A stretch of 49,926 bases of DNA from Cnuella takakiae. Lineage in GTDB: Bacteria > Bacteroidota > Bacteroidia > Chitinophagales > Chitinophagaceae. The translations under genes were made by a program, and so were the position numbers. A model generated the notes under the pieces. That model did no database searches. It was given only the letters and a program-made list of their open reading frames with translations, and was not told the origin of the DNA. How positions within the stretch are numbered: position 1 is the stretch's first letter; every line of letters starts with the position of its first letter. The stretch covers positions 2,456,145 to 2,506,070 of the forward strand of contig NZ_MTFE01000010.1 of NCBI RefSeq assembly GCF_001953305.1. Reading direction: 5' to 3'. Of the stretch, positions 1-49,926 are shown piece after piece.

Positions 1-1
1 G

Positions 2-1306
2 TTTAACGAGGCGGCACTTACCACCATCGCTACCTGTGGCGACATCAACCGCAACGTGTGCACTACCTCCAACCCCGTAGCGTCGCCGCTGCACGAAGAG
101 GTAGAGGTGCTGGCCAATAAAATTGCCGACCTGCTGTTGCCCAAAACGCGTGGTTATTACGAGATCTGGCTGGACGAAGAAAAGATCGCCGACAAAAGCC
201 AGGAAGAGGACCCGCTGTACCAGGACCGCTACATGCCCCGGAAATTCAAGATCGGTATTGCCATTCCGCCGGTAAATGATGTGGACATCCTGACCAACGA
301 TCTGGGCCTGATTGCCATTGTTGAAGGCGGTAAAATCATTGGTTACAATATTTGCGTAGGCGGTGGTATGAGTACAACCCACGGCAACCCCGACCACTAT
401 GCCCGCCTGGCTTCTCCTTTGGCCTATGTTGAAAACGACGAAGCAAAGGTGTTGAAAGCCGTATACGAAGTGCTGACCATCCAACGCGACTATGGCAACC
501 GCAGCGACCGCAAGCTGGCCCGCCTGAAATACACCGTTGACCGACTGGGCCTTGCATGGTGGCGCGAAGAGCTGGAACGCCGCAGTGGCTTCGCCATGGA
601 AGATCCCAAACCTTTCCATTTTACCTCGCGCCGCGATGATTATGGCTGGGCACAAAACCACCATGGTTTGTGGTACTTCACCATGTTCGTGGAAAACGGC
701 CGTGTACTCGACATTCCCGAACTGAAGATGAAGGAAGCCTTGCTGAAGATCGCAGAAAGCGGCAAGGCGGCATTCCGTTTTACCTCCAGCCAAAACCTGA
801 TTGTAGCGGACATCAAACCAGAAGACAAAGCTTTTGTTGAAAATATTCTGGAAAGCTATGGTTTGGTAGCCCATACCCTGCGGGCAACCAAGCTCCGGGG
901 TAATGCCATGGCTTGCGTGGCCCTTAATACCTGCGCACTGGCACTTGCCGAAGCACAGCGTTATATGCCTTCTTTACTCACCAAGGTGGAAGGCATCCTG
1001 GAAAAGCACGGCCTGCAGGACGAAGAACTGATTATGCGCATGACCGGCTGCCCCAACGGCTGTGCCCGTCCTTATGCCGCGGAGATCGGTTTTGTAGGTA
1101 CCGCTTACGGCCGCTACAACCTCCATTATGGTGGCGACCGCCTGGGCCTGCGCCTCAATAAAATTTACAAGGAAAGCCTCGACGAGGCCCAGATCCTTGC
1201 CGAGCTGGACAGCGCTTTTGCTGCCTTTAAAGCGGAGCGCACCGAAGGCGAAACCTTTGGCGACTTTAGCTATCGCAAGTATATTGCTGCGGCTGCAACA
1301 GCGTAG
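2..1306 (+). CDS. cysI: Sulfite reductase hemoprotein subunit, 3' part (5' end outside window)
   Basis: This enzyme carries out the six-electron reduction of sulfite to sulfide in assimilatory sulfur metabolism, using siroheme and a [4Fe-4S] cluster. The open frame runs in from the left edge (codons begin at base 2), so the gene is cut by the window, not truncated; about 434 residues are present, against roughly 570 in E. coli CysI. The four cluster and siroheme cysteines are visible: a C-x5-C pair encoded at 914-934 and a C-x3-C pair (TGCPNGCARP context) encoded at 1049-1063. The segment just after the edge (TCGDINRNVCTT) is typical of the family. The siroheme-making fusion gene at 7794 supports a sulfite rather than nitrite substrate. 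Ferredoxin- and NADPH-linked forms cannot be separated here. Confidence 0.93.
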   Translation, partial: FNEAALTTIATCGDINRNVCTTSNPVASPLHEEVEVLANKIADLLLPKTRGYYEIWLDEEKIADKSQEEDPLYQDRYMPRKFKIGIAIPPVNDVDILTNDLGLIAIVEGGKIIGYNICVGGGMSTTHGNPDHYARLASPLAYVENDEAKVLKAVYEVLTIQRDYGNRSDRKLARLKYTVDRLGLAWWREELERRSGFAMEDPKPFHFTSRRDDYGWAQNHHGLWYFTMFVENGRVLDIPELKMKEALLKIAESGKAAFRFTSSQNLIVADIKPEDKAFVENILESYGLVAHTLRATKLRGNAMACVALNTCALALAEAQRYMPSLLTKVEGILEKHGLQDEELIMRMTGCPNGCARPYAAEIGFVGTAYGRYNLHYGGDRLGLRLNKIYKESLDEAQILAELDSAFAAFKAERTEGETFGDFSYRKYIAAAATA

Positions 1307-1335
1307 TCTCAGCATGAAAAAAGTTGACCAACAAG

Positions 1336-1373
1336 CCAGCAGCGGTGCATGCAGTACCCCTGCTGGTTTTTTT
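1336..1373 (+). terminator. Intrinsic terminator after cysI, abutting the next start codon
   Basis: A hairpin with arms CCAGCAG (1336-1342) and CTGCTGG (1360-1366) has an inner GGT/ACC extension across one C-C mismatch and is followed by seven T (1367-1373). The T run ends at the ATG of the next gene (1374), so the site could separate the DUF2490 gene from cysI or attenuate read-through into it. Confidence 0.75.
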
Positions 1374-2111
1374 ATGATGAAAAAATGGATGGTGGCCGCC
1401 GGCCTGCTGGCTGCAATCAAAAGCCCGGCACAAAAGCAGGTAACTGTAATGCAGCAAAGCTGGCTGGGACTGGTACAACAGGTAAGGCTTTCCCAACATT
1501 GGGGCCTGCTGGCCGATGCACAATACCGCACGGTACAGCACTGGGCCGAAGGCAATAACTTTCTGTTGAGCCGCTTGGGTGGCACCTGGTACAGCAATAG
1601 CCAGTTGCAACTTGCTGGTGGATATGCCTACCAATACCTGTTTGCACAAAATGGCACTCTGCTACGGCAGGAACATCGCCTGTGGCAACAGGCACAGTGG
1701 ACCAACTCCTGGAGCAGGGCACGCTTCCAGCAAAGAGTGCGGATGGAGGAACGCTGGCGCGAACAGTTTGCCACCAGCGCACAGAAAACCAAAAGTTACC
1801 AGTACCTGTGGCGGGCAAGTATGCAACTGCAGCTGGCATACCCCCTCACCAAAAAGGCTGCAGGCCCGGGTGCTACCGCCCTGCTGTTGGCCGAAGAAGC
1901 GTTGTTCAACCTGGGAAAGGCTGTTGTGTACAACCATTTTGACCAGAACAGGTTGAGTGCCGGCTTCCAGGTTCAGGTAGGCAGCCAGGACCAGTTGCAG
2001 GCAACTTATATGCGCATCTTCCAGCAGCTGGCAGCAGGAAGCCATTACCGGCAAATCCATTGTGGCCGCATTTTTTACACCCATACCATCGATCTAAGGC
2101 GAAAAAGTTAG
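1374..2111 (+). CDS. DUF2490 family outer-membrane-type protein, copy 1
   Basis: The product is about 245 residues with an N-terminal signal peptide (MMKKWMVAAGLLAA) and a body made of alternating aromatic and polar strands, as expected for a small outer-membrane beta-barrel. It belongs to the DUF2490 family, whose function is unknown. It shares with the copies at 2146 and 7006 the motifs WLGLxQQVR near the N-terminus, LEERW-type or MEERWR in the middle, FDQNR, and a closing DLRRK. ATG codons lie at 1374 and 1377. An ATG at 1314 is in frame, but it would put the terminator hairpin inside the coding region and spoil the signal peptide, so it was not used. The gene lies 34 bp before copy 2, probably in one transcript. 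Confidence 0.8.
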   Translation: MMKKWMVAAGLLAAIKSPAQKQVTVMQQSWLGLVQQVRLSQHWGLLADAQYRTVQHWAEGNNFLLSRLGGTWYSNSQLQLAGGYAYQYLFAQNGTLLRQEHRLWQQAQWTNSWSRARFQQRVRMEERWREQFATSAQKTKSYQYLWRASMQLQLAYPLTKKAAGPGATALLLAEEALFNLGKAVVYNHFDQNRLSAGFQVQVGSQDQLQATYMRIFQQLAAGSHYRQIHCGRIFYTHTIDLRRKS

Positions 2112-2145
2112 GTGAATTCCGCAGCAGCGGGAAACCATTACATGC

Positions 2146-2904
2146 ATGAAAACAGCGGCGATCCTTAGCTTTTTATTACTTTCGCTGGGTGCCGGCGCCC
2201 AAAAACAGGTGAGCACGAACAGCCAGACCTGGCTGGGGTTGATACAGCAGGTGCGCTTCAGCAACCGCTGGGGCCTTTCCGCAGACCTTCATTTCCGTAC
2301 TGCCGACAATTTTGTGCAGGGGAAAAACATCGTGCTGGGCAGGATTGGCGCTACCTATTACCCCGGCGACCGCACCCAGGTATCGGCAGGATATGCCCAT
2401 TTCCATTATTATCCCGGCGAAAACCATCCGCAGGATGCACGGCCCGAGCAGCGCCTCTGGCAGCAGGTATTGTGGACTACCCATGCCTCCAGGCTGCGGG
2501 TACAAAACCGGCTGCGCCTGGAGGAGCGCTGGCGCAAACATGTGGACAGCCGCGGCGGCATTACAGATGATTATGATTTCAACTGGCGCACCCGCATGCA
2601 GCTGCAGTTGCTTTATCCTTTGGGTAATAAGCCATTCGGACCCGGCTCCCTGGCCCTGATGGCAGCCGATGAGGCCATGCTGAACTTAGGCCGGGAAATC
2701 CAGTACAACATCTTTGACCAGAACCGGCTGATTGCCGGCGTACAGCTACAGGTCAATAAAAACGATTTCCTGCAAATTGGCTATATGCACATTTTCCAGC
2801 AACAGGCATCCGGAAATAAGTACCGCCAAAGCCATGTGGCCCGGATTTATTATACCCGCAATATCGACCTGCGCAGGCAACGTACTGTTGCTGTCACTTT
2901 GTAA
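2146..2904 (+). CDS. DUF2490 family outer-membrane-type protein, copy 2
   Basis: This is a 252-residue protein with a signal peptide (MKTAAILSFLLLSLGAGAQ). It is a clear paralogue of the neighbouring copy and of the one at 7006: WLGLIQQVRFSNRWGL, then YYP and HYYPGENHPQ segments, LEERWRK, FDQNRLIAGVQ and DLRR at the C-terminus. The aromatic-rich strands and terminal DLRR suggest a beta-barrel exported to the outer membrane. The family has no established function. Tandem duplication with copy 1 is likely. Confidence 0.82.
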   Translation: MKTAAILSFLLLSLGAGAQKQVSTNSQTWLGLIQQVRFSNRWGLSADLHFRTADNFVQGKNIVLGRIGATYYPGDRTQVSAGYAHFHYYPGENHPQDARPEQRLWQQVLWTTHASRLRVQNRLRLEERWRKHVDSRGGITDDYDFNWRTRMQLQLLYPLGNKPFGPGSLALMAADEAMLNLGREIQYNIFDQNRLIAGVQLQVNKNDFLQIGYMHIFQQQASGNKYRQSHVARIYYTRNIDLRRQRTVAVTL

Positions 2905-3035
2905 ACCCCGTCTTTCCATGCCCCTATAATCTTGCCTTTTCTCCTGCAAGCTGCCGGTTGAAGGTTGGTAGGTCCCGTGGCCTTATTTTCGCTGTAATTT
3001 CCTTTAACAAACTACGAGGTTGCGGCACGAAAACG

Positions 3036-6000
3036 ATGCCCCTTGCTATTCATATGGAATTCACTACCAACCTGCTCCTGCAACTGCCCTATCCTGTTGC
3101 CATCCTGAAAGGGGCGGACCTTGTAGTGGAACTTGCCAACAATCACCTGCTTCGTTTTTGGGGCAAAACAGCCGCTGAAGCATACCACCAATCTTACTTC
3201 GATTTATTTCCCCATTTACGCGATTCCGACCTGGTACGGCAATGCATGACGGTGTTGCAAACCGGTGAGCAACAGGAACGGGACGAAGTGCCCTGGATTT
3301 ATGAACGCAATGGTGTCCAGCATAAGATCATTTTTAAAATAATACTGACACCCTGGCGCAGGGAAGAGGGTATCATTGAAGGGGTGATTGCCAGTGGCTT
3401 TGATATTACCCGCGAGGTGGAAAGCCGCAAGCAGTCGGAGGCTACCCGCTCGCACCTCGACAGCCTGATTGGCCAGATGGCCGCAGGTCTTGCCCAGGCC
3501 GATCTGCAGGGCAACTTCACCGATGCCAATGACCGCTTTTGTGAGATACTGGGCTATAGCCGGCAGGAGTTGCTGCAACTGAATTTTGCTGCCCTCACCC
3601 ATCCCGATGACTGGAAAGCACTGGAGCCCCGTTTTTGGGCTTGTGTGGAAGAAGGCATATCCATGAATGCGGAAAAGCGGTGTATCCGGAAAGATGGTAC
3701 CATCATTTGGGTCAACAATAGTTTTTCCCGTATTTCGGTGCCCGGTGTAAACCCGTTTTTGACGGCTGTTTGTATCGATATTTCTGCAACAAAGGAAATA
3801 CAGGCCAACCTGGATCGAAAGATCCGCGAGGTTACCGATTATAAATATGCGCTCGATAAATCCTCCATTGTCGCCATCACCGACCATCGGGGCATTATCC
3901 AGTATGTGAATGAAAAGTTCTGTTCCATTTCGCAATACAGCGCCGAAGAACTGATTGGTAAAGACCACCGGCTGATCAATTCGGGGTACCACGAAAAATC
4001 ATTTTTCAGTGAACTGTGGCGCACCATCAGCCAGGGAAAAATATGGAAGGGCGAGATCCGGAACAAGGCTAAAGATGGGTCTTTCTATTGGGTGGATACC
4101 ACCATTGTTCCTTTTCTGAACGAAGCCGGGAAGCCTTACCAGTATATTGCCATCCGCAGCGATATTACCAGCCGTAAACAGGTGGAAGATGCCATCAAGG
4201 AAAGCGAGGAGCGTTATGCCACGGTGGTGGAAGCCTCGGACCTGGGCTTGTGGGATTTTGATGTTCGGAAAGGAACGATAGTAGCGGCAGGCAAAATGGC
4301 CCAGATTTATGGGCTTTCTTCCAACGCCGATTACAACCTGGAACTGGTGATGCAAAGTGTACATCCTGAGGACCGCAGGGAGCAGCAGGAATTACTGGAA
4401 CAAATTATAGCAGGTAAAATTTCAACCACCTTTATTACCGAGTTCCGCATCATCGATAACCAAAACGGTGCAGTAAAATGGCTCCGTGCCAAGGCCAGGG
4501 CATTTTTCAACGAGCAAGGCAGTTTGTACCGTACCGTAGGCACTGCCGCCGACATCACCCATCAAAAGCTTGCCCAGGTACTGTTGGAGGAAAACGAAGA
4601 ACGGCTGAACCTGGTTATAGATGCCGCCAACCTGGGTATGTGGGATTTTAATCTCGAAAACAATACGACCATATTGCCAGAACGTACTAGGGAGTTTTAT
4701 GGGTTAAAACCTGATGAGGCTTTTACGTTTGAACGGTTCCTGCAATCCGTTCACCCCGACGACCGGGAACGGGTGGCAAAGGGCAACCGGGAACTGCTGT
4801 TTGGTAATACCAGCGAAACCCAATATTTCAATGAATTCAGGGTGCTGCAACCCGATGGCGGGGTGCGGTGGAACCGGTCTTTTGGCCGGGTGCTGCTGAA
4901 CGAAAAAGGTGTTCGTTACCGGTTTATTGGTGCCATTCTCGATGTGACCGAAGAGAAATTAGCGGCACAGGAAATTATGGAGCGGGAGCGGGAGTTTCGC
5001 TCGCTGGCCGAGAATACGCCGGATATTATTATAAAGCATGGCCGGGATTTCAGGTACCTGTATGCCAATCCGCAGGTAGAGATACTGGTGGGCAAACCAC
5101 CGGAGGCCATCATCGGCCGTTCCATGTGGGAGGTAGGTGTGCCGGAATCCATATGCCATTTTGTTGAGGAACAGCTGGAGCTGGTGGTAACAGAAAAAAG
5201 GTCGCACTCTGTTGAATATTCTGACCGGGATGGCGCTAACTGGTTGTACTCCCGTTTTGTGCCCGAGTTGGACGCCACAGGAGAGGTCAGTACCATCCTG
5301 GTGATCACTACCGATATTACTGGTTTGAAACGGGCAGAAGAAGCCCTGAAGGAAAGCGAAACCCGCTTCCGAACCATGGCCAACTTTATTCCCCAGCTGG
5401 CCTGGATGGCAGGCCCCGAAGGCAAAATCTATTGGTACAATCAAAGATGGTTTGATTTCACCGGTACCACGCCAGGCGAAATGAAGGAAGACGGCTGGCA
5501 CAAGGTGTTCCATCCCCTAATGGCCGACCGCGTGGAAAACCTGTTGCAGCAGGCTTTCAGGGGTGGCTACCCTTGGGAAGATATTGTGCAGATCAGGGGC
5601 GTTGATGGGCAGTACCGCTGGTTCCTGTCGCGGGCCGTGCCGGTACATAACGAAGGCGGTGCCATCGAAAGCTGGTTTGGCACCCATACCGATATCACGG
5701 CCCAACGTGCCATCGAGGATGCCCTTACCCTCACCAAAGATCAGTTGGAACTGACATTTGAAAACGTACCTGCTGCTATTTTCCTGACAGATAAAAATGG
5801 CAGGATCATTTACCTGAATGAGGCCGCTGCGCACAACATCCTTTTCGACACCGTAGAGGAAGTGCTGGTCTTGGGTCATATGGAAGCAGTGCGCCAGCGA
5901 GTGGAAAAGTATTTTGAAATGCGCGATGAAAACGGCGAGCCTTTTACCATTAAAGGCGGCGCCAAAACACACGGTTTCCAAACGCGCAAACAAAGCCGGT

Positions 6001-6908
6001 TGGTGTACCAGCTGATACACCGCCAAACCGGTAAGGTGACCTGGTACGATTCACATTCGGCGCCCCTTTTCGATAATGAAGGCAACCTGCTGATGGTGCT
6101 CACCACTACCACTGATGTTACCGACCAGCGCCTGTTTACCGAAAAGCTGGAGCAGGAAGTTGCCCGGCGAACCCAAGAACTGCAGCGCTCCAACGAGGAC
6201 CTGCAACAGTTTGCACATGCAGCTTCTCACGACCTTAAAGAACCGGTACGCAAGGTGCTCACCTTTCTTGACCGGCTGCTGAAGGAGTTCAAACCCCAAC
6301 TGCCGGAAAAAGCCGTCAATTACCTGGAAAGGGTAGAAGTGGCTGCCCGCAGAAGCTATACCATGATTGATGGCCTGCTGCGCTATTCAAAAGTGGATGC
6401 TGCCATCCTGGTGCATGAACCCATAAACCTGGAAGCGCTAATCAAGGATATTGAAACCGACCTGGAACTGCCCATCCAGCAAAAGGGAGCCAAAATAATA
6501 GTAGGTGCCCTGCCCTGGCTTGAAGGTGCTCCCGAACTGATTTACCAACTGTTTTACAACCTGGTCAACAACTCGCTGAAATTTGCCAAACCCGGAGTGG
6601 AACCACAGATTGAGGTTTTTGCGGACAGCGAGCCTGCACCCGAAGGCATGGTGACCATTGTTGTAGCAGACAATGGCATCGGTTTCGACCCGGTACATTC
6701 GGAAAAGATTTTCCAAACCTATACCCGCCTGCATTCCAAGGACCTCTACGAAGGATCGGGGCTGGGGCTTGCGCTTTGCCGTAAGATTGTGGAGCGGCAT
6801 GGCGGCACCATCAGGGCTACCGCCGAACCGGGAAGGGGTGCCCGTTTTATCCTTTCGCTGCCCCAAAAAGTGGACGCTGCCCATTTGGCCTTTGCTGCCG
6901 CCGACTGA
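3036..6908 (+). CDS. Multi-PAS sensor histidine kinase (eight PAS domains)
   Basis: A 1290-residue cytoplasmic-looking signalling kinase with no signal peptide and no clear membrane helix. Eight PAS modules can be read in series, each ending in a D-I/V-T or similar motif: about residues 14-124, 138-251, 265-379, 392-515, 523-645, 654-772, 776-900 and 903-1030. A coiled linker (QEVARRTQELQRSNEDLQQF) leads to a HisKA domain with the phospho-acceptor His1065 in the FAHAASHDLKEP box. An HATPase domain follows, with N box NLVNNSLKF near 1174, G1 DNGIGFD and G2 GSGLGLALC. There is no receiver domain and no response regulator gene nearby, so it is an orphan kinase. ATG codons occur at 3036 and 3054, and a TTG at 2958 would add 26 unlikely residues. 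It sits between DUF2490 copies 2 and 3. Confidence 0.9.
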   Translation: MPLAIHMEFTTNLLLQLPYPVAILKGADLVVELANNHLLRFWGKTAAEAYHQSYFDLFPHLRDSDLVRQCMTVLQTGEQQERDEVPWIYERNGVQHKIIFKIILTPWRREEGIIEGVIASGFDITREVESRKQSEATRSHLDSLIGQMAAGLAQADLQGNFTDANDRFCEILGYSRQELLQLNFAALTHPDDWKALEPRFWACVEEGISMNAEKRCIRKDGTIIWVNNSFSRISVPGVNPFLTAVCIDISATKEIQANLDRKIREVTDYKYALDKSSIVAITDHRGIIQYVNEKFCSISQYSAEELIGKDHRLINSGYHEKSFFSELWRTISQGKIWKGEIRNKAKDGSFYWVDTTIVPFLNEAGKPYQYIAIRSDITSRKQVEDAIKESEERYATVVEASDLGLWDFDVRKGTIVAAGKMAQIYGLSSNADYNLELVMQSVHPEDRREQQELLEQIIAGKISTTFITEFRIIDNQNGAVKWLRAKARAFFNEQGSLYRTVGTAADITHQKLAQVLLEENEERLNLVIDAANLGMWDFNLENNTTILPERTREFYGLKPDEAFTFERFLQSVHPDDRERVAKGNRELLFGNTSETQYFNEFRVLQPDGGVRWNRSFGRVLLNEKGVRYRFIGAILDVTEEKLAAQEIMEREREFRSLAENTPDIIIKHGRDFRYLYANPQVEILVGKPPEAIIGRSMWEVGVPESICHFVEEQLELVVTEKRSHSVEYSDRDGANWLYSRFVPELDATGEVSTILVITTDITGLKRAEEALKESETRFRTMANFIPQLAWMAGPEGKIYWYNQRWFDFTGTTPGEMKEDGWHKVFHPLMADRVENLLQQAFRGGYPWEDIVQIRGVDGQYRWFLSRAVPVHNEGGAIESWFGTHTDITAQRAIEDALTLTKDQLELTFENVPAAIFLTDKNGRIIYLNEAAAHNILFDTVEEVLVLGHMEAVRQRVEKYFEMRDENGEPFTIKGGAKTHGFQTRKQSRLVYQLIHRQTGKVTWYDSHSAPLFDNEGNLLMVLTTTTDVTDQRLFTEKLEQEVARRTQELQRSNEDLQQFAHAASHDLKEPVRKVLTFLDRLLKEFKPQLPEKAVNYLERVEVAARRSYTMIDGLLRYSKVDAAILVHEPINLEALIKDIETDLELPIQQKGAKIIVGALPWLEGAPELIYQLFYNLVNNSLKFAKPGVEPQIEVFADSEPAPEGMVTIVVADNGIGFDPVHSEKIFQTYTRLHSKDLYEGSGLGLALCRKIVERHGGTIRATAEPGRGARFILSLPQKVDAAHLAFAAAD

Positions 6909-6965
6909 TGAGAATCAATCGGGTTATATGCTTACCTAAATTATTTTTGCCCTTTCCCCAACTGG

Positions 6966-6998
6966 TTGGTCTTCCTTTGTGATATTCTACTATTTTTG
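6966..6998 (+). promoter_or_regulatory. Possible Bacteroidota-type promoter before DUF2490 copy 3
   Basis: TATTTTTG at 6991-6998 fits the -7 consensus TAnnTTTG. A TTGG at 6966-6969 lies 21 bp upstream, where the -33 element is expected. A second TATTTTTG lies at 6942-6949. Transcription from the nearer box would give almost no leader before the ATG at 7006, so the upstream box may be the real one. Confidence 0.35.
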
Positions 6999-7005
6999 TG
7001 GACTA

Positions 7006-7776
7006 ATGAAAAGGACGGTTCTACTGGTTCTGGGTTTACATCTGTTTATTCCCTTTATGGGCCAGGCCCAAAAACAAACGGTACATGTGCAGCAGGTATG
7101 GTTGAACTATTTTAACCAAACCCGGTTTTCGGACCGTTGGGGTATCTGGGCAGATGCATCTTTGCGAACTAAAGAAGATTGGACAAACGACCTGTCGCAG
7201 GTGATTGGCAGGGTAGGATTGACCTATTACCTGAGCAACCAAACTAAATTTACCGCCGGTTACGGGTACATACACCACTATCCCAGCGATAATCACCCCC
7301 AGGTTGCCATGCCCGAACACCGCCCCTGGCAACAATTGCAATGGCACAACAACAAACCCAACCTGCGGCTGATGCAATGGGTGCGGCTGGAAGAACGTTT
7401 TCGCCACAGGATTGCGGCCCCCGACAAACTGGGAGCAGGGTACAATTTCAACTACCGGGTGCGCTACAATATGCTGCTGGCCCTGCCCTTATCCAAAAAA
7501 GCCTTTGCTCCCGGTACTTTTTCGGGAGTGCTGAACAATGAGGTGCATATCAATTTTGGAAAGGAGATTGTATACAACAGCTTTGACCAGAACCGGTTCT
7601 TTGCAGGTTTCTTTTACCATGTAAACCAGCACGACCAGATCCAGGCAGGCTATATGAACCTGTACCAGCAGCAGGCCGCGGGCAACCGGTACCGCTCGGT
7701 ACACACCGCAAGGATATCGTACTTCCACAACCTGGATCTACGCAGGAAAAAACAAAACAACGGCCCCGGCCATTAA
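7006..7776 (+). CDS. DUF2490 family outer-membrane-type protein, copy 3
   Basis: The product has 256 residues, a signal peptide (MKRTVLLVLGLHLFIPFMGQAQ), and the same layout as the two upstream copies: VWLNYFNQTRFSDRWGIW, HHYPSDNHPQ, VRLEERFR, NSFDQNRFFAGF and DLRRKK at the end. The start at 7006 is preferred over an in-frame GTG at 6979 because it begins a clean signal sequence. It is separated from the other copies by the 3.9-kb kinase gene and ends 17 bp before the siroheme synthase/transporter fusion, so it is probably co-transcribed with that gene. The function of the family is not known. Confidence 0.82.
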   Translation: MKRTVLLVLGLHLFIPFMGQAQKQTVHVQQVWLNYFNQTRFSDRWGIWADASLRTKEDWTNDLSQVIGRVGLTYYLSNQTKFTAGYGYIHHYPSDNHPQVAMPEHRPWQQLQWHNNKPNLRLMQWVRLEERFRHRIAAPDKLGAGYNFNYRVRYNMLLALPLSKKAFAPGTFSGVLNNEVHINFGKEIVYNSFDQNRFFAGFFYHVNQHDQIQAGYMNLYQQQAAGNRYRSVHTARISYFHNLDLRRKKQNNGPGH

Positions 7777-7793
7777 ACGCCACTCCAATACAA

Positions 7794-9311
7794 GTGAAAG
7801 AAGCACAGTCAATCAGCCAGTTGAAACATAAAGAAGGGCCGGCCTCCAATCATCTCTTTCCCATATTCCTTAAGCTGGAGCAATTGCGCCTGCTCATTGT
7901 TGGCGGCGGCTATATCGGTTTGGAAAAGCTGACCGCCGTACTGCAAAACGCACCTGCCACTACCATCCGGTTGGTGGGTATCACCATTTCGGACGAGATC
8001 AAAGCCCTCGCAGCAAAACATGAGCAACTGACCCTGGTGGAAAAAGCTTTTGATGCTTCGGATGCAAACGATATTGACCTCGCAATTGTAGGCATCAACG
8101 ACCCCGAAGCCAGCAGCGCCATTTCTGCGGAAATCAAAAGCCGCGGCATCCTGGTGAACGTGGCCGACAAACCCGAGCTCTGCGACTTTTATCTTTCATC
8201 GGTGGTAAAAAAAGGCAACCTGAAAGTGGCCATATCCACCAATGGCAAATCGCCCACCGTGGCCAAGCGCCTGAAGGAAACCCTGGACGATGCCCTGCCT
8301 GCCGAACTGGACCAGGTGCTGGATAAAATGCAAGCCATCCGCAATGGGCTCAAAGGCGATTTTACGGAGAAGGTGAACAAGCTAAACCAGATCACTTCGG
8401 TGCTGGCCACCGGCAAAGAGTCGGAAAACGCCAAGAGCGAGCAGCAGTGGAAAAAGATTGCCACCTATTCGCTGTTTGCCTTCCTGTTCATGATCGTTGG
8501 ACACTTGCTGCTTTCGTATATGCCTTTGCGTGAGTGGGGACAGGCACTGAGCGAAATTAAAATCGACAAGCAATTTTACTACCTCGTTGCCACGGGCTTT
8601 TTCGCCCAGCTGGTAGATGGCGCCCTTGGTATGGGTTATGGTGTTACCTGTACCACGGTGCTGCTGTCGCTGGGGGTAAACCTCCCTGCTATTTCCGGTT
8701 CCATTCATACGGCCGAAATGTTCAGCAGCGGTGTTTCTGGTTACAGCCATTATAAGTTCGGCAACGTAAACAAAAAGCTGTTCCGTGCACTGCTCATCCC
8801 CGGTATCATTGGTGCCGTTGTGGGTGCTTACCTTTTGTCTATCTACGGTGATGCCTATGCGAAAACAATCCGGCCCATACTGGCAGCCTATACCCTGATC
8901 CTGGGTATCCGCATCCTGTACACGGCGCTGGGTAAAAAGCGCAAACCCCAAAAAGTAAAAAGGGTAGGCTGGCTGGCCGGTGCCGGTGGCTTCCTTGATT
9001 CGTTTGGCGGCGGCGGCTGGGGGCCCCTGGTTACCAGTACCCTCATTTCAAAAGGCCGTACCCCTCGATTCGTGATCGGCTCCGTAAGCATCACCGAGTT
9101 TTTTGTAACCCTTGCTTCGGCACTCACCTTTTTCGGCATGCTGGGCCTGAGCCACTGGCAGGTGATCGTAGGATTGATTGTAGGGGGTATGCTGGGGGCG
9201 CCACTGGCGGCAAGGCTGTCGGGCAAACTGCCCCTGAAAACCATGTTTATCGGCGTAGGCACCATGGTGATCATCTGGAGCCTGCGGATATTGATCAAAG
9301 CATTTTTTTAA
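7794..9311 (+). CDS. Fusion: precorrin-2 dehydrogenase/sirohydrochlorin ferrochelatase + TauE/SafE (TSUP) transporter
   Basis: A 505-residue two-part protein. Residues about 20-215 match the CysG N-terminal/Met8p module that oxidises precorrin-2 and inserts iron to give siroheme: VGGG at 36-39 (NAD-binding), the NVAD motif with putative catalytic Asp125, and NGKSPTVA with Ser153 at the place of the regulatory serine of E. coli CysG. A hydrophobic segment (about 223-241) and then residues about 258-505 form a TSUP/TauE/SafE membrane domain, with the repeated GG-rich motifs LVDGALGMGYG and FLDSFGGGGWG. The protein may therefore make the cofactor of CysI and move sulfite or a related anion across the inner membrane. 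GTG at 7794 is the only start that keeps the whole first domain; no ATG lies nearby. Confidence 0.88.
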   Translation: MKEAQSISQLKHKEGPASNHLFPIFLKLEQLRLLIVGGGYIGLEKLTAVLQNAPATTIRLVGITISDEIKALAAKHEQLTLVEKAFDASDANDIDLAIVGINDPEASSAISAEIKSRGILVNVADKPELCDFYLSSVVKKGNLKVAISTNGKSPTVAKRLKETLDDALPAELDQVLDKMQAIRNGLKGDFTEKVNKLNQITSVLATGKESENAKSEQQWKKIATYSLFAFLFMIVGHLLLSYMPLREWGQALSEIKIDKQFYYLVATGFFAQLVDGALGMGYGVTCTTVLLSLGVNLPAISGSIHTAEMFSSGVSGYSHYKFGNVNKKLFRALLIPGIIGAVVGAYLLSIYGDAYAKTIRPILAAYTLILGIRILYTALGKKRKPQKVKRVGWLAGAGGFLDSFGGGGWGPLVTSTLISKGRTPRFVIGSVSITEFFVTLASALTFFGMLGLSHWQVIVGLIVGGMLGAPLAARLSGKLPLKTMFIGVGTMVIIWSLRILIKAFF

Positions 9312-9317
9312 ATAAAG

Positions 9318-9370
9318 CTTCCATCTCTTCCGGAAATGGAAGATCTGAACTCCTTCGGGAGTTTTATTTT
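9318..9370 (+). terminator. Tandem hairpins ending the siroheme synthase/transporter transcript
   Basis: Two hairpins follow the stop codon closely. The first has CTTCCAT (9318-9324) paired with ATGGAAG (9336-9342). The second, AACTCC-TTCG-GGAGTT (9348-9363), has a stable UUCG tetraloop and is followed by a T-rich run. The second looks like a standard intrinsic terminator. Confidence 0.75.
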
Positions 9371-9419
9371 ACTTAATTAGTCTACAAAAACAATAGACTG
9401 TAAAGCAGAACCAACAACA

Positions 9420-12311
9420 ATGCAAACAACCTCTACAAATCAACGCTGGCGCCTCTTGCCGGTATTGTTCTTTTTCACTTTTGTATTACAGCTTAGGGGA
9501 TCAGCCCAGGAGTCCAACCTCGTTGAGGTAGCCGGCAGGGTAGTAAGTGCCGAAAGCCGCCATGGCCTTGCCGGCGTAAGCGTCGGTATCAAGGGTAGTG
9601 TAACCGGTTCGGTTACCAACGACTCGGGATATTTTGCCCTGCGCACCCGCCTGCGTTTTCCTTTTACCCTCAATTTTTCCACTATAGGCTACCAGCCGCA
9701 GGAGTATGAAGTGCGCGGACTGGATTCCAAGATCAACGTGGAGCTGTTCACCCAAACCCAGCTGGGTACCGAAGTGGTGGTAACCGCTTCCCGTGTTTCG
9801 GAAAACATTTTGAAAAGCCCGGTAGCCATTGAAAAGCTGGATATCCGGGCCATTAAGGAAGCCGCTGCACCCAGTTTTTACGATGCTTTGGAAAACGTAA
9901 AAGGCGTGCAGATGCTTACCTCAAGCCTCACCTTTAAAGTGCCCAATACCAGGGGGTTTAACGTACCCAATAACTTCCGCTTTTTGCAATTGGTGGATGG
10001 TGTGGATATGCAGGCCGCTACCCTGGGGGTTCCCCTGGGTAACGCTATTGGAGCCACCGAGCTGGATATTGAAGCGGTGGAAATTACGCCCGGTGCGGCC
10101 TCCGCATTATATGGCATGAACGCCATCAACGGAATCGCCAACCTGCAAACTAAGAGCCCATTCAAATACCCCGGACTAAGTGTGTACCAGAAAATCGGTG
10201 TGAACCATGTGGATGGCATTGATCGCGACCCCAGTGCGCTCACGGAAACTGCGATCCGGTATGCCAAAGTGATCGGCAACCGTTTTGCCTTCAAACTCAA
10301 CTTCAGCACACTGAAGGGTACCGATTGGGTTGCCAACGGCCTCGTGGACCAAAACCCGCAGAACTTGGGTACGGCCAACCCGCGTTTCCCTGAACTGGCT
10401 GGTGAGGCCAATCCTGCCCGCGACCAGTGGAGCCGCTATGGCGATGACCGCCAGGCTCGCCAGGCCATCAGCGTCAACTACAAGGGTGTGCCTGAAACCT
10501 TCAACGTGGCCCGTACCGGCTACCTGGAAAAAGACCTGATCTATCCCGATGTGCGCAACCTGAAATTGGATGGCGCCCTTTTTTACCGCCTCAACGATAA
10601 ACTGGAAGCGTCTTACAGCTACCGCTATGGGATCATGGATGGCGTGTTTCAGCGTGGCAACCGCATTCAGCTGAATGATGTGACGGTGCAGAACCACAAG
10701 GTGGAGCTGCGCAGTGCCGACTTCCTGGCCCGGGTATATGTGTTGAAAGAAAATACCGGCAAATCGTACAACCTCAACCCGCTGGCTTATAGCCTCGACC
10801 TGAGCCATGCTTCCAACGCGGTATGGGGCTCCACGTTCAAAGGCGAACTGCAAAGACAGCTGGATGCCAACGTTGCGCTCACCGATGCCATGCAGGCTGC
10901 CCGTGCTGCGGCTGATGCTGGCCGTGCCGAACCCGGTACCGCAGCCTTCAACCAGCTGAAAAATACCATTGTAAACTCCAACAACTGGGACGTAAAATCG
11001 GCCAGCTTGCCCAATGGCGCACCCAATGGTGGTGCAGCGGTATGGCAGTATAGCAATACCTACCACGCCGACCTGCAATACCATATCAGCCGCATCAAAT
11101 GGGCCAATGTGCTGGTTGGCGGCGACTACCGTTTGTACGAAGTGATCCCTGATGGCAACACCTTCGTGGACCTTTCCCGCCCCTTGGCGGAGCGTACCGT
11201 TGCTGATAAAAACGGCTCATTTGGTGAAAAGCAGTACTACCGTAAGTATGGCGTGTTTGCACAGGTAACCAAGCTGTTCTTTGACGATAAACTCAAAGTA
11301 TCTGCCTCAGCCCGCGTGGACCGCAACCCCGAGTTCAGCACCAAGCTGAACCCCCGCCTTGCTGTAGTGTACACGGCTGCGCAAAGACATAATTTCCGGG
11401 CATCTTTCCAGAATGGCTATCGTTTTCCTGCCTTGTTTGAAGCCCTGTCATTCCTCAACAATGCCAGTGTGCGCCGCGTAGGTGGCCTGGCACGGGTAAA
11501 TGAAGGCATCGGCTTCCTGGAAAATTCCTACACCCTGGCTTCACTCGACCGCTTTACGGCTGCCGTTGCCAACGATGTACGCGCTGGTCTGACAAACAAC
11601 GATGCGGCCCTGAAAAACCGCAATGTGTTGCAGGCAGCCAACCTGCCCGTTATGCAGCCCGAAAGCATCAACTCGTTTGAAATTGGTTACAAGAGTGTGC
11701 TGGCCAACAACAAGCTGGTGCTGGATTGGGATGCTTACTATAATATCTACGGGGGCTTCCTGGGACAGGTGGAAGTGGCCGTGCCTACCTCTGGAACCAT
11801 CGGGAGTGATGCCGCCGTGTTGGATATGACCGTTCGCAACAAGCAAAACCGCTACCGCGTGTACACCAATGCCCGCAACAAGTACAATAGTTATGGTTCT
11901 TCGCTGGGCGTTACGTACAACTTCTACAAGCGGTTTACAGTAACTGGCAACCTTAATTACAACAAGCTGTCGAATAACCCCAATCCTGATATTTTCCAAA
12001 CCAGCTTCAACACGCCGGCATGGATCACCAATGTCTCCTTCAGCAACCGCGAGATCATCAAGAATGTAGGCTTCAACATTGTATGGCGCTGGCAGGATGT
12101 GGTGTTCTGGGAAAGTACCCTCGCCAACGGACAGGTACCAGCCTATAGTACCATCGATGCACAGGTGAACGTACGTTTCCCCAAGCTGAAATCAACGGTG
12201 AAAGTGGGCGGTACCAACCTGCTGAACCAACGCTTTATCCAGTTTGCAGCGGGCCCCACCATTGGTGCCCTGTACTATGCAGCTGTTACGGTGGATGGAC
12301 TGTTGAAGTAA
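9420..12311 (+). CDS. TonB-dependent outer-membrane receptor with carboxypeptidase-regulatory-like N-terminal domain
   Basis: A 963-residue receptor. It has a signal peptide (about residues 1-30), a carboxypeptidase-regulatory-like beta-sandwich (VEVAGRVVSAESRHGLAGVSV to the middle of the first 115 residues), a plug domain (about 120-235, with VVVTASR and a GAASALYGMNAINGIANL segment), and a long beta-barrel ending at the C-terminus. Such proteins import scarce substrates across the outer membrane with energy from TonB-ExbBD. There is no SusD partner, so a polysaccharide role is unlikely. The position after the siroheme synthase/transporter gene suggests a sulfur compound or iron source as substrate, but this is inference only. 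A small inverted repeat (AGTCTA 9379-9384, TAGACT 9394-9399) lies in the leader. Confidence 0.88.
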   Translation: MQTTSTNQRWRLLPVLFFFTFVLQLRGSAQESNLVEVAGRVVSAESRHGLAGVSVGIKGSVTGSVTNDSGYFALRTRLRFPFTLNFSTIGYQPQEYEVRGLDSKINVELFTQTQLGTEVVVTASRVSENILKSPVAIEKLDIRAIKEAAAPSFYDALENVKGVQMLTSSLTFKVPNTRGFNVPNNFRFLQLVDGVDMQAATLGVPLGNAIGATELDIEAVEITPGAASALYGMNAINGIANLQTKSPFKYPGLSVYQKIGVNHVDGIDRDPSALTETAIRYAKVIGNRFAFKLNFSTLKGTDWVANGLVDQNPQNLGTANPRFPELAGEANPARDQWSRYGDDRQARQAISVNYKGVPETFNVARTGYLEKDLIYPDVRNLKLDGALFYRLNDKLEASYSYRYGIMDGVFQRGNRIQLNDVTVQNHKVELRSADFLARVYVLKENTGKSYNLNPLAYSLDLSHASNAVWGSTFKGELQRQLDANVALTDAMQAARAAADAGRAEPGTAAFNQLKNTIVNSNNWDVKSASLPNGAPNGGAAVWQYSNTYHADLQYHISRIKWANVLVGGDYRLYEVIPDGNTFVDLSRPLAERTVADKNGSFGEKQYYRKYGVFAQVTKLFFDDKLKVSASARVDRNPEFSTKLNPRLAVVYTAAQRHNFRASFQNGYRFPALFEALSFLNNASVRRVGGLARVNEGIGFLENSYTLASLDRFTAAVANDVRAGLTNNDAALKNRNVLQAANLPVMQPESINSFEIGYKSVLANNKLVLDWDAYYNIYGGFLGQVEVAVPTSGTIGSDAAVLDMTVRNKQNRYRVYTNARNKYNSYGSSLGVTYNFYKRFTVTGNLNYNKLSNNPNPDIFQTSFNTPAWITNVSFSNREIIKNVGFNIVWRWQDVVFWESTLANGQVPAYSTIDAQVNVRFPKLKSTVKVGGTNLLNQRFIQFAAGPTIGALYYAAVTVDGLLK

Positions 12312-12340
12312 ACTATAAGTCTCACTGATGATAATGTATT

Positions 12341-12660
12341 GCTCACAGATGGCACAGATTACACAGATGTTTTTTGAATGGTAACATTCTTATCTGTGTC
12401 ATCAGTGTCATCTGTGAGAAACTTTATTGTAAATGCCGGTGTTTGTGATCAAAAATGAGTGCTCACAGATGCCACAGATAACACTGATGTTTTGGGGATA
12501 ATCCAATTCTTATCTGCGCCATCTGTGTAATCTGTGAGAAACTTAATTGTGATTGCCGGAGTTAGGAGATGCTATAGTTTAGTGCTCACAGATGCCACAG
12601 ATACCACGGTTGTTTTTCGTAAAAATGAAATCCATCTGCGTTATCTGTGCCATCTGTGAG
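12341..12660. repeat. Three tandem 120-bp units, each an imperfect hairpin; fills the gap between the receptor and metX
   Basis: Units begin at 12341, 12461 and 12584. Each starts with GCTCACAGATG and closes with the complementary ATCTGTGAG (ending 12418, 12538 and 12660). The arms themselves contain repeated CACAGAT/ATCTGTG words. Units 1 and 2 are followed by a related linker (ACTTtATTGTaaaTGCCGG type). The whole 353-bp gap between two convergent genes consists of this array and no gene was seen in it. The array may act as a bidirectional terminator. Confidence 0.85.
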
Positions 12661-12664
12661 CACT

Positions 12665-13678
12665 TTATTTTTCAAGCCACTGCAGCATGTGCCCGGCAAT
12701 GGTGGGGGTCTCTACCAGGAAACCATCATGGCCATAAGCCGAATCAATTTCCACGTAAGTGGCATTGGGAATATTGGCTGCCATGATCTGTTGCTCCTGC
12801 ACCGGGCACAGGATATCGCTGGTTACACCAATGATGAGCGTAGGAACAGTTACCTGTTGGAGGGCCGCTTCAATAGTGTTGGCGCGTCCACGTGCAAGGT
12901 TATGGGTATCCATGGCCTTGCTGAGGAGGTAATAGCTATAAGCATTGAAGCGCTTCACCAGCTTTTCGCCCTGGTAGCGCATGTAGGAAGAAGCTTTGAA
13001 ATCATCCACCTTGGCCACATCGGCATCCGATTGCTTTTCCACCATGATGGCATAGTTGCGGTAGGTAAGCATGCCAATAGCCCTTGCAGTTGCCAGCCCT
13101 TTTGCACCGGCATCAGCGTTGGGTTGGCCCCAGGTACCATCGGCTTCAATGGCCATGCGCTGCGCGGTGTGCACGGCTATGCCCCAGGCGCTTTCGGCAG
13201 GAGAGGTGGCCAGCAGGAACATACGGCCGAAACGGCCAGGTTCGGTGAGGCTCCATTCGAGGGCTTGGTAGCCGCCAATGGAACCGCCAATGAGCAGGTG
13301 AATATGTTCGAGTCCCAAGTGTTTCCGCAACAGGATATGTGCCTGCACCATATCGCGGATGGTGAGGAAAGGAAAGGCTTGGAAGTAAGGTTGGTTGGTG
13401 TCGGGGTTGATGCTGAGCGGGCCGGTACTGCCATAGCAGGAGCCCAGTATATTGGCGCAAACAATAAAATAACGATCGGTATCCAAGGGGAGGCCCTTGC
13501 CGATCATGCCGGGCCACCAGTCGGCAGCATCCGAATTGGCTGTGAGCGCATGACAGATCCAAACAACATTGCTTTTGTCCTGCTTTAAAGTACCATAAGT
13601 GTGATAGGCGATGTTGATTTGAGAAAGTTGCTGCCCGCTTTCGAGCAGTAGCGGACCATCATGTTGCAATACGTTCAT
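12665..13678 (-). CDS. metX: Homoserine O-acetyltransferase (MetX, alpha/beta-hydrolase fold)
   Basis: It activates homoserine by acyl transfer from acyl-CoA, the first committed step of methionine synthesis. The 337-residue protein shows the alpha/beta-hydrolase triad: Ser133 in GGSIGGYQALEW, Asp288 in GVTSDILCP and His317 in AYGHDGF. The NILGSCYGSTGP loop near residue 75-87 is typical of MetX. The acyl donor (acetyl or succinyl) cannot be settled from these motifs alone; acetyl is usual in the phylum. The gene is divergent from osmC across 62 bp that contain a perfect palindrome, and its product feeds the sulfhydrylase encoded at 14272. Confidence 0.92.
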   Translation of the reverse strand: MNVLQHDGPLLLESGQQLSQINIAYHTYGTLKQDKSNVVWICHALTANSDAADWWPGMIGKGLPLDTDRYFIVCANILGSCYGSTGPLSINPDTNQPYFQAFPFLTIRDMVQAHILLRKHLGLEHIHLLIGGSIGGYQALEWSLTEPGRFGRMFLLATSPAESAWGIAVHTAQRMAIEADGTWGQPNADAGAKGLATARAIGMLTYRNYAIMVEKQSDADVAKVDDFKASSYMRYQGEKLVKRFNAYSYYLLSKAMDTHNLARGRANTIEAALQQVTVPTLIIGVTSDILCPVQEQQIMAANIPNATYVEIDSAYGHDGFLVETPTIAGHMLQWLEK

Positions 13679-13694
13679 CCGGCGAATTCAGGCC

Positions 13695-13724
13695 CCAAAA
13701 TAAACGCCTGCAGGCGTACTTTTG
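13695..13724. promoter_or_regulatory. Divergent metX/osmC promoter region with a 14-bp palindromic operator candidate
   Basis: ACGCCTGCAGGCGT at 13704-13717 is a perfect palindrome. On its right it touches TACTTTTG (13717-13724), a full match to the TAnnTTTG -7 consensus for the rightward osmC gene. On its left, one base away, TATTTTGG on the minus strand (13695-13702) is a near -7 box for metX. A dimeric regulator bound here could block both promoters. This is seen as sequence; the regulator is unknown. Confidence 0.5.
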
Positions 13725-13740
13725 AAAAAAAATATCCGAA

Positions 13741-14175
13741 ATGATCCATATAACACTGGAACGTACACAAGGCGATTATGGTTTTGAAGCCAAAGATGCG
13801 GCGGGCCATAGCGTGCTCACCGACTCCTCATCCGAGAACGGCGGCAACGACGCCGGTGTGCGTCCCATGCAAATGCTGCTGATGGCCATGGGTGGCTGCA
13901 GCGGTATTGATGTTGTTTCTATTTTGAAAAAACAAAGACAGCAGATCGATGGCTTCACCATGCAGATCAGCGGTGAACGGGAAGCCGGCGTAGAACCCTC
14001 GCTTTGGAAAACCGTACATGTGGTGTTTGATATCAAAGGAAATATTGATCCTGCAAAGGCCGAACGTGCCTGCCAGCTTTCCATCGAAAAATATTGCTCT
14101 GTAGCCGAAACCCTGCGCCGCGCCGGTGCAGCAGTTACCTGGGAAGTGAAAGTAGCGCCAGTAGTTACCATTTAG
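13741..14175 (+). CDS. OsmC family peroxiredoxin-like protein
   Basis: A 144-residue OsmC-fold protein, a family that reduces organic hydroperoxides with a pair of cysteines in a dimer. The two candidate active cysteines are Cys53 (MGGCSGIDVVSILKKQ) and Cys119 (EKYCSVAETLRRAGA), with an extra Cys111. The spacing and the GGCSGxD motif resemble the YhfA-like branch of the family more than Ohr, so the substrate is uncertain. It is transcribed away from metX and followed after about 95 bp by the sulfhydrylase gene. That gap holds a copy of the 'AACCACAAAGACA' dispersed repeat at about 14180-14200. Confidence 0.85.
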   Translation: MIHITLERTQGDYGFEAKDAAGHSVLTDSSSENGGNDAGVRPMQMLLMAMGGCSGIDVVSILKKQRQQIDGFTMQISGEREAGVEPSLWKTVHVVFDIKGNIDPAKAERACQLSIEKYCSVAETLRRAGAAVTWEVKVAPVVTI

Positions 14176-14271
14176 CATTTTGAACCACAAAGACAGGAAG
14201 ACAATGAGGAACACAAATCGTTTTTGATAGCTCTTTGTCCAAATGTCAGCGTGGCTCCAACAACAACAACA

Positions 14272-15483
14272 ATGAACGACACCTCGAACGAACAACAGAA
14301 GAACCATAAGCTTCATCCTACCACGCAGGCCATCCGCACTCACACCGAGCGCACGCAGCAGATGGAACATTCATCACCCATGTTCCTTACTTCTTCGTTT
14401 TGTTTCGACAACGCGGAAGACATGCGGGCTGCCTTTGCCGATGAAACGGATGATAATATCTACACCCGTTTTTCCAATCCTTCGGTACAGGAGTTTATCG
14501 ATAAAGTTTGTGTGCTTGAAGGCGCCGAAAGCGGCTTTGCCACCGCCAGCGGCATGAGTGCGGTCTTTGCTTCCTTTATGGCTTTAATGAAAGCCGGCGA
14601 CCACCTGGTGGCCTGCAAATCGGTATTTGGTTCTACCCATACGGTTATCACCAAGTTCCTGGGCAGGTACGGCATTGAATATACCTATGTAGACACAGAT
14701 GCCACCGCAGCAGAATGGGAAGCAGCGATGCGGCCCAATACAAAGATGGTATACCTGGAAACGCCTACCAATCCCGGCCTCGACCTGGTGGACCTGCAAA
14801 TGGTGAGCGCCATCACCCGGAGCCGCAACATCATCCTGAACGTAGACAACTGTTTTGCCACACCCATTGGCCAGCGGCCGCTGAAGTTTGGCGCCGACCT
14901 GGTGATCCACAGCGCCACCAAGTGGATGGATGGACAGGGCCGTGTGCTGGGTGGGGTAGTGGTGGGCCGCCCCGACCTGATCAAGGAAGTGTATGCATTT
15001 TGCCGCAGCACAGGCCCCGCAATGTCGCCATTTAACGCCTGGGTGCTGAGCAAGAGCCTCGATACCCTGCATGTGCGGATGGAGCGTCATGCTGCCAATG
15101 CGCTGCACCTGGCAAAAGCATTGGAAGGTCACCCAGCATTGAGTTGGGTGAAATATCCTTTCCTGTCTTCACACCCGCAGTTTGCCATTGCCCAAAAGCA
15201 AATGCTGAATGGTGGCGGTATTGTTTGTTTTGAGCTGAAGGGCGGTATTGAAGCTGGTCGCAATTTCCTCAACAGCCTCCAATTGCTTTCCCTTACAGCC
15301 AACCTGGGCGACGCCCGGTCCATTGCCTCGCACCCCGCAAGCACTACCCATGCCAAGCTCACCGAAGCCGAGCGGATGGATGTGGGGATCACGCCGGGCC
15401 TGATCCGGATTTCAGTGGGATTGGAGTATGCGGAGGATATTGTAAATGATATCAAGCAGGCGCTAAACCCCCTGTCCCCCTAG
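14272..15483 (+). CDS. metZ: PLP-dependent O-acyl-homoserine sulfhydrylase (MetZ/MetY type)
   Basis: It joins sulfide to O-acetyl- or O-succinyl-homoserine to make homocysteine, the direct sulfhydrylation route. The 403-residue protein is a Cys/Met-metabolism PLP enzyme: Lys217 in HSATKWMDGQG is the Schiff-base lysine, Asp192 lies in NVDNCFATP, and YTRFSNP (about 64-70) is the phosphate-binding motif. ATG 14272 is chosen over an upstream in-frame TTG at 14224 that lies in repeat-like sequence. With metX close by and cysI upstream, sulfide supply and use are encoded together. The last residues (PLSP) and the stop codon are supplied by the 160-bp palindromic element that starts at 15468. Confidence 0.9.
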   Translation: MNDTSNEQQKNHKLHPTTQAIRTHTERTQQMEHSSPMFLTSSFCFDNAEDMRAAFADETDDNIYTRFSNPSVQEFIDKVCVLEGAESGFATASGMSAVFASFMALMKAGDHLVACKSVFGSTHTVITKFLGRYGIEYTYVDTDATAAEWEAAMRPNTKMVYLETPTNPGLDLVDLQMVSAITRSRNIILNVDNCFATPIGQRPLKFGADLVIHSATKWMDGQGRVLGGVVVGRPDLIKEVYAFCRSTGPAMSPFNAWVLSKSLDTLHVRMERHAANALHLAKALEGHPALSWVKYPFLSSHPQFAIAQKQMLNGGGIVCFELKGGIEAGRNFLNSLQLLSLTANLGDARSIASHPASTTHAKLTEAERMDVGITPGLIRISVGLEYAEDIVNDIKQALNPLSP

Positions 15484-15627
15484 AGGGGGAACTTAGGCCG
15501 TGGTGTTCGTCGCAATTGTACAATACCTTAAGCTTTAGTAGCACAAACAACAAAGCCACTCCGCAAAGAGTGGCTTTGTTGTTAATAAGGTTGATTGACC
15601 TGAGTTCCCCCTTCAGGGGGACAGGGG
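15468..15627. repeat. 160-bp palindromic element, copy 1
   Basis: The left arm (15468-15499) begins CCCCCTGTCCCCC and runs through AGGGGGAACTTAGG. The right arm (15599-15627) is its near-complement, ending GGGGGACAGGGG. Each arm can also fold alone through CCCCC/GGGGG. A 16-bp terminator stem sits inside. Copies 2 (33493-33655) and 3 (48120-48279) have the same arms and almost the same length. The element fills the space between the convergent stop codons of metZ and ytxJ and overlaps the metZ stop. Confidence 0.88.
15546..15583. terminator. Bidirectional terminator inside palindromic element copy 1
   Basis: AACAACAAAGCCACTC (15546-15561) pairs perfectly over 16 bp with 15568-15583 across the loop CGCAAA. 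A-rich on one side and T-rich on the other, it should stop transcription from both metZ and ytxJ. Confidence 0.8.
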
Positions 15628-15630
15628 ATG

Positions 15631-15966
15631 CTATGCGGCCTTCGCCTGCTCCATGATCTCGTCCATCGAAATACCCATATGGCTTTCGTCGTACACGCAC
15701 TCGCCGTTGCGTACTACCAGTACCTGGGGCGACTCATGGTGCACATGAAACACTTCTGCAACCTTGTTGCTCAGGTGGCGGTAGGCAATCAGGTCGAGGA
15801 AATAAAAGTCAATGTCAGAGGGCTGGTCGGCCTTCTGCAACCGGGACAATGCAACGGATGAAATAGAGCAACGGGTGCTGTGCTTGAAAATCACCTGGGG
15901 CTTATCCTGGCTGCGGGCTATAATCTGTTTGATCTGTTCGTCTTCTGTGAGATGTATCCAATGCAT
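15631..15966 (-). CDS. ytxJ: YtxJ family bacillithiol-system protein (monothiol bacilliredoxin-like)
   Basis: A 111-residue thioredoxin-fold protein matching the YtxJ/DUF2847 family, which is linked to bacillithiol in Bacillota and Bacteroidota. The key site is HSTRCSISSVAL with a single cysteine, Cys33, in the place of the thioredoxin CxxC, as in monothiol bacilliredoxins. It is thought to remove bacillithiol from mixed disulfides on proteins; the reaction is inferred from the family. It starts 15 bp after the stop of a small lipoprotein gene on the same strand, so the two are probably one transcript, and it sits beside methionine-synthesis genes. Confidence 0.85.
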   Translation of the reverse strand: MHWIHLTEDEQIKQIIARSQDKPQVIFKHSTRCSISSVALSRLQKADQPSDIDFYFLDLIAYRHLSNKVAEVFHVHHESPQVLVVRNGECVYDESHMGISMDEIMEQAKAA

Positions 15967-15981
15967 ATCGCGGTTCTTTGT

Positions 15982-16110
15982 TTAGCCTCTCCATTTACTG
16001 TTTCGCTCGGTGTTCATAGGACAGCCATACTTGCTACGGGTAGCGGTGCAGGATGCCATGCTTATAATGGTGATTGCCAGGAGGCCGAAGGCGATGATTT
16101 TGTTTTTCAT
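15982..16110 (-). CDS. Small (42-residue) lipoprotein upstream of ytxJ
   Basis: The frame reads MKNKIIAFGLLAITIISMAS-C on the minus strand: two lysines, a hydrophobic run and a lipobox ending at Cys21, then only 21 residues of mature protein (TATRSKYGCPMNTERNSKWRG) with a second cysteine in a YGCP motif. It ends with TAA 15 bp before ytxJ. The full signal-peptide logic and the coupling to ytxJ argue that it is real, though short. It is expected to be anchored in the outer or inner membrane facing the periplasm. No known family was recognised. Confidence 0.7.
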   Translation of the reverse strand: MKNKIIAFGLLAITIISMASCTATRSKYGCPMNTERNSKWRG

Positions 16111-16248
16111 GACCAAAATGGATTTGCGTTAAAAACGGCGATCTTTGCCGGATATTTTGCGCAAATATATAAACCTTTAAACACGTGAGGCGGGGCGGGT
16201 TTTAATCCTTAACAGTTTGCCCGCACCCTATCCTAAGACTTTTTGCTC

Positions 16249-17613
16249 ATGAACCTACATTTTATTTCCATCGGCGGCAGCGTGATGCACCAGTTAGCCA
16301 TAGCACTTAAGCGAAAAGGATACCATATTACCGGCTCCGATGATGAAATTTTCGAACCCTCCCGTTCCAACCTGGAGGCCGAGGGGCTGTTGCCCCAAAC
16401 CATGGGCTGGAATCCAGACTATATTCTGCCAGGTTTGGATGCGGTGATCCTGGGCATGCATGCCAAGGCCGATAACCCTGAGCTGGCAAAAGCCAAAGAG
16501 CTGGACCTGCCCATATACTCTTTCCCTGAATACATCTACCAGGAAAGCAAGGAAAAGAAAAGGGTAGTGGTAGGCGGCAGCCATGGCAAAACCACCACTA
16601 CCTCCATGATCATGCACGTGCTGCGCACCGCCGGCAAGGAGTTTGACTACCTTGTGGGCGCCCGCCTCGAAGGTTTTGACCAGAGTGTCAATATCACCGA
16701 GGCCCCGGTAATTGTTTGTGAGGGCGACGAGTACCCCGCCAGTACCCTCGAAAAGCGTCCCAAGTTCCATTTTCTCTTCCCGCATATTGCCGTACTTACC
16801 GGTATTGCCTGGGACCATATCAACGTATTTCCCACTTTTGATTTTTACCTGGAGCAGTTCCGCATCTTCCTGCAAAAGATTGAACCCAACGGCTCGCTGG
16901 TGTACAATGAAACGGATGCTGTACTCCGCGAACTGGTGGAAGCCAACCGCAGGGAGGATATACAGTACCTGCCATATGGCGTAACGCAGCATACCATTGC
17001 CGGAGGCAAAACCACGATCACCATCGATGGGCAAAGCAGCGAACTAAAGGTTTTTGGCAACCACAACCTGCTGAACCTCCACGCCGCCTGGCTGGTGACC
17101 CAGCAACTGGGAATTGGTGCCGAACAGTTTGTACAGGCTATGAGCAGCTTTACCGGGGCGGCCAAGCGCCTGGAACTGCTTGCACAAAATGATAACACCA
17201 CCATTTACCGCGATTTCGCCCATGCGCCTTCCAAGGTAAAAGCAACCGTAGATGCTGCACGCCAGCAGTTTCCCGACCGCCGGATTATCGGCTTGCTGGA
17301 ACTGCACACCTATAGCAGCCTCAACGAGGCATTCATGACCGAGTACAAGGGTGCACTGGATGGCGCCGACAGCGCTGCCGTTTTTTACAGCAAACACGCC
17401 CTTGAATTGAAGCGGATGCCCGACCTGTCCAAAGCCGTTGTGGAGTCCGGCTTTGCCAAAGAGGGGTTGCAGGTGCTCAATACCCGTGCGGAAATAGAAC
17501 AGTGGCTGCAACAACAGGATTACAGCAACAGCGTTGTACTGTTTATGAGTTCGGGCAATTACGACGGGCTGGATGTGGCAGAGACTGCAAATAACATTGC
17601 CGGAAAAGCCTGA
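16249..17613 (+). CDS. mpl: UDP-N-acetylmuramate:L-alanyl-gamma-D-glutamyl-meso-diaminopimelate ligase-like Mur ligase
   Basis: A 454-residue Mur ligase that probably joins recycled murein tripeptide to UDP-MurNAc in the cytoplasm (Mpl). The N-terminal Rossmann-like domain begins NLHFISIGGSVMHQLA, followed by the ATP-binding loop GSHGKTTTT at about 110-118, a central domain with the WDHINVF motif, and the C-terminal FAHAPSKVKATVDAARQQFPDRR segment, which is characteristic of Mpl rather than MurC. ATG 16249 is used because an in-frame TTG two codons earlier adds nothing. No division-cluster genes are nearby, which fits a recycling enzyme. Confidence 0.85.
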   Translation: MNLHFISIGGSVMHQLAIALKRKGYHITGSDDEIFEPSRSNLEAEGLLPQTMGWNPDYILPGLDAVILGMHAKADNPELAKAKELDLPIYSFPEYIYQESKEKKRVVVGGSHGKTTTTSMIMHVLRTAGKEFDYLVGARLEGFDQSVNITEAPVIVCEGDEYPASTLEKRPKFHFLFPHIAVLTGIAWDHINVFPTFDFYLEQFRIFLQKIEPNGSLVYNETDAVLRELVEANRREDIQYLPYGVTQHTIAGGKTTITIDGQSSELKVFGNHNLLNLHAAWLVTQQLGIGAEQFVQAMSSFTGAAKRLELLAQNDNTTIYRDFAHAPSKVKATVDAARQQFPDRRIIGLLELHTYSSLNEAFMTEYKGALDGADSAAVFYSKHALELKRMPDLSKAVVESGFAKEGLQVLNTRAEIEQWLQQQDYSNSVVLFMSSGNYDGLDVAETANNIAGKA

Positions 17614-17616
17614 GCA

Positions 17617-17714
17617 GATTTCGTATCTGGGATTTCGAATTTCGGTAGTTGTTGATGGAATGTAACATGCTACTGGCGTACAGTGGCCGAAATCCGAAAT
17701 CCCAAATCCGAAAT
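17617..17714. repeat. Inverted GAAATCC-type arms between mpl and the exonuclease gene
   Basis: The left arm (17617-17645) contains GATTTCGTATCTGGGATTTC. The right arm (17687-17714) is rich in CCGAAATCCGAAATCCC and is roughly the reverse complement. The same words recur at 22091-22122 and 22426-22454, so this is a dispersed family. Confidence 0.7.
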
Positions 17715-17722
17715 GCCCTAAG

Positions 17723-17755
17723 TTTGCCCCTGAAAACACCAATACTTTACCTTTA
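17723..17755 (+). promoter_or_regulatory. Candidate promoter of the exonuclease/glycosyltransferase pair
   Basis: TTTG (17723-17726) is followed after 21 bp by TACCTTTA (17748-17755), one base off the TAnnTTTG -7 box. It lies 22 bp before the ATG at 17778 and just after the right arm of a repeat. Confidence 0.4.
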
Positions 17756-17777
17756 CCCCTTTTAAGAATTACGGGTC

Positions 17778-18548
17778 ATGCTACAACTTACCAAGCCTAT
17801 TGCGTTTATTGACATTGAGGCTACGGGTTCCAACCCCGCTACAGACCGGATCGTGGAGATCGCCATCATCAAATACCTGGTGGACGGCACCCGCAATGTA
17901 AAGCGCAAGCTGCTGAACCCGGAAATGCCTATCCCGCAACAGGTGATCGACATTCATGGCATCACCGACGAGATGGTAAAGGATGCACCCACCTTCAAAC
18001 AGGCAGCCCAGGAGATCAAACAGTTCCTTACCGGCTGCGATATCTCGTGCTACAATGCTTACCGTTTGGACATGCCCCTGCTGGTAGAGGAATTTATCCG
18101 CGCCGGTGTGGAGTTTGACATGAAAAACCGCAAGCTGGTGGACGTGCAAAAGATCTTCCACCAAATGGAGCAGCGCACGCTTTCGGCTGCTTATAAATTT
18201 TACTGCAACAAAACCATCGAGAACGCCCATAGTGCCGAGGCCGATGCGGCTGCCACTGCCGAGATACTGGAAGCACAGGTACAGCGTTACCCACAGTTGG
18301 GCAACAACCTCGAGTCCATTTTAAAAGTTATTGGCGAAGACCAGATCATTGATTTTGCCCGCCGTTTTGTGTACGACGATAAAGGCGTGGAAATCTTTAA
18401 CTTCGGAAAACACAAGGGCCGCGCTGTGGCCGACGTGTTGAAGGCCGAGCCGCAATACTACGACTGGATGATGCGCGGCGAATTTCCCATGAACACCAAG
18501 CAGAAGCTCACCGAGATCTACACCCGCTCGATGCTCAAAAAACAATAA
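17778..18548 (+). CDS. DEDDh 3'-5' exonuclease (DnaQ-like) with ExoX-like C-terminal domain
   Basis: A 256-residue protein whose N-terminal 175 residues form an RNase-T/DnaQ exonuclease: motif I FIDIEATG with Asp12 and Glu14, motif II CYNAYRLDMPLL, and motif III HSAEADAAATAEI with the DEDDh histidine and aspartate. The C-terminal part (about 205-256, FNFGKHKGRAVADVL...YYDWMMRGEFP) is the short domain often attached to such exonucleases, as in ExoX-like proteins. It is likely a proofreading or repair nuclease but not the main PolIII epsilon. It is followed after 11 bp by the glycosyltransferase gene, suggesting co-transcription without functional connection. Confidence 0.87.
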   Translation: MLQLTKPIAFIDIEATGSNPATDRIVEIAIIKYLVDGTRNVKRKLLNPEMPIPQQVIDIHGITDEMVKDAPTFKQAAQEIKQFLTGCDISCYNAYRLDMPLLVEEFIRAGVEFDMKNRKLVDVQKIFHQMEQRTLSAAYKFYCNKTIENAHSAEADAAATAEILEAQVQRYPQLGNNLESILKVIGEDQIIDFARRFVYDDKGVEIFNFGKHKGRAVADVLKAEPQYYDWMMRGEFPMNTKQKLTEIYTRSMLKKQ

Positions 18549-18559
18549 GCCTGTCACTG

Positions 18560-19318
18560 GTGGAGAAATTAGTTATTATTCCTACGTACAACGAAAAGGA
18601 CAATATCGTGTCCATTCTGCAGGCTGTTTTTGGCTTGCAGCAGGACTTTCATGTATTGGTGATCGACGACGGTTCGCCCGATGGAACCGCACAAATAGTA
18701 AAAGACCTGCAGCCTGCTTTTCGCGGCATGCTCCACATAGAGGAGCGGCGGGGTAAGCTGGGTTTAGGTACGGCCTATATCCATGGCTTTAAATGGGCCA
18801 TCCGCAATGGCTACCAGTTCATTTTTGAAATGGACGCCGACTTTTCGCACCGACCCATCGATCTGCCCAAGCTGTATGAAGCCTGCAAAAATGGGGGCGC
18901 CGACCTGGCTATTGGCTCCCGCTATATTCCCGGCGGCAAAGTGGTAAACTGGCCCTGGGACCGCATAGCCCTTTCAAAAGGCGGTTCTATCTATACCCGC
19001 CTCATTACGTGGATGCCGGTAAATGACCCCACCGCGGGCTTTATGTGCTACCGCCGCGAAGTGCTGGAAGCCATCAACCTCGACCAGATCCATTTTGTTG
19101 GATATGCGTTCCAGATCGAAATGAAATTTGCCGCCTGGAAGCTGGGTTTCCGCATCAAAGAGGTGCCCATCCAGTTTGAAGACCGCAAGTTTGGCGAAAG
19201 CAAAATGAGCAAGGGCATCATCAAGGAAGGGGTGCTGGGTGTATTGAAACTGAAATGGTATAGCCTCTCTACAAGTTACCGCCGAAGGGTGCGCACCGCA
19301 CCGGCGAAACTGGTGTGA
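18560..19318 (+). CDS. Family 2 glycosyltransferase, polyprenol-phosphate mannosyltransferase (DPM1-like)
   Basis: The 252-residue protein is a GT-A fold enzyme similar to dolichol/polyprenol-phosphate mannose synthase. IIPTYNEKDNI begins the nucleotide-sugar fold, VIDDGSPDGT and EMDADFSHRP carry the acidic residues (DAD at 92-94), and the DPTAGFMCYRR and VPIQFEDRKFGESKMS segments are characteristic. It has no membrane segment. It would make a lipid-linked sugar donor for protein or envelope glycosylation; the sugar is not determined. It starts with GTG at 18560, 11 bp after the exonuclease stop, with the conserved strand beginning immediately. Confidence 0.9.
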   Translation: MEKLVIIPTYNEKDNIVSILQAVFGLQQDFHVLVIDDGSPDGTAQIVKDLQPAFRGMLHIEERRGKLGLGTAYIHGFKWAIRNGYQFIFEMDADFSHRPIDLPKLYEACKNGGADLAIGSRYIPGGKVVNWPWDRIALSKGGSIYTRLITWMPVNDPTAGFMCYRREVLEAINLDQIHFVGYAFQIEMKFAAWKLGFRIKEVPIQFEDRKFGESKMSKGIIKEGVLGVLKLKWYSLSTSYRRRVRTAPAKLV

Positions 19319-19344
19319 TGGAACCCGGTAGCTGTAAGTCCTGG

Positions 19345-19545
19345 GCTGCAAGCTTCAAGTATGCAGCATTCATTGTGATAGCTTCTTTCAATGGAGTGCC
19401 TAAAAAATAATTGGAAAAGGCCTGCTTTACTGCGGGCCTTTTCCATGATAGATAGCACCTAAACGGTTTTGCCATCCACCCTATTTCGGACAGGTTGTAC
19501 CGTTTTCACTTTGGTTGTGGATAATAATAACTTGAAGCTTGCAGC
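19345..19545. repeat. Outer inverted arms flanking a terminator between two convergent genes
   Basis: GCTGCAAGCTTCAAGT (19345-19360) is the exact reverse complement of 19530-19545. They enclose the terminator at 19413-19444. Related AGCTTGCAGCTT words recur at about 41163-41198. The 269-bp gap holds no gene. Confidence 0.7.
19413..19444. terminator. Bidirectional terminator between the glycosyltransferase and the ABC permease
   Basis: GGAAAAGGCC (19413-19422) pairs with GGCCTTTTCC (19435-19444). The stem extends inward by three more pairs, including one G-U. Confidence 0.75.
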
Positions 19546-19587
19546 TAATAGCTTGCAACTTTTCCCCCAGCTCTTAAATAAATGGCA

Positions 19588-21276
19588 TTATACCTCCTGT
19601 TGTTCCACATTGTTCCAACCTAAGTTGGCAATACTATGCAGCACCAGCCAAAGTGCCGCCAGCGCAAGCAGGCTGCAAAGAATAAGCAGCAAGGTAAAAC
19701 CGCTGATCAGGTAATGAAACCCGCCCATCAAACCGGCCAAACCATAAAGCGCAAGCGCCCGGAAAAACTTGGAAACGGAAACATTCGTTTTAGTAGGGTT
19801 GGCAAAGGGGAGCTGCATACCGGCAAAGCGCGTCATGGTAGCTGCAATCAGGAGTGCATTGAACAAACCAAACAGTAAGTTGGGAATAGCTGCCGGCCCC
19901 AGCAAAATGATCGCTAGTACGCAATAAGGTACAGCAAGCAGCAGGTAGAACTTGGTGGTTAGGGCTTTGAAGGCACCCAGGATAAAGGCACCCGGTTTTT
20001 GAAGCGGCCTTGCATAAAACACCCAACTGGCTTTCCACTGATCGGAGTAGCTCATTTGGGTAACTGCAAGCAGCAGGGTAAAAGTTGTCATATATAAAAA
20101 TATTGCCGCATGGCTGGGTTTTAAAGGGTAGGCTACCGATTCATCCCTGCTGATGGTTCGGTAAACTGCATAGCCCAAAAACACAACGAAGTATCCGATG
20201 GAAGGGAGCACCTTCATCCGGAAATCGCGGCTGCGGCCGCTGAGGCGCCAGGCAAAAAGAAAACCGGCCTTTTGAAAACCTTTGGGTGAAAGCAGCTTGC
20301 TGAAGGTTTCACTCAATCCTTTCTTTTGAACGATCAGTTTTTCCTGTGCCGGGGCGTTTTCCTGTGTAGCATAGCTAAGCGTCAGGTTGCGGATGAACAC
20401 ACCTGCCATATAGCGTACTACAATCCAGATAGCTACAATCGGCAATACAATACCCATGATGGCGCCTGCAATTTCGTAAGGCGTTACGTACCCCTGGAAA
20501 ATTCGGGTAAGGGCGCCAAACCAAAAGGAGGGCACCAGTAGTGCATACCAATGCTCGCCCATGCGGAACCGGGTTTCGCCCATATTCACCATCATCCGGG
20601 GCACCAGCTGGTAGCTGGCGTATACCACTACGGTAAGGATGATCTGCATATAGGAAACAATGGCCTGGAACTTTCGGGGCGATACCAGCCGCATAGCGGC
20701 CAGGTACACGGCATTGATGACAAAAATGCTGAACAGGGTAAGCAACACCACCACTACCAGGAACAAGGCCGCACTGGGCCAATTGTATTTGATACCGGTA
20801 TAAACAAGTCCGGGCAGCGACATAGGCAGCACCAGCTTGGTAAGATGGATAAGGATATGCAGCAGCCTGGCCAACAAGAAAGTGCGGTCATTTACCGGGC
20901 GGGTAAGGATGATGTAGTTGTCGCGCACATCCAGCAATACCGATGTAAAGTCGGCAATGAGCAGGGAGCAGAGCATCACCAGGAACATGGAAAAGTAAAA
21001 GGTGTAGCGGGTGATGCCTTCGGCGCCAATGGCAAATACACCGAGGTAGAGCAAGCCCAATACGGCACTGTACAACATGGTGCCCAGGGTGGCCATGGTT
21101 GCCGGCTTGTCGTTCTGCTTCCGCCGCATTTGCTGCATGGCGTTGTGCGTGCGGTCGTCGAGGGTGAGCTTGGTATGCAGGATCATGTATACCTGTGCAG
21201 GGTCGGCACCCAGCCGTTGGTAAAAGCCCAGGGGAGCCATGGCTGCCTTCAGCAATCCTTTGTTGATGATGTTCAT
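19588..21276 (-). CDS. ABC transporter membrane subunit (large permease)
   Basis: A 562-residue integral membrane protein with roughly eleven or twelve hydrophobic segments and no signal peptide. The first about 60 residues and a central loop (around residues 320-350, with many charged residues) are hydrophilic. Its start codon overlaps the ATPase gene stop by 4 bp (ATGA at 21273-21276), so translation is coupled and the two form one exporter. The family resembles the poorly studied ABC-2-like permeases found next to YVPE-type ATPases. The substrate cannot be told from the sequence. Confidence 0.82.
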   Translation of the reverse strand: MNIINKGLLKAAMAPLGFYQRLGADPAQVYMILHTKLTLDDRTHNAMQQMRRKQNDKPATMATLGTMLYSAVLGLLYLGVFAIGAEGITRYTFYFSMFLVMLCSLLIADFTSVLLDVRDNYIILTRPVNDRTFLLARLLHILIHLTKLVLPMSLPGLVYTGIKYNWPSAALFLVVVVLLTLFSIFVINAVYLAAMRLVSPRKFQAIVSYMQIILTVVVYASYQLVPRMMVNMGETRFRMGEHWYALLVPSFWFGALTRIFQGYVTPYEIAGAIMGIVLPIVAIWIVVRYMAGVFIRNLTLSYATQENAPAQEKLIVQKKGLSETFSKLLSPKGFQKAGFLFAWRLSGRSRDFRMKVLPSIGYFVVFLGYAVYRTISRDESVAYPLKPSHAAIFLYMTTFTLLLAVTQMSYSDQWKASWVFYARPLQKPGAFILGAFKALTTKFYLLLAVPYCVLAIILLGPAAIPNLLFGLFNALLIAATMTRFAGMQLPFANPTKTNVSVSKFFRALALYGLAGLMGGFHYLISGFTLLLILCSLLALAALWLVLHSIANLGWNNVEQQEV

Positions 21277-22058
21277 AACTGGTTATTGGTTTCAAATGCC
21301 TGCATCAACTGGTCGGCACTGTCCGCTGTTTGCCCTTGTGCGGTGAGGGAAGCAAATATTTGTTCGAGGTGGCTTTGGCCCAAGCGCTCTTTCAGGCCTT
21401 CAAAAGTATCGTCGGCCAGCACCTCCCCGTTGGCAATGAGCACAATGCGGTCGCTTACCTTTTCCACCACATCCATCATGTGGCTGCAGTAAAAGATGGT
21501 CTTGCCTTCTTTTGCCATCTTGCTGATCAGGTCTTTTACCAGGATCACGCTGTTGGCATCGAGGCCGCTGAGGGGTTCATCCAAAATGATGATTTCGGGG
21601 TTGTGCAGGATGCCGGAAATGAGCAATACCTTTTGCCGCATGCCCTTGCTGAAGCTGTCCATGCGTTGGTACATATTGCCCTGCAATCCAAAAGCTTCCA
21701 GCATCTTTTCGATGCGGGGTCTATATACTTCGGCTTCCATGCCCTGGAGCATGGCCACAAATTCGAGGTATTCCCAGGGCGTGAGCACGTCGTAGAGTTC
21801 AGCCAGCTCGGGCACATAGCCAATCAGCTTTTTTACAGCCAGCGGGTCTTTTTTTACTTCAATACCTTTTACCTGTACTTCGCCGGTATAATCGGTAAGC
21901 AGGCCGCACAGCACTTTTACCGTGGTGCTCTTGCCTGCACCGTTGGGCCCGATATAGCCAATGACCTGCCCGGGATAAATATCGAGGTTGATGTTTTGGA
22001 GTACGTGTTTCTGCCCATACCATTTGTTGAGCAGCTTCAGCGAGATGATAGGATCCAT
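21273..22058 (-). CDS. ABC transporter ATP-binding subunit
   Basis: A 261-residue ABC ATPase of the CcmA/ABC-2 exporter class. Walker A is GPNGAGKST (37-45), the signature is FSKGMRQ (about 136-142), and Walker B is IIILDEP with catalytic Glu161, followed by SGLD and the H-loop YCSHMMD. At the Q-loop position the sequence is YVPE, as is common in this subfamily, rather than a plain glutamine. The stop overlaps the start of the permease gene. Together they form a two-component exporter of unknown substrate. Confidence 0.92.
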   Translation of the reverse strand: MDPIISLKLLNKWYGQKHVLQNINLDIYPGQVIGYIGPNGAGKSTTVKVLCGLLTDYTGEVQVKGIEVKKDPLAVKKLIGYVPELAELYDVLTPWEYLEFVAMLQGMEAEVYRPRIEKMLEAFGLQGNMYQRMDSFSKGMRQKVLLISGILHNPEIIILDEPLSGLDANSVILVKDLISKMAKEGKTIFYCSHMMDVVEKVSDRIVLIANGEVLADDTFEGLKERLGQSHLEQIFASLTAQGQTADSADQLMQAFETNNQL

Positions 22059-22476
22059 AAGCAGGTAGTTGTAATAGGGAAGATATGATGGATTTCGGAT
22101 CTATGATTTCGGATTTGGGATCTTTTGGACAGTATGGGTGCGTGTATAAACTTTACCTGTTTGTGGGTGTACAAACCGGGGCTGATGCACTTGCAGCCTA
22201 TTGAGGTTACCGCTTGAAATAGTTTTTGTATTTAATCAGGGCTATCCTTAAAGGGTGATTTTCCTTAGCTTAATTGGCCTGCCACAAGGGGCTTTTTTAC
22301 TCAGTTCTAGTTAGGTGCCGCCTTGGGCTTTGTCTTTAGAGCCCTCTTGCTTTGGATAAACCCCAAGCAGTATTTACGCTTTAAAGACACCCGTTTTGAA
22401 TACAAGTGCAAAGCTCTACCCGCTGCCGAAATCCGAAATCCCACATCCGAAATCAATTATCTCCGAATTTCGCGCC
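22059..22476. other. Divergent intergenic region with inverted GAAATCC repeats; no gene seen
   Basis: The 418-bp gap between the ABC ATPase (minus) and EamA (plus) genes holds GATTTCGGATC-type words at 22091-22122 and CCGAAATCCGAAATC at 22426-22454, inverted to each other and related to 17617-17714. The 303 bp between them include short hairpins such as GGGCT/AGCCC near 22326-22343. No frame longer than about 40 codons with coding character was found there. Both promoters must lie in it. Confidence 0.6.
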
Positions 22477-23349
22477 ATGAAAAAGGCCTTGTTGCAACTG
22501 CATGCCGCAGTGTTTTTGTGGGGTTTTACGGGCGTGTTGGGCAGGGCCATAAGTTTGGATGCCACCCTGCTGGTGTGGTACCGTTTGCTTATTACGCTGG
22601 TATCGTTGTGGGTGTTGTTTGCCGTTCAAAATAAGATCAGCCGCATACCGGCGCGCTCTGTTTTGCTTATTGGTGGCATCGGGTTGGTGCAGGCCCTGCA
22701 TTGGGTTACTTTTTATGGCAGCATCAAACTGGCCAATGTTACCATTGCTCTTACTTGTTTGTCCACTTCCGCCTTGCTGTCTTCGCTTATAGAGCCCCTT
22801 TTGCTGAAACAAAAATTTCAAACACGGGAAATCTTCCTTGGATTTTTTGCCCTTGCCGGCATCCTGGTTATTTACAACTCGCACCTCCAGTTTTCCTGGG
22901 GCATCATTGTAGGATTGGTTTCAGCCCTGCTCACGGTGCTGGTGTCGGTGCTCAATAAAAAATACATCAACCAGTACACACCACAGCAGATCACCCTATA
23001 CCAGTTCACGGGTGGTTTTACAGGGCTAACGCTTTTGTTGCCGCTTTTGCTGCAACTGGCACCCAATGGCTGGCAGTGGCCCACTGCTTTCGATTGGGTT
23101 TGGCTGGCGGTACTCAGCTGGCTGTGTACCATCCTTACCTTCTTTTTATACATACGTTCGCTCAAGCATATTTCGGCATTTACCATGAACCTTACGCTCA
23201 CCCTTGAGCCGCTGTATGGTATTGCGCTCGCCTTCTTTTTATACCAGGAAAACAAGTACCTGAGCAACTGGTTTTACCTCGGTTTTTTACTCATCGCACT
23301 GGCGGTGGTGTTGCATATGGTGATGCTTCTGCGGCCAAAGCGTAGTTAG
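22477..23349 (+). CDS. EamA (DMT superfamily) inner-membrane transporter
   Basis: A 290-residue protein with ten hydrophobic segments in two five-helix halves, each an EamA repeat: LHAAVFLWGFTGVLGRAI starts the first, and WGIIVGLVSALLTVLVSVLNKKYI the second. The LNLTLTLEPLYGIALAFFLYQE-like stretch near the end is typical of the family. It probably exports or exchanges small metabolites. The ATG at 22477 starts directly at the first membrane segment; an upstream in-frame start at 22396 lies in repeat DNA and was rejected. Confidence 0.88.
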   Translation: MKKALLQLHAAVFLWGFTGVLGRAISLDATLLVWYRLLITLVSLWVLFAVQNKISRIPARSVLLIGGIGLVQALHWVTFYGSIKLANVTIALTCLSTSALLSSLIEPLLLKQKFQTREIFLGFFALAGILVIYNSHLQFSWGIIVGLVSALLTVLVSVLNKKYINQYTPQQITLYQFTGGFTGLTLLLPLLLQLAPNGWQWPTAFDWVWLAVLSWLCTILTFFLYIRSLKHISAFTMNLTLTLEPLYGIALAFFLYQENKYLSNWFYLGFLLIALAVVLHMVMLLRPKRS

Positions 23350-23442
23350 TAAGTAAATAAGCATGTAAGTAAGTAAGCAAATAAGGAAGTAGGTATGAAT
23401 GTATGTATGTATGTAAATGTATGTATGTATGTATGTACGTAG
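23346..23442. repeat. Tetranucleotide simple repeats (TAAG)n and (ATGT)n
   Basis: Directly at the EamA stop codon begin broken TAAG/GTAA repeats (about 23346-23390), followed by nearly pure ATGT repeats at 23394-23438. Such tracts can change length by slippage. No gene reads through them. Confidence 0.85.
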
Positions 23443-23465
23443 CAGGCCTCAGCGGAAATTATCAA

Positions 23466-23668
23466 AGCCCGTAGGGCTTTAATCTGAATAGCCGCCGGTG
23501 TAACCGGCGGAATCAATAGTCCTCAATATCCCTTTACGCCCAACCCCGTAGGGGTTGAACAGCCATAGAGGTTCAACCCCTACGGGGTTGGATGTTCTAA
23601 AAACATTACCTGTTTCTCTTTACCGCCGGTTGTACTGGCGGCTATTCAGATTCGAGCCCTACGGGCTC
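23466..23668. repeat. 203-bp nested palindrome (AGCCCGTAGGGCT family)
   Basis: The outer arms AGCCCGTAGGGCT (23466-23478) and AGCCCTACGGGCT (23655-23667) are exact complements. Inside them lie TCTGAATAGCCGCCGGT and its one-mismatch complement, and at the centre CAACCCCGTAGGGGTTGAAC pairs with GTTCAACCCCTACGGGGTTG. Each arm block is also a hairpin of its own. The rest of the 616-bp gap (23350-23965) holds the simple repeats and, at about 23847-23916, a degenerate tandem of ACTTCGTACTTCC-like words; no gene was seen. Confidence 0.85.
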
Positions 23669-23846
23669 AGTGGCTCCGAACATCATCATGGTTGAAGAGG
23701 CACGGATGATGGTTCAAACTGTATGCTTCGAATGTAAGTGTACTGTTATTGGTATAAACGCTTGAAATCACAACGTCACTTGGTGAACCCCGCCCTTCCT
23801 TCCCAGAGACCTATGGCTTGTGTACGTCAAAACGCTGCCGCTTTAT

Positions 23847-23916
23847 GACTTCGTACTTTATACTTCGTACTTCCTACTTTGCACTTCCAACTTCGTACTT
23901 CCAACTTTGAACTTCC
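23847..23916. repeat. Degenerate short tandem repeat before the S9 peptidase gene
   Basis: About six variants of ACTTCGTACTT/ACTTCCAACTT follow each other, with a unit of 10-13 bp. They lie 50 bp before the ATG at 23966, in the promoter or leader region of the peptidase gene. Confidence 0.6.
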
Positions 23917-23965
23917 GCCTTTTAACTCCATCCTGGCTTATATTTACTGCCTCACTTTTCTGCAC

Positions 23966-26845
23966 ATGAGAAAAATTTTTTGTCTGTTGGCCCTCGTGGG
24001 TGCAACAACAATGCACGCTCAAAAGAAGCCGCTCGATCACACCATATATGATGGCTGGCAAAGTATTGGAGAACGCCACCTTTCCGCCGATGGCAAATGG
24101 GTGGCCTATGCCGTCAACCCGCAGGAGGGAGATGGCACCCTGTACGTGCAAAGCATTGCCGACAAGCGTATCGTCCGGACGATTCCACGCGGCTATTCCG
24201 CTTTGATCAGCGCCGACAGCCGCTACCTGGTTTGCCGCATCAAGCCTTTTTATGCCGATACCCGTGCGGCACGCATCAAAAAGAAAAAGTCGGAAGAAAT
24301 GCCCAAGGATTCGCTGGCGGTGCTGGCCCTTGGAACCGATAGCCTGGTGAAAAAAGCGGGCATCGCTTCCTACAAAATACCCCAGCAATCGGGGCAGTGG
24401 CTGGCTTACCACAAAGCGCAGGTGCCCACCAGGGCTTCGGTAAATACCGCTACGCAAAAAACAGTGGATAGCCTGCAGAAAAAGGTGGATTCGCTGATGC
24501 AACTGGTGGTACAGATAAAGCAGGTAAAGGGCGGCAGCGCCGATGGGATGGATGCAGAAGACCCTGCTGATGGTGCCGCCGGCGCCAACACCGGTACCGA
24601 CCTGGTGCTGCGCAACCTGGCCACAGGCAAGGAGCACACCTTTGCCAATATCGGCGATTATGTATTTGATAAAAAAGGTAACCGCCTACTGATGAAGGCG
24701 CTGAAGGCAGCGAAGGATTCAGCAATTGCAAACGCCATAGTGTTGTACGATTTGGCCAAGGATAAGTTGGATACCATCTTAAAGGGTGGTAATGATTTCC
24801 GTGGGTTGGCATTAAGCGAAGACGGCGCCAAAGCTGCCTTTGTTGCCGAACGCGACAGCAGCACCAAGGCCTTGCAAAAGTTTTATGGTGTGTACCTCTA
24901 CCAGCAAGGCATGGACAGTGCCCGCCGCATTGTGTTCAACAACACACCGGGCCTGCCGCAACAGTGGCGGGTGAGCGAACATAGCAATATCACCTTCAGC
25001 AAAAGCGGCAACCGCCTGTTTTTTGGTACGGCGCCCATTGCTGCTCCCAAAGACACATCGCTGGCCGAGATCGACCAGGTAAAGCTGGACATCTGGCATT
25101 ATAACGACGATTACCTGCAATCGCAACAACTGTTTACGTTGCAGCAAGACCTGAAGCGGAACTATACTGCTTTATTTGATATTGCTGCGCAAAAGATGCT
25201 GCAACTGGCGGACAAGAACTTTCCGGTGGTACTGCAAACAGGGGATGGTGATGGCCGCTATTTCTTTGTGGCTACGGACACCGGACGCAGGGTGCAGGCA
25301 CAATGGAGCGGCCGCACCCTCAAAGACCTGTATGCCATTGAACCCACAACCGGCAAGAAGATCCTGCTTGCTACTAAACTCGACGGACAAACTTATGCTT
25401 CCACCACGGGTAAGTACATGCTCTGGTACGATGCTGCCAAACGCCAGTATTTCTGCTGGGATGGTACTGCCACCCGCCAGGTATCGAAAGGTATTCCGCA
25501 CCCGCTTTTTGATGAAGAACACGACACGCCCATCGAGCCCGGTCCTTATGGTGTAATGGGCTGGCACAAGGCTGACAGCTTTGCGTATGTATATGACCGC
25601 TATGATGTATGGCGTTTGGATCCCAGTGGAAACTTGCCTGCCAAAAATTTGTTTGGGACTGCATCGGGTCGCAAGCAGGCAATCACCTACCGTTTTGAGC
25701 GCACAGATACCACCAACAGGTTTATCTCTTTTGACGAGCCGCTTGTGTTCAGCGCTTTTGACAACAAAACCAAGAAGAAAGGTTTGCGCCTGTTCCAGGG
25801 TGGACAGCTGACCGGCAGCGATTTCCTGCAGCCATTCAGTTTGGGATCGCCCATCAAAGCTAAGGATGCCGCAGTGTGGGCTTATACCAAGGAAAGCTTT
25901 ACCCATGCGCCCAACTTGTTTGTAAGCGAAAACTTGGCAAACGAGCAGCGCCTGTCGGCCACCAACCCGCAACAGGCTCAATACAACTGGGGCACAGCCG
26001 AACTGGTGCGTTGGAAAACCTTTGATGGCAAACAAACGGAAGGCATCCTGTACAAACCCGAAGATTTCGACAGCACCAAGCAATACCCCATGATTGCTTA
26101 TTTCTACGAAAAGCTGTCTGATGGTTTGTATAGCTACAATGCGCCCGCACCCACGCCCAGCCGCCTCAATATTTCTTTTTATGTAAGCCGTGGCTACCTG
26201 GTGTTTGCACCCGATATCAGCTATACAAAAGGACAGCCGGCAAAGGATGCTTACAACTACATCGTGAGCGGCGTACAGCATCTGGCCCGCAACAAGTGGG
26301 TGGACAAAAAGAACCTTGCGGTTCAGGGGCAAAGCTGGGGTGGCTACCAGGTGCTGGCCCTGTTGGTACAAACCAATATGTTTAAAGCTGCATGGGCGGG
26401 TGCGCCGGTTGCCAACATGACATCGGCTTACGGTGGTATCCGTTGGGAGAGTGGTGTAAACCGCCAGTTCCAGTACGAGAAAGGCCAAAGCCGTATTGGG
26501 TATACCCTTTGGGAGCGCCCCGATCTCTACCTCCAGAACTCGCCCCTGTTCCAGTTGCCCAAAATCAAAACGCCACTGGTAATTATGAGCAACGACGCCG
26601 ATGGTGCCGTGCCCTGGTACCAGGGTATTGAGCTCTTTACCGCCATGCGCCGCCTCAACAAACCCGTATGGCTGCTCAACTACAATGGAGAGGCCCACAA
26701 CCTGGTGGAGCGCAAGAACCGTAAGGATATCCAAATGCGCCAGCAACAATATTTCGACTGGATGCTGAAAGGCGCCCAACCCACTAAGTGGATCACCGAT
26801 GGTGTGCCTGCGGTAGAGAAAGGAAAGGAGTGGGGGTTGTTGTAG
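23966..26845 (+). CDS. S9 family serine peptidase (prolyl oligopeptidase type), exported
   Basis: The 959-residue protein has a signal peptide (MRKIFCLLALVGATTMHAQ), a long beta-propeller region (about 30-690), and a C-terminal alpha/beta-hydrolase peptidase domain. The catalytic triad is visible: Ser790 in GQSWGGYQ, Asp879 in SNDADGAVPW and His911 in NGEAHNLVE. It probably cleaves oligopeptides in the periplasm or at the cell surface. It is longer than typical 650-750-residue members because of an extended N-terminal region, including a K-rich insert near residues 103-113. ATG 23966 is chosen because it begins the signal peptide. Confidence 0.92.
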   Translation: MRKIFCLLALVGATTMHAQKKPLDHTIYDGWQSIGERHLSADGKWVAYAVNPQEGDGTLYVQSIADKRIVRTIPRGYSALISADSRYLVCRIKPFYADTRAARIKKKKSEEMPKDSLAVLALGTDSLVKKAGIASYKIPQQSGQWLAYHKAQVPTRASVNTATQKTVDSLQKKVDSLMQLVVQIKQVKGGSADGMDAEDPADGAAGANTGTDLVLRNLATGKEHTFANIGDYVFDKKGNRLLMKALKAAKDSAIANAIVLYDLAKDKLDTILKGGNDFRGLALSEDGAKAAFVAERDSSTKALQKFYGVYLYQQGMDSARRIVFNNTPGLPQQWRVSEHSNITFSKSGNRLFFGTAPIAAPKDTSLAEIDQVKLDIWHYNDDYLQSQQLFTLQQDLKRNYTALFDIAAQKMLQLADKNFPVVLQTGDGDGRYFFVATDTGRRVQAQWSGRTLKDLYAIEPTTGKKILLATKLDGQTYASTTGKYMLWYDAAKRQYFCWDGTATRQVSKGIPHPLFDEEHDTPIEPGPYGVMGWHKADSFAYVYDRYDVWRLDPSGNLPAKNLFGTASGRKQAITYRFERTDTTNRFISFDEPLVFSAFDNKTKKKGLRLFQGGQLTGSDFLQPFSLGSPIKAKDAAVWAYTKESFTHAPNLFVSENLANEQRLSATNPQQAQYNWGTAELVRWKTFDGKQTEGILYKPEDFDSTKQYPMIAYFYEKLSDGLYSYNAPAPTPSRLNISFYVSRGYLVFAPDISYTKGQPAKDAYNYIVSGVQHLARNKWVDKKNLAVQGQSWGGYQVLALLVQTNMFKAAWAGAPVANMTSAYGGIRWESGVNRQFQYEKGQSRIGYTLWERPDLYLQNSPLFQLPKIKTPLVIMSNDADGAVPWYQGIELFTAMRRLNKPVWLLNYNGEAHNLVERKNRKDIQMRQQQYFDWMLKGAQPTKWITDGVPAVEKGKEWGLL

Positions 26846-26855
26846 TGTTAGGATT

Positions 26856-26991
26856 TTAGTTTTTGGTTTTTGGTTTTTGGTTATCCAAAAAGAAACAGGC
26901 CTGTTGCAATTGTAACAGGCCTGTTTCTTTTTCTGTAAAATGATCTGCTACAAACTTGCAACAAGAAACTAAAAACTAAAAACCAAAAACC
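26856..26991. repeat. AAAAACTAAAAACC-type inverted arms around a terminator
   Basis: The left arm (26856-26880) reads TTAGTTTTTGGTTTTTGG and so on; the right arm (26965-26991) is AAAAACTAAAAACCAAAAAC in the complementary sense. Further copies lie at 28576-28600, 39829-39860, 39906-39937 and, in looser form, 49801-49827. Confidence 0.75.
26887..26932. terminator. Bidirectional terminator with a 19-bp perfect stem
   Basis: AAAAAGAAACAGGCCTGTT (26887-26905) pairs over its full length with 26914-26932 around an 8-nt loop. A and T runs on the outer ends suit termination from both the S9 peptidase gene and the convergent gene at 27003. Confidence 0.85.
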
Positions 26992-27002
26992 TCAAACCGT
27001 TT

Positions 27003-27719
27003 CTACGCAGCCGTTGAAATATACTTTACCAAACTCCGCTTGGCAACCGGCAGCAATGTTTCTTCCAGGGGAAAACTATATTCGGTTTCGATGCTGTACA
27101 CGGCAGGGTTGGGCAAGGTGCTGTGATAGCGGATCAACTGCTGCTTGATGCTTTCGTAGGTGCTCGACAAACTGCGGGTTTCGTCCTGGATAAATGCCGT
27201 GCGCATGGCCCGGTAACGCTCATCGTGTTTTTCAAATATTGAAAGCCGATAGTGGTACACCCTTGTACGCTGGCTGTTGCCGGCACTTAAAAAGAAGTAA
27301 CCTTCCTGTATGTCCAACGGCACCAGGCCGATGGGCGTGATGATAATTTTTTCTTCTACAAATTCATACAACTCCGTGCCGCTGGTGATGGTAGACTTCA
27401 TCCTGCCTTCCGAAAAATGGATGATGTCTTCCAGTTGCTGCATCACTTCATTGTCCTGGATCATTTGTTCGTACAGCAGTTCCAGTCGTTCCAGTTGCAC
27501 ACCGGTGGCTTTTTTGGGAAACTGCTCCTGCAAAAAGCGTTTGTTTTCCCGGAAAGCAATCAGGTTGTTGTAATGAAAAATAAGATCGCTGAGTTGCGGG
27601 TATAATTTGTTTTCATTGAAACATGCCGACACCTGCTGCAGGTAAGCCAGCAGGGTATATTTTTTTAATTCGAAGTCGATAAAGCCTTCTGCAAACCAGG
27701 TTTCCGATAATTGTTTCAT
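27003..27719 (-). CDS. Conserved hypothetical protein
   Basis: A 238-residue protein without signal peptide or membrane segments, so probably cytoplasmic. It is rich in charged and aromatic residues, with a helical first half (FELKKYTLLAYLQQVSACFNENKLYPQLSDLIFHYNNL) and a mixed second half containing IIITPIGLVPLDIQEGYFFL and YHYRLSIFEKHDERYRAM. No known family or catalytic motif was recognised; it looks like a lineage-specific conserved protein. It is divergent from the phosphatase lipoprotein gene at 27807 across 87 bp. Confidence 0.75.
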   Translation of the reverse strand: MKQLSETWFAEGFIDFELKKYTLLAYLQQVSACFNENKLYPQLSDLIFHYNNLIAFRENKRFLQEQFPKKATGVQLERLELLYEQMIQDNEVMQQLEDIIHFSEGRMKSTITSGTELYEFVEEKIIITPIGLVPLDIQEGYFFLSAGNSQRTRVYHYRLSIFEKHDERYRAMRTAFIQDETRSLSSTYESIKQQLIRYHSTLPNPAVYSIETEYSFPLEETLLPVAKRSLVKYISTAA

Positions 27720-27806
27720 AGTGCCAATGTTTGATTCCTAATTTACTAAAAATCTGCGGGGACTATTCTGGCATCATTCTTCCTTACCTTGCTGCAAATT
27801 CGTTTT

Positions 27807-28298
27807 ATGGTAAGAACTGTGTTAGCGCTTGCGGTATTGTTTGCTTCCTGTAAAACCACCTCTTTTTACGTGGTGCGCCATGCCGAAAAGGAAGCTGCCC
27901 CAGCCAACGATATGATGACAACTGATGTGCCATTATCTGCTGCAGGGCAGGAGCGTGCGGTGGCGCTCCGCGATCAGCTCAAAGACAAGGGCATCGGTAC
28001 TATTTATTCCACACCTACCAACCGCACCACGGGTACTGTAAGGCCGCTGAGTGCCGCCACAGGTGTGGCCATACAGTTGTACAATCCGCAGGACCCGATT
28101 TTTATCAAGAACTTGGTACGGCACAAGGGTGCACCGGTACTGGTAGTTGGCCATTCCAATACCGTGGATGACATGGTGAATACCCTCACGGGTAAAAGCC
28201 TTTTGCAGGACCTGCCCGATAACCAATATGGTGATTTGTTCCTCGTGAAAGTGCGGGGGAAAAAGACGGAGTTGGTGAAGGAGCGGTACGGAAGGTAG
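27807..28298 (+). CDS. Histidine phosphatase superfamily lipoprotein
   Basis: A 163-residue protein with a lipoprotein signal ending LFAS-C (Cys15), so anchored to a membrane on the outside of the cytoplasm. The core is a histidine-phosphatase (phosphoglycerate mutase) fold: VVRHAEK with His25 as the expected phospho-acceptor, the PLSAAGQERAVAL segment, and VGHSNTVDDMV carrying the second histidine. It is smaller than most members and its substrate is unknown. ATG 27807 is chosen to give the lipobox; the upstream in-frame TTG at 27789 was rejected. Confidence 0.87.
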   Translation: MVRTVLALAVLFASCKTTSFYVVRHAEKEAAPANDMMTTDVPLSAAGQERAVALRDQLKDKGIGTIYSTPTNRTTGTVRPLSAATGVAIQLYNPQDPIFIKNLVRHKGAPVLVVGHSNTVDDMVNTLTGKSLLQDLPDNQYGDLFLVKVRGKKTELVKERYGR

Positions 28299-28356
28299 GT
28301 GTTTGGTGTTTGGTAAAACGTTTAAGGCGAGAAGGAAAACCTGAACCCGCGGTTAG

Positions 28357-28444
28357 CTGTCATGCCGAACTTGTTTCGGCATCTCCCTCTACTATTGTAA
28401 ACTCCGATTTCAGCGGGGATGCCGAAACAAGTTCGGCATGACAG
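28357..28444. repeat. Palindromic repeat with 27-bp perfect arms (ATGCCGAACTTGTTTCGGCA family)
   Basis: Arms at 28357-28383 and 28418-28444 are exact reverse complements over 27 bp, built around CATGCCGAACTTGTTTCGGC. The 34-bp loop is not conserved. The rest of the 312-bp gap (28299-28610) holds the terminator at 28525-28554 and AACTAAAAACT repeats at 28576-28600, and no gene. Confidence 0.85.
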
Positions 28445-28524
28445 AGTCTAACGACATATAGTTTCCTTTCATTATTCGAACGAATGATGCACCAATAAAC
28501 TCACCAACAATAAATCATACCCAT

Positions 28525-28554
28525 ACAAAAGCCCGGATCACTCCGGGCTTTTGT
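28525..28554. terminator. Terminator between the phosphatase and E2 genes (convergent)
   Basis: ACAAAAGCCCGGA (28525-28537) pairs with TCCGGGCTTTTGT (28542-28554) around a 4-nt loop. The flanking A and T runs make it usable from both sides. Confidence 0.82.
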
Positions 28555-28610
28555 TATTTAGGTGCACTGACTTTGAACTAAAAACTAAAAACTAAAAACT
28601 TATAACTATC

Positions 28611-30014
28611 CTACCATTCCCTTGCAGGATTGAAGTTTTCCAACTCCTTGCCGACGGCGGTCAGGAAGGTGGCACCCAGGCTACCGTCCACTATGCGGTG
28701 GTCGTAGCTCATGCTCAGGTACATCATGTGGCGGATGGCAATGGCGTCGCCATGGGGTGTTTCAATGACCACGGGGCGTTTTTTGATGGCGCCAACAGCC
28801 ACAATGGCTACCTGCGGCTGGTTGATGATGGGCGTTCCCATCAGCGAACCGAATGTGCCCACATTGGTCATGGTAAACGTGCCGTCGGCGATGTCTTCGG
28901 GCTTCAGCTTATTGTTGCGTGCCGCCTCGGCAAGACCATTTACCTGTTTTGCTAATCCAGTCAGGTTCAGCTGGTCGGCATTGCGGATAACAGGCACAAT
29001 GAGGTTGCCGGTGGGCAGGGCAGTGGCCATGCCGATATTGATGTCCTTCTTCACAACTATATTATTACCATCGAGTGAAGAGTTGATCAGGGGAAACTTT
29101 TTAATGCAACGAACAATGGCCTCGATAAACAGCGGCGTGAAGGTGATCTTGGTGCCTTCGCGACGCTCGAAATCATTTTTCACACGGTCGCGCCACTGTA
29201 CCAGGTTGGTAACATCGGCTTCGGTAAAAGAAGTGACATGGGGGCTGGTGGATTTGCTGCGTACCATGTGATCGGCAATAAGGCGGCGCATCCGGTCCAT
29301 TTCGATGATCTCTACATTACCGCTGTAGCTGGCTGCTTTTTGCACCCCAGTTTCGGGTTGTGCTTTGGGCTGCTCCATTACCACCGCGGGTTGAGCCACA
29401 GGTTGGGGTGCAGGCTGTGGCTTGGGGGCCGGCTGCGGCGCAGGGGCTGCCTGTGCAACAGGAGCGGCCTGCTGTGCAGGTGCTGTGCCGCCTTTTCGGT
29501 TGTGCACGTATTGCAGTATATCTTTCTTCGTTACACGGCCTTCATTGCCCGTACCGGGAATGCGCTCCAGTTCGCTCATGGGCACGCCTTCCTGTGCTGC
29601 GATGTTGAGCACCAGGGGCGAATAAAAACGGTTGGTGCCGGCTGCGGAAGCAGGGGGAGGCACGGAACCATGCATGGGTACATAAGGTACTTCCACACCT
29701 GCCAGTTCATCTTCATCGGGCTGTGCTTGTACAGGTGCTGGCGCAGGTGCCGTGGCCCGAACGGGTTCGGCGGCACCGGTACGTACCCGGGCAATGATAC
29801 TGCCAATGGGCACTACATCATTTACCTGGAACAATAATTCTTCAATAACGCCTTCAGCGGTGGAGGGCACTTCGCTGTCTACCTTGTCGGTAGCAATGTC
29901 CAGCACGGTTTCATCCATCCGGACTGCATCGCCGGGCGACTTGTGCCATTTCAGAATGGTGGCTTCCATTATGCTTTCGCCCATCTTCGGCATCACCAGG
30001 TCTACTAGTGCCAT
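28611..30014 (-). CDS. 2-oxoacid dehydrogenase E2 component (dihydrolipoyllysine acyltransferase)
   Basis: The 467-residue protein is the acyl-transferase core of a pyruvate, branched-chain or 2-oxoglutarate dehydrogenase complex. The lipoyl domain spans about 1-78 with the lipoylated Lys44 in ATDKVDSEVP. A peripheral subunit-binding domain lies at about 130-170 (RFYSPLVLNIAAQEGV, GRVTKKDIL). After an Ala/Pro/Gln-rich linker, the catalytic domain ends in SYDHRIVDGSLG with His439 and Asp443. Which 2-oxoacid is used cannot be decided from these motifs. No E1 gene is adjacent; a possible E3 partner, lpdA, is about 18 kb away. Confidence 0.88.
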   Translation of the reverse strand: MALVDLVMPKMGESIMEATILKWHKSPGDAVRMDETVLDIATDKVDSEVPSTAEGVIEELLFQVNDVVPIGSIIARVRTGAAEPVRATAPAPAPVQAQPDEDELAGVEVPYVPMHGSVPPPASAAGTNRFYSPLVLNIAAQEGVPMSELERIPGTGNEGRVTKKDILQYVHNRKGGTAPAQQAAPVAQAAPAPQPAPKPQPAPQPVAQPAVVMEQPKAQPETGVQKAASYSGNVEIIEMDRMRRLIADHMVRSKSTSPHVTSFTEADVTNLVQWRDRVKNDFERREGTKITFTPLFIEAIVRCIKKFPLINSSLDGNNIVVKKDINIGMATALPTGNLIVPVIRNADQLNLTGLAKQVNGLAEAARNNKLKPEDIADGTFTMTNVGTFGSLMGTPIINQPQVAIVAVGAIKKRPVVIETPHGDAIAIRHMMYLSMSYDHRIVDGSLGATFLTAVGKELENFNPAREW

Positions 30015-30055
30015 AATCTGTGTTGTTTATAAGTAAGCAATCGTTAACGGGTAAA

Positions 30056-30079
30056 GTCATTGCCAGCAAAGGCAATGAC
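30056..30079. other. Short perfect hairpin upstream of the E2 gene
   Basis: GTCATTGCC (30056-30064) pairs with GGCAATGAC (30071-30079) around AGCAAA. There is no T run beside it. It lies about 42 bp before the E2 start codon on the minus strand, so it may be part of the leader. Confidence 0.4.
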
Positions 30080-30221
30080 GCTGTTCCTCAAAATATAGCG
30101 GGGCAAAAATAAGCAATGGGGGTTATATCCTCCCTGCCTTACGTAATAGATGGATTTGGCCGGGCAAACCCTGATAGCTTTCAAAAAAGCAACAGGTTTT
30201 CTTGAATGCTGTTTAAAAAAT

Positions 30222-30254
30222 AAACCTATAAGGTCTTTAAGACCTTATAGGTTT
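30222..30254. repeat. CCTATAAGGT palindrome, copy 1
   Basis: AAACCTATAAGGTC (30222-30235) and GACCTTATAGGTTT (30241-30254) are exact complements around TTTAA. A close relative stands at 42065-42097. It sits in the 281-bp gap between the cinA stop and the E2 start, where no gene was seen. Confidence 0.75.
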
Positions 30255-30295
30255 TGCACAAAAGCGAGAGGCCGCAAAACCTTGAAGGTTTGAAC

Positions 30296-31549
30296 TTAGG
30301 CGGTTTCCACCACCAACTGCCGCAGCATGTTCAATGCATTGACTGCGGTTAATTCAATGTTGCGTTTGCGGTCGAACCGGAACTGGAATTTGCGGGTGCG
30401 CACTTCCTGGCGGTTGGCTACGGCTATCCAAACGGTACCAACGGGCTTGTCGGCTGTGCCGCCGTCCGGGCCCATGATACCTGAAGTGGCAATGGCATAA
30501 TCAGTTCCTACCTGCTGCTGCACACCCCGGGCCATCTGGGTTACGGTTGCTTCACTTACCGCGCCAACCGTTGCCAGCGTTTCGGCAGGTACACCCAGCA
30601 AACCTTCTTTCACCGAATTGGCATAGCTGATCACGCTGCCCTGGTATACTGCCGAAGAGCCCGGAATTGCCGTGATGAGGTGCGCCAGGTAACCTCCGGT
30701 GCAGCTTTCTGCTGTAGCAACTGTTTTGCCTTTTTCTTTCAGCAGGTTGAGCACCGCTTCCTGCAGCGGGATATCTTCGGCTACAACCAGCCACTGCTGC
30801 ACCAGTTGTTGCAGCGCGCTGAACTGCTGTTCCAATACAGGCGCTACTTCCGTTTCGGTACTTCCTTTTGCTGTCAGCCGGAGTTTTACCATGCCATAGG
30901 AAGGCAGGTACGCAAGCTTGACATTGTTGGGTAACTGTGCTTCAAATTGTAACAGGATTTCTGCCACCTCGCTTTCGCCTTTGCCTGCCGTTAACAGCGA
31001 GCGATGAAGAATCACGGGCAGTTCAAATGTTGTTTTGAGTTTCGGCAAAACACTGCTCTGCATCAACCCGATCATTTCGTGGGGCACACCCGGAAGCGAT
31101 ATATAAACGGTTCCTTCTTTTTCAAACCACATACCCGGTGCCGTGCCACGCAGGTTGGGCAGCACTACACAGGTATCCGGCACTTCGGCCTGTTTGCGGT
31201 TGCGGTCGAACATGGGCCGCCCGAGTCTTTCGAAAATCTGCACCACGTTTTGCAAAGCACCCGCATCCACGATCATCGTACCGCCAAAATAATCGCACAG
31301 CGTAGGTTTGGTGATATCATCTGCCGTTGGACCAAGCCCGCCGGTGATGATGACCACCTGTGCCTGCCTGCTTTCGGCAGCCAGTGAATCCAGTATTTCC
31401 TGCCTGCCATCGCCAATGGCTACCCTGCGTTTTACCCAGATGCCAATCTTGTTCAGTTCCTGTGCGATGTAGGCGCTGTTGGTATCGATGGTCTGGCCGA
31501 TCAACAGTTCATCGCCAATGGTTATAATGGATGCAAATACTTCTTTCAT
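30296..31549 (-). CDS. cinA: CinA family protein (competence/damage-inducible; NMN amidase)
   Basis: A 417-residue two-domain protein. The N-terminal part (about 1-170) is a MoaB/MogA-like fold with ITIGDELLIGQTIDTNSAYIAQEL and GGLGPTADD, associated with ADP-ribose pyrophosphatase activity in some CinA proteins. The C-terminal part (about 260-410) is a PncC-like nicotinamide-mononucleotide deamidase domain with TAESCTGG and GSVISYANSVK. It salvages NMN in pyridine-nucleotide recycling. It is divergent from the PBP4-type gene across 50 bp. Confidence 0.92.
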   Translation of the reverse strand: MKEVFASIITIGDELLIGQTIDTNSAYIAQELNKIGIWVKRRVAIGDGRQEILDSLAAESRQAQVVIITGGLGPTADDITKPTLCDYFGGTMIVDAGALQNVVQIFERLGRPMFDRNRKQAEVPDTCVVLPNLRGTAPGMWFEKEGTVYISLPGVPHEMIGLMQSSVLPKLKTTFELPVILHRSLLTAGKGESEVAEILLQFEAQLPNNVKLAYLPSYGMVKLRLTAKGSTETEVAPVLEQQFSALQQLVQQWLVVAEDIPLQEAVLNLLKEKGKTVATAESCTGGYLAHLITAIPGSSAVYQGSVISYANSVKEGLLGVPAETLATVGAVSEATVTQMARGVQQQVGTDYAIATSGIMGPDGGTADKPVGTVWIAVANRQEVRTRKFQFRFDRKRNIELTAVNALNMLRQLVVETA

Positions 31550-31599
31550 GGGTTGTTGTTTGCAGTATGGCTAATTTTAGCGCAATGTACCTAATGCGT

Positions 31600-32973
31600 A
31601 TGAAAAGAATTTTTGTGTTGTGTTTGTGCCTGTTGTGTGTTATAACAAGCTTCGGGCAAAATGTTTCGGAGCGGTTGGCAACAGCGTTCAACCAGTTCCT
31701 TTCCGATGCACAGTTGAAGCAGGCCATGGCTTCACTGTATGTAGCCGATGCTGCCAGCGGAGCGATGGTTTTTGCCCGCAACGAACAGTTCGGGCTGGCA
31801 CCGGCTTCCACCCAGAAGGTCCTGACCAGTGTTACGGCCTATTCCCTGTTGGGACGGGACTTCAGGTACCAGACTCATTTCGGACTGTTGACAAATGGCG
31901 GATCAGCGCAACTCTTTATCCTGCCTTCGGGCGATCCTACTTTGGGCAGCTGGCGTTGGCCAAACAACAGTGAAGGCGCCGTGCTGAAAAGATTGGCAGC
32001 TGCAGTGGGTAAAACCGGTACGGGAAAATTAGGACCCTTGCTCATTTATAATAAAGGATGGGGCGAAGAAGCCATTCCCAACGGGTGGATATGGGAAGAT
32101 GTAGGCAATTATTTTGGTGCCGGTGCTTTTCCCCTCAACTGGCGCGAGAACCAGTATGATCTATTCCTGCGTTCGGGCAATGCCATCGGCACACCGGCCA
32201 CCATTGTAGGCAGCGAGCCCAAGTTGTATGACCTCACCATCAACTCACGGGTAAGCGCAGCCGAAAAGGGGAGCGGCGATCAAACCCTGATTTACCTGCC
32301 GGTGCTCAGCCGCGAAGGCGTGATCAGGGGGACCATACCTGCAGGCGAGCAGCGCTTTAAAGTTTCAGGTGCCATGCCCAACCCGGTACACCAATTTGCC
32401 GAATCCCTGAAGGCCGAACTGGGTGCTTCCGTTTCGCCGGATGCGCCTGCTTTGCTCCTGGAAGAAAAGGGCACACAAGCAGGCATCCTGCATACGGAAG
32501 TTTCGCCTTCAATGGATAGCATTGTTTACTGGTTGAACCAAAAAAGCATCAACCTGTATGCGGAGGCACTGGTGAAAACGATGGCGCAACAAGGCGGCAA
32601 ACCTGCAGCCACAGAAGCTGGTATTGACCTGATAAAGCAATTCTGGAAAACAAAAGGCATTGCCGAAACAGAGTTGAATATCCAGGATGGTTCCGGGCTT
32701 TCGCCCCAAAACAGGGTAACAACAAAGGCGCAAACAACGGTATTGCTTTATGCCAAGAAACAACCCTGGTACCAGGGTTTATACCAATCCTTGCCTACTT
32801 ACAATGGGATGAAGATGAAAAGCGGTACTATTGGTGGCGTTAAAGGTTTTACCGGATATCATACCAGCAAAGCCGGTATCACCTATGCTTTTTCATTTTT
32901 GGTAAACAATTATAATGGTACTTCTTCGGCACTGGTGCAAAAGATGTACAAAGTGCTGGATGAACTCAAATAA
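31600..32973 (+). CDS. dacB: D-alanyl-D-alanine carboxypeptidase/endopeptidase (PBP4, peptidase S13)
   Basis: A 457-residue penicillin-binding protein of the S13 family that trims or opens peptidoglycan crosslinks in the periplasm. A signal peptide (MKRIFVLCLCLLCVITSFGQ) is followed by the nucleophile motif SxxK at Ser70-Thr-Gln-Lys73, the DGSGLSPQN motif corresponding to SxN, and the KSGT motif corresponding to KTG in the segment MKMKSGTIGG. The length fits the family. The start at 31600 begins the signal peptide; an upstream in-frame ATG at 31531 would overlap the cinA start region. Confidence 0.9.
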   Translation: MKRIFVLCLCLLCVITSFGQNVSERLATAFNQFLSDAQLKQAMASLYVADAASGAMVFARNEQFGLAPASTQKVLTSVTAYSLLGRDFRYQTHFGLLTNGGSAQLFILPSGDPTLGSWRWPNNSEGAVLKRLAAAVGKTGTGKLGPLLIYNKGWGEEAIPNGWIWEDVGNYFGAGAFPLNWRENQYDLFLRSGNAIGTPATIVGSEPKLYDLTINSRVSAAEKGSGDQTLIYLPVLSREGVIRGTIPAGEQRFKVSGAMPNPVHQFAESLKAELGASVSPDAPALLLEEKGTQAGILHTEVSPSMDSIVYWLNQKSINLYAEALVKTMAQQGGKPAATEAGIDLIKQFWKTKGIAETELNIQDGSGLSPQNRVTTKAQTTVLLYAKKQPWYQGLYQSLPTYNGMKMKSGTIGGVKGFTGYHTSKAGITYAFSFLVNNYNGTSSALVQKMYKVLDELK

Positions 32974-33040
32974 GTTTTTTAAATCATTTCAAAACGTGTA
33001 GCAGTTGTCTGCATCCACTCAATCAAACAAACAGCAAAAC

Positions 33041-33469
33041 ATGGCAGCACAAAATTTTAAAAACCACCGCCAGATTGTACCCAGTTTTCATTTGCTCACC
33101 GGCTTACCGCTTGGGGCCCTGGTGTTTGGCGCTATACGCAACCTGTTCACCACATCTGCCGATAACTTGTATGAAGCTTCGCTAATTGCACTTGCATCCC
33201 TGATACTGTTTAGCCTTTATGCACATTCCCGGCTTTTTGCGCTTAAAGCACAGGACCGGGCCATCCGAGCCGAAGAGAGCCTGCGTTATTTTCAACTCAC
33301 CGGCAGGCGCTTCGATTCGCGTTTAAGCACCAGCCAGATCATTGCCCTGCGTTTTGCTTCCGATGAAGAGTTGCCAGTATTGGCGCAGGAAGCTGCCGAA
33401 CGAAATCTTTCCAATAAAGAAATTAAGCAGCAGATTAAGAATTGGCGGGCGGATACGTACAGGGTTTAA
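33041..33469 (+). CDS. DUF6526-like small membrane protein
   Basis: A 142-residue protein with two membrane helices in the first 70 residues (FHLLTGLPLGALVFGAIRNLF and LIALASLILFSLYAHSRLFAL), then a conserved cytoplasmic part: LKAQDRAIRAEESLRYF, GRRFDSRLSTSQIIALRFASDEEL and a closing IKNWRADTYRV. This pattern matches a conserved Bacteroidota family (DUF6526 as remembered) of unknown function. ATG 33041 replaces an upstream TTG at 33005. Confidence 0.75.
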   Translation: MAAQNFKNHRQIVPSFHLLTGLPLGALVFGAIRNLFTTSADNLYEASLIALASLILFSLYAHSRLFALKAQDRAIRAEESLRYFQLTGRRFDSRLSTSQIIALRFASDEELPVLAQEAAERNLSNKEIKQQIKNWRADTYRV

Positions 33470-33492
33470 AGCCTAGCGTTCACCCCATCCCA

Positions 33493-33655
33493 CCCCCTGT
33501 CCCCCAGAAGGGGGAACTTAGGTCAAACTTAACTACCAACAATAGCGCCCCTCCGAATGAAAGGGGCGCTATTGTTTATCCATCTTCGATTAAACGTAAT
33601 TCGATTTGCCCTGAAGCATTCCGGCCTAAGTTCCCCCTTTTAGGGGGACAGGGGG
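33493..33655. repeat. 160-bp palindromic element, copy 2
   Basis: The left arm (33493-33524) has CCCCCTGTCCCCC, then AAGGGGGAACTTAGGTC. The right arm (33624-33655) is its complement, ending GGGGGACAGGGGG. It fills the space between the stop codons of the convergent DUF6526-like and DoxX genes, ending 2 bp from the latter. Confidence 0.88.
33538..33576. terminator. Bidirectional terminator inside palindromic element copy 2
   Basis: AACAATAGCGCCCCT (33538-33552) pairs perfectly over 15 bp with 33562-33576. The core AGCGCCCCT/AGGGGCGCT is shared with copy 3. Confidence 0.82.
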
Positions 33656-33657
33656 TT

Positions 33658-34068
33658 TTACTTCCCAATAAACTTATCCAAACTCGCACTTCCCGGCCCG
33701 GCAAAAAGGATAGCGATATATGCGGAAAGATATAATGCTGCCATTTCGCCTTCGCCAAACAACTGTCCTTTGTGTGCATAGAAAAGCGCAATGCCCATGG
33801 CTATAATCAGGGGAAGTACCGCCAGGCGGGTAAAGAGTCCGAGGATGATAAATACGGAACAAAAGAATTCGGCAAAGACCACCATCGAAAGGGATGTGGT
33901 GGAGCCTACACCAAAGGGATCGGCAAAGCGGCCCGACTTCTCGGCAAAGTGCATCAGTTTGTCGAGGCCATGGTTTACCAACATCAAAAAGCCTACACCC
34001 AGCCGCAATACCAGCATGGCAAAGGAAAATGCGCCATCAGAAACACGGGTGCTGAATAGTTTTTTCAT
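33658..34068 (-). CDS. DoxX family membrane protein
   Basis: A 136-residue protein with about four hydrophobic segments and the DoxX family layout: LRLGVGFLMLVNHGLDKL in the first third, then VVFAEFFCSVFIILGLFTRLAVLPLIIAMGIA, and a final AALYLSAYIAILFAGPGSASLDKF. The family includes thiosulfate:quinone oxidoreductase subunits and many proteins of unclear role; this one gives no sign of the former. The start at 34068 is used because the upstream frame to 34161 carries no homologous sequence. Confidence 0.85.
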   Translation of the reverse strand: MKKLFSTRVSDGAFSFAMLVLRLGVGFLMLVNHGLDKLMHFAEKSGRFADPFGVGSTTSLSMVVFAEFFCSVFIILGLFTRLAVLPLIIAMGIALFYAHKGQLFGEGEMAALYLSAYIAILFAGPGSASLDKFIGK

Positions 34069-34382
34069 AGTATGTGATTTGGAGGGGCAATGATAGGGAA
34101 AGTTCCGGTTGAAAGTGCATTGGATGGTGCGCCGGCGGCATTTAGGAATGGATAAATCCACCCACAGAACCTAACCCATTGGCAGCAAGCAGCAGGGAGT
34201 AGTTTTCAACAATTTTGCCCAAACGTTGCACGCTGGCATTTCTGCTTGTAATCACAAAGAACAGCTTGCTTTGCAACAAGTTCATCTGCCACCAACTTGT
34301 TAAAACGCTTTGGCTTGTTTTGGCCCGCCTTATAATAATACCAATATTTGAGTCGTTTTACCCGCAACGGCTAAAGGATTAT
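34069..34382. other. Divergent intergenic region; promoters expected, no gene seen
   Basis: The 314 bp between the DoxX gene (minus) and the TPR gene (plus) contain no good coding frame. Near the TPR gene, AATATTTG (34352-34359 region) resembles a -7 box, and TTTTGG lies about 30 bp upstream. No large palindrome is seen here, unlike the convergent gaps. Confidence 0.5.
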
Positions 34383-37300
34383 ATGAAGCGATATTATTTG
34401 CCTATAACACTAAGCTTGCTGTTTTCCGTATCTCAGGCACAGCAAACTTTTACCCATAGAGACCCGCAAGCACGTTTTCTGCTGGCCAAGGAGCTGATGC
34501 AGAAAGAGCAATACGTGCTGGCCTACCCCATACTCAAAGAACTGCAGCAACAGCAGGGCGAAGCCACCCGTGCCGAACACCCCGTGCAGGCGCAGGAGGT
34601 AGATTATTACACCCTGGTGTGTGCGCTGAAGCAAAACGAACCAGCCGCTGAAAGCCTGGCGCAGCAATACATTGGCGCCACCCGCAACAATGCGAGGGTG
34701 CAGCAACTCAATTTTCACTTGGCTGAATACTATTTCCGCAAACAGCAGTTCGCAACCGCCCTGCCTTACTATGAAGCAGGCGGTATCGACAACCTGAGCA
34801 ACCGCGAAATAGCCGATGCCAAGTTTCACCAGGGCTATGGCTACTTCACCCTACAGCAGTTCGACAAAGCCAAACCCCTGCTCAACAGCATCCGCCAGGT
34901 GAAGGAGGATCCCAACTATGTGGACGCGAATTATTATTATGGTTTTATCGCCTTCCGCGACAGGCAATATGCCGATGCCTTGGAAAGTTTTCGTGTAGTG
35001 GAAAACAATCCTGCCTACGAGTCGGTGGTGCCTTATTATATCGCACAGATCTATTATGTGCAGGGCCGCAAGGATGAAGCGCTCGATTATGCCCAGCGTA
35101 AATTAAAAGAGGGCAAGGCACAGTTCTACGACCTGGAATTGAAGCAATTGCTAGGTCATGCACTGTTTGAGAAAAAGCAATATGCACAGGCAACGCCTTA
35201 CCTGCAGGATTATGTTACCCGCAGCAAAAAGGTTCGCCGCGAAGACCTGTACGAGCTTTCTTATGCCTATTATCAAACAGCACAATATCCCAAGGCCATC
35301 GACGGTTTCAAGCAACTGAGTGGTAAGGAAGATTCGCTTTCACTCCATGCCATGTACCTGTTGGGTGATGCCTACCTGAAAACAGGGCAGAAGGCCAATG
35401 CCCGCAGTGCCTTCCTGTTTGGTTCGGCCAACAACGGTGATGCCCAGCAAAGGGAGATATCCCGGTTCAACTACGCCAAGCTCTCTTACGAGCTGGGTTA
35501 CCAGGACGAAGCCCTGCGCAGCCTGGAAGCTTTCATTACCGATTATCCTGCTTCCGACTACCGCGAGGAGGCCACCGACCTGCTGGTGGGGGCACTCACC
35601 AATACCAGCAACTACCGCCAGGCCCTGGCGCTGATCGAAGGCATGAAATATCCTTCGCAGAATGCCCGCAGGCTGTATCCCCGTATCCTGTACGGCCGCG
35701 CCACCGAACTGATTAACGATGGTCAGCTGGTGCAGGCAGAGGAGCTGCTGGACAAAGCCTTTAAAGATGCCAACAATGCAGCCGTGTTGCCCTTTATAAA
35801 CTTCTGGAAAGGCGAGCTGGCTTTCCGCTCCGACAGGCTGGATGATGCCATCCGGTTTTACAATGCCTACCTGCAGGGCGGTGCACCGGTAAATGGTGAG
35901 GTAAATCCCAACAATGCCAAATACAACTTGGGATACGCCTACTACCGCAAACAGAACTACCCGGTAGCGCAAACCTTTTTTGAGCCTTTGGCAAAGAATG
36001 TATCGCTCAACTCCGACCCGGTAACACAGGACGCCTATGTGCGTACGGCGGATGCCTATTACATGAACCGCAATTACAGCCAGGCACGCGGCATGTACGA
36101 TAATGTGATCCGGTACTCGTGGCCGCAGGAAGATTATGCTACCTACCAAAAGGCGATGATCTCGGGTATCAACAGCAGCAATGAAAAGATCAGCAACCTG
36201 AATACCCTGGTGCGCAAGTTTCCTGCCTCACCGCTGGTGATGGATGCCACCATGGAAATAGCCAATACCTATTTGGCAGAAGAGCAGTACCGCGAAGCCA
36301 TTCCCTACCTGCAAACGGTAGCCAAGGCAGGCGGTAACAGCAGCCTGAAGCCACAGGCTTACCTGAAACAGGGTATTGCACAATACAACCTCAATAACAA
36401 CAACGATGCGATTGCCAACTACCGCAGGGTGATCAGCGATTACCCCAACTCGCCCGAGGCGGAAACCGCATTGGACAACCTGAAAGCGGTATACGTGGAA
36501 ACGGGCCGCCCCGATGAATATGCTACAGTGATGCGCGAAGCTGGCAAGCCGCTATCGGTAAGTGCAGAAGACTCGCTCACCTTTGCTGCCGCCGAACTGA
36601 AATATGAAGGCGGCAATGCAGACCTCGCACTGCAGGCACTGGACAACTACCTCCAGCGATTTGCCAGTGGCGCCTACACTACCAACGCGCAGTATTACCG
36701 TGCCGAAATATTTGGCACCCGCAAGGATTGGAAAAATGCGCTTACAGCTTACAGCTATGTTGCCGAAAGGGCACCCAATATCTTCGCCGACCGTGCGGTG
36801 TTGCAGGCTGCACGCATTGCTTTTTTTGAGCTCAAAGACTATCCGCAGGCCGAGCGTTTTTATACGCAGTTGAAAGGCATCACTGCCACACAGGAAGGCA
36901 GGCTGGAAGCCATGCGCGGGCTGTTGCGCAGCCAGTTCCTGCAAAAGAAATGGAACGAAGCTGTAGAAAATGCCAAAGAACTGCTGGCGCAAAAAAGCGC
37001 TTCTGCCGAAGACAAAGCCCTGGCGGCCATGGCCATTGGTAAAGCCGCACAGGTGAAAGGAACCATTGATGAAGCCATTGCCAACTTCAAAACCGTGGTG
37101 TCGCTGAACAAGGCCGCATTAGGTGCAGAAGCCCGCTACGAAATCGCCAACAGCTATTTCGGTATCAACAGGCTGGAAGACGCAGAGAAGGCCGCTTTTG
37201 AAGTGATCAACAAAGCGGGTTCTTACGAGTTTTGGGTTACCCGCTCTTATATCCTGTTGGGTGATATTTACTGGAAGCAAAAGGATTATTTCAATGCTAA

Positions 37301-37421
37301 GGCCACCTTCCAGAGCATTGTAGATAATAGCCTGAATGCAGAACTAAAGGCTGAAGCCCAGGACAAACTGGCCAAGGTAACCGCCGAAGAAGCACAGGGC
37401 AGTAAAGTAGCCACCAACTGA
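34383..37421 (+). CDS. Large exported TPR-repeat protein
   Basis: A 1012-residue protein with a signal peptide (MKRYYLPITLSLLFSVSQAQ) and tetratricopeptide repeats over nearly its whole length, recognised by recurring A-x-x-x-Y or Y-P-x-A patterns such as YYFRKQQFATALPYYEAG, GYGYFTLQQFDKAKPLL and YYRKQNYPVAQTFFEPL. It should lie in the periplasm as a protein-binding scaffold. It is 146 bp upstream of a predicted outer-membrane barrel gene and the HU-like membrane protein, so an envelope complex is likely. The start is the ATG at 34383; the in-frame codons before it have no signal peptide. Confidence 0.87.
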   Translation: MKRYYLPITLSLLFSVSQAQQTFTHRDPQARFLLAKELMQKEQYVLAYPILKELQQQQGEATRAEHPVQAQEVDYYTLVCALKQNEPAAESLAQQYIGATRNNARVQQLNFHLAEYYFRKQQFATALPYYEAGGIDNLSNREIADAKFHQGYGYFTLQQFDKAKPLLNSIRQVKEDPNYVDANYYYGFIAFRDRQYADALESFRVVENNPAYESVVPYYIAQIYYVQGRKDEALDYAQRKLKEGKAQFYDLELKQLLGHALFEKKQYAQATPYLQDYVTRSKKVRREDLYELSYAYYQTAQYPKAIDGFKQLSGKEDSLSLHAMYLLGDAYLKTGQKANARSAFLFGSANNGDAQQREISRFNYAKLSYELGYQDEALRSLEAFITDYPASDYREEATDLLVGALTNTSNYRQALALIEGMKYPSQNARRLYPRILYGRATELINDGQLVQAEELLDKAFKDANNAAVLPFINFWKGELAFRSDRLDDAIRFYNAYLQGGAPVNGEVNPNNAKYNLGYAYYRKQNYPVAQTFFEPLAKNVSLNSDPVTQDAYVRTADAYYMNRNYSQARGMYDNVIRYSWPQEDYATYQKAMISGINSSNEKISNLNTLVRKFPASPLVMDATMEIANTYLAEEQYREAIPYLQTVAKAGGNSSLKPQAYLKQGIAQYNLNNNNDAIANYRRVISDYPNSPEAETALDNLKAVYVETGRPDEYATVMREAGKPLSVSAEDSLTFAAAELKYEGGNADLALQALDNYLQRFASGAYTTNAQYYRAEIFGTRKDWKNALTAYSYVAERAPNIFADRAVLQAARIAFFELKDYPQAERFYTQLKGITATQEGRLEAMRGLLRSQFLQKKWNEAVENAKELLAQKSASAEDKALAAMAIGKAAQVKGTIDEAIANFKTVVSLNKAALGAEARYEIANSYFGINRLEDAEKAAFEVINKAGSYEFWVTRSYILLGDIYWKQKDYFNAKATFQSIVDNSLNAELKAEAQDKLAKVTAEEAQGSKVATN

Positions 37422-37441
37422 TTTTTAACCGAGATTTTTTG

Positions 37442-37548
37442 AACCACGAAGACACAAAGACAGAAGGGATATACGAAGGAGAACTGAATTGATCAACAGA
37501 ATGATTGTATGCCTTTGTGCTTCTTTGTCGCTTTGCGTCTTCGTGGTT
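37442..37548. repeat. Inverted AACCACGAAGAC repeat between the TPR and barrel genes
   Basis: AACCACGAAGACACAAAG (37442-37459) and the one-mismatch complement at 37531-37548 bracket 71 bp. A related word stands at about 14180-14200, and a looser one (CGCAGAGGAGCAGAGGGCGCAG) at about 45946-45968. Confidence 0.7.
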
Positions 37549-37567
37549 TTGCCAAATAGTTTCCCAA

Positions 37568-39202
37568 ATGAACAAGAACTTTTTAATCGCCGGAGCCCTT
37601 TTGCTGACAGTTGGTGCGGCTGCACAAGACAGCACCAAAAAGCGGGAAGTGAATGTAACGTCCACTTTTAAGCCGGAGCTGAAAGAGGCCGCCAAGATCA
37701 AGTTCAACGCAGCGCCGCCTGTTGCCGATACCAGCCGGCCACGTTTGAATTATGCCATTCCCAATCAGAACCTGAACCTGGCTTTCCTGCCCGGTTCGCT
37801 CAAACCCATGGCGCTGACGGTGGATACCGGCGGCCGTTTTGCCATGGCCAATTATATCAAGGCTGGCTTTGGCAACCTGAGTACGCCTTTCCTGCAGGCG
37901 GGCATCTCGCTGGGTGACGGTAAAACAAATGGCGTCAACTTTTACGGCAAGCATGTTTCTTCCAAAGGGAAGATCCCGTACCAGAAGTTTGGCTATACCG
38001 ATTTTGATGTGGCCGGTTTTTTCCAGAACAGCAGTAATGGTGAATGGAGCGGCCGCCTGGGTACCGTGCTGGAGCGCTACAATAAATACGGCTTCCAGCC
38101 CGATACCCTGAAGTTCCCGGAAGATTCCATTAAAGTGCAGTACCGCACCGTTCGCGGCCGTATTGCCTATCGCAACCTGTCGCCTACCGCATGGGGCCTG
38201 CTGTATGCTCCAGAGTTGAAAGTGGATGTGTTCAGCGATGGCTTGAGCAATACCGAAAGCAATACCTGGCTGCATGTGCCGGTAAGTAAGATTTTCACCG
38301 AACAGTTCTCCGCAAAAGTGGCGCTTGAAGCCAGCCTGGGCAGGTATAAGCCCGAGAACAGGGATGCCATTGCCAACAACTATTTCCTGCTGGCACCCTC
38401 ATTGATTTTTCAGAAAAATGGCGTGGTGATCAATGCCGGTGTAAAACCCAGCTGGGATAATGGCAGCTTCCACCTGCTGCCCAATATCCATGCTGAATTT
38501 GGAACGGCCCAAAAAACGGTAGCCGTACAGGCCGGCTGGATCGGCAGCTACCGCAATTCGGGCTACCAGTACCTGGCTGGTTTCAACCCCTGGATCTGGG
38601 CACCTGATAGTGTGTATAATACCCGCATCACCGATGCTTATGCCGGTGCAAAAGGCTCCATCGGCAGTCATTTTACCTATGGCGTTTGCATCGGTTCGGC
38701 GAAGCTGCACAACCAGCCGCTTTTTGTAAACGATACCGCTTCGGGTAAGTCGTTCCGCGTTACCAACGAATCATCTCTGAACAATACCTATATCAGCGGT
38801 GAGATGGGTTATACCTATGGCGAGCGTGTTTCTTTTAATTCCTCTTTGCGCATCAACCGATTTTCCAAACTGGAAGAGCATGATAAAGCTTTTGGTTTGC
38901 TTCCACTTGAGTTCACCAGCCGCCTGCGCATACAGGTGATGAAAGATCTGTATGTTACCAGCGACCTGTTTGCGTTTGATGGTGCCCGCTACCTGACCAA
39001 GGGTGGCGACGACCGCACCCAGAAGGGCGCCGTTGACCTGAGTGCCGGTATGGAGTTTGGCGTGGCCAAAAACATCAAAGTATGGGCACAATTCAATAAT
39101 ATCTTCAACAAACAATACCAGCGTTGGAACCAATATCCGGTTTATGGCCTCAACTTTCTGGGCGGCGTTGTATTTTCGCTGGCTCAAAACAGCAATAAAT
39201 AG
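37568..39202 (+). CDS. Putative outer-membrane beta-barrel protein
   Basis: A 544-residue protein with a signal peptide (MNKNFLIAGALLLTVGAAAQ). After an N-terminal strand-poor part (VNVTSTFKPELKEAAKIKF), alternating aromatic strands such as VNFYGKHVSSKGKIPYQKFGYTD and a closing FLGGVVFSLAQ suggest a barrel. FNNIFNKQYQRWNQYPVYG near the end resembles the C-terminal strands of TonB-dependent receptors, but there is no plug domain, so it is not a typical receptor. Its stop overlaps the GTG of the next gene by one base (TAGTG), so the two are translationally coupled. Confidence 0.8.
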   Translation: MNKNFLIAGALLLTVGAAAQDSTKKREVNVTSTFKPELKEAAKIKFNAAPPVADTSRPRLNYAIPNQNLNLAFLPGSLKPMALTVDTGGRFAMANYIKAGFGNLSTPFLQAGISLGDGKTNGVNFYGKHVSSKGKIPYQKFGYTDFDVAGFFQNSSNGEWSGRLGTVLERYNKYGFQPDTLKFPEDSIKVQYRTVRGRIAYRNLSPTAWGLLYAPELKVDVFSDGLSNTESNTWLHVPVSKIFTEQFSAKVALEASLGRYKPENRDAIANNYFLLAPSLIFQKNGVVINAGVKPSWDNGSFHLLPNIHAEFGTAQKTVAVQAGWIGSYRNSGYQYLAGFNPWIWAPDSVYNTRITDAYAGAKGSIGSHFTYGVCIGSAKLHNQPLFVNDTASGKSFRVTNESSLNNTYISGEMGYTYGERVSFNSSLRINRFSKLEEHDKAFGLLPLEFTSRLRIQVMKDLYVTSDLFAFDGARYLTKGGDDRTQKGAVDLSAGMEFGVAKNIKVWAQFNNIFNKQYQRWNQYPVYGLNFLGGVVFSLAQNSNK

Positions 39203-39828
39203 TGTTTCAACAATTACAGGACTATCTGTTTCAGTATAAAACCGTGGCTATTCCGGGGGTGGGCACCTTCGAAGTGATTGACCGGCCCGCCAGCCTCGAT
39301 GTAGCCAACCAATTGCTGCTTCCGCCATCCTATGCAATCCAGTTCAGCCGCCAGGCAGCAGTGCCGCGGCACCAACTGCAGGCTTTAGCAGCCGGCTTCG
39401 ACAACAATGCCGAATCTGCTGAAGCTGCCTTGTCACAATTTGGAACAACCCTGCAGCAACAGCTGCAACAAGCCCCACTTGCCTGGCAGGGTGTGGGTGC
39501 TTTGGAATGGAGTGGCAGCCAGGTACAGTTTGTGCCCACAACGGTTGATGGCATGCTGTCGGCTGTACCTGCTCAACGGGTACTGCGCGAAAATGTAACG
39601 CATACGGTGCTGGTAGGCGAGCAGGAAATGCGCTACACCGCCGATGAATACGAAGCTACCTTGCAGCAGGACAAGCCCCGCGACTGGTTCCTCATCATCG
39701 GCTGGATCATTGCCCTTGTATCCATTCTTTTTCTTCTTTATCATTTCTATCTCAATAACTGGGCACCGCATGCTTCCGGCCTTCGGCAGAAACCGGCAGT
39801 AAGCGAGATGCCGGTGCAATACAAATAG
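39202..39828 (+). CDS. Membrane-anchored HU-like (CCDC81-type) protein
   Basis: The 208-residue protein begins with a CCDC81-type HU-like segment (LQDYLFQYKTVAIPGVGTFEVIDRPASLD to about residue 130) of the kind found in Bacteroidota. It then has one membrane helix at about 161-184 (WFLIIGWIIALVSILFLLYHFY) and only 24 residues after it. The N-terminal part should be cytoplasmic. Related proteins often carry a peptidoglycan-binding SPOR domain after the membrane helix; none is present here. GTG at 39202 is the start, overlapping the barrel gene stop. A link between nucleoid or cytoplasm and envelope is inferred, not shown. Confidence 0.72.
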   Translation: MFQQLQDYLFQYKTVAIPGVGTFEVIDRPASLDVANQLLLPPSYAIQFSRQAAVPRHQLQALAAGFDNNAESAEAALSQFGTTLQQQLQQAPLAWQGVGALEWSGSQVQFVPTTVDGMLSAVPAQRVLRENVTHTVLVGEQEMRYTADEYEATLQQDKPRDWFLIIGWIIALVSILFLLYHFYLNNWAPHASGLRQKPAVSEMPVQYK

Positions 39829-39937
39829 TTTGTGGTTTTTAGTTTTTGGTTTCTGGTTGGTAGCATTTTCTAATATGCCTTATGACCAACTTTAGCGGGT
39901 GCCTCAACTAAAAACTAAAAACCAAAAACTAAAAACC
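39829..39937. repeat. AAAAACTAAAAACC-type inverted arms before the methyltransferase gene
   Basis: TTTGTGGTTTTTAGTTTTTG (start of 39829-39860) is complemented by AACTAAAAACTAAAAACC (within 39906-39937). The 45-bp centre has no strong hairpin, in contrast to the copy at 26856-26991. Confidence 0.7.
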
Positions 39938-39955
39938 TTTTATTTTTCAGCCGCT

Positions 39956-40861
39956 ATGAACGGAACAGTGCACTATACAGTTTGCCCGGTATGCGGCAGC
40001 AAGGAGATCAATCCTTTGCATGCCGTAAAAGATTATACGGTAAGCGGAAAGGAATTTGTGATCTGGCAGTGCGGCCAGTGCACCCTGCGTTTTACACAGG
40101 ACGTTCCGGATGCTGCCAGCATTGGTCCTTACTATAAAGCAGAAGATTATATTTCGCATACCGATGAAAGCAAGGGACTACTCACCACTTTATACAAAAG
40201 GGTAAGGGCATATACCCTTGGGCAAAAGGCCGACCTGATTAAAAGGGAAACCGGGATAGAAACGGGGCATATGCTGGATGTAGGCTGTGGTACCGGCGCC
40301 TTTCTGAATGCTATGAAAACAGCAGGCTGGCAGGTGAGCGGCGTGGAGCCCGACAGCGATGCCCGCAACATGGCCCGTAAACTCTATGGGCTTGAAGTAT
40401 CGGCACCGGAGGCATTGGCTCAGTTTGCACCTGCTTCTTTTGATGCTATTACGCTTTGGCATGTGCTGGAGCATGTACACGAACTGCATCCCTACATGGA
40501 GCAATTGAAAACACTGCTCAAGCCCAATGGCCGCATCTTTATTGCCGTACCCAATTATCGTTCGGTTGATGCCGATGTATACCGCCTGCAGTGGGCTGCC
40601 TATGATGTACCCAGGCACCTGTATCATTTTACGCCAAAAGCTATTGAAACCCTGTTGCAGCAACATGGCTTGCAGCTGGCTGCACAAAAGCCCATGTGGT
40701 TCGATTCATTTTATATCAGCCTGCTTAGCTCCAAGTACCGCAATGGCAAGAAGCCCAGTTGGCTGCATGCAGGTATCACAGGCTTGCGTTCCAACCTTAC
40801 TGCGCTAGCACAACCTGATAGGTGCAGTTCGTTAATTTATGTTATGGAAAAGGTCAAATGA
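39956..40861 (+). CDS. Class I SAM-dependent methyltransferase with N-terminal zinc ribbon
   Basis: The 301-residue protein starts with a four-cysteine ribbon (Cys10, Cys13, Cys39 and Cys42), followed by a Methyltransf_23-like fold: MLDVGCGTGAFLNAM is the SAM-binding motif I, and WHVLEHVHELHPYMEQLKTLLKPNG and FIAVPNYRSVDADVY follow in the usual order. Proteins with this layout often act on sugars or lipids in surface polysaccharide pathways, but the substrate is not determined. ATG 39956 is chosen over an earlier codon at 39899 that lies in repeat DNA. Confidence 0.87.
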   Translation: MNGTVHYTVCPVCGSKEINPLHAVKDYTVSGKEFVIWQCGQCTLRFTQDVPDAASIGPYYKAEDYISHTDESKGLLTTLYKRVRAYTLGQKADLIKRETGIETGHMLDVGCGTGAFLNAMKTAGWQVSGVEPDSDARNMARKLYGLEVSAPEALAQFAPASFDAITLWHVLEHVHELHPYMEQLKTLLKPNGRIFIAVPNYRSVDADVYRLQWAAYDVPRHLYHFTPKAIETLLQQHGLQLAAQKPMWFDSFYISLLSSKYRNGKKPSWLHAGITGLRSNLTALAQPDRCSSLIYVMEKVK

Positions 40862-40939
40862 CTTGTTCACGTTGCAGGCTGCTGATTGCACGATGCAGGT
40901 ACTGGAGCTAACGGGAATATTGAAAACAAGTCACTTCAA

Positions 40940-41028
40940 GATGGCATTTTTAGCCCACGGTTTCAACCGTGGGTAAGCAGCAGGCATCGATCCAAATTCA
41001 AACCGTTTCAACGGTTTCTATAATAGCT
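40940..41028. repeat. CCCACGGTTTCAACCGTGGG + AAACCGTTTCAACGGTTT repeat, copy 1
   Basis: Two hairpins in a row: CCCACGGTTTCAACCGTGGG at 40954-40973 and AAACCGTTTCAACGGTTT at 41000-41017. The 88-bp unit is found again at 46002-46090 in the same order and spacing. It lies in the 339-bp convergent gap 40862-41200, which holds no gene. Confidence 0.85.
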
Positions 41029-41080
41029 TGGTGCATGTTTGGTATCAAAGACCATTCGTAAATGGTGAGAAGAAATAAAG

Positions 41081-41116
41081 CAAAGGCCCGCAAAGAATCA
41101 ACTTTGCGGGCCTTTG
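41081..41116. terminator. Bidirectional terminator between the methyltransferase and cyclase genes
   Basis: CAAAGGCCCGCAAAG (41081-41095) pairs perfectly with 41102-41116 around AATCAA, and a T-rich run follows. Confidence 0.85.
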
Positions 41117-41200
41117 AATTTTATTGAAAGTATCTAAATCATTTAAGCTTTCGCTGGTGCCTTGATGGCTTGCAGCTTGTAGCTAAAAGCTTGCAGCGCT

Positions 41201-42025
41201 TTAATGCTGGAACTGCACTTCATACAACTCGGGCCATAGCTTGCCTGTGATGTAGATTTTCTTCGTGCTGTCATCATAAGCAATGCCATTGAGGGTTGCT
41301 TCCGTGCCGGTATCATGGTTCGGAATTTTTGCCTGCACCCGGCTTACGAGTTCTGAGAAATCGAGTTGTGCTTCCACGATGCCGCTGTTGGGATCGATCT
41401 TCAGGATATAAGGTGTTTGCCAGCGGTTGGCATAGATAAACCCGTTGATGAATTCCAGTTCGTTCAGGAAGTTGATGGGCATCTGGTCCATGGTTACACC
41501 TTGGGTGCGCAGCAGCCTAAAGGTAGATGGTTCGTAATAATACAGGTTGCTGCTGCCATCGCTTACAATCAGGTTCTTGCCATCGTTGGCAATGCCCCAG
41601 CCTTCTGTATTGATCGGAAATTCTTTCACCTTCTTCATGTCCTTGGCGGTATAGGCCAGCACCACCTTGTTTTGCCAGGTAAGCTGGTACACGGTGTCGT
41701 TGAGCACCGTTACGCCTTCGCCAAATAAGTCTGCAGCCAGGTTTTGTGCCGATACGGGCTGGCCGCTTTTCAGGTCCACCTGCATTAGTTTCGACTTGCC
41801 CAGGTTGCCGGTACCTTCATACAGGTGCCCATTGTAAAAATCAAGGCCCTGGGTAAAAGAAGCGGTATCGTGCGGGTAGGCGGCGGCAATAGAATAGGAG
41901 AGGTTCTGTACCGAACTGGAAGGAACAGCGGTGTTGCTGCTATCGGCATTGCTGTCGCTGTTGGAATTACAAGCAGTAAAAATGGTGAGCGCCAGTGCGC
42001 CGAGCAGGGCTGATCCTGATTTCAT
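41201..42025 (-). CDS. Glutaminyl-peptide cyclotransferase (plant/bacterial type), lipoprotein
   Basis: A 274-residue lipoprotein (signal with lipobox FTA-C at Cys19, then a low-complexity SNSDSN spacer) followed by a five-bladed beta-propeller of the PF05096-type glutaminyl cyclase. Typical segments are FTQGLDFYNGHLYEGTGNLGKSKLM, LFGEGVTVLNDTVYQLTWQ, EGWGIAND, FLNELEFINGFIYANRW and ITGKLWPELYEV. It makes N-terminal pyroglutamate on exported proteins. In Bacteroidota many exported proteins begin with Gln after signal cleavage, so the surrounding proteins ending their signal in AQ could be substrates (inference). Confidence 0.9.
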   Translation of the reverse strand: MKSGSALLGALALTIFTACNSNSDSNADSSNTAVPSSSVQNLSYSIAAAYPHDTASFTQGLDFYNGHLYEGTGNLGKSKLMQVDLKSGQPVSAQNLAADLFGEGVTVLNDTVYQLTWQNKVVLAYTAKDMKKVKEFPINTEGWGIANDGKNLIVSDGSSNLYYYEPSTFRLLRTQGVTMDQMPINFLNELEFINGFIYANRWQTPYILKIDPNSGIVEAQLDFSELVSRVQAKIPNHDTGTEATLNGIAYDDSTKKIYITGKLWPELYEVQFQH

Positions 42026-42064
42026 AGGGCAAAAATAGGGGAAGGATGGTGGGTAGCTGAAACC

Positions 42065-42139
42065 AAACCTATAAGGTTTTTAAAACCTTTTAGGTTTTTG
42101 GGGGTACACCTAACAGGATTCCAAAACCTGTTAGGTGTA
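42065..42139. repeat. CCTATAAGGTT palindrome copy 2 plus ACACCTAACAGG hairpin
   Basis: AAACCTATAAGGTTT (42065 onward) pairs, with one mismatch, with AAACCTTTTAGGTTT ending at 42097. TACACCTAACAGG (42105-42117) pairs exactly with CCTGTTAGGTGTA (42127-42139). They fill the gap between two same-strand genes and may terminate the DUF4450 gene. Confidence 0.75.
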
Positions 42140-42148
42140 ATAAAAGCA

Positions 42149-45100
42149 TCAGTCCACACGATTTAGCGTTACTGCCATCAGGCCGATTACCACATCGTTG
42201 GCTACTGTTTTCAGGGTCAGGCTTTGCAGGATTTTGGTGCCATCCAGTGGCAGGTCCAGCACGGTAGCCGCCCCACCGGGAATCTTTTGTCCATTGTACT
42301 GTGCCTTTGAGGTTTTCCCATCTACCACATTTCCCGTAGCCAGGTGCACCCGGATGGGCCTGGCCTGCTTCAGGCGGAAGGCAAAGCCATCAGTATAGTA
42401 ATCCTGTTCGATTGGCCACCAGGTTTCCGGGTTGCGCAGCACAAGGCTGTCCTTTGTACCGTCTGTATAGTGTACTTCCACGATGCCATTGGCCAGCTGG
42501 CTTTGCATGGGATTGGTGGAGCCGGCCATCAACAGCCAGGCATGTGTAGCCCTTCCAGATAGAGGAATGGTTTGCTCTTTGGGGTAGTTGTCCCATTGGG
42601 AGGTAAACAGGATATTGTTGACGCCGGCTTGCCCGGGTGTACGAAACCGGATGCCTTGCGGCAACAGGATTTCACCGGCTGGGCCTGCCAGTTTGCGCAA
42701 GCCGCTATCAGCTACCTCAAAACTTTCGTGCGGGTGCGGCCAGTCGCCAATGCCCTGCCAGGGGAGTTGCAAAGTGGTTGCTAATGGTCTTGGGGACAGG
42801 TATTTGTTTTTAAAGATCTGCCTCACCCGGTCGTTGAAGTGTGCGCCGAGATCAACAGGTTCCTGTTTGCCCGAAAACCTGCCTTTCCAGTATATCCAAT
42901 GCAGGGTTTGCACCTTCCCGGGTGCAGTGGTGATGATCACCTTATTGGTACCCGGCAACAGTGCGCCTTCCGGTACAGTGATGATGTCTGAAACTTTGCC
43001 TGCTTCCACCTGGACTTCAGTGCGGAACGTATTGACGCTTACTTGCGCAGTTGTAGCTACACCAATATTGTTTTGTAAACGGAAAGCAGGACTGTTTTCC
43101 TCTTGGCCATTTACTGCAAGCAATTGCCATGGCGTGCTGATGATAAAACAGATGGGCAGCCACCAGGAAAGCTGGCCCTGGCTGATTTGGGCAAATACGG
43201 TGTAATTGCCTGTAGCCCCTTTGATTGCAGCTGAGAAACCGGATGACCTAACCTCCGTATTTCCAAGCGCTCCCTGGGGATCATACACCTGTAAAACCCT
43301 GGCTTCGGAGAAGGCCTGTTTTAACACCTGGCCTTGCACATAGGTCTGCTCTTTGGTGCTCGATGCTGGTTTTGCACCCTGCCACACAATGGTGATATCG
43401 TACCTGTTCGCATAGGGCGCTTGCACCTGGATTTGAAGTTTGCCTACGGCATCGGCAAGATTCTTCCAGTTGGCAGGCCGGCCATTTACCAAAACCTGTT
43501 GCACCTGCCTCTGTGCTTTTACCTGCAGTACCAGTGATGGTTCAAAAGGAAGTGCCGGTTGAATAGTGTATTGGTCCCTGTTGCCCCTTCTTTTAAAATC
43601 GAAAGCAATATCCGGCGTGGAAAAAGAGGCAAAGTTCCATGCTGCCGGTATGCCGGGCCTGATGGTTAGCGTATTATCCAAGGCATTGGGTACAATGCCA
43701 AACAAGCCTTCCACAAGTGCCCTCGAGAACATGCCCACCGGGTCGGCAAAGTCGCGGTAAGCTTCACCGCGGGCCGCATCAAAGCGGGATATCTGTACAA
43801 TATTGCCGGGACTGCCACCGAGGTACATCGATTGGAGTACTTCACTTTTAAACAGCTTAAATGCTTCGTCGGTGCGGCCGGCCTGCCAGTTGGCCAGTGC
43901 CAGGTGCATCGACTCTGCAATGGCCACATTGTTCAGCGACCACATATAAGGCATCCAACTGGTGGTGGCAATGGTGTAATAGCCGCCATCATCCAGGCCT
44001 TTTGCCCGGATGGGAATATGCGGTATTTCCTTGTCTACATAACGCAGTTGCTGGTAAGCCTGGAAGGGCGTGGGCACTTCCGAATCAATACTATGGTAGA
44101 TGGTCCAGATGCCCGGCGCCGGGTGGAGCAGCCTGTTGCCGAGGCGGTCCTGGAACTCGGCAAAGCGCCCCTTTTCAGGCAACCACAAAACCTGGTTCAT
44201 GGCCTTCAATATTTTTTCTGCCTGCCGTTGGTAAGGAGTAGGGTCTTCGCCCAACAGCGTTGCAATCTTTGCTGCCTGTTTAAACCCCAGGTAGTTGTAG
44301 GCCGATGTATGGGTAACATCGCCGCCGCTGTATTGCAGGGCATCGCTGGCCCAGATGGCGGCATAAGCATCGTACAGCCCATTGCTGTCCACATCAAAAT
44401 TGCGGGTTTCCCAGTCCAGGTGCCTTTTGATCACCGGCCAGGTCTGCCGCATAAAGGCTGTATCGCCGGTCCAGGCAAAATGCCGGAACAGTTGGTCGAT
44501 AAACACGAGGTTCATATCGTAGTGGTGTGGCCTGGGGTTGGCGCCGTTGGGGTCCCGATTGATATAGCCGCTGGTGAACATACCGATGCCGGTCTTTTCG
44601 GTACTGCGTGCCAGGTGCATGGCCGTATCGGGCAGGATGGGGCCGGAGGGCGGGCTGGTAAACTGCGACTGTGCATAGGCGCCCAGGTGGGTCTTTGCCC
44701 GGTCGTGCCATCCCAGCACATCGGCGGTATAGGCACCGCGCCAGCCTGGTAGCCGCATGCGCCAACCAATAGAGCCGTGCATATAAGTAGGCGCATCCCA
44801 TATGGCATCTGAAGCCACCGCCAGAGCACCACCAATGGTATTGATAAAAGGATCAGGCGTATTGACCTTGATGCGGCTGGCCAGTTCTTTTCGTACAAAT
44901 TCGGCCCTAGTGAAAACTGAAGCAAGATCCTTATACAACAGGGGCTGCCGGGTAGCAGGATTGTAAATGGAAAAGTAATGGGTCGACTTGTTTGCAGCCT
45001 TTAGTTTGCCAGCTAAAACAGGGGCATTTTCAGATGTGGATTGCCACAGGTTGGCGGGAGCAGCAAGGTGCTTTGCATCAGAAAGTTTGAGCTCCGATGC

Positions 45101-45850
45101 AGGTGCAAAAACCCCTTCCAGAAATTGCTCTTTGGCGGGCTTTGCAGGCTGTTTTGCATCTTCAACAAAATACCTTCCATCGGGGCCGGACACCAGCCCT
45201 GTACCATAGGAAAGATGGAAACTTCCTTCCCTGATGGTAAACTTATTGTCCTTGCAGTTTTCCGGTTTCAGGTAAAAACTGGATTCCGGATCGGGACCCA
45301 TATCACCGTCCCTGGAAAATTTCTTACCGGTGGCGCCGCCAAATGCCCAGAAGAACTCGGCTGGCTCATGCAGGTTTGTAAAATGCGTTTGGATGATACA
45401 TCCTTCTGCATCGGCCAAGGCCAATATGGTTAATTGCAAGCTGCCTTTTCCCAGCAATCTATCCTTGATGGTGTATAGCCTTGCTCCGGGGCGGTATCTT
45501 GCAATGATGGTATCTGCTTCGGTAAGCCATTTTGTTTTGCCACCGACCCCAATACCGAACTTGAGGTTGCCACCCATGCCGGGCATATAAAAGGCAAACT
45601 CGGGGCGGTCGCCGGTTTCAACCCTGAAGGCAGTATGGGTGCCATAAAGCGCCCTTGTAAACTGCCTGTTGCCATTGGTGATAACAAAGTCCTGCCCGTC
45701 GGGTTTATACCTTAATTCCAATTGTTGGTCGTGCCATGTTTTGCTGGAAAGTTGTATTGGATAGGCTTCTTGCGCCTTACTGGCGAAGGCAGAAAGGAGC
45801 AGGAGGGAAGCTGCGGCAATTTTGGGAAAGGCAATCCGGTAATTGATCAT
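42149..45850 (-). CDS. DUF4450-domain, six-hairpin glycosidase-like exported protein
   Basis: A 1233-residue protein with a signal peptide (MINYRIAFPKIAAASLLLLSAFASKAQ). The N-terminal region (about 30-320) contains the ALYGTHTAFRVETGDRPEFAFYMPGMGGNLKF stretch recognised as DUF4450. The centre (about 325-760) looks like an (alpha/alpha)6 glycosidase barrel, with HYDMNLVFIDQLFRHFAWTGD, WPVIKRHLDWETRNFDVDSNGLYD and SWMPYMWSLNNVAIAE; the acidic catalytic residues cannot be named safely. The C-terminal third is built of beta-domains. It probably acts on plant or algal polysaccharides in the periplasm. No SusC/SusD genes are adjacent. ATG 45850 is chosen over 45898 because it gives the signal peptide. 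Confidence 0.8.
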   Translation of the reverse strand: MINYRIAFPKIAAASLLLLSAFASKAQEAYPIQLSSKTWHDQQLELRYKPDGQDFVITNGNRQFTRALYGTHTAFRVETGDRPEFAFYMPGMGGNLKFGIGVGGKTKWLTEADTIIARYRPGARLYTIKDRLLGKGSLQLTILALADAEGCIIQTHFTNLHEPAEFFWAFGGATGKKFSRDGDMGPDPESSFYLKPENCKDNKFTIREGSFHLSYGTGLVSGPDGRYFVEDAKQPAKPAKEQFLEGVFAPASELKLSDAKHLAAPANLWQSTSENAPVLAGKLKAANKSTHYFSIYNPATRQPLLYKDLASVFTRAEFVRKELASRIKVNTPDPFINTIGGALAVASDAIWDAPTYMHGSIGWRMRLPGWRGAYTADVLGWHDRAKTHLGAYAQSQFTSPPSGPILPDTAMHLARSTEKTGIGMFTSGYINRDPNGANPRPHHYDMNLVFIDQLFRHFAWTGDTAFMRQTWPVIKRHLDWETRNFDVDSNGLYDAYAAIWASDALQYSGGDVTHTSAYNYLGFKQAAKIATLLGEDPTPYQRQAEKILKAMNQVLWLPEKGRFAEFQDRLGNRLLHPAPGIWTIYHSIDSEVPTPFQAYQQLRYVDKEIPHIPIRAKGLDDGGYYTIATTSWMPYMWSLNNVAIAESMHLALANWQAGRTDEAFKLFKSEVLQSMYLGGSPGNIVQISRFDAARGEAYRDFADPVGMFSRALVEGLFGIVPNALDNTLTIRPGIPAAWNFASFSTPDIAFDFKRRGNRDQYTIQPALPFEPSLVLQVKAQRQVQQVLVNGRPANWKNLADAVGKLQIQVQAPYANRYDITIVWQGAKPASSTKEQTYVQGQVLKQAFSEARVLQVYDPQGALGNTEVRSSGFSAAIKGATGNYTVFAQISQGQLSWWLPICFIISTPWQLLAVNGQEENSPAFRLQNNIGVATTAQVSVNTFRTEVQVEAGKVSDIITVPEGALLPGTNKVIITTAPGKVQTLHWIYWKGRFSGKQEPVDLGAHFNDRVRQIFKNKYLSPRPLATTLQLPWQGIGDWPHPHESFEVADSGLRKLAGPAGEILLPQGIRFRTPGQAGVNNILFTSQWDNYPKEQTIPLSGRATHAWLLMAGSTNPMQSQLANGIVEVHYTDGTKDSLVLRNPETWWPIEQDYYTDGFAFRLKQARPIRVHLATGNVVDGKTSKAQYNGQKIPGGAATVLDLPLDGTKILQSLTLKTVANDVVIGLMAVTLNRVD

Positions 45851-46001
45851 GTGGCAAGCGGAGATAAGCTTTAAAAATATTGCTTGCTGCGGGGGCATTG
45901 TCCTGTACTATCCCGAGGAGCGTGCAGGGTTGGTTTTACGCGGAGGACGCAGAGGAGCAGAGGGCGCAGGGGGGTAGTTATAATACCAGTTAGCTTTTGA
46001 T

Positions 46002-46090
46002 GATGACCATTTTAGCCTACGGTTTCAACCGTGGGTTTAGCAGCATCATCATTAAGCGCCAAACCGTTTCAACGGTTTGATAACAGCTTA
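46002..46090. repeat. AAACCGTTTCAACGGTTT repeat, copy 2
   Basis: This copy has the same two-hairpin layout as 40940-41028, with the first hairpin slightly altered (CCTACGG/CCGTGGG) and the second (46061-46078) identical. It lies between two same-strand genes in the 292-bp gap 45851-46142, beside a CGCAGAGGAGCAGAGG-like word; no gene was seen there. Confidence 0.82.
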
Positions 46091-46142
46091 TTTGGTAGGA
46101 TAAGTAGTAAAAAGCTTCACCTCTAATGTAAGGAAAGACAGT

Positions 46143-47273
46143 TTAATCCAGCATTTCCTTGGCCACCTGTTGGGCCACTACCGGTGCCAGTGCCACGCCC
46201 ATCCCGCTCATGCGCACGGCTGTATACACACCCGGTGCCGCCTCGCCAATAATGGGCATTTTTTCAGAACCCATGGCCATGATGCCACTCCACCGGTCGG
46301 TGATGGTATAGCGGCCCTGGTGGTTGGGTAAGATGACATCCGCGAGGTAGGTTTCCAAAGCTTCCTGGATGGTATTGCTGGTGTCGAACTGGTGGGTGCG
46401 CTCGCCTTCAAAATCCCTATTGCGGGCACCGCCAAGCAGCACCCGGTTGCCCAGGTTGCGGAAATAATAATATCCTTCTTCTGAATGGAAAGTGCCTTCA
46501 AAAGGCAGGTTGTCGATTGGAGAAGTTAAGATCACCTGGCCGCGGGCCGGCATTATATCTGCCTCGGGTAGCAGTTCTTTTGCAAAAGCATTGGTGCATA
46601 ATAATAGTTGGCTACAGCTAAAATCAAGACCTTGCCCGGTTGACAGGTGTATGGTATTACCACTATAACTGTAATCCATAACCGAAATGCCATTGAGCAC
46701 CTGTACGCCCATTCCCTGTACCTCGTACAGCAGGGCCTGGAGCAGTTTGCCTGAGTGCAGGCATCCTTCAAATTTGTTTTTCACCAGTTGTGTCGTTTGC
46801 CCGAAGCCAAACTCAGGAATGCGGTCGTTGGCTGTGCGGAAGGTCTTTTTGCTACCGGTAATATCAGCCAGCAGGGAATTGATATAACCCATATTGGCCC
46901 GCAGTTCTTCCGGGTCCGTACCATGTGGATATAACTCGTATCCGCCTGTAAGCGCGAAGTCAATCTTTTCGGCCTTAAAAAATTTCTGTATTCTTTCCAA
47001 TCCTTTGAACCGCATGGCTACCAGTTCCAGCATTTTGTCGGTACCCATCAGGTGTCCGTCGTGTACCAGTTCGCTGAGGCTGCCAAAACAGGCAAAGCCG
47101 GCATTGCGGGTGCTGGCACCTGTCGGGATCAGGCCACGCTCCAGGATGGTAATCCGCAAGAGCGGTTGCTTGCGCTTGAGTTGAAATGCACTCCACAGGC
47201 CTACAAAGCCGCTGCCGATGATGATGATGTCTTGTGGTGCAAAAAAGGTTTCTTTTTCCCAGATGCTGATCAT
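46143..47273 (-). CDS. FAD-dependent oxidoreductase (DAO family)
   Basis: A 376-residue cytoplasmic flavoprotein of the D-amino-acid oxidase/glycine oxidase family. The FAD-binding GSGFVGLWSAFQL is at 20-32, followed by ILERGLIPTGASTRNAGFACFGSLSEL, the region that contacts the flavin, and a C-terminal MPIIGEAAPGVYTAVRMSGMGVALAP segment that closes the FAD site. Such enzymes oxidise amines or amino acids; the closest well-known groups are gamma-glutamylputrescine and glycine oxidases. The substrate is unknown. Confidence 0.86.
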   Translation of the reverse strand: MISIWEKETFFAPQDIIIIGSGFVGLWSAFQLKRKQPLLRITILERGLIPTGASTRNAGFACFGSLSELVHDGHLMGTDKMLELVAMRFKGLERIQKFFKAEKIDFALTGGYELYPHGTDPEELRANMGYINSLLADITGSKKTFRTANDRIPEFGFGQTTQLVKNKFEGCLHSGKLLQALLYEVQGMGVQVLNGISVMDYSYSGNTIHLSTGQGLDFSCSQLLLCTNAFAKELLPEADIMPARGQVILTSPIDNLPFEGTFHSEEGYYYFRNLGNRVLLGGARNRDFEGERTHQFDTSNTIQEALETYLADVILPNHQGRYTITDRWSGIMAMGSEKMPIIGEAAPGVYTAVRMSGMGVALAPVVAQQVAKEMLD

Positions 47274-47333
47274 GGTGGAAGGGTTATGGCGCCAAGTTAA
47301 ATGGATTTAACCTGCTGTTTGGTATTGGCCGGT

Positions 47334-47341
47334 TAAATTTG
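47334..47341 (+). promoter_or_regulatory. Candidate -7 box of the DUF4197 gene
   Basis: TAAATTTG matches TAnnTTTG exactly and lies 17 bp before the ATG at 47359. TTTG occurs at 47318-47321, closer than the usual -33 spacing, so only the -7 box is proposed. Confidence 0.4.
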
Positions 47342-47358
47342 GAACATCGATACCTACT

Positions 47359-48117
47359 ATGCAAAAACATTGGATACCCCTGCTGGCTGCTACCATGTTC
47401 GCTTCGGCTATACATGCCCAAACCATCCCAAACGTATTTAGAAAGAATGGCAAAAACGACAGTGCCGCCACACAGGTGAAGCTGCCCAATATATTTGGGA
47501 AAGGCAAAGCCGGTACTAACCTGAGTGCTACCGAAGTGAGTGCTGGCCTTAAGGAAGCGTTGACCATTGGTGCGCAAAGAGCCACTGGCAAGCTTTCGGT
47601 TGCTGATGGTTTTTTCCGGGATGCCGCACTGAAAATCCTGATGCCTCCGGAGGCTAAGAAGCTGGAAAGCACCCTGCGCAGCATGGGCATGAATCGGCAG
47701 GTAGATGCTGCCATCCTGGCCATGAACCGTGCTGCTGAAGATGCTGCGGGCAGTGCCTCCAAAATCTTTGTGGATGCGGTTAAGGGAATGACCATCCAGG
47801 ATGCGCTGGGCATTCTTCGGGGTGGTGATAATGCTGCCACCAATTTTTTAAAAGATAAAACAACGGCATCCCTGGTTTCGGCTTTTCAACCCGTGATTGG
47901 CGAGTCGTTGAAAAAGGTAGATGCCACGCGTCATTGGACTACCATCACTACGGCATACAATACCGTGAGCCGCGAAAAGGTCAATACGGACCTGACCGGC
48001 TATGTTACGGAAAAAGCCCTGGCTGGTATTTTCTTGCAACTGTCGCAGGAGGAACAATCCATCCGTAAAGATCCGGCAGCGCGGACAACGGAGTTGTTGA
48101 AGAAGGTTTTTCAATAG
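47359..48117 (+). CDS. DUF4197 family exported protein
   Basis: A 252-residue protein with a signal peptide (MQKHWIPLLAATMFASAIHAQ), a variable linker and the DUF4197 domain (about 55-250): LKEALTIGAQRATGKLSVADGFFRD, MPPEAKKLESTLRSMGMNRQVDAAILAMNRAAEDA, and the family-typical GMTIQDALGILRGGDNAATNFLKDKT. It is helical and probably periplasmic or lodged at the envelope. No function is established for the family. It is divergent from the FAD oxidoreductase gene across 85 bp. Confidence 0.88.
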   Translation: MQKHWIPLLAATMFASAIHAQTIPNVFRKNGKNDSAATQVKLPNIFGKGKAGTNLSATEVSAGLKEALTIGAQRATGKLSVADGFFRDAALKILMPPEAKKLESTLRSMGMNRQVDAAILAMNRAAEDAAGSASKIFVDAVKGMTIQDALGILRGGDNAATNFLKDKTTASLVSAFQPVIGESLKKVDATRHWTTITTAYNTVSREKVNTDLTGYVTEKALAGIFLQLSQEEQSIRKDPAARTTELLKKVFQ

Positions 48118-48119
48118 TA

Positions 48120-48279
48120 CCCCCTGTCCCACTAAAGGGGGTACTTAGGTCGGAGTGCTTGTTCATTCCACCAGAAATTTTAGTTGATAAGAATAAAATA
48201 AAAGCGCCCCTCTGTTCAGGAGGGGCGCTGTGCTAATAGAAATGTTTGACCTAAGTCTCCCCTTTAGGGGGACAGGGGG
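48120..48279. repeat. 160-bp palindromic element, copy 3
   Basis: The left arm (48120-48151) reads CCCCCTGTCCCACTAAAGGG and then GGTACTTAGGTC; the right arm (48248-48279) is its near-complement ending GGGGGACAGGGGG. It begins 2 bp after the DUF4197 stop and ends next to the lpdA stop codon at 48280, so it makes up the whole intergenic region. Confidence 0.88.
48203..48229. terminator. Bidirectional terminator inside palindromic element copy 3
   Basis: AGCGCCCCTC (48203-48212) pairs with GAGGGGCGCT (48220-48229) around TGTTCAG. The same core is used in copy 2, while copy 1 has a different stem. Confidence 0.78.
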
Positions 48280-49683
48280 TTACAGGTGAATCGCCTCACC
48301 GTAAGCCACTTCGATGGCATCCTTGATGCTCTCGGAAATGGTGGGGTGGGGGTGGATGGCGTTGAGCACCTCGTGGTAGGTGGTTTCCAGCTTGCGGGCA
48401 ACTACGCTCTCAGCGATCATCTCGGTAACGTTGTACCCGATCATGTGGGTACCCAGCCACTCGCCGTACTTGGCGTCGAAGATCACTTTTACAAAACCTT
48501 CGGTGTGACCGGCAGCAGAAGCCTTACCCGAAGCGCTTAGGGGGAATTTACCCACCTTGATCTCATAACCCAGGTCGCGTGCCTGCTTCTCGCTCATACC
48601 CACTGATGCGATCTCGGGTGAGCAATAGGTACAGCCGGGTACGTTGCCGTAATCCAGTGCTTCGGGCTGATGGTTGTATTTCTTCTCGTTGTAACCAATG
48701 TTCTCCACGCAGATGATGGCTTCTTTGGAAGCAACGTGTGCCAGCGCCTGGCCGGGAACCGCATCGCCAATGGCGTATACACCGGGCAGGTTGGTTTGGT
48801 AAAACTTGTCAACGATGATCTTTCCTTTTTCGAACTTGATACCCAGCTCTTCGAGGCCGATGCCTTCGAGGTTGCTTTGTACGCCTACAGCGCTCAGCAG
48901 CACGTCGGCTTCCAGCACCACCTCACCTTGAGCGGTCTTCACGGTGGCTTTTACGCCGGCACCGGAAGTGTCCACCTTGGTTACTTCGGCATTGGTCATG
49001 ATTTCGATACCCTGCTTCTTGAAGCTCTTTTCCAGTTCTTTGGAGATGTCTTCATCTTCAACAGGCACGATGCGGGGCATGAACTCAACGATGGTCACCT
49101 TGGTGCCCATGCTGTTGTAGAAGTAGGAAAACTCCACGCCGATGGCGCCGGAGCCTACCACGATCATGCTCTTGGGTTGGGTGGGCAGTACCATGGCCTC
49201 GCGGTAGCCAATGATCTTTTGGCCATCGATGGGCATGGTGGGCAGCTGGCGGGCACGGCCACCGGTGGCCAGGATGATGTGCTTGCCTTCAACGGTTTGC
49301 TTGGAACCATCGGCAGCGGTAACTTCTACCTTGCCCTTGGCTACTACTTTACCAAAGCCCATCACCACGTCAATCTTATTCTTGCGCATCAGGAACTGAA
49401 CGCCCTTGCTCATCTTGTCGGCTACACCACGGCTGCGTTTTACCACGGCGCCAAAGTCGTGCTGACCCTGTGCCTGGATACCGAAATCCTGGGCGTGCTT
49501 GATATATTCCATTACGGTTGCGCTCTTCAGCAGGGCCTTGGTAGGGATACAACCCCAGTTGAGGCACACACCGCCGAGGCTTTCCTTTTCAATAACGGCG
49601 GTTTTAAATCCGAGCTGTGCTGCGCGGATGGCAGCCACGTAGCCACCGGGTCCGCTTCCGATTACAACGACATCGTAAGCCAT
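48280..49683 (-). CDS. lpdA: Dihydrolipoyl dehydrogenase (E3)
   Basis: The 467-residue flavoprotein reoxidises dihydrolipoamide in 2-oxoacid dehydrogenase and glycine cleavage complexes and passes electrons to NAD. FAD binding is shown by VVIGSGPGGYVAA (7-19). The redox disulfide is Cys40/Cys45 in GGVCLNWGCIPTKAL, the NAD site is IVVGSGAIGVEF, and the C-terminal base pair is His446/Glu451 in HPHPTISE. The length fits the family. The start at 49683 gives the standard MAYDVVVIGSG; the longer frame to 49860 reads through repeat-like DNA. It may serve the E2 encoded at 28611. Confidence 0.95.
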   Translation of the reverse strand: MAYDVVVIGSGPGGYVAAIRAAQLGFKTAVIEKESLGGVCLNWGCIPTKALLKSATVMEYIKHAQDFGIQAQGQHDFGAVVKRSRGVADKMSKGVQFLMRKNKIDVVMGFGKVVAKGKVEVTAADGSKQTVEGKHIILATGGRARQLPTMPIDGQKIIGYREAMVLPTQPKSMIVVGSGAIGVEFSYFYNSMGTKVTIVEFMPRIVPVEDEDISKELEKSFKKQGIEIMTNAEVTKVDTSGAGVKATVKTAQGEVVLEADVLLSAVGVQSNLEGIGLEELGIKFEKGKIIVDKFYQTNLPGVYAIGDAVPGQALAHVASKEAIICVENIGYNEKKYNHQPEALDYGNVPGCTYCSPEIASVGMSEKQARDLGYEIKVGKFPLSASGKASAAGHTEGFVKVIFDAKYGEWLGTHMIGYNVTEMIAESVVARKLETTYHEVLNAIHPHPTISESIKDAIEVAYGEAIHL

Positions 49684-49926
49684 GATTATTAGTTGTTTTT
49701 GATGTTCGATTTTTTCGCGTGGCGAAGCTACTTGAAATGGGGCAAAGTGCAAAAGAGACGAGTTTGGAGTTAGGGGTTGGGAGTTTGGGGTTGGGAGTTT
49801 GTGGTTTTTGGTTTTTTGTTTTTGGTTATGGGCTCCGGGGTGAGGAGGGGTAAGCTGCACCCAGCGGCTGTCCTTTAGACTTGCACTTGTAAATACACAG
49901 GAGCTTTAGCCTTTGTTTCAGTACAC
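49684..49926. other. lpdA upstream region with G/T-rich dispersed repeats
   Basis: The 243 bp to the right edge hold repeated GAGTTTGGGGTTGGG words (about 49760-49800) and a GTGGTTTTTGG word (49801 onward) related to the AAAAACTAAAAACC family. The lpdA promoter should be here on the minus strand. No gene was recognised, but the window ends. Confidence 0.5.

Follow-up and report, generated by a model that had tools for sequence, protein, structure and literature searches.

Terminator-carrying palindromic repeats at gene ends of Cnuella takakiae and their possible origin from a DUF559 endonuclease element

What is a palindrome of nearly fixed length doing between pairs of convergent genes, and how did it come to be there? 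Small palindromic repeats are common in bacterial genomes, and the accessible part of PMC3733652 describes one class, the CGTC repeats, as having no known mover. The question is raised here by a 49,926-nucleotide stretch of the Cnuella takakiae genome (the window), for which three copies of one such element had been predicted. All three are real, with the coordinates, lengths and convergent flanks listed below. Genes were called by codon usage with a caller trained on the same stretches; starts are rough and small genes may be missed.

14272..15483, plus strand: gene left of copy 1, convergent, with its stop inside the arm (codon-usage gene caller)
15468..15627, plus strand: element copy 1, 160 bp, CCGG-type end left and TTGA-type end right
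15468..15497, plus strand: left arm of copy 1 (C-block, TGT spacer, hairpin CCCCC-TAGA-GGGGG, tail AACTTAGG)
15546..15583, no strand assigned: predicted two-way terminator hairpin of copy 1
15599..15627, minus strand: right arm of copy 1, inverted
15631..15966, minus strand: gene right of copy 1, convergent, stop 3 bp off the arm
33041..33469, plus strand: gene left of copy 2, convergent
33493..33655, minus strand: element copy 2, 163 bp, orientation opposite to copies 1 and 3
33493..33522, plus strand: left arm of copy 2
33538..33576, no strand assigned: predicted two-way terminator hairpin of copy 2
33625..33655, minus strand: right arm of copy 2
33658..34068, minus strand: gene right of copy 2, convergent
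47359..48117, plus strand: gene left of copy 3, convergent
48120..48279, plus strand: element copy 3, 160 bp
48120..48149, plus strand: left arm of copy 3
48203..48229, no strand assigned: predicted two-way terminator hairpin of copy 3
48250..48279, minus strand: right arm of copy 3
48280..49683, minus strand: gene right of copy 3, convergent

The copies had been placed 0 to 24 bp from both stop codons. The convergent arrangement is right, but the gene upstream of copy 1 ends inside the arm, its stop codon being the TAG of the arm hairpin loop (15481-15483).

The original prediction held that the interior is not conserved and that shape, not sequence, may be selected. The first statement proved wrong: copy 2 is inverted, and when the 25 terminator-keeping copies of the genome were co-oriented they aligned over 169 columns with a mean column identity of 75%. 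Mean pairwise identity was 88-90% in the arms and 72% in the terminator, falling to 49% and 57% in the two intervening flanks; with flanks so little alike, the interiors are old and recent copying is not evident. A reading by conserved shape only was dropped at this point, since the whole element is homologous in sequence once oriented. Selection on shape holds up for the terminator stem, which is 97.7% paired and carries 33 compensated cells against 8.8±2.3 in shuffles (0/500; 25 copies). The strong central terminator that had been described is a two-way terminator with a covarying stem, but it sits off-centre in the unit. Its 3' sides, as read from the alignment, are T-rich on both strands, and the element probably ends transcription from both sides.

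Across the genome, the exact arm core GGGGGAACTTAGG occurs 43+38 times on the two strands, with 0 occurrences of the reversed-pattern control. At up to 3 mismatches there were 52+55 = 107 matches, 100 of the 107 arms being among the matches listed, and again 0 for the pattern read backwards. The arm-like matches with up to 7 mismatches in 52 stretches number 120, of which 110 form 55 left-right pairs less than 700 bp apart and 10 are solitary. The arm consensus is CCCCTGTCCCCCTNNAGGGGGAACTTAGG, with the general form CCCC(C)-TNNA-(G)GGGG followed by the tail AACTTAGG; the stem has about 5 C:G pairs, and the 4-nt loop spells a stop codon in 83 of 97 arms.

Among 54 pairs whose context can be read (the one at 790099 has too short a left flank), 31 are convergent, 23 lie behind one stop codon and 0 are divergent, against 64 convergent and 67 divergent among 416 gene pairs of the same stretches, a background in which the element junctions are themselves counted. 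In every one of the 54, one or both neighbouring genes end toward the copy. At convergent junctions 61 of 62 arm-to-stop distances lie between -60 and 25 bp, and some neighbouring genes have their stop codon within the element. Subtracting the element leaves a median of 13 bp at these junctions; the 21 convergent junctions that lack it are spaced by a median of 243 bp, with no gap of 30 bp or less. The general placement rule is a position directly behind a stop codon, which is wider than the convergent junctions that each copy had been said to fill. Of 31 arm pairs in five sister species, 7 lie between convergent genes and 2 between divergent ones.

Length follows context. The constant length that had been noted applies to 20 of the 31 convergent copies (155-165 bp) but to 4 of the 23 tandem ones; the other 11 convergent copies measure 219-497 bp, several with a second palindrome and one with a broken DUF559 gene. 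A strong stem-loop, usually the terminator, was found in 31/31 convergent versus 13/23 tandem copies (p=4.8e-5). The score is that of the strongest stem-loop in the interior; for some long copies this is the second palindrome, and for the 497-bp copy it lies within the DUF559 remnant. For 13 of 23 tandem copies it is the terminator end that points toward the upstream stop, a share no better than chance. Independent insertion of two arms around a native gap is disfavoured at convergent sites by the length, the homologous interior and the 13-bp leftover; it may apply to the tandem copies of variable length.

Could such structures be made by the host, as two-way terminators or 3'-end protectors under selection, with arms homogenised by gene conversion and no mobility? 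The covarying stem and the strong stem-loop of every convergent copy would suit this, and at orthologous junctions of sister species (L108, L114) other palindrome-bracketed sequences are found. It does not account well for the 10/23 tandem copies without a strong stem-loop, for the stop codons lying inside the element, for patchy presence at orthologous junctions, or for arms common to gene-carrying and in-gene elements, and we regard it as improbable.

The orthologous junctions compared are a sample, not a census, taken among the matches listed (about half of 315). Element presence among them is patchy, and empty junctions have 6-18 bp between the stops. Within genes, DUF559 elements and their short versions occupy the same place in LeuRS, tryptophan dioxygenase, MetH and an M23 peptidase, while other species are empty there; inside these host genes, arms and DUF559 are present together or absent together. 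The other suggestion of the original prediction, a mobile palindrome settled at gene ends, is supported by multiple copies with fixed arms, presence/absence at orthologous junctions, species-specific variants and the gene-end location. Two further sites were of little use in this comparison. The E. coli DUF559 gene ycjD failed as a clean empty-site model, as three strains without ycjD carry other genes there, and no inverted repeat reaching a score of 11 flanks it; at Deinococcus paaD-paaZ the element-free relative is too diverged for the ends of the insertion to be placed.

Mobile palindromes of this size call to mind classical MITEs of a DDE transposon, here with terminal inverted repeats of about 31 bp. 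Like bacterial MITEs, the element is a short non-autonomous unit of about 160 bp with inverted ends in many copies, and just outside these ends AC precedes 42/55 copies and GT follows 46/55. Unlike them, it has no target duplication (3-9 bp, 0/55 copies, three offsets tried), its arms are themselves hairpins, and no DDE partner was found. The codon-usage caller placed no gene between the arms in 54 pairs (spacing below 700 bp), and the gene that relatives carry between such arms is DUF559. We consider a DDE origin very improbable. A search for a gene-bearing autonomous element by arm spacing alone was dropped: just 2 of the 55 pairs exceed 330 bp, and the profile search gave no PF04480 match within the 587-bp pair at 1476593.

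As had been said, the window holds no gene for the element's movement. A candidate lies elsewhere: the same arms bracket genes of DUF559 (PF04480) endonucleases in four species of the genus, namely C. takakiae and three sister species (G003, G001 and G007). The arms are perfect over 31 bp in G003 and 33 bp in G001. The gene is intact only in G003, with a 148-aa ORF between the arms (locus L139, 1426-1872; PF04480, E 4e-30). In the other three species it is broken: the C. takakiae copy is incomplete (profile positions 21-107), an internal stop interrupts those of G001 and G007, and that of G007 also has a frame change. The four proteins form one clade, with support of 100/99, 99/96 and 99/91 in trees of 45, 62 and 72 rows, apart from other DUF559 proteins of the same genomes. 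The first tree covered 45 of 60 DUF559 loci, and ten rows were added for the third; partial matches in frames of 940-1,692 aa, two further G028 matches, other-phylum loci at contig ends, L134 and other-phylum matches lacking a fetched locus were left out. Judged from these three trees, arm type and DUF559 lineage go together (4/4 in the clade), a statement for this arm type only. Seven genomes are rich in these arms, and three of them (G006, G011, which is 62% complete, and G015) lack a DUF559 of this clade.

Armed DUF559 genes are not confined to this genus. PF04480 was found by profile search in 170 of 296 Bacteroidota genomes, and loci were drawn from the PF04480 places among the matches listed. 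A flanking inverted repeat of score 15 or more was present at 32 of 63 Bacteroidota loci versus 0 of 766 control placements, and roughly half of the loci tested had none at that score. The first set gave 23/46 (46 of 60 loci, the others being shorter than 3,200 bases) and the second, from other genomes, 9/17 plus 2/3 (17 of 20 loci, 3 being at contig ends). Of the first 32 arms flanking DUF559, 25 contain a stem of at least 5 bp. The stop codon of a long frame lies within 60 bp of the end at 18 of 30 armed loci, versus 24.7% of random points, which is a tendency and no rule. Armed elements were seen in Bacteroidota and as single plasmid cases in Deinococcota, Cyanobacteriota and Alphaproteobacteria. 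In another genus, where the arms of one DUF559 element (L172) were used as the query, they are not multi-copy: G220 has 3 matches, 2 of them belonging to the element itself. Searches of the literature, which excluded most subscription papers, found no report of a link between DUF559 and these arms and no paper on DUF559 together with inverted repeats.

A profile of 22 DUF559 proteins, with invariant E, D, H, R and N columns in the alignment, matches PDB 3hrl (E 1.5e-33) and 3r3p, 'Mobile intron protein' (E 9.3e-7), and on this profile evidence DUF559 belongs to the Vsr/EDxHD nuclease superfamily. The entry 3r3p is, we presume, I-Bth0305I, an EDxHD homing endonuclease. A DUF559 gene is likewise placed in the EDxHD family in the accessible part of PMC9403480. 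Like these homing endonucleases, whose nuclease family it shares by profile match, the DUF559 element is inserted at the same place in orthologous genes and missing from others. It differs in that the gene is hairpin-armed with no intron or intein noticed around it, and in that there are many ectopic copies without a gene.

Another close likeness is to REPIN/BIME repeats, which raises the alternative that a Y1 (RAYT) transposase mobilises the family in trans and that DUF559 genes are passengers in repeat-rich gaps. The element shares with REPINs two conserved inverted hairpin ends, a near-constant spacer with compensatory hairpin changes (inverted conserved ends, a spacer in which length and hairpin matter, and compensatory changes are described in PMC3116915), an intergenic position beside stop codons and an enzyme lineage tied to arm type. 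Its inverted pairs are multi-copy (55), with arms (88-90%) more alike than the spacer flanks (49-57%). According to the available sections of PMC3733652, convergent REPs also lie mostly less than 20 bp from both ORF ends. The genome has two RAYT-type (PF01797) genes, but when their 1.5-kb flanks were inspected by eye, other palindromes turned up and these arms did not, and RAYT was rejected as partner. Between the arms lies a gene for a Vsr-type nuclease, a terminator sits in the spacer, and the C-rich arm hairpin lacks a GTAG tag, which at one hairpin end is the REP rule in the same sections (PMC3733652). As arms and DUF559 come and go together in host genes, and the CCCCTGT arm type tracks one DUF559 clade, we find movement by RAYT unlikely.

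CGTC-tagged REPs, reported from Bacteroidetes among other phyla and said to be without a dedicated transposase in the part of PMC3733652 at hand, share with this element, as do Rickettsia palindromic elements, head-to-head palindromic pairs and copies within known genes. Their rules as given there are a CGTC/TGTC/CCTC tag, a stem of 8-9 bp with AT pairs first, a loop of 4-5 nt and a CCA-like tail (PMC3733652). The TGTC before our stem and the 4-nt loop fit, and the TGTC may be chance; the stem of about 5 C:G pairs and the tail AACTTAGG do not.

We think it rather probable that the 160-bp element is a gene-less, REPIN-like or MITE-like, terminator-carrying derivative of a DUF559 element, with homing-like copying; it looks like a pared-down version of a jumping DNA not described before, a small DNA-cutting enzyme between hairpin ends. 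The full form would be about 500 bp long, with two inverted arms (C-block, short hairpin, tail) around one DUF559 gene, and in the 160-bp form the gene would be missing and a two-way intrinsic terminator stand in its stead. The nuclease may recognise the arms as hairpins or cruciforms and cut or nick, and repair may place a copy at a new or allelic position. Copying of this kind would keep the arms of a genome similar to one another without producing a target duplication. A new copy would persist where it is harmless, whether just past a stop codon or in-frame within a protein loop, and one at a convergent junction might go on to serve both genes as a common terminator, or be retained for that. 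We infer that the element's mobility would be driven by DUF559.

More tentatively, palindrome-armed DUF559 elements are possibly an undescribed mobile class found in several phyla: a homing-endonuclease-like nuclease without intron or intein, with hairpin arms, insertion behind stops or in-frame and many gene-less palindromes, and the mover of at least some orphan REP-like palindromes.

Shared arms, matched phylogeny and allelic presence/absence link the family to the endonuclease, so that the question can be tested with one 148-aa protein and a defined set of sites, some filled and some empty. The element supplies predicted terminators, as well as stop codons, to neighbouring genes. If our reading is true, it would give a role to PF04480, a common domain of unknown function, and DUF559 would be the mover of some REP-like palindromes that have no known transposase.

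The window corresponds to positions 2456145-2506070 of contig 1 in the 5.70-Mb genome of Cnuella takakiae. The original prediction put copies of a palindromic element at 15468-15627, 33493-33655 and 48120-48279 of the window, and reading of the sequence confirmed all three. A whole-genome pattern search with at most 3 mismatches gave 52+55 arm matches, and the arm pattern read backwards gave none genome-wide at the same tolerance. Pairing was done in the window and in 52 stretches taken around the arm matches listed; 110 of the 120 arm-like matches formed 55 left-right pairs and 10 were single. The arm has the structure CCCC-TGT-CCCCC-TNNA-GGGGG-AACTTAGG, with a loop of TGAA, TAAA or TAGA, each of which holds a stop codon, in 83 of the 97 arms scored. 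AC precedes the arm in 42/55 copies and GT follows the partner arm in 46/55.

The window also contains other repeats:
23466-23510 / 23623-23667, a palindrome family (AGCCCGTAGGGCTT..CCGCCGG)
40935-40974 / 45997-46036, a palindrome family (TAGCCCACGGTTTCAACCGTGGG)
28357-28444, an inverted pair (CTGTCATGCCGAACTTGTTTCGGCATCTCC) like a CGTC/TGTC-tagged REP dimer
12326-12671, a GCTCACAGATGNCACAGAT-type repeat, three times in direct and once in inverted orientation
26844-26889, 39827-39858 and 49768-49841, arrays of 14-bp period (GGTTTTTGGTTTTT-like)
By eye, the first two families resemble repeats flanking the two RAYT-type genes of this genome (loci L084, L083).

Gene context was scored for 54 pairs, of which 31 were convergent, 14 and 9 tandem and none divergent. 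As background served 416 called gene pairs of the same stretches, of which 64 were convergent and 67 divergent (p=1e-10 for convergent, p=2.6e-4 for divergent placement). The space outside the element at convergent junctions had a median of 13 bp; at 21 element-free convergent junctions the median gap was 243 bp, and none was 30 bp or less. In tandem copies the upstream stop lay within 16 bp of the arm in 22/23. Some gene ends at convergent junctions sit inside the arm, 15 bases deep in 8/62 and deeper in 4/62. Di Nocera et al. 2013 (PMC3733652) report such closeness to ORF ends for REPs, and the supply of stop codons by GTAG REPs, so this part of the pattern was already known for REP elements.

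Just inside the arms the two ends are unlike (CCGGAGT.. versus ..TGTTTGA), and the unit therefore has a direction. Oriented alike, 25 terminator-bearing copies can be aligned end to end with a mean column identity of 75%. The hairpin between the two ends takes the form AACAACAACGCCCCTC-loop-GAGGGGCGTTGTTGTT, and its stem is paired at 97.7% over the 25 copies. Both sides had changed in 33 cells, compared with 8.8±2.3 after shuffling (0/500 shuffles), and this signal was gone when the stem partner was slid by 1-3 columns. A strong stem-loop was found in 31/31 convergent copies versus 13/23 tandem copies. In the longer copies a further palindrome (GGGAACACGGAT..ATCCGTGTTCCC) lies within the element, in much the same relative position each time (contig 1 positions 469561, 481075, 512137, 1473814, 2819002, 4371454 and others).

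Of the 18 genomes of the genus, 12 have the arms, this genome counted, as does 1 of the 40 other genomes searched (G028, from a different genus of the same family). A scan of named genomes gave 21 stretches with arms, including ones from Flaviaesturariibacter sp. RYN_278, Terrimonas pollutisoli, Flavisolibacter, Paraflavisolibacter caeni and Ferruginibacter. Sister species have their own arm variant (GGGGAGACTTAGG), length class (273-282 bp in 8/9 pairs of the congener G006) and terminator. Of the 31 sister-species pairs read, 18 were in tandem context, 7 were convergent and 2 divergent, and 4 could not be classified. At the junction orthologous to 1473814, G006 has the element, and the stops are 6 and 8 bp apart in G005 and G015. 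Terminator-like hairpins of other kinds occupy it in G013 and G014, that of G014 bracketed by a different palindrome. The junction orthologous to 1595467 is empty in G005, with stops 18 bp apart. Differently armed, palindrome-bracketed sequences fill the orthologous convergent junctions at loci L108 (1473814, G014) and L114 (4234117, G015).

One long copy of the own genome (497 bp) contains an incomplete gene of the DUF559 endonuclease family (PF04480). A PF04480 search, first over 17 genomes and later over all 18 of the genus, found DUF559 between the element's arms in G003 (539 bp; perfect arms of 31 bp; a 148-aa ORF whose stop codon falls within the right-hand arm), in G001 (526 bp; perfect arms of 33 bp) and in G007 (497 bp). 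Other DUF559 genes have differing arms of similar build, e.g. TAACCTCACCCCCGGCCCCTCTCC-AAA-GGAGAGGGGAGCG in G004. A flanking inverted repeat scoring at least 15 was found at 23/46 DUF559 loci, including the four that prompted the idea, and at 0/300 window placements, 0/190 in relatives and 0/276 in flanks of the tested loci. A second set from previously unused genomes gave 9/17 and 2/3. Of the first 32 DUF559 arms, 25 had a stem of at least 5 bp and 7 were without one by this test.

The four DUF559 genes with CCCCTGT arms formed a single clade in 3/3 trees, and each of the four genomes also has DUF559 genes elsewhere in the tree. With all PF04480 hits of the 18 genomes placed, short partial matches in long frames excepted, the clade occurs in 4/7 genomes with at least 6 arm matches and in 0/11 with at most 2. 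Two observations count against the link: G006, G011 (62% complete) and G015 carry arms but no gene of this clade, and three of the four genes are broken.

DUF559 elements also lie in-frame within host genes, whose presumed identities come from their sequences, not from a family search: tryptophan 2,3-dioxygenase (G006, G009), leucyl-tRNA synthetase (G004, G011, and G007, where the contig ends in the right flank) and a peptidase of M23 type (G003, G014, G015). On its right side the M23 insert of G014 has the arm CCTAAGTTCCCCC-ACC-GGGGGACAGGGGG, and that of G015 has a slight variant of it; this is the arm type of the window. Insert length is a multiple of three in 11/12 with both ends readable; the exception is a partly masked DUF559 element in methionine synthase (MetH) of the own genome. 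Short inserts with C-rich hairpins and no gene occupy matching sites in G011 (dioxygenase), G001 (leucyl-tRNA synthetase), and G006 and G014 (MetH), and at least nine other orthologues have an unrelated loop of 12-66 bases there. At locus L157, a DUF559 domain lies in-frame within a putative DNA methyltransferase gene, flanked by repeats read as SPHPSPSGRG-type peptides.

In a plasmid collection, 60 records matched DUF559. Inverted arms surrounded the gene in 3 of 6 examined (Deinococcus psychrotolerans, Pseudanabaena and Sphingomonas); DUF559 records of Picosynechococcus, Synechocystis and E. coli had inverted-repeat scores of at most 13. The D. psychrotolerans element has 56-bp arms and is directly 3' of the paaD stop; Deinococcus sp. 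QL22 is without it. The Sphingomonas element lies between sufB and sufC. Both (loci L228, L231) are operon-internal.

The PF04480 match had an E value of 4e-30. A profile of 22 DUF559 proteins matched the PDB entries 3hrl, an endonuclease-like protein (E 1.5e-33), and 3r3p, a mobile intron protein (E 9.3e-7), which we take to be the EDxHD homing endonuclease I-Bth0305I. In two papers, a DUF559 gene is placed in the EDxHD homing family (PMC9403480) and a Caulobacter DUF559 protein is described as Vsr-like (PMC12907096). The nuclease family thus has a homing branch, which is in keeping with the allelic presence and absence of the elements.

Among the copies of the own genome, no target duplication was found at the element ends, and identity was 88-90% in the arms and 49-57% in the flanks. 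We propose that the DUF559 nuclease targets either the arms or empty sites, and that repair would then copy the element. Such copying would account for the absent target duplication, for arms that are alike beside drifted flanks, for genome-specific arm variants and for survival at harmless places.

By these tests the window element is neither a RAYT-linked REPIN nor a CGTC REP nor a DDE MITE. The element is a REPIN-like unit with unusual content, and its link to DUF559 sets it above an ordinary repeat.
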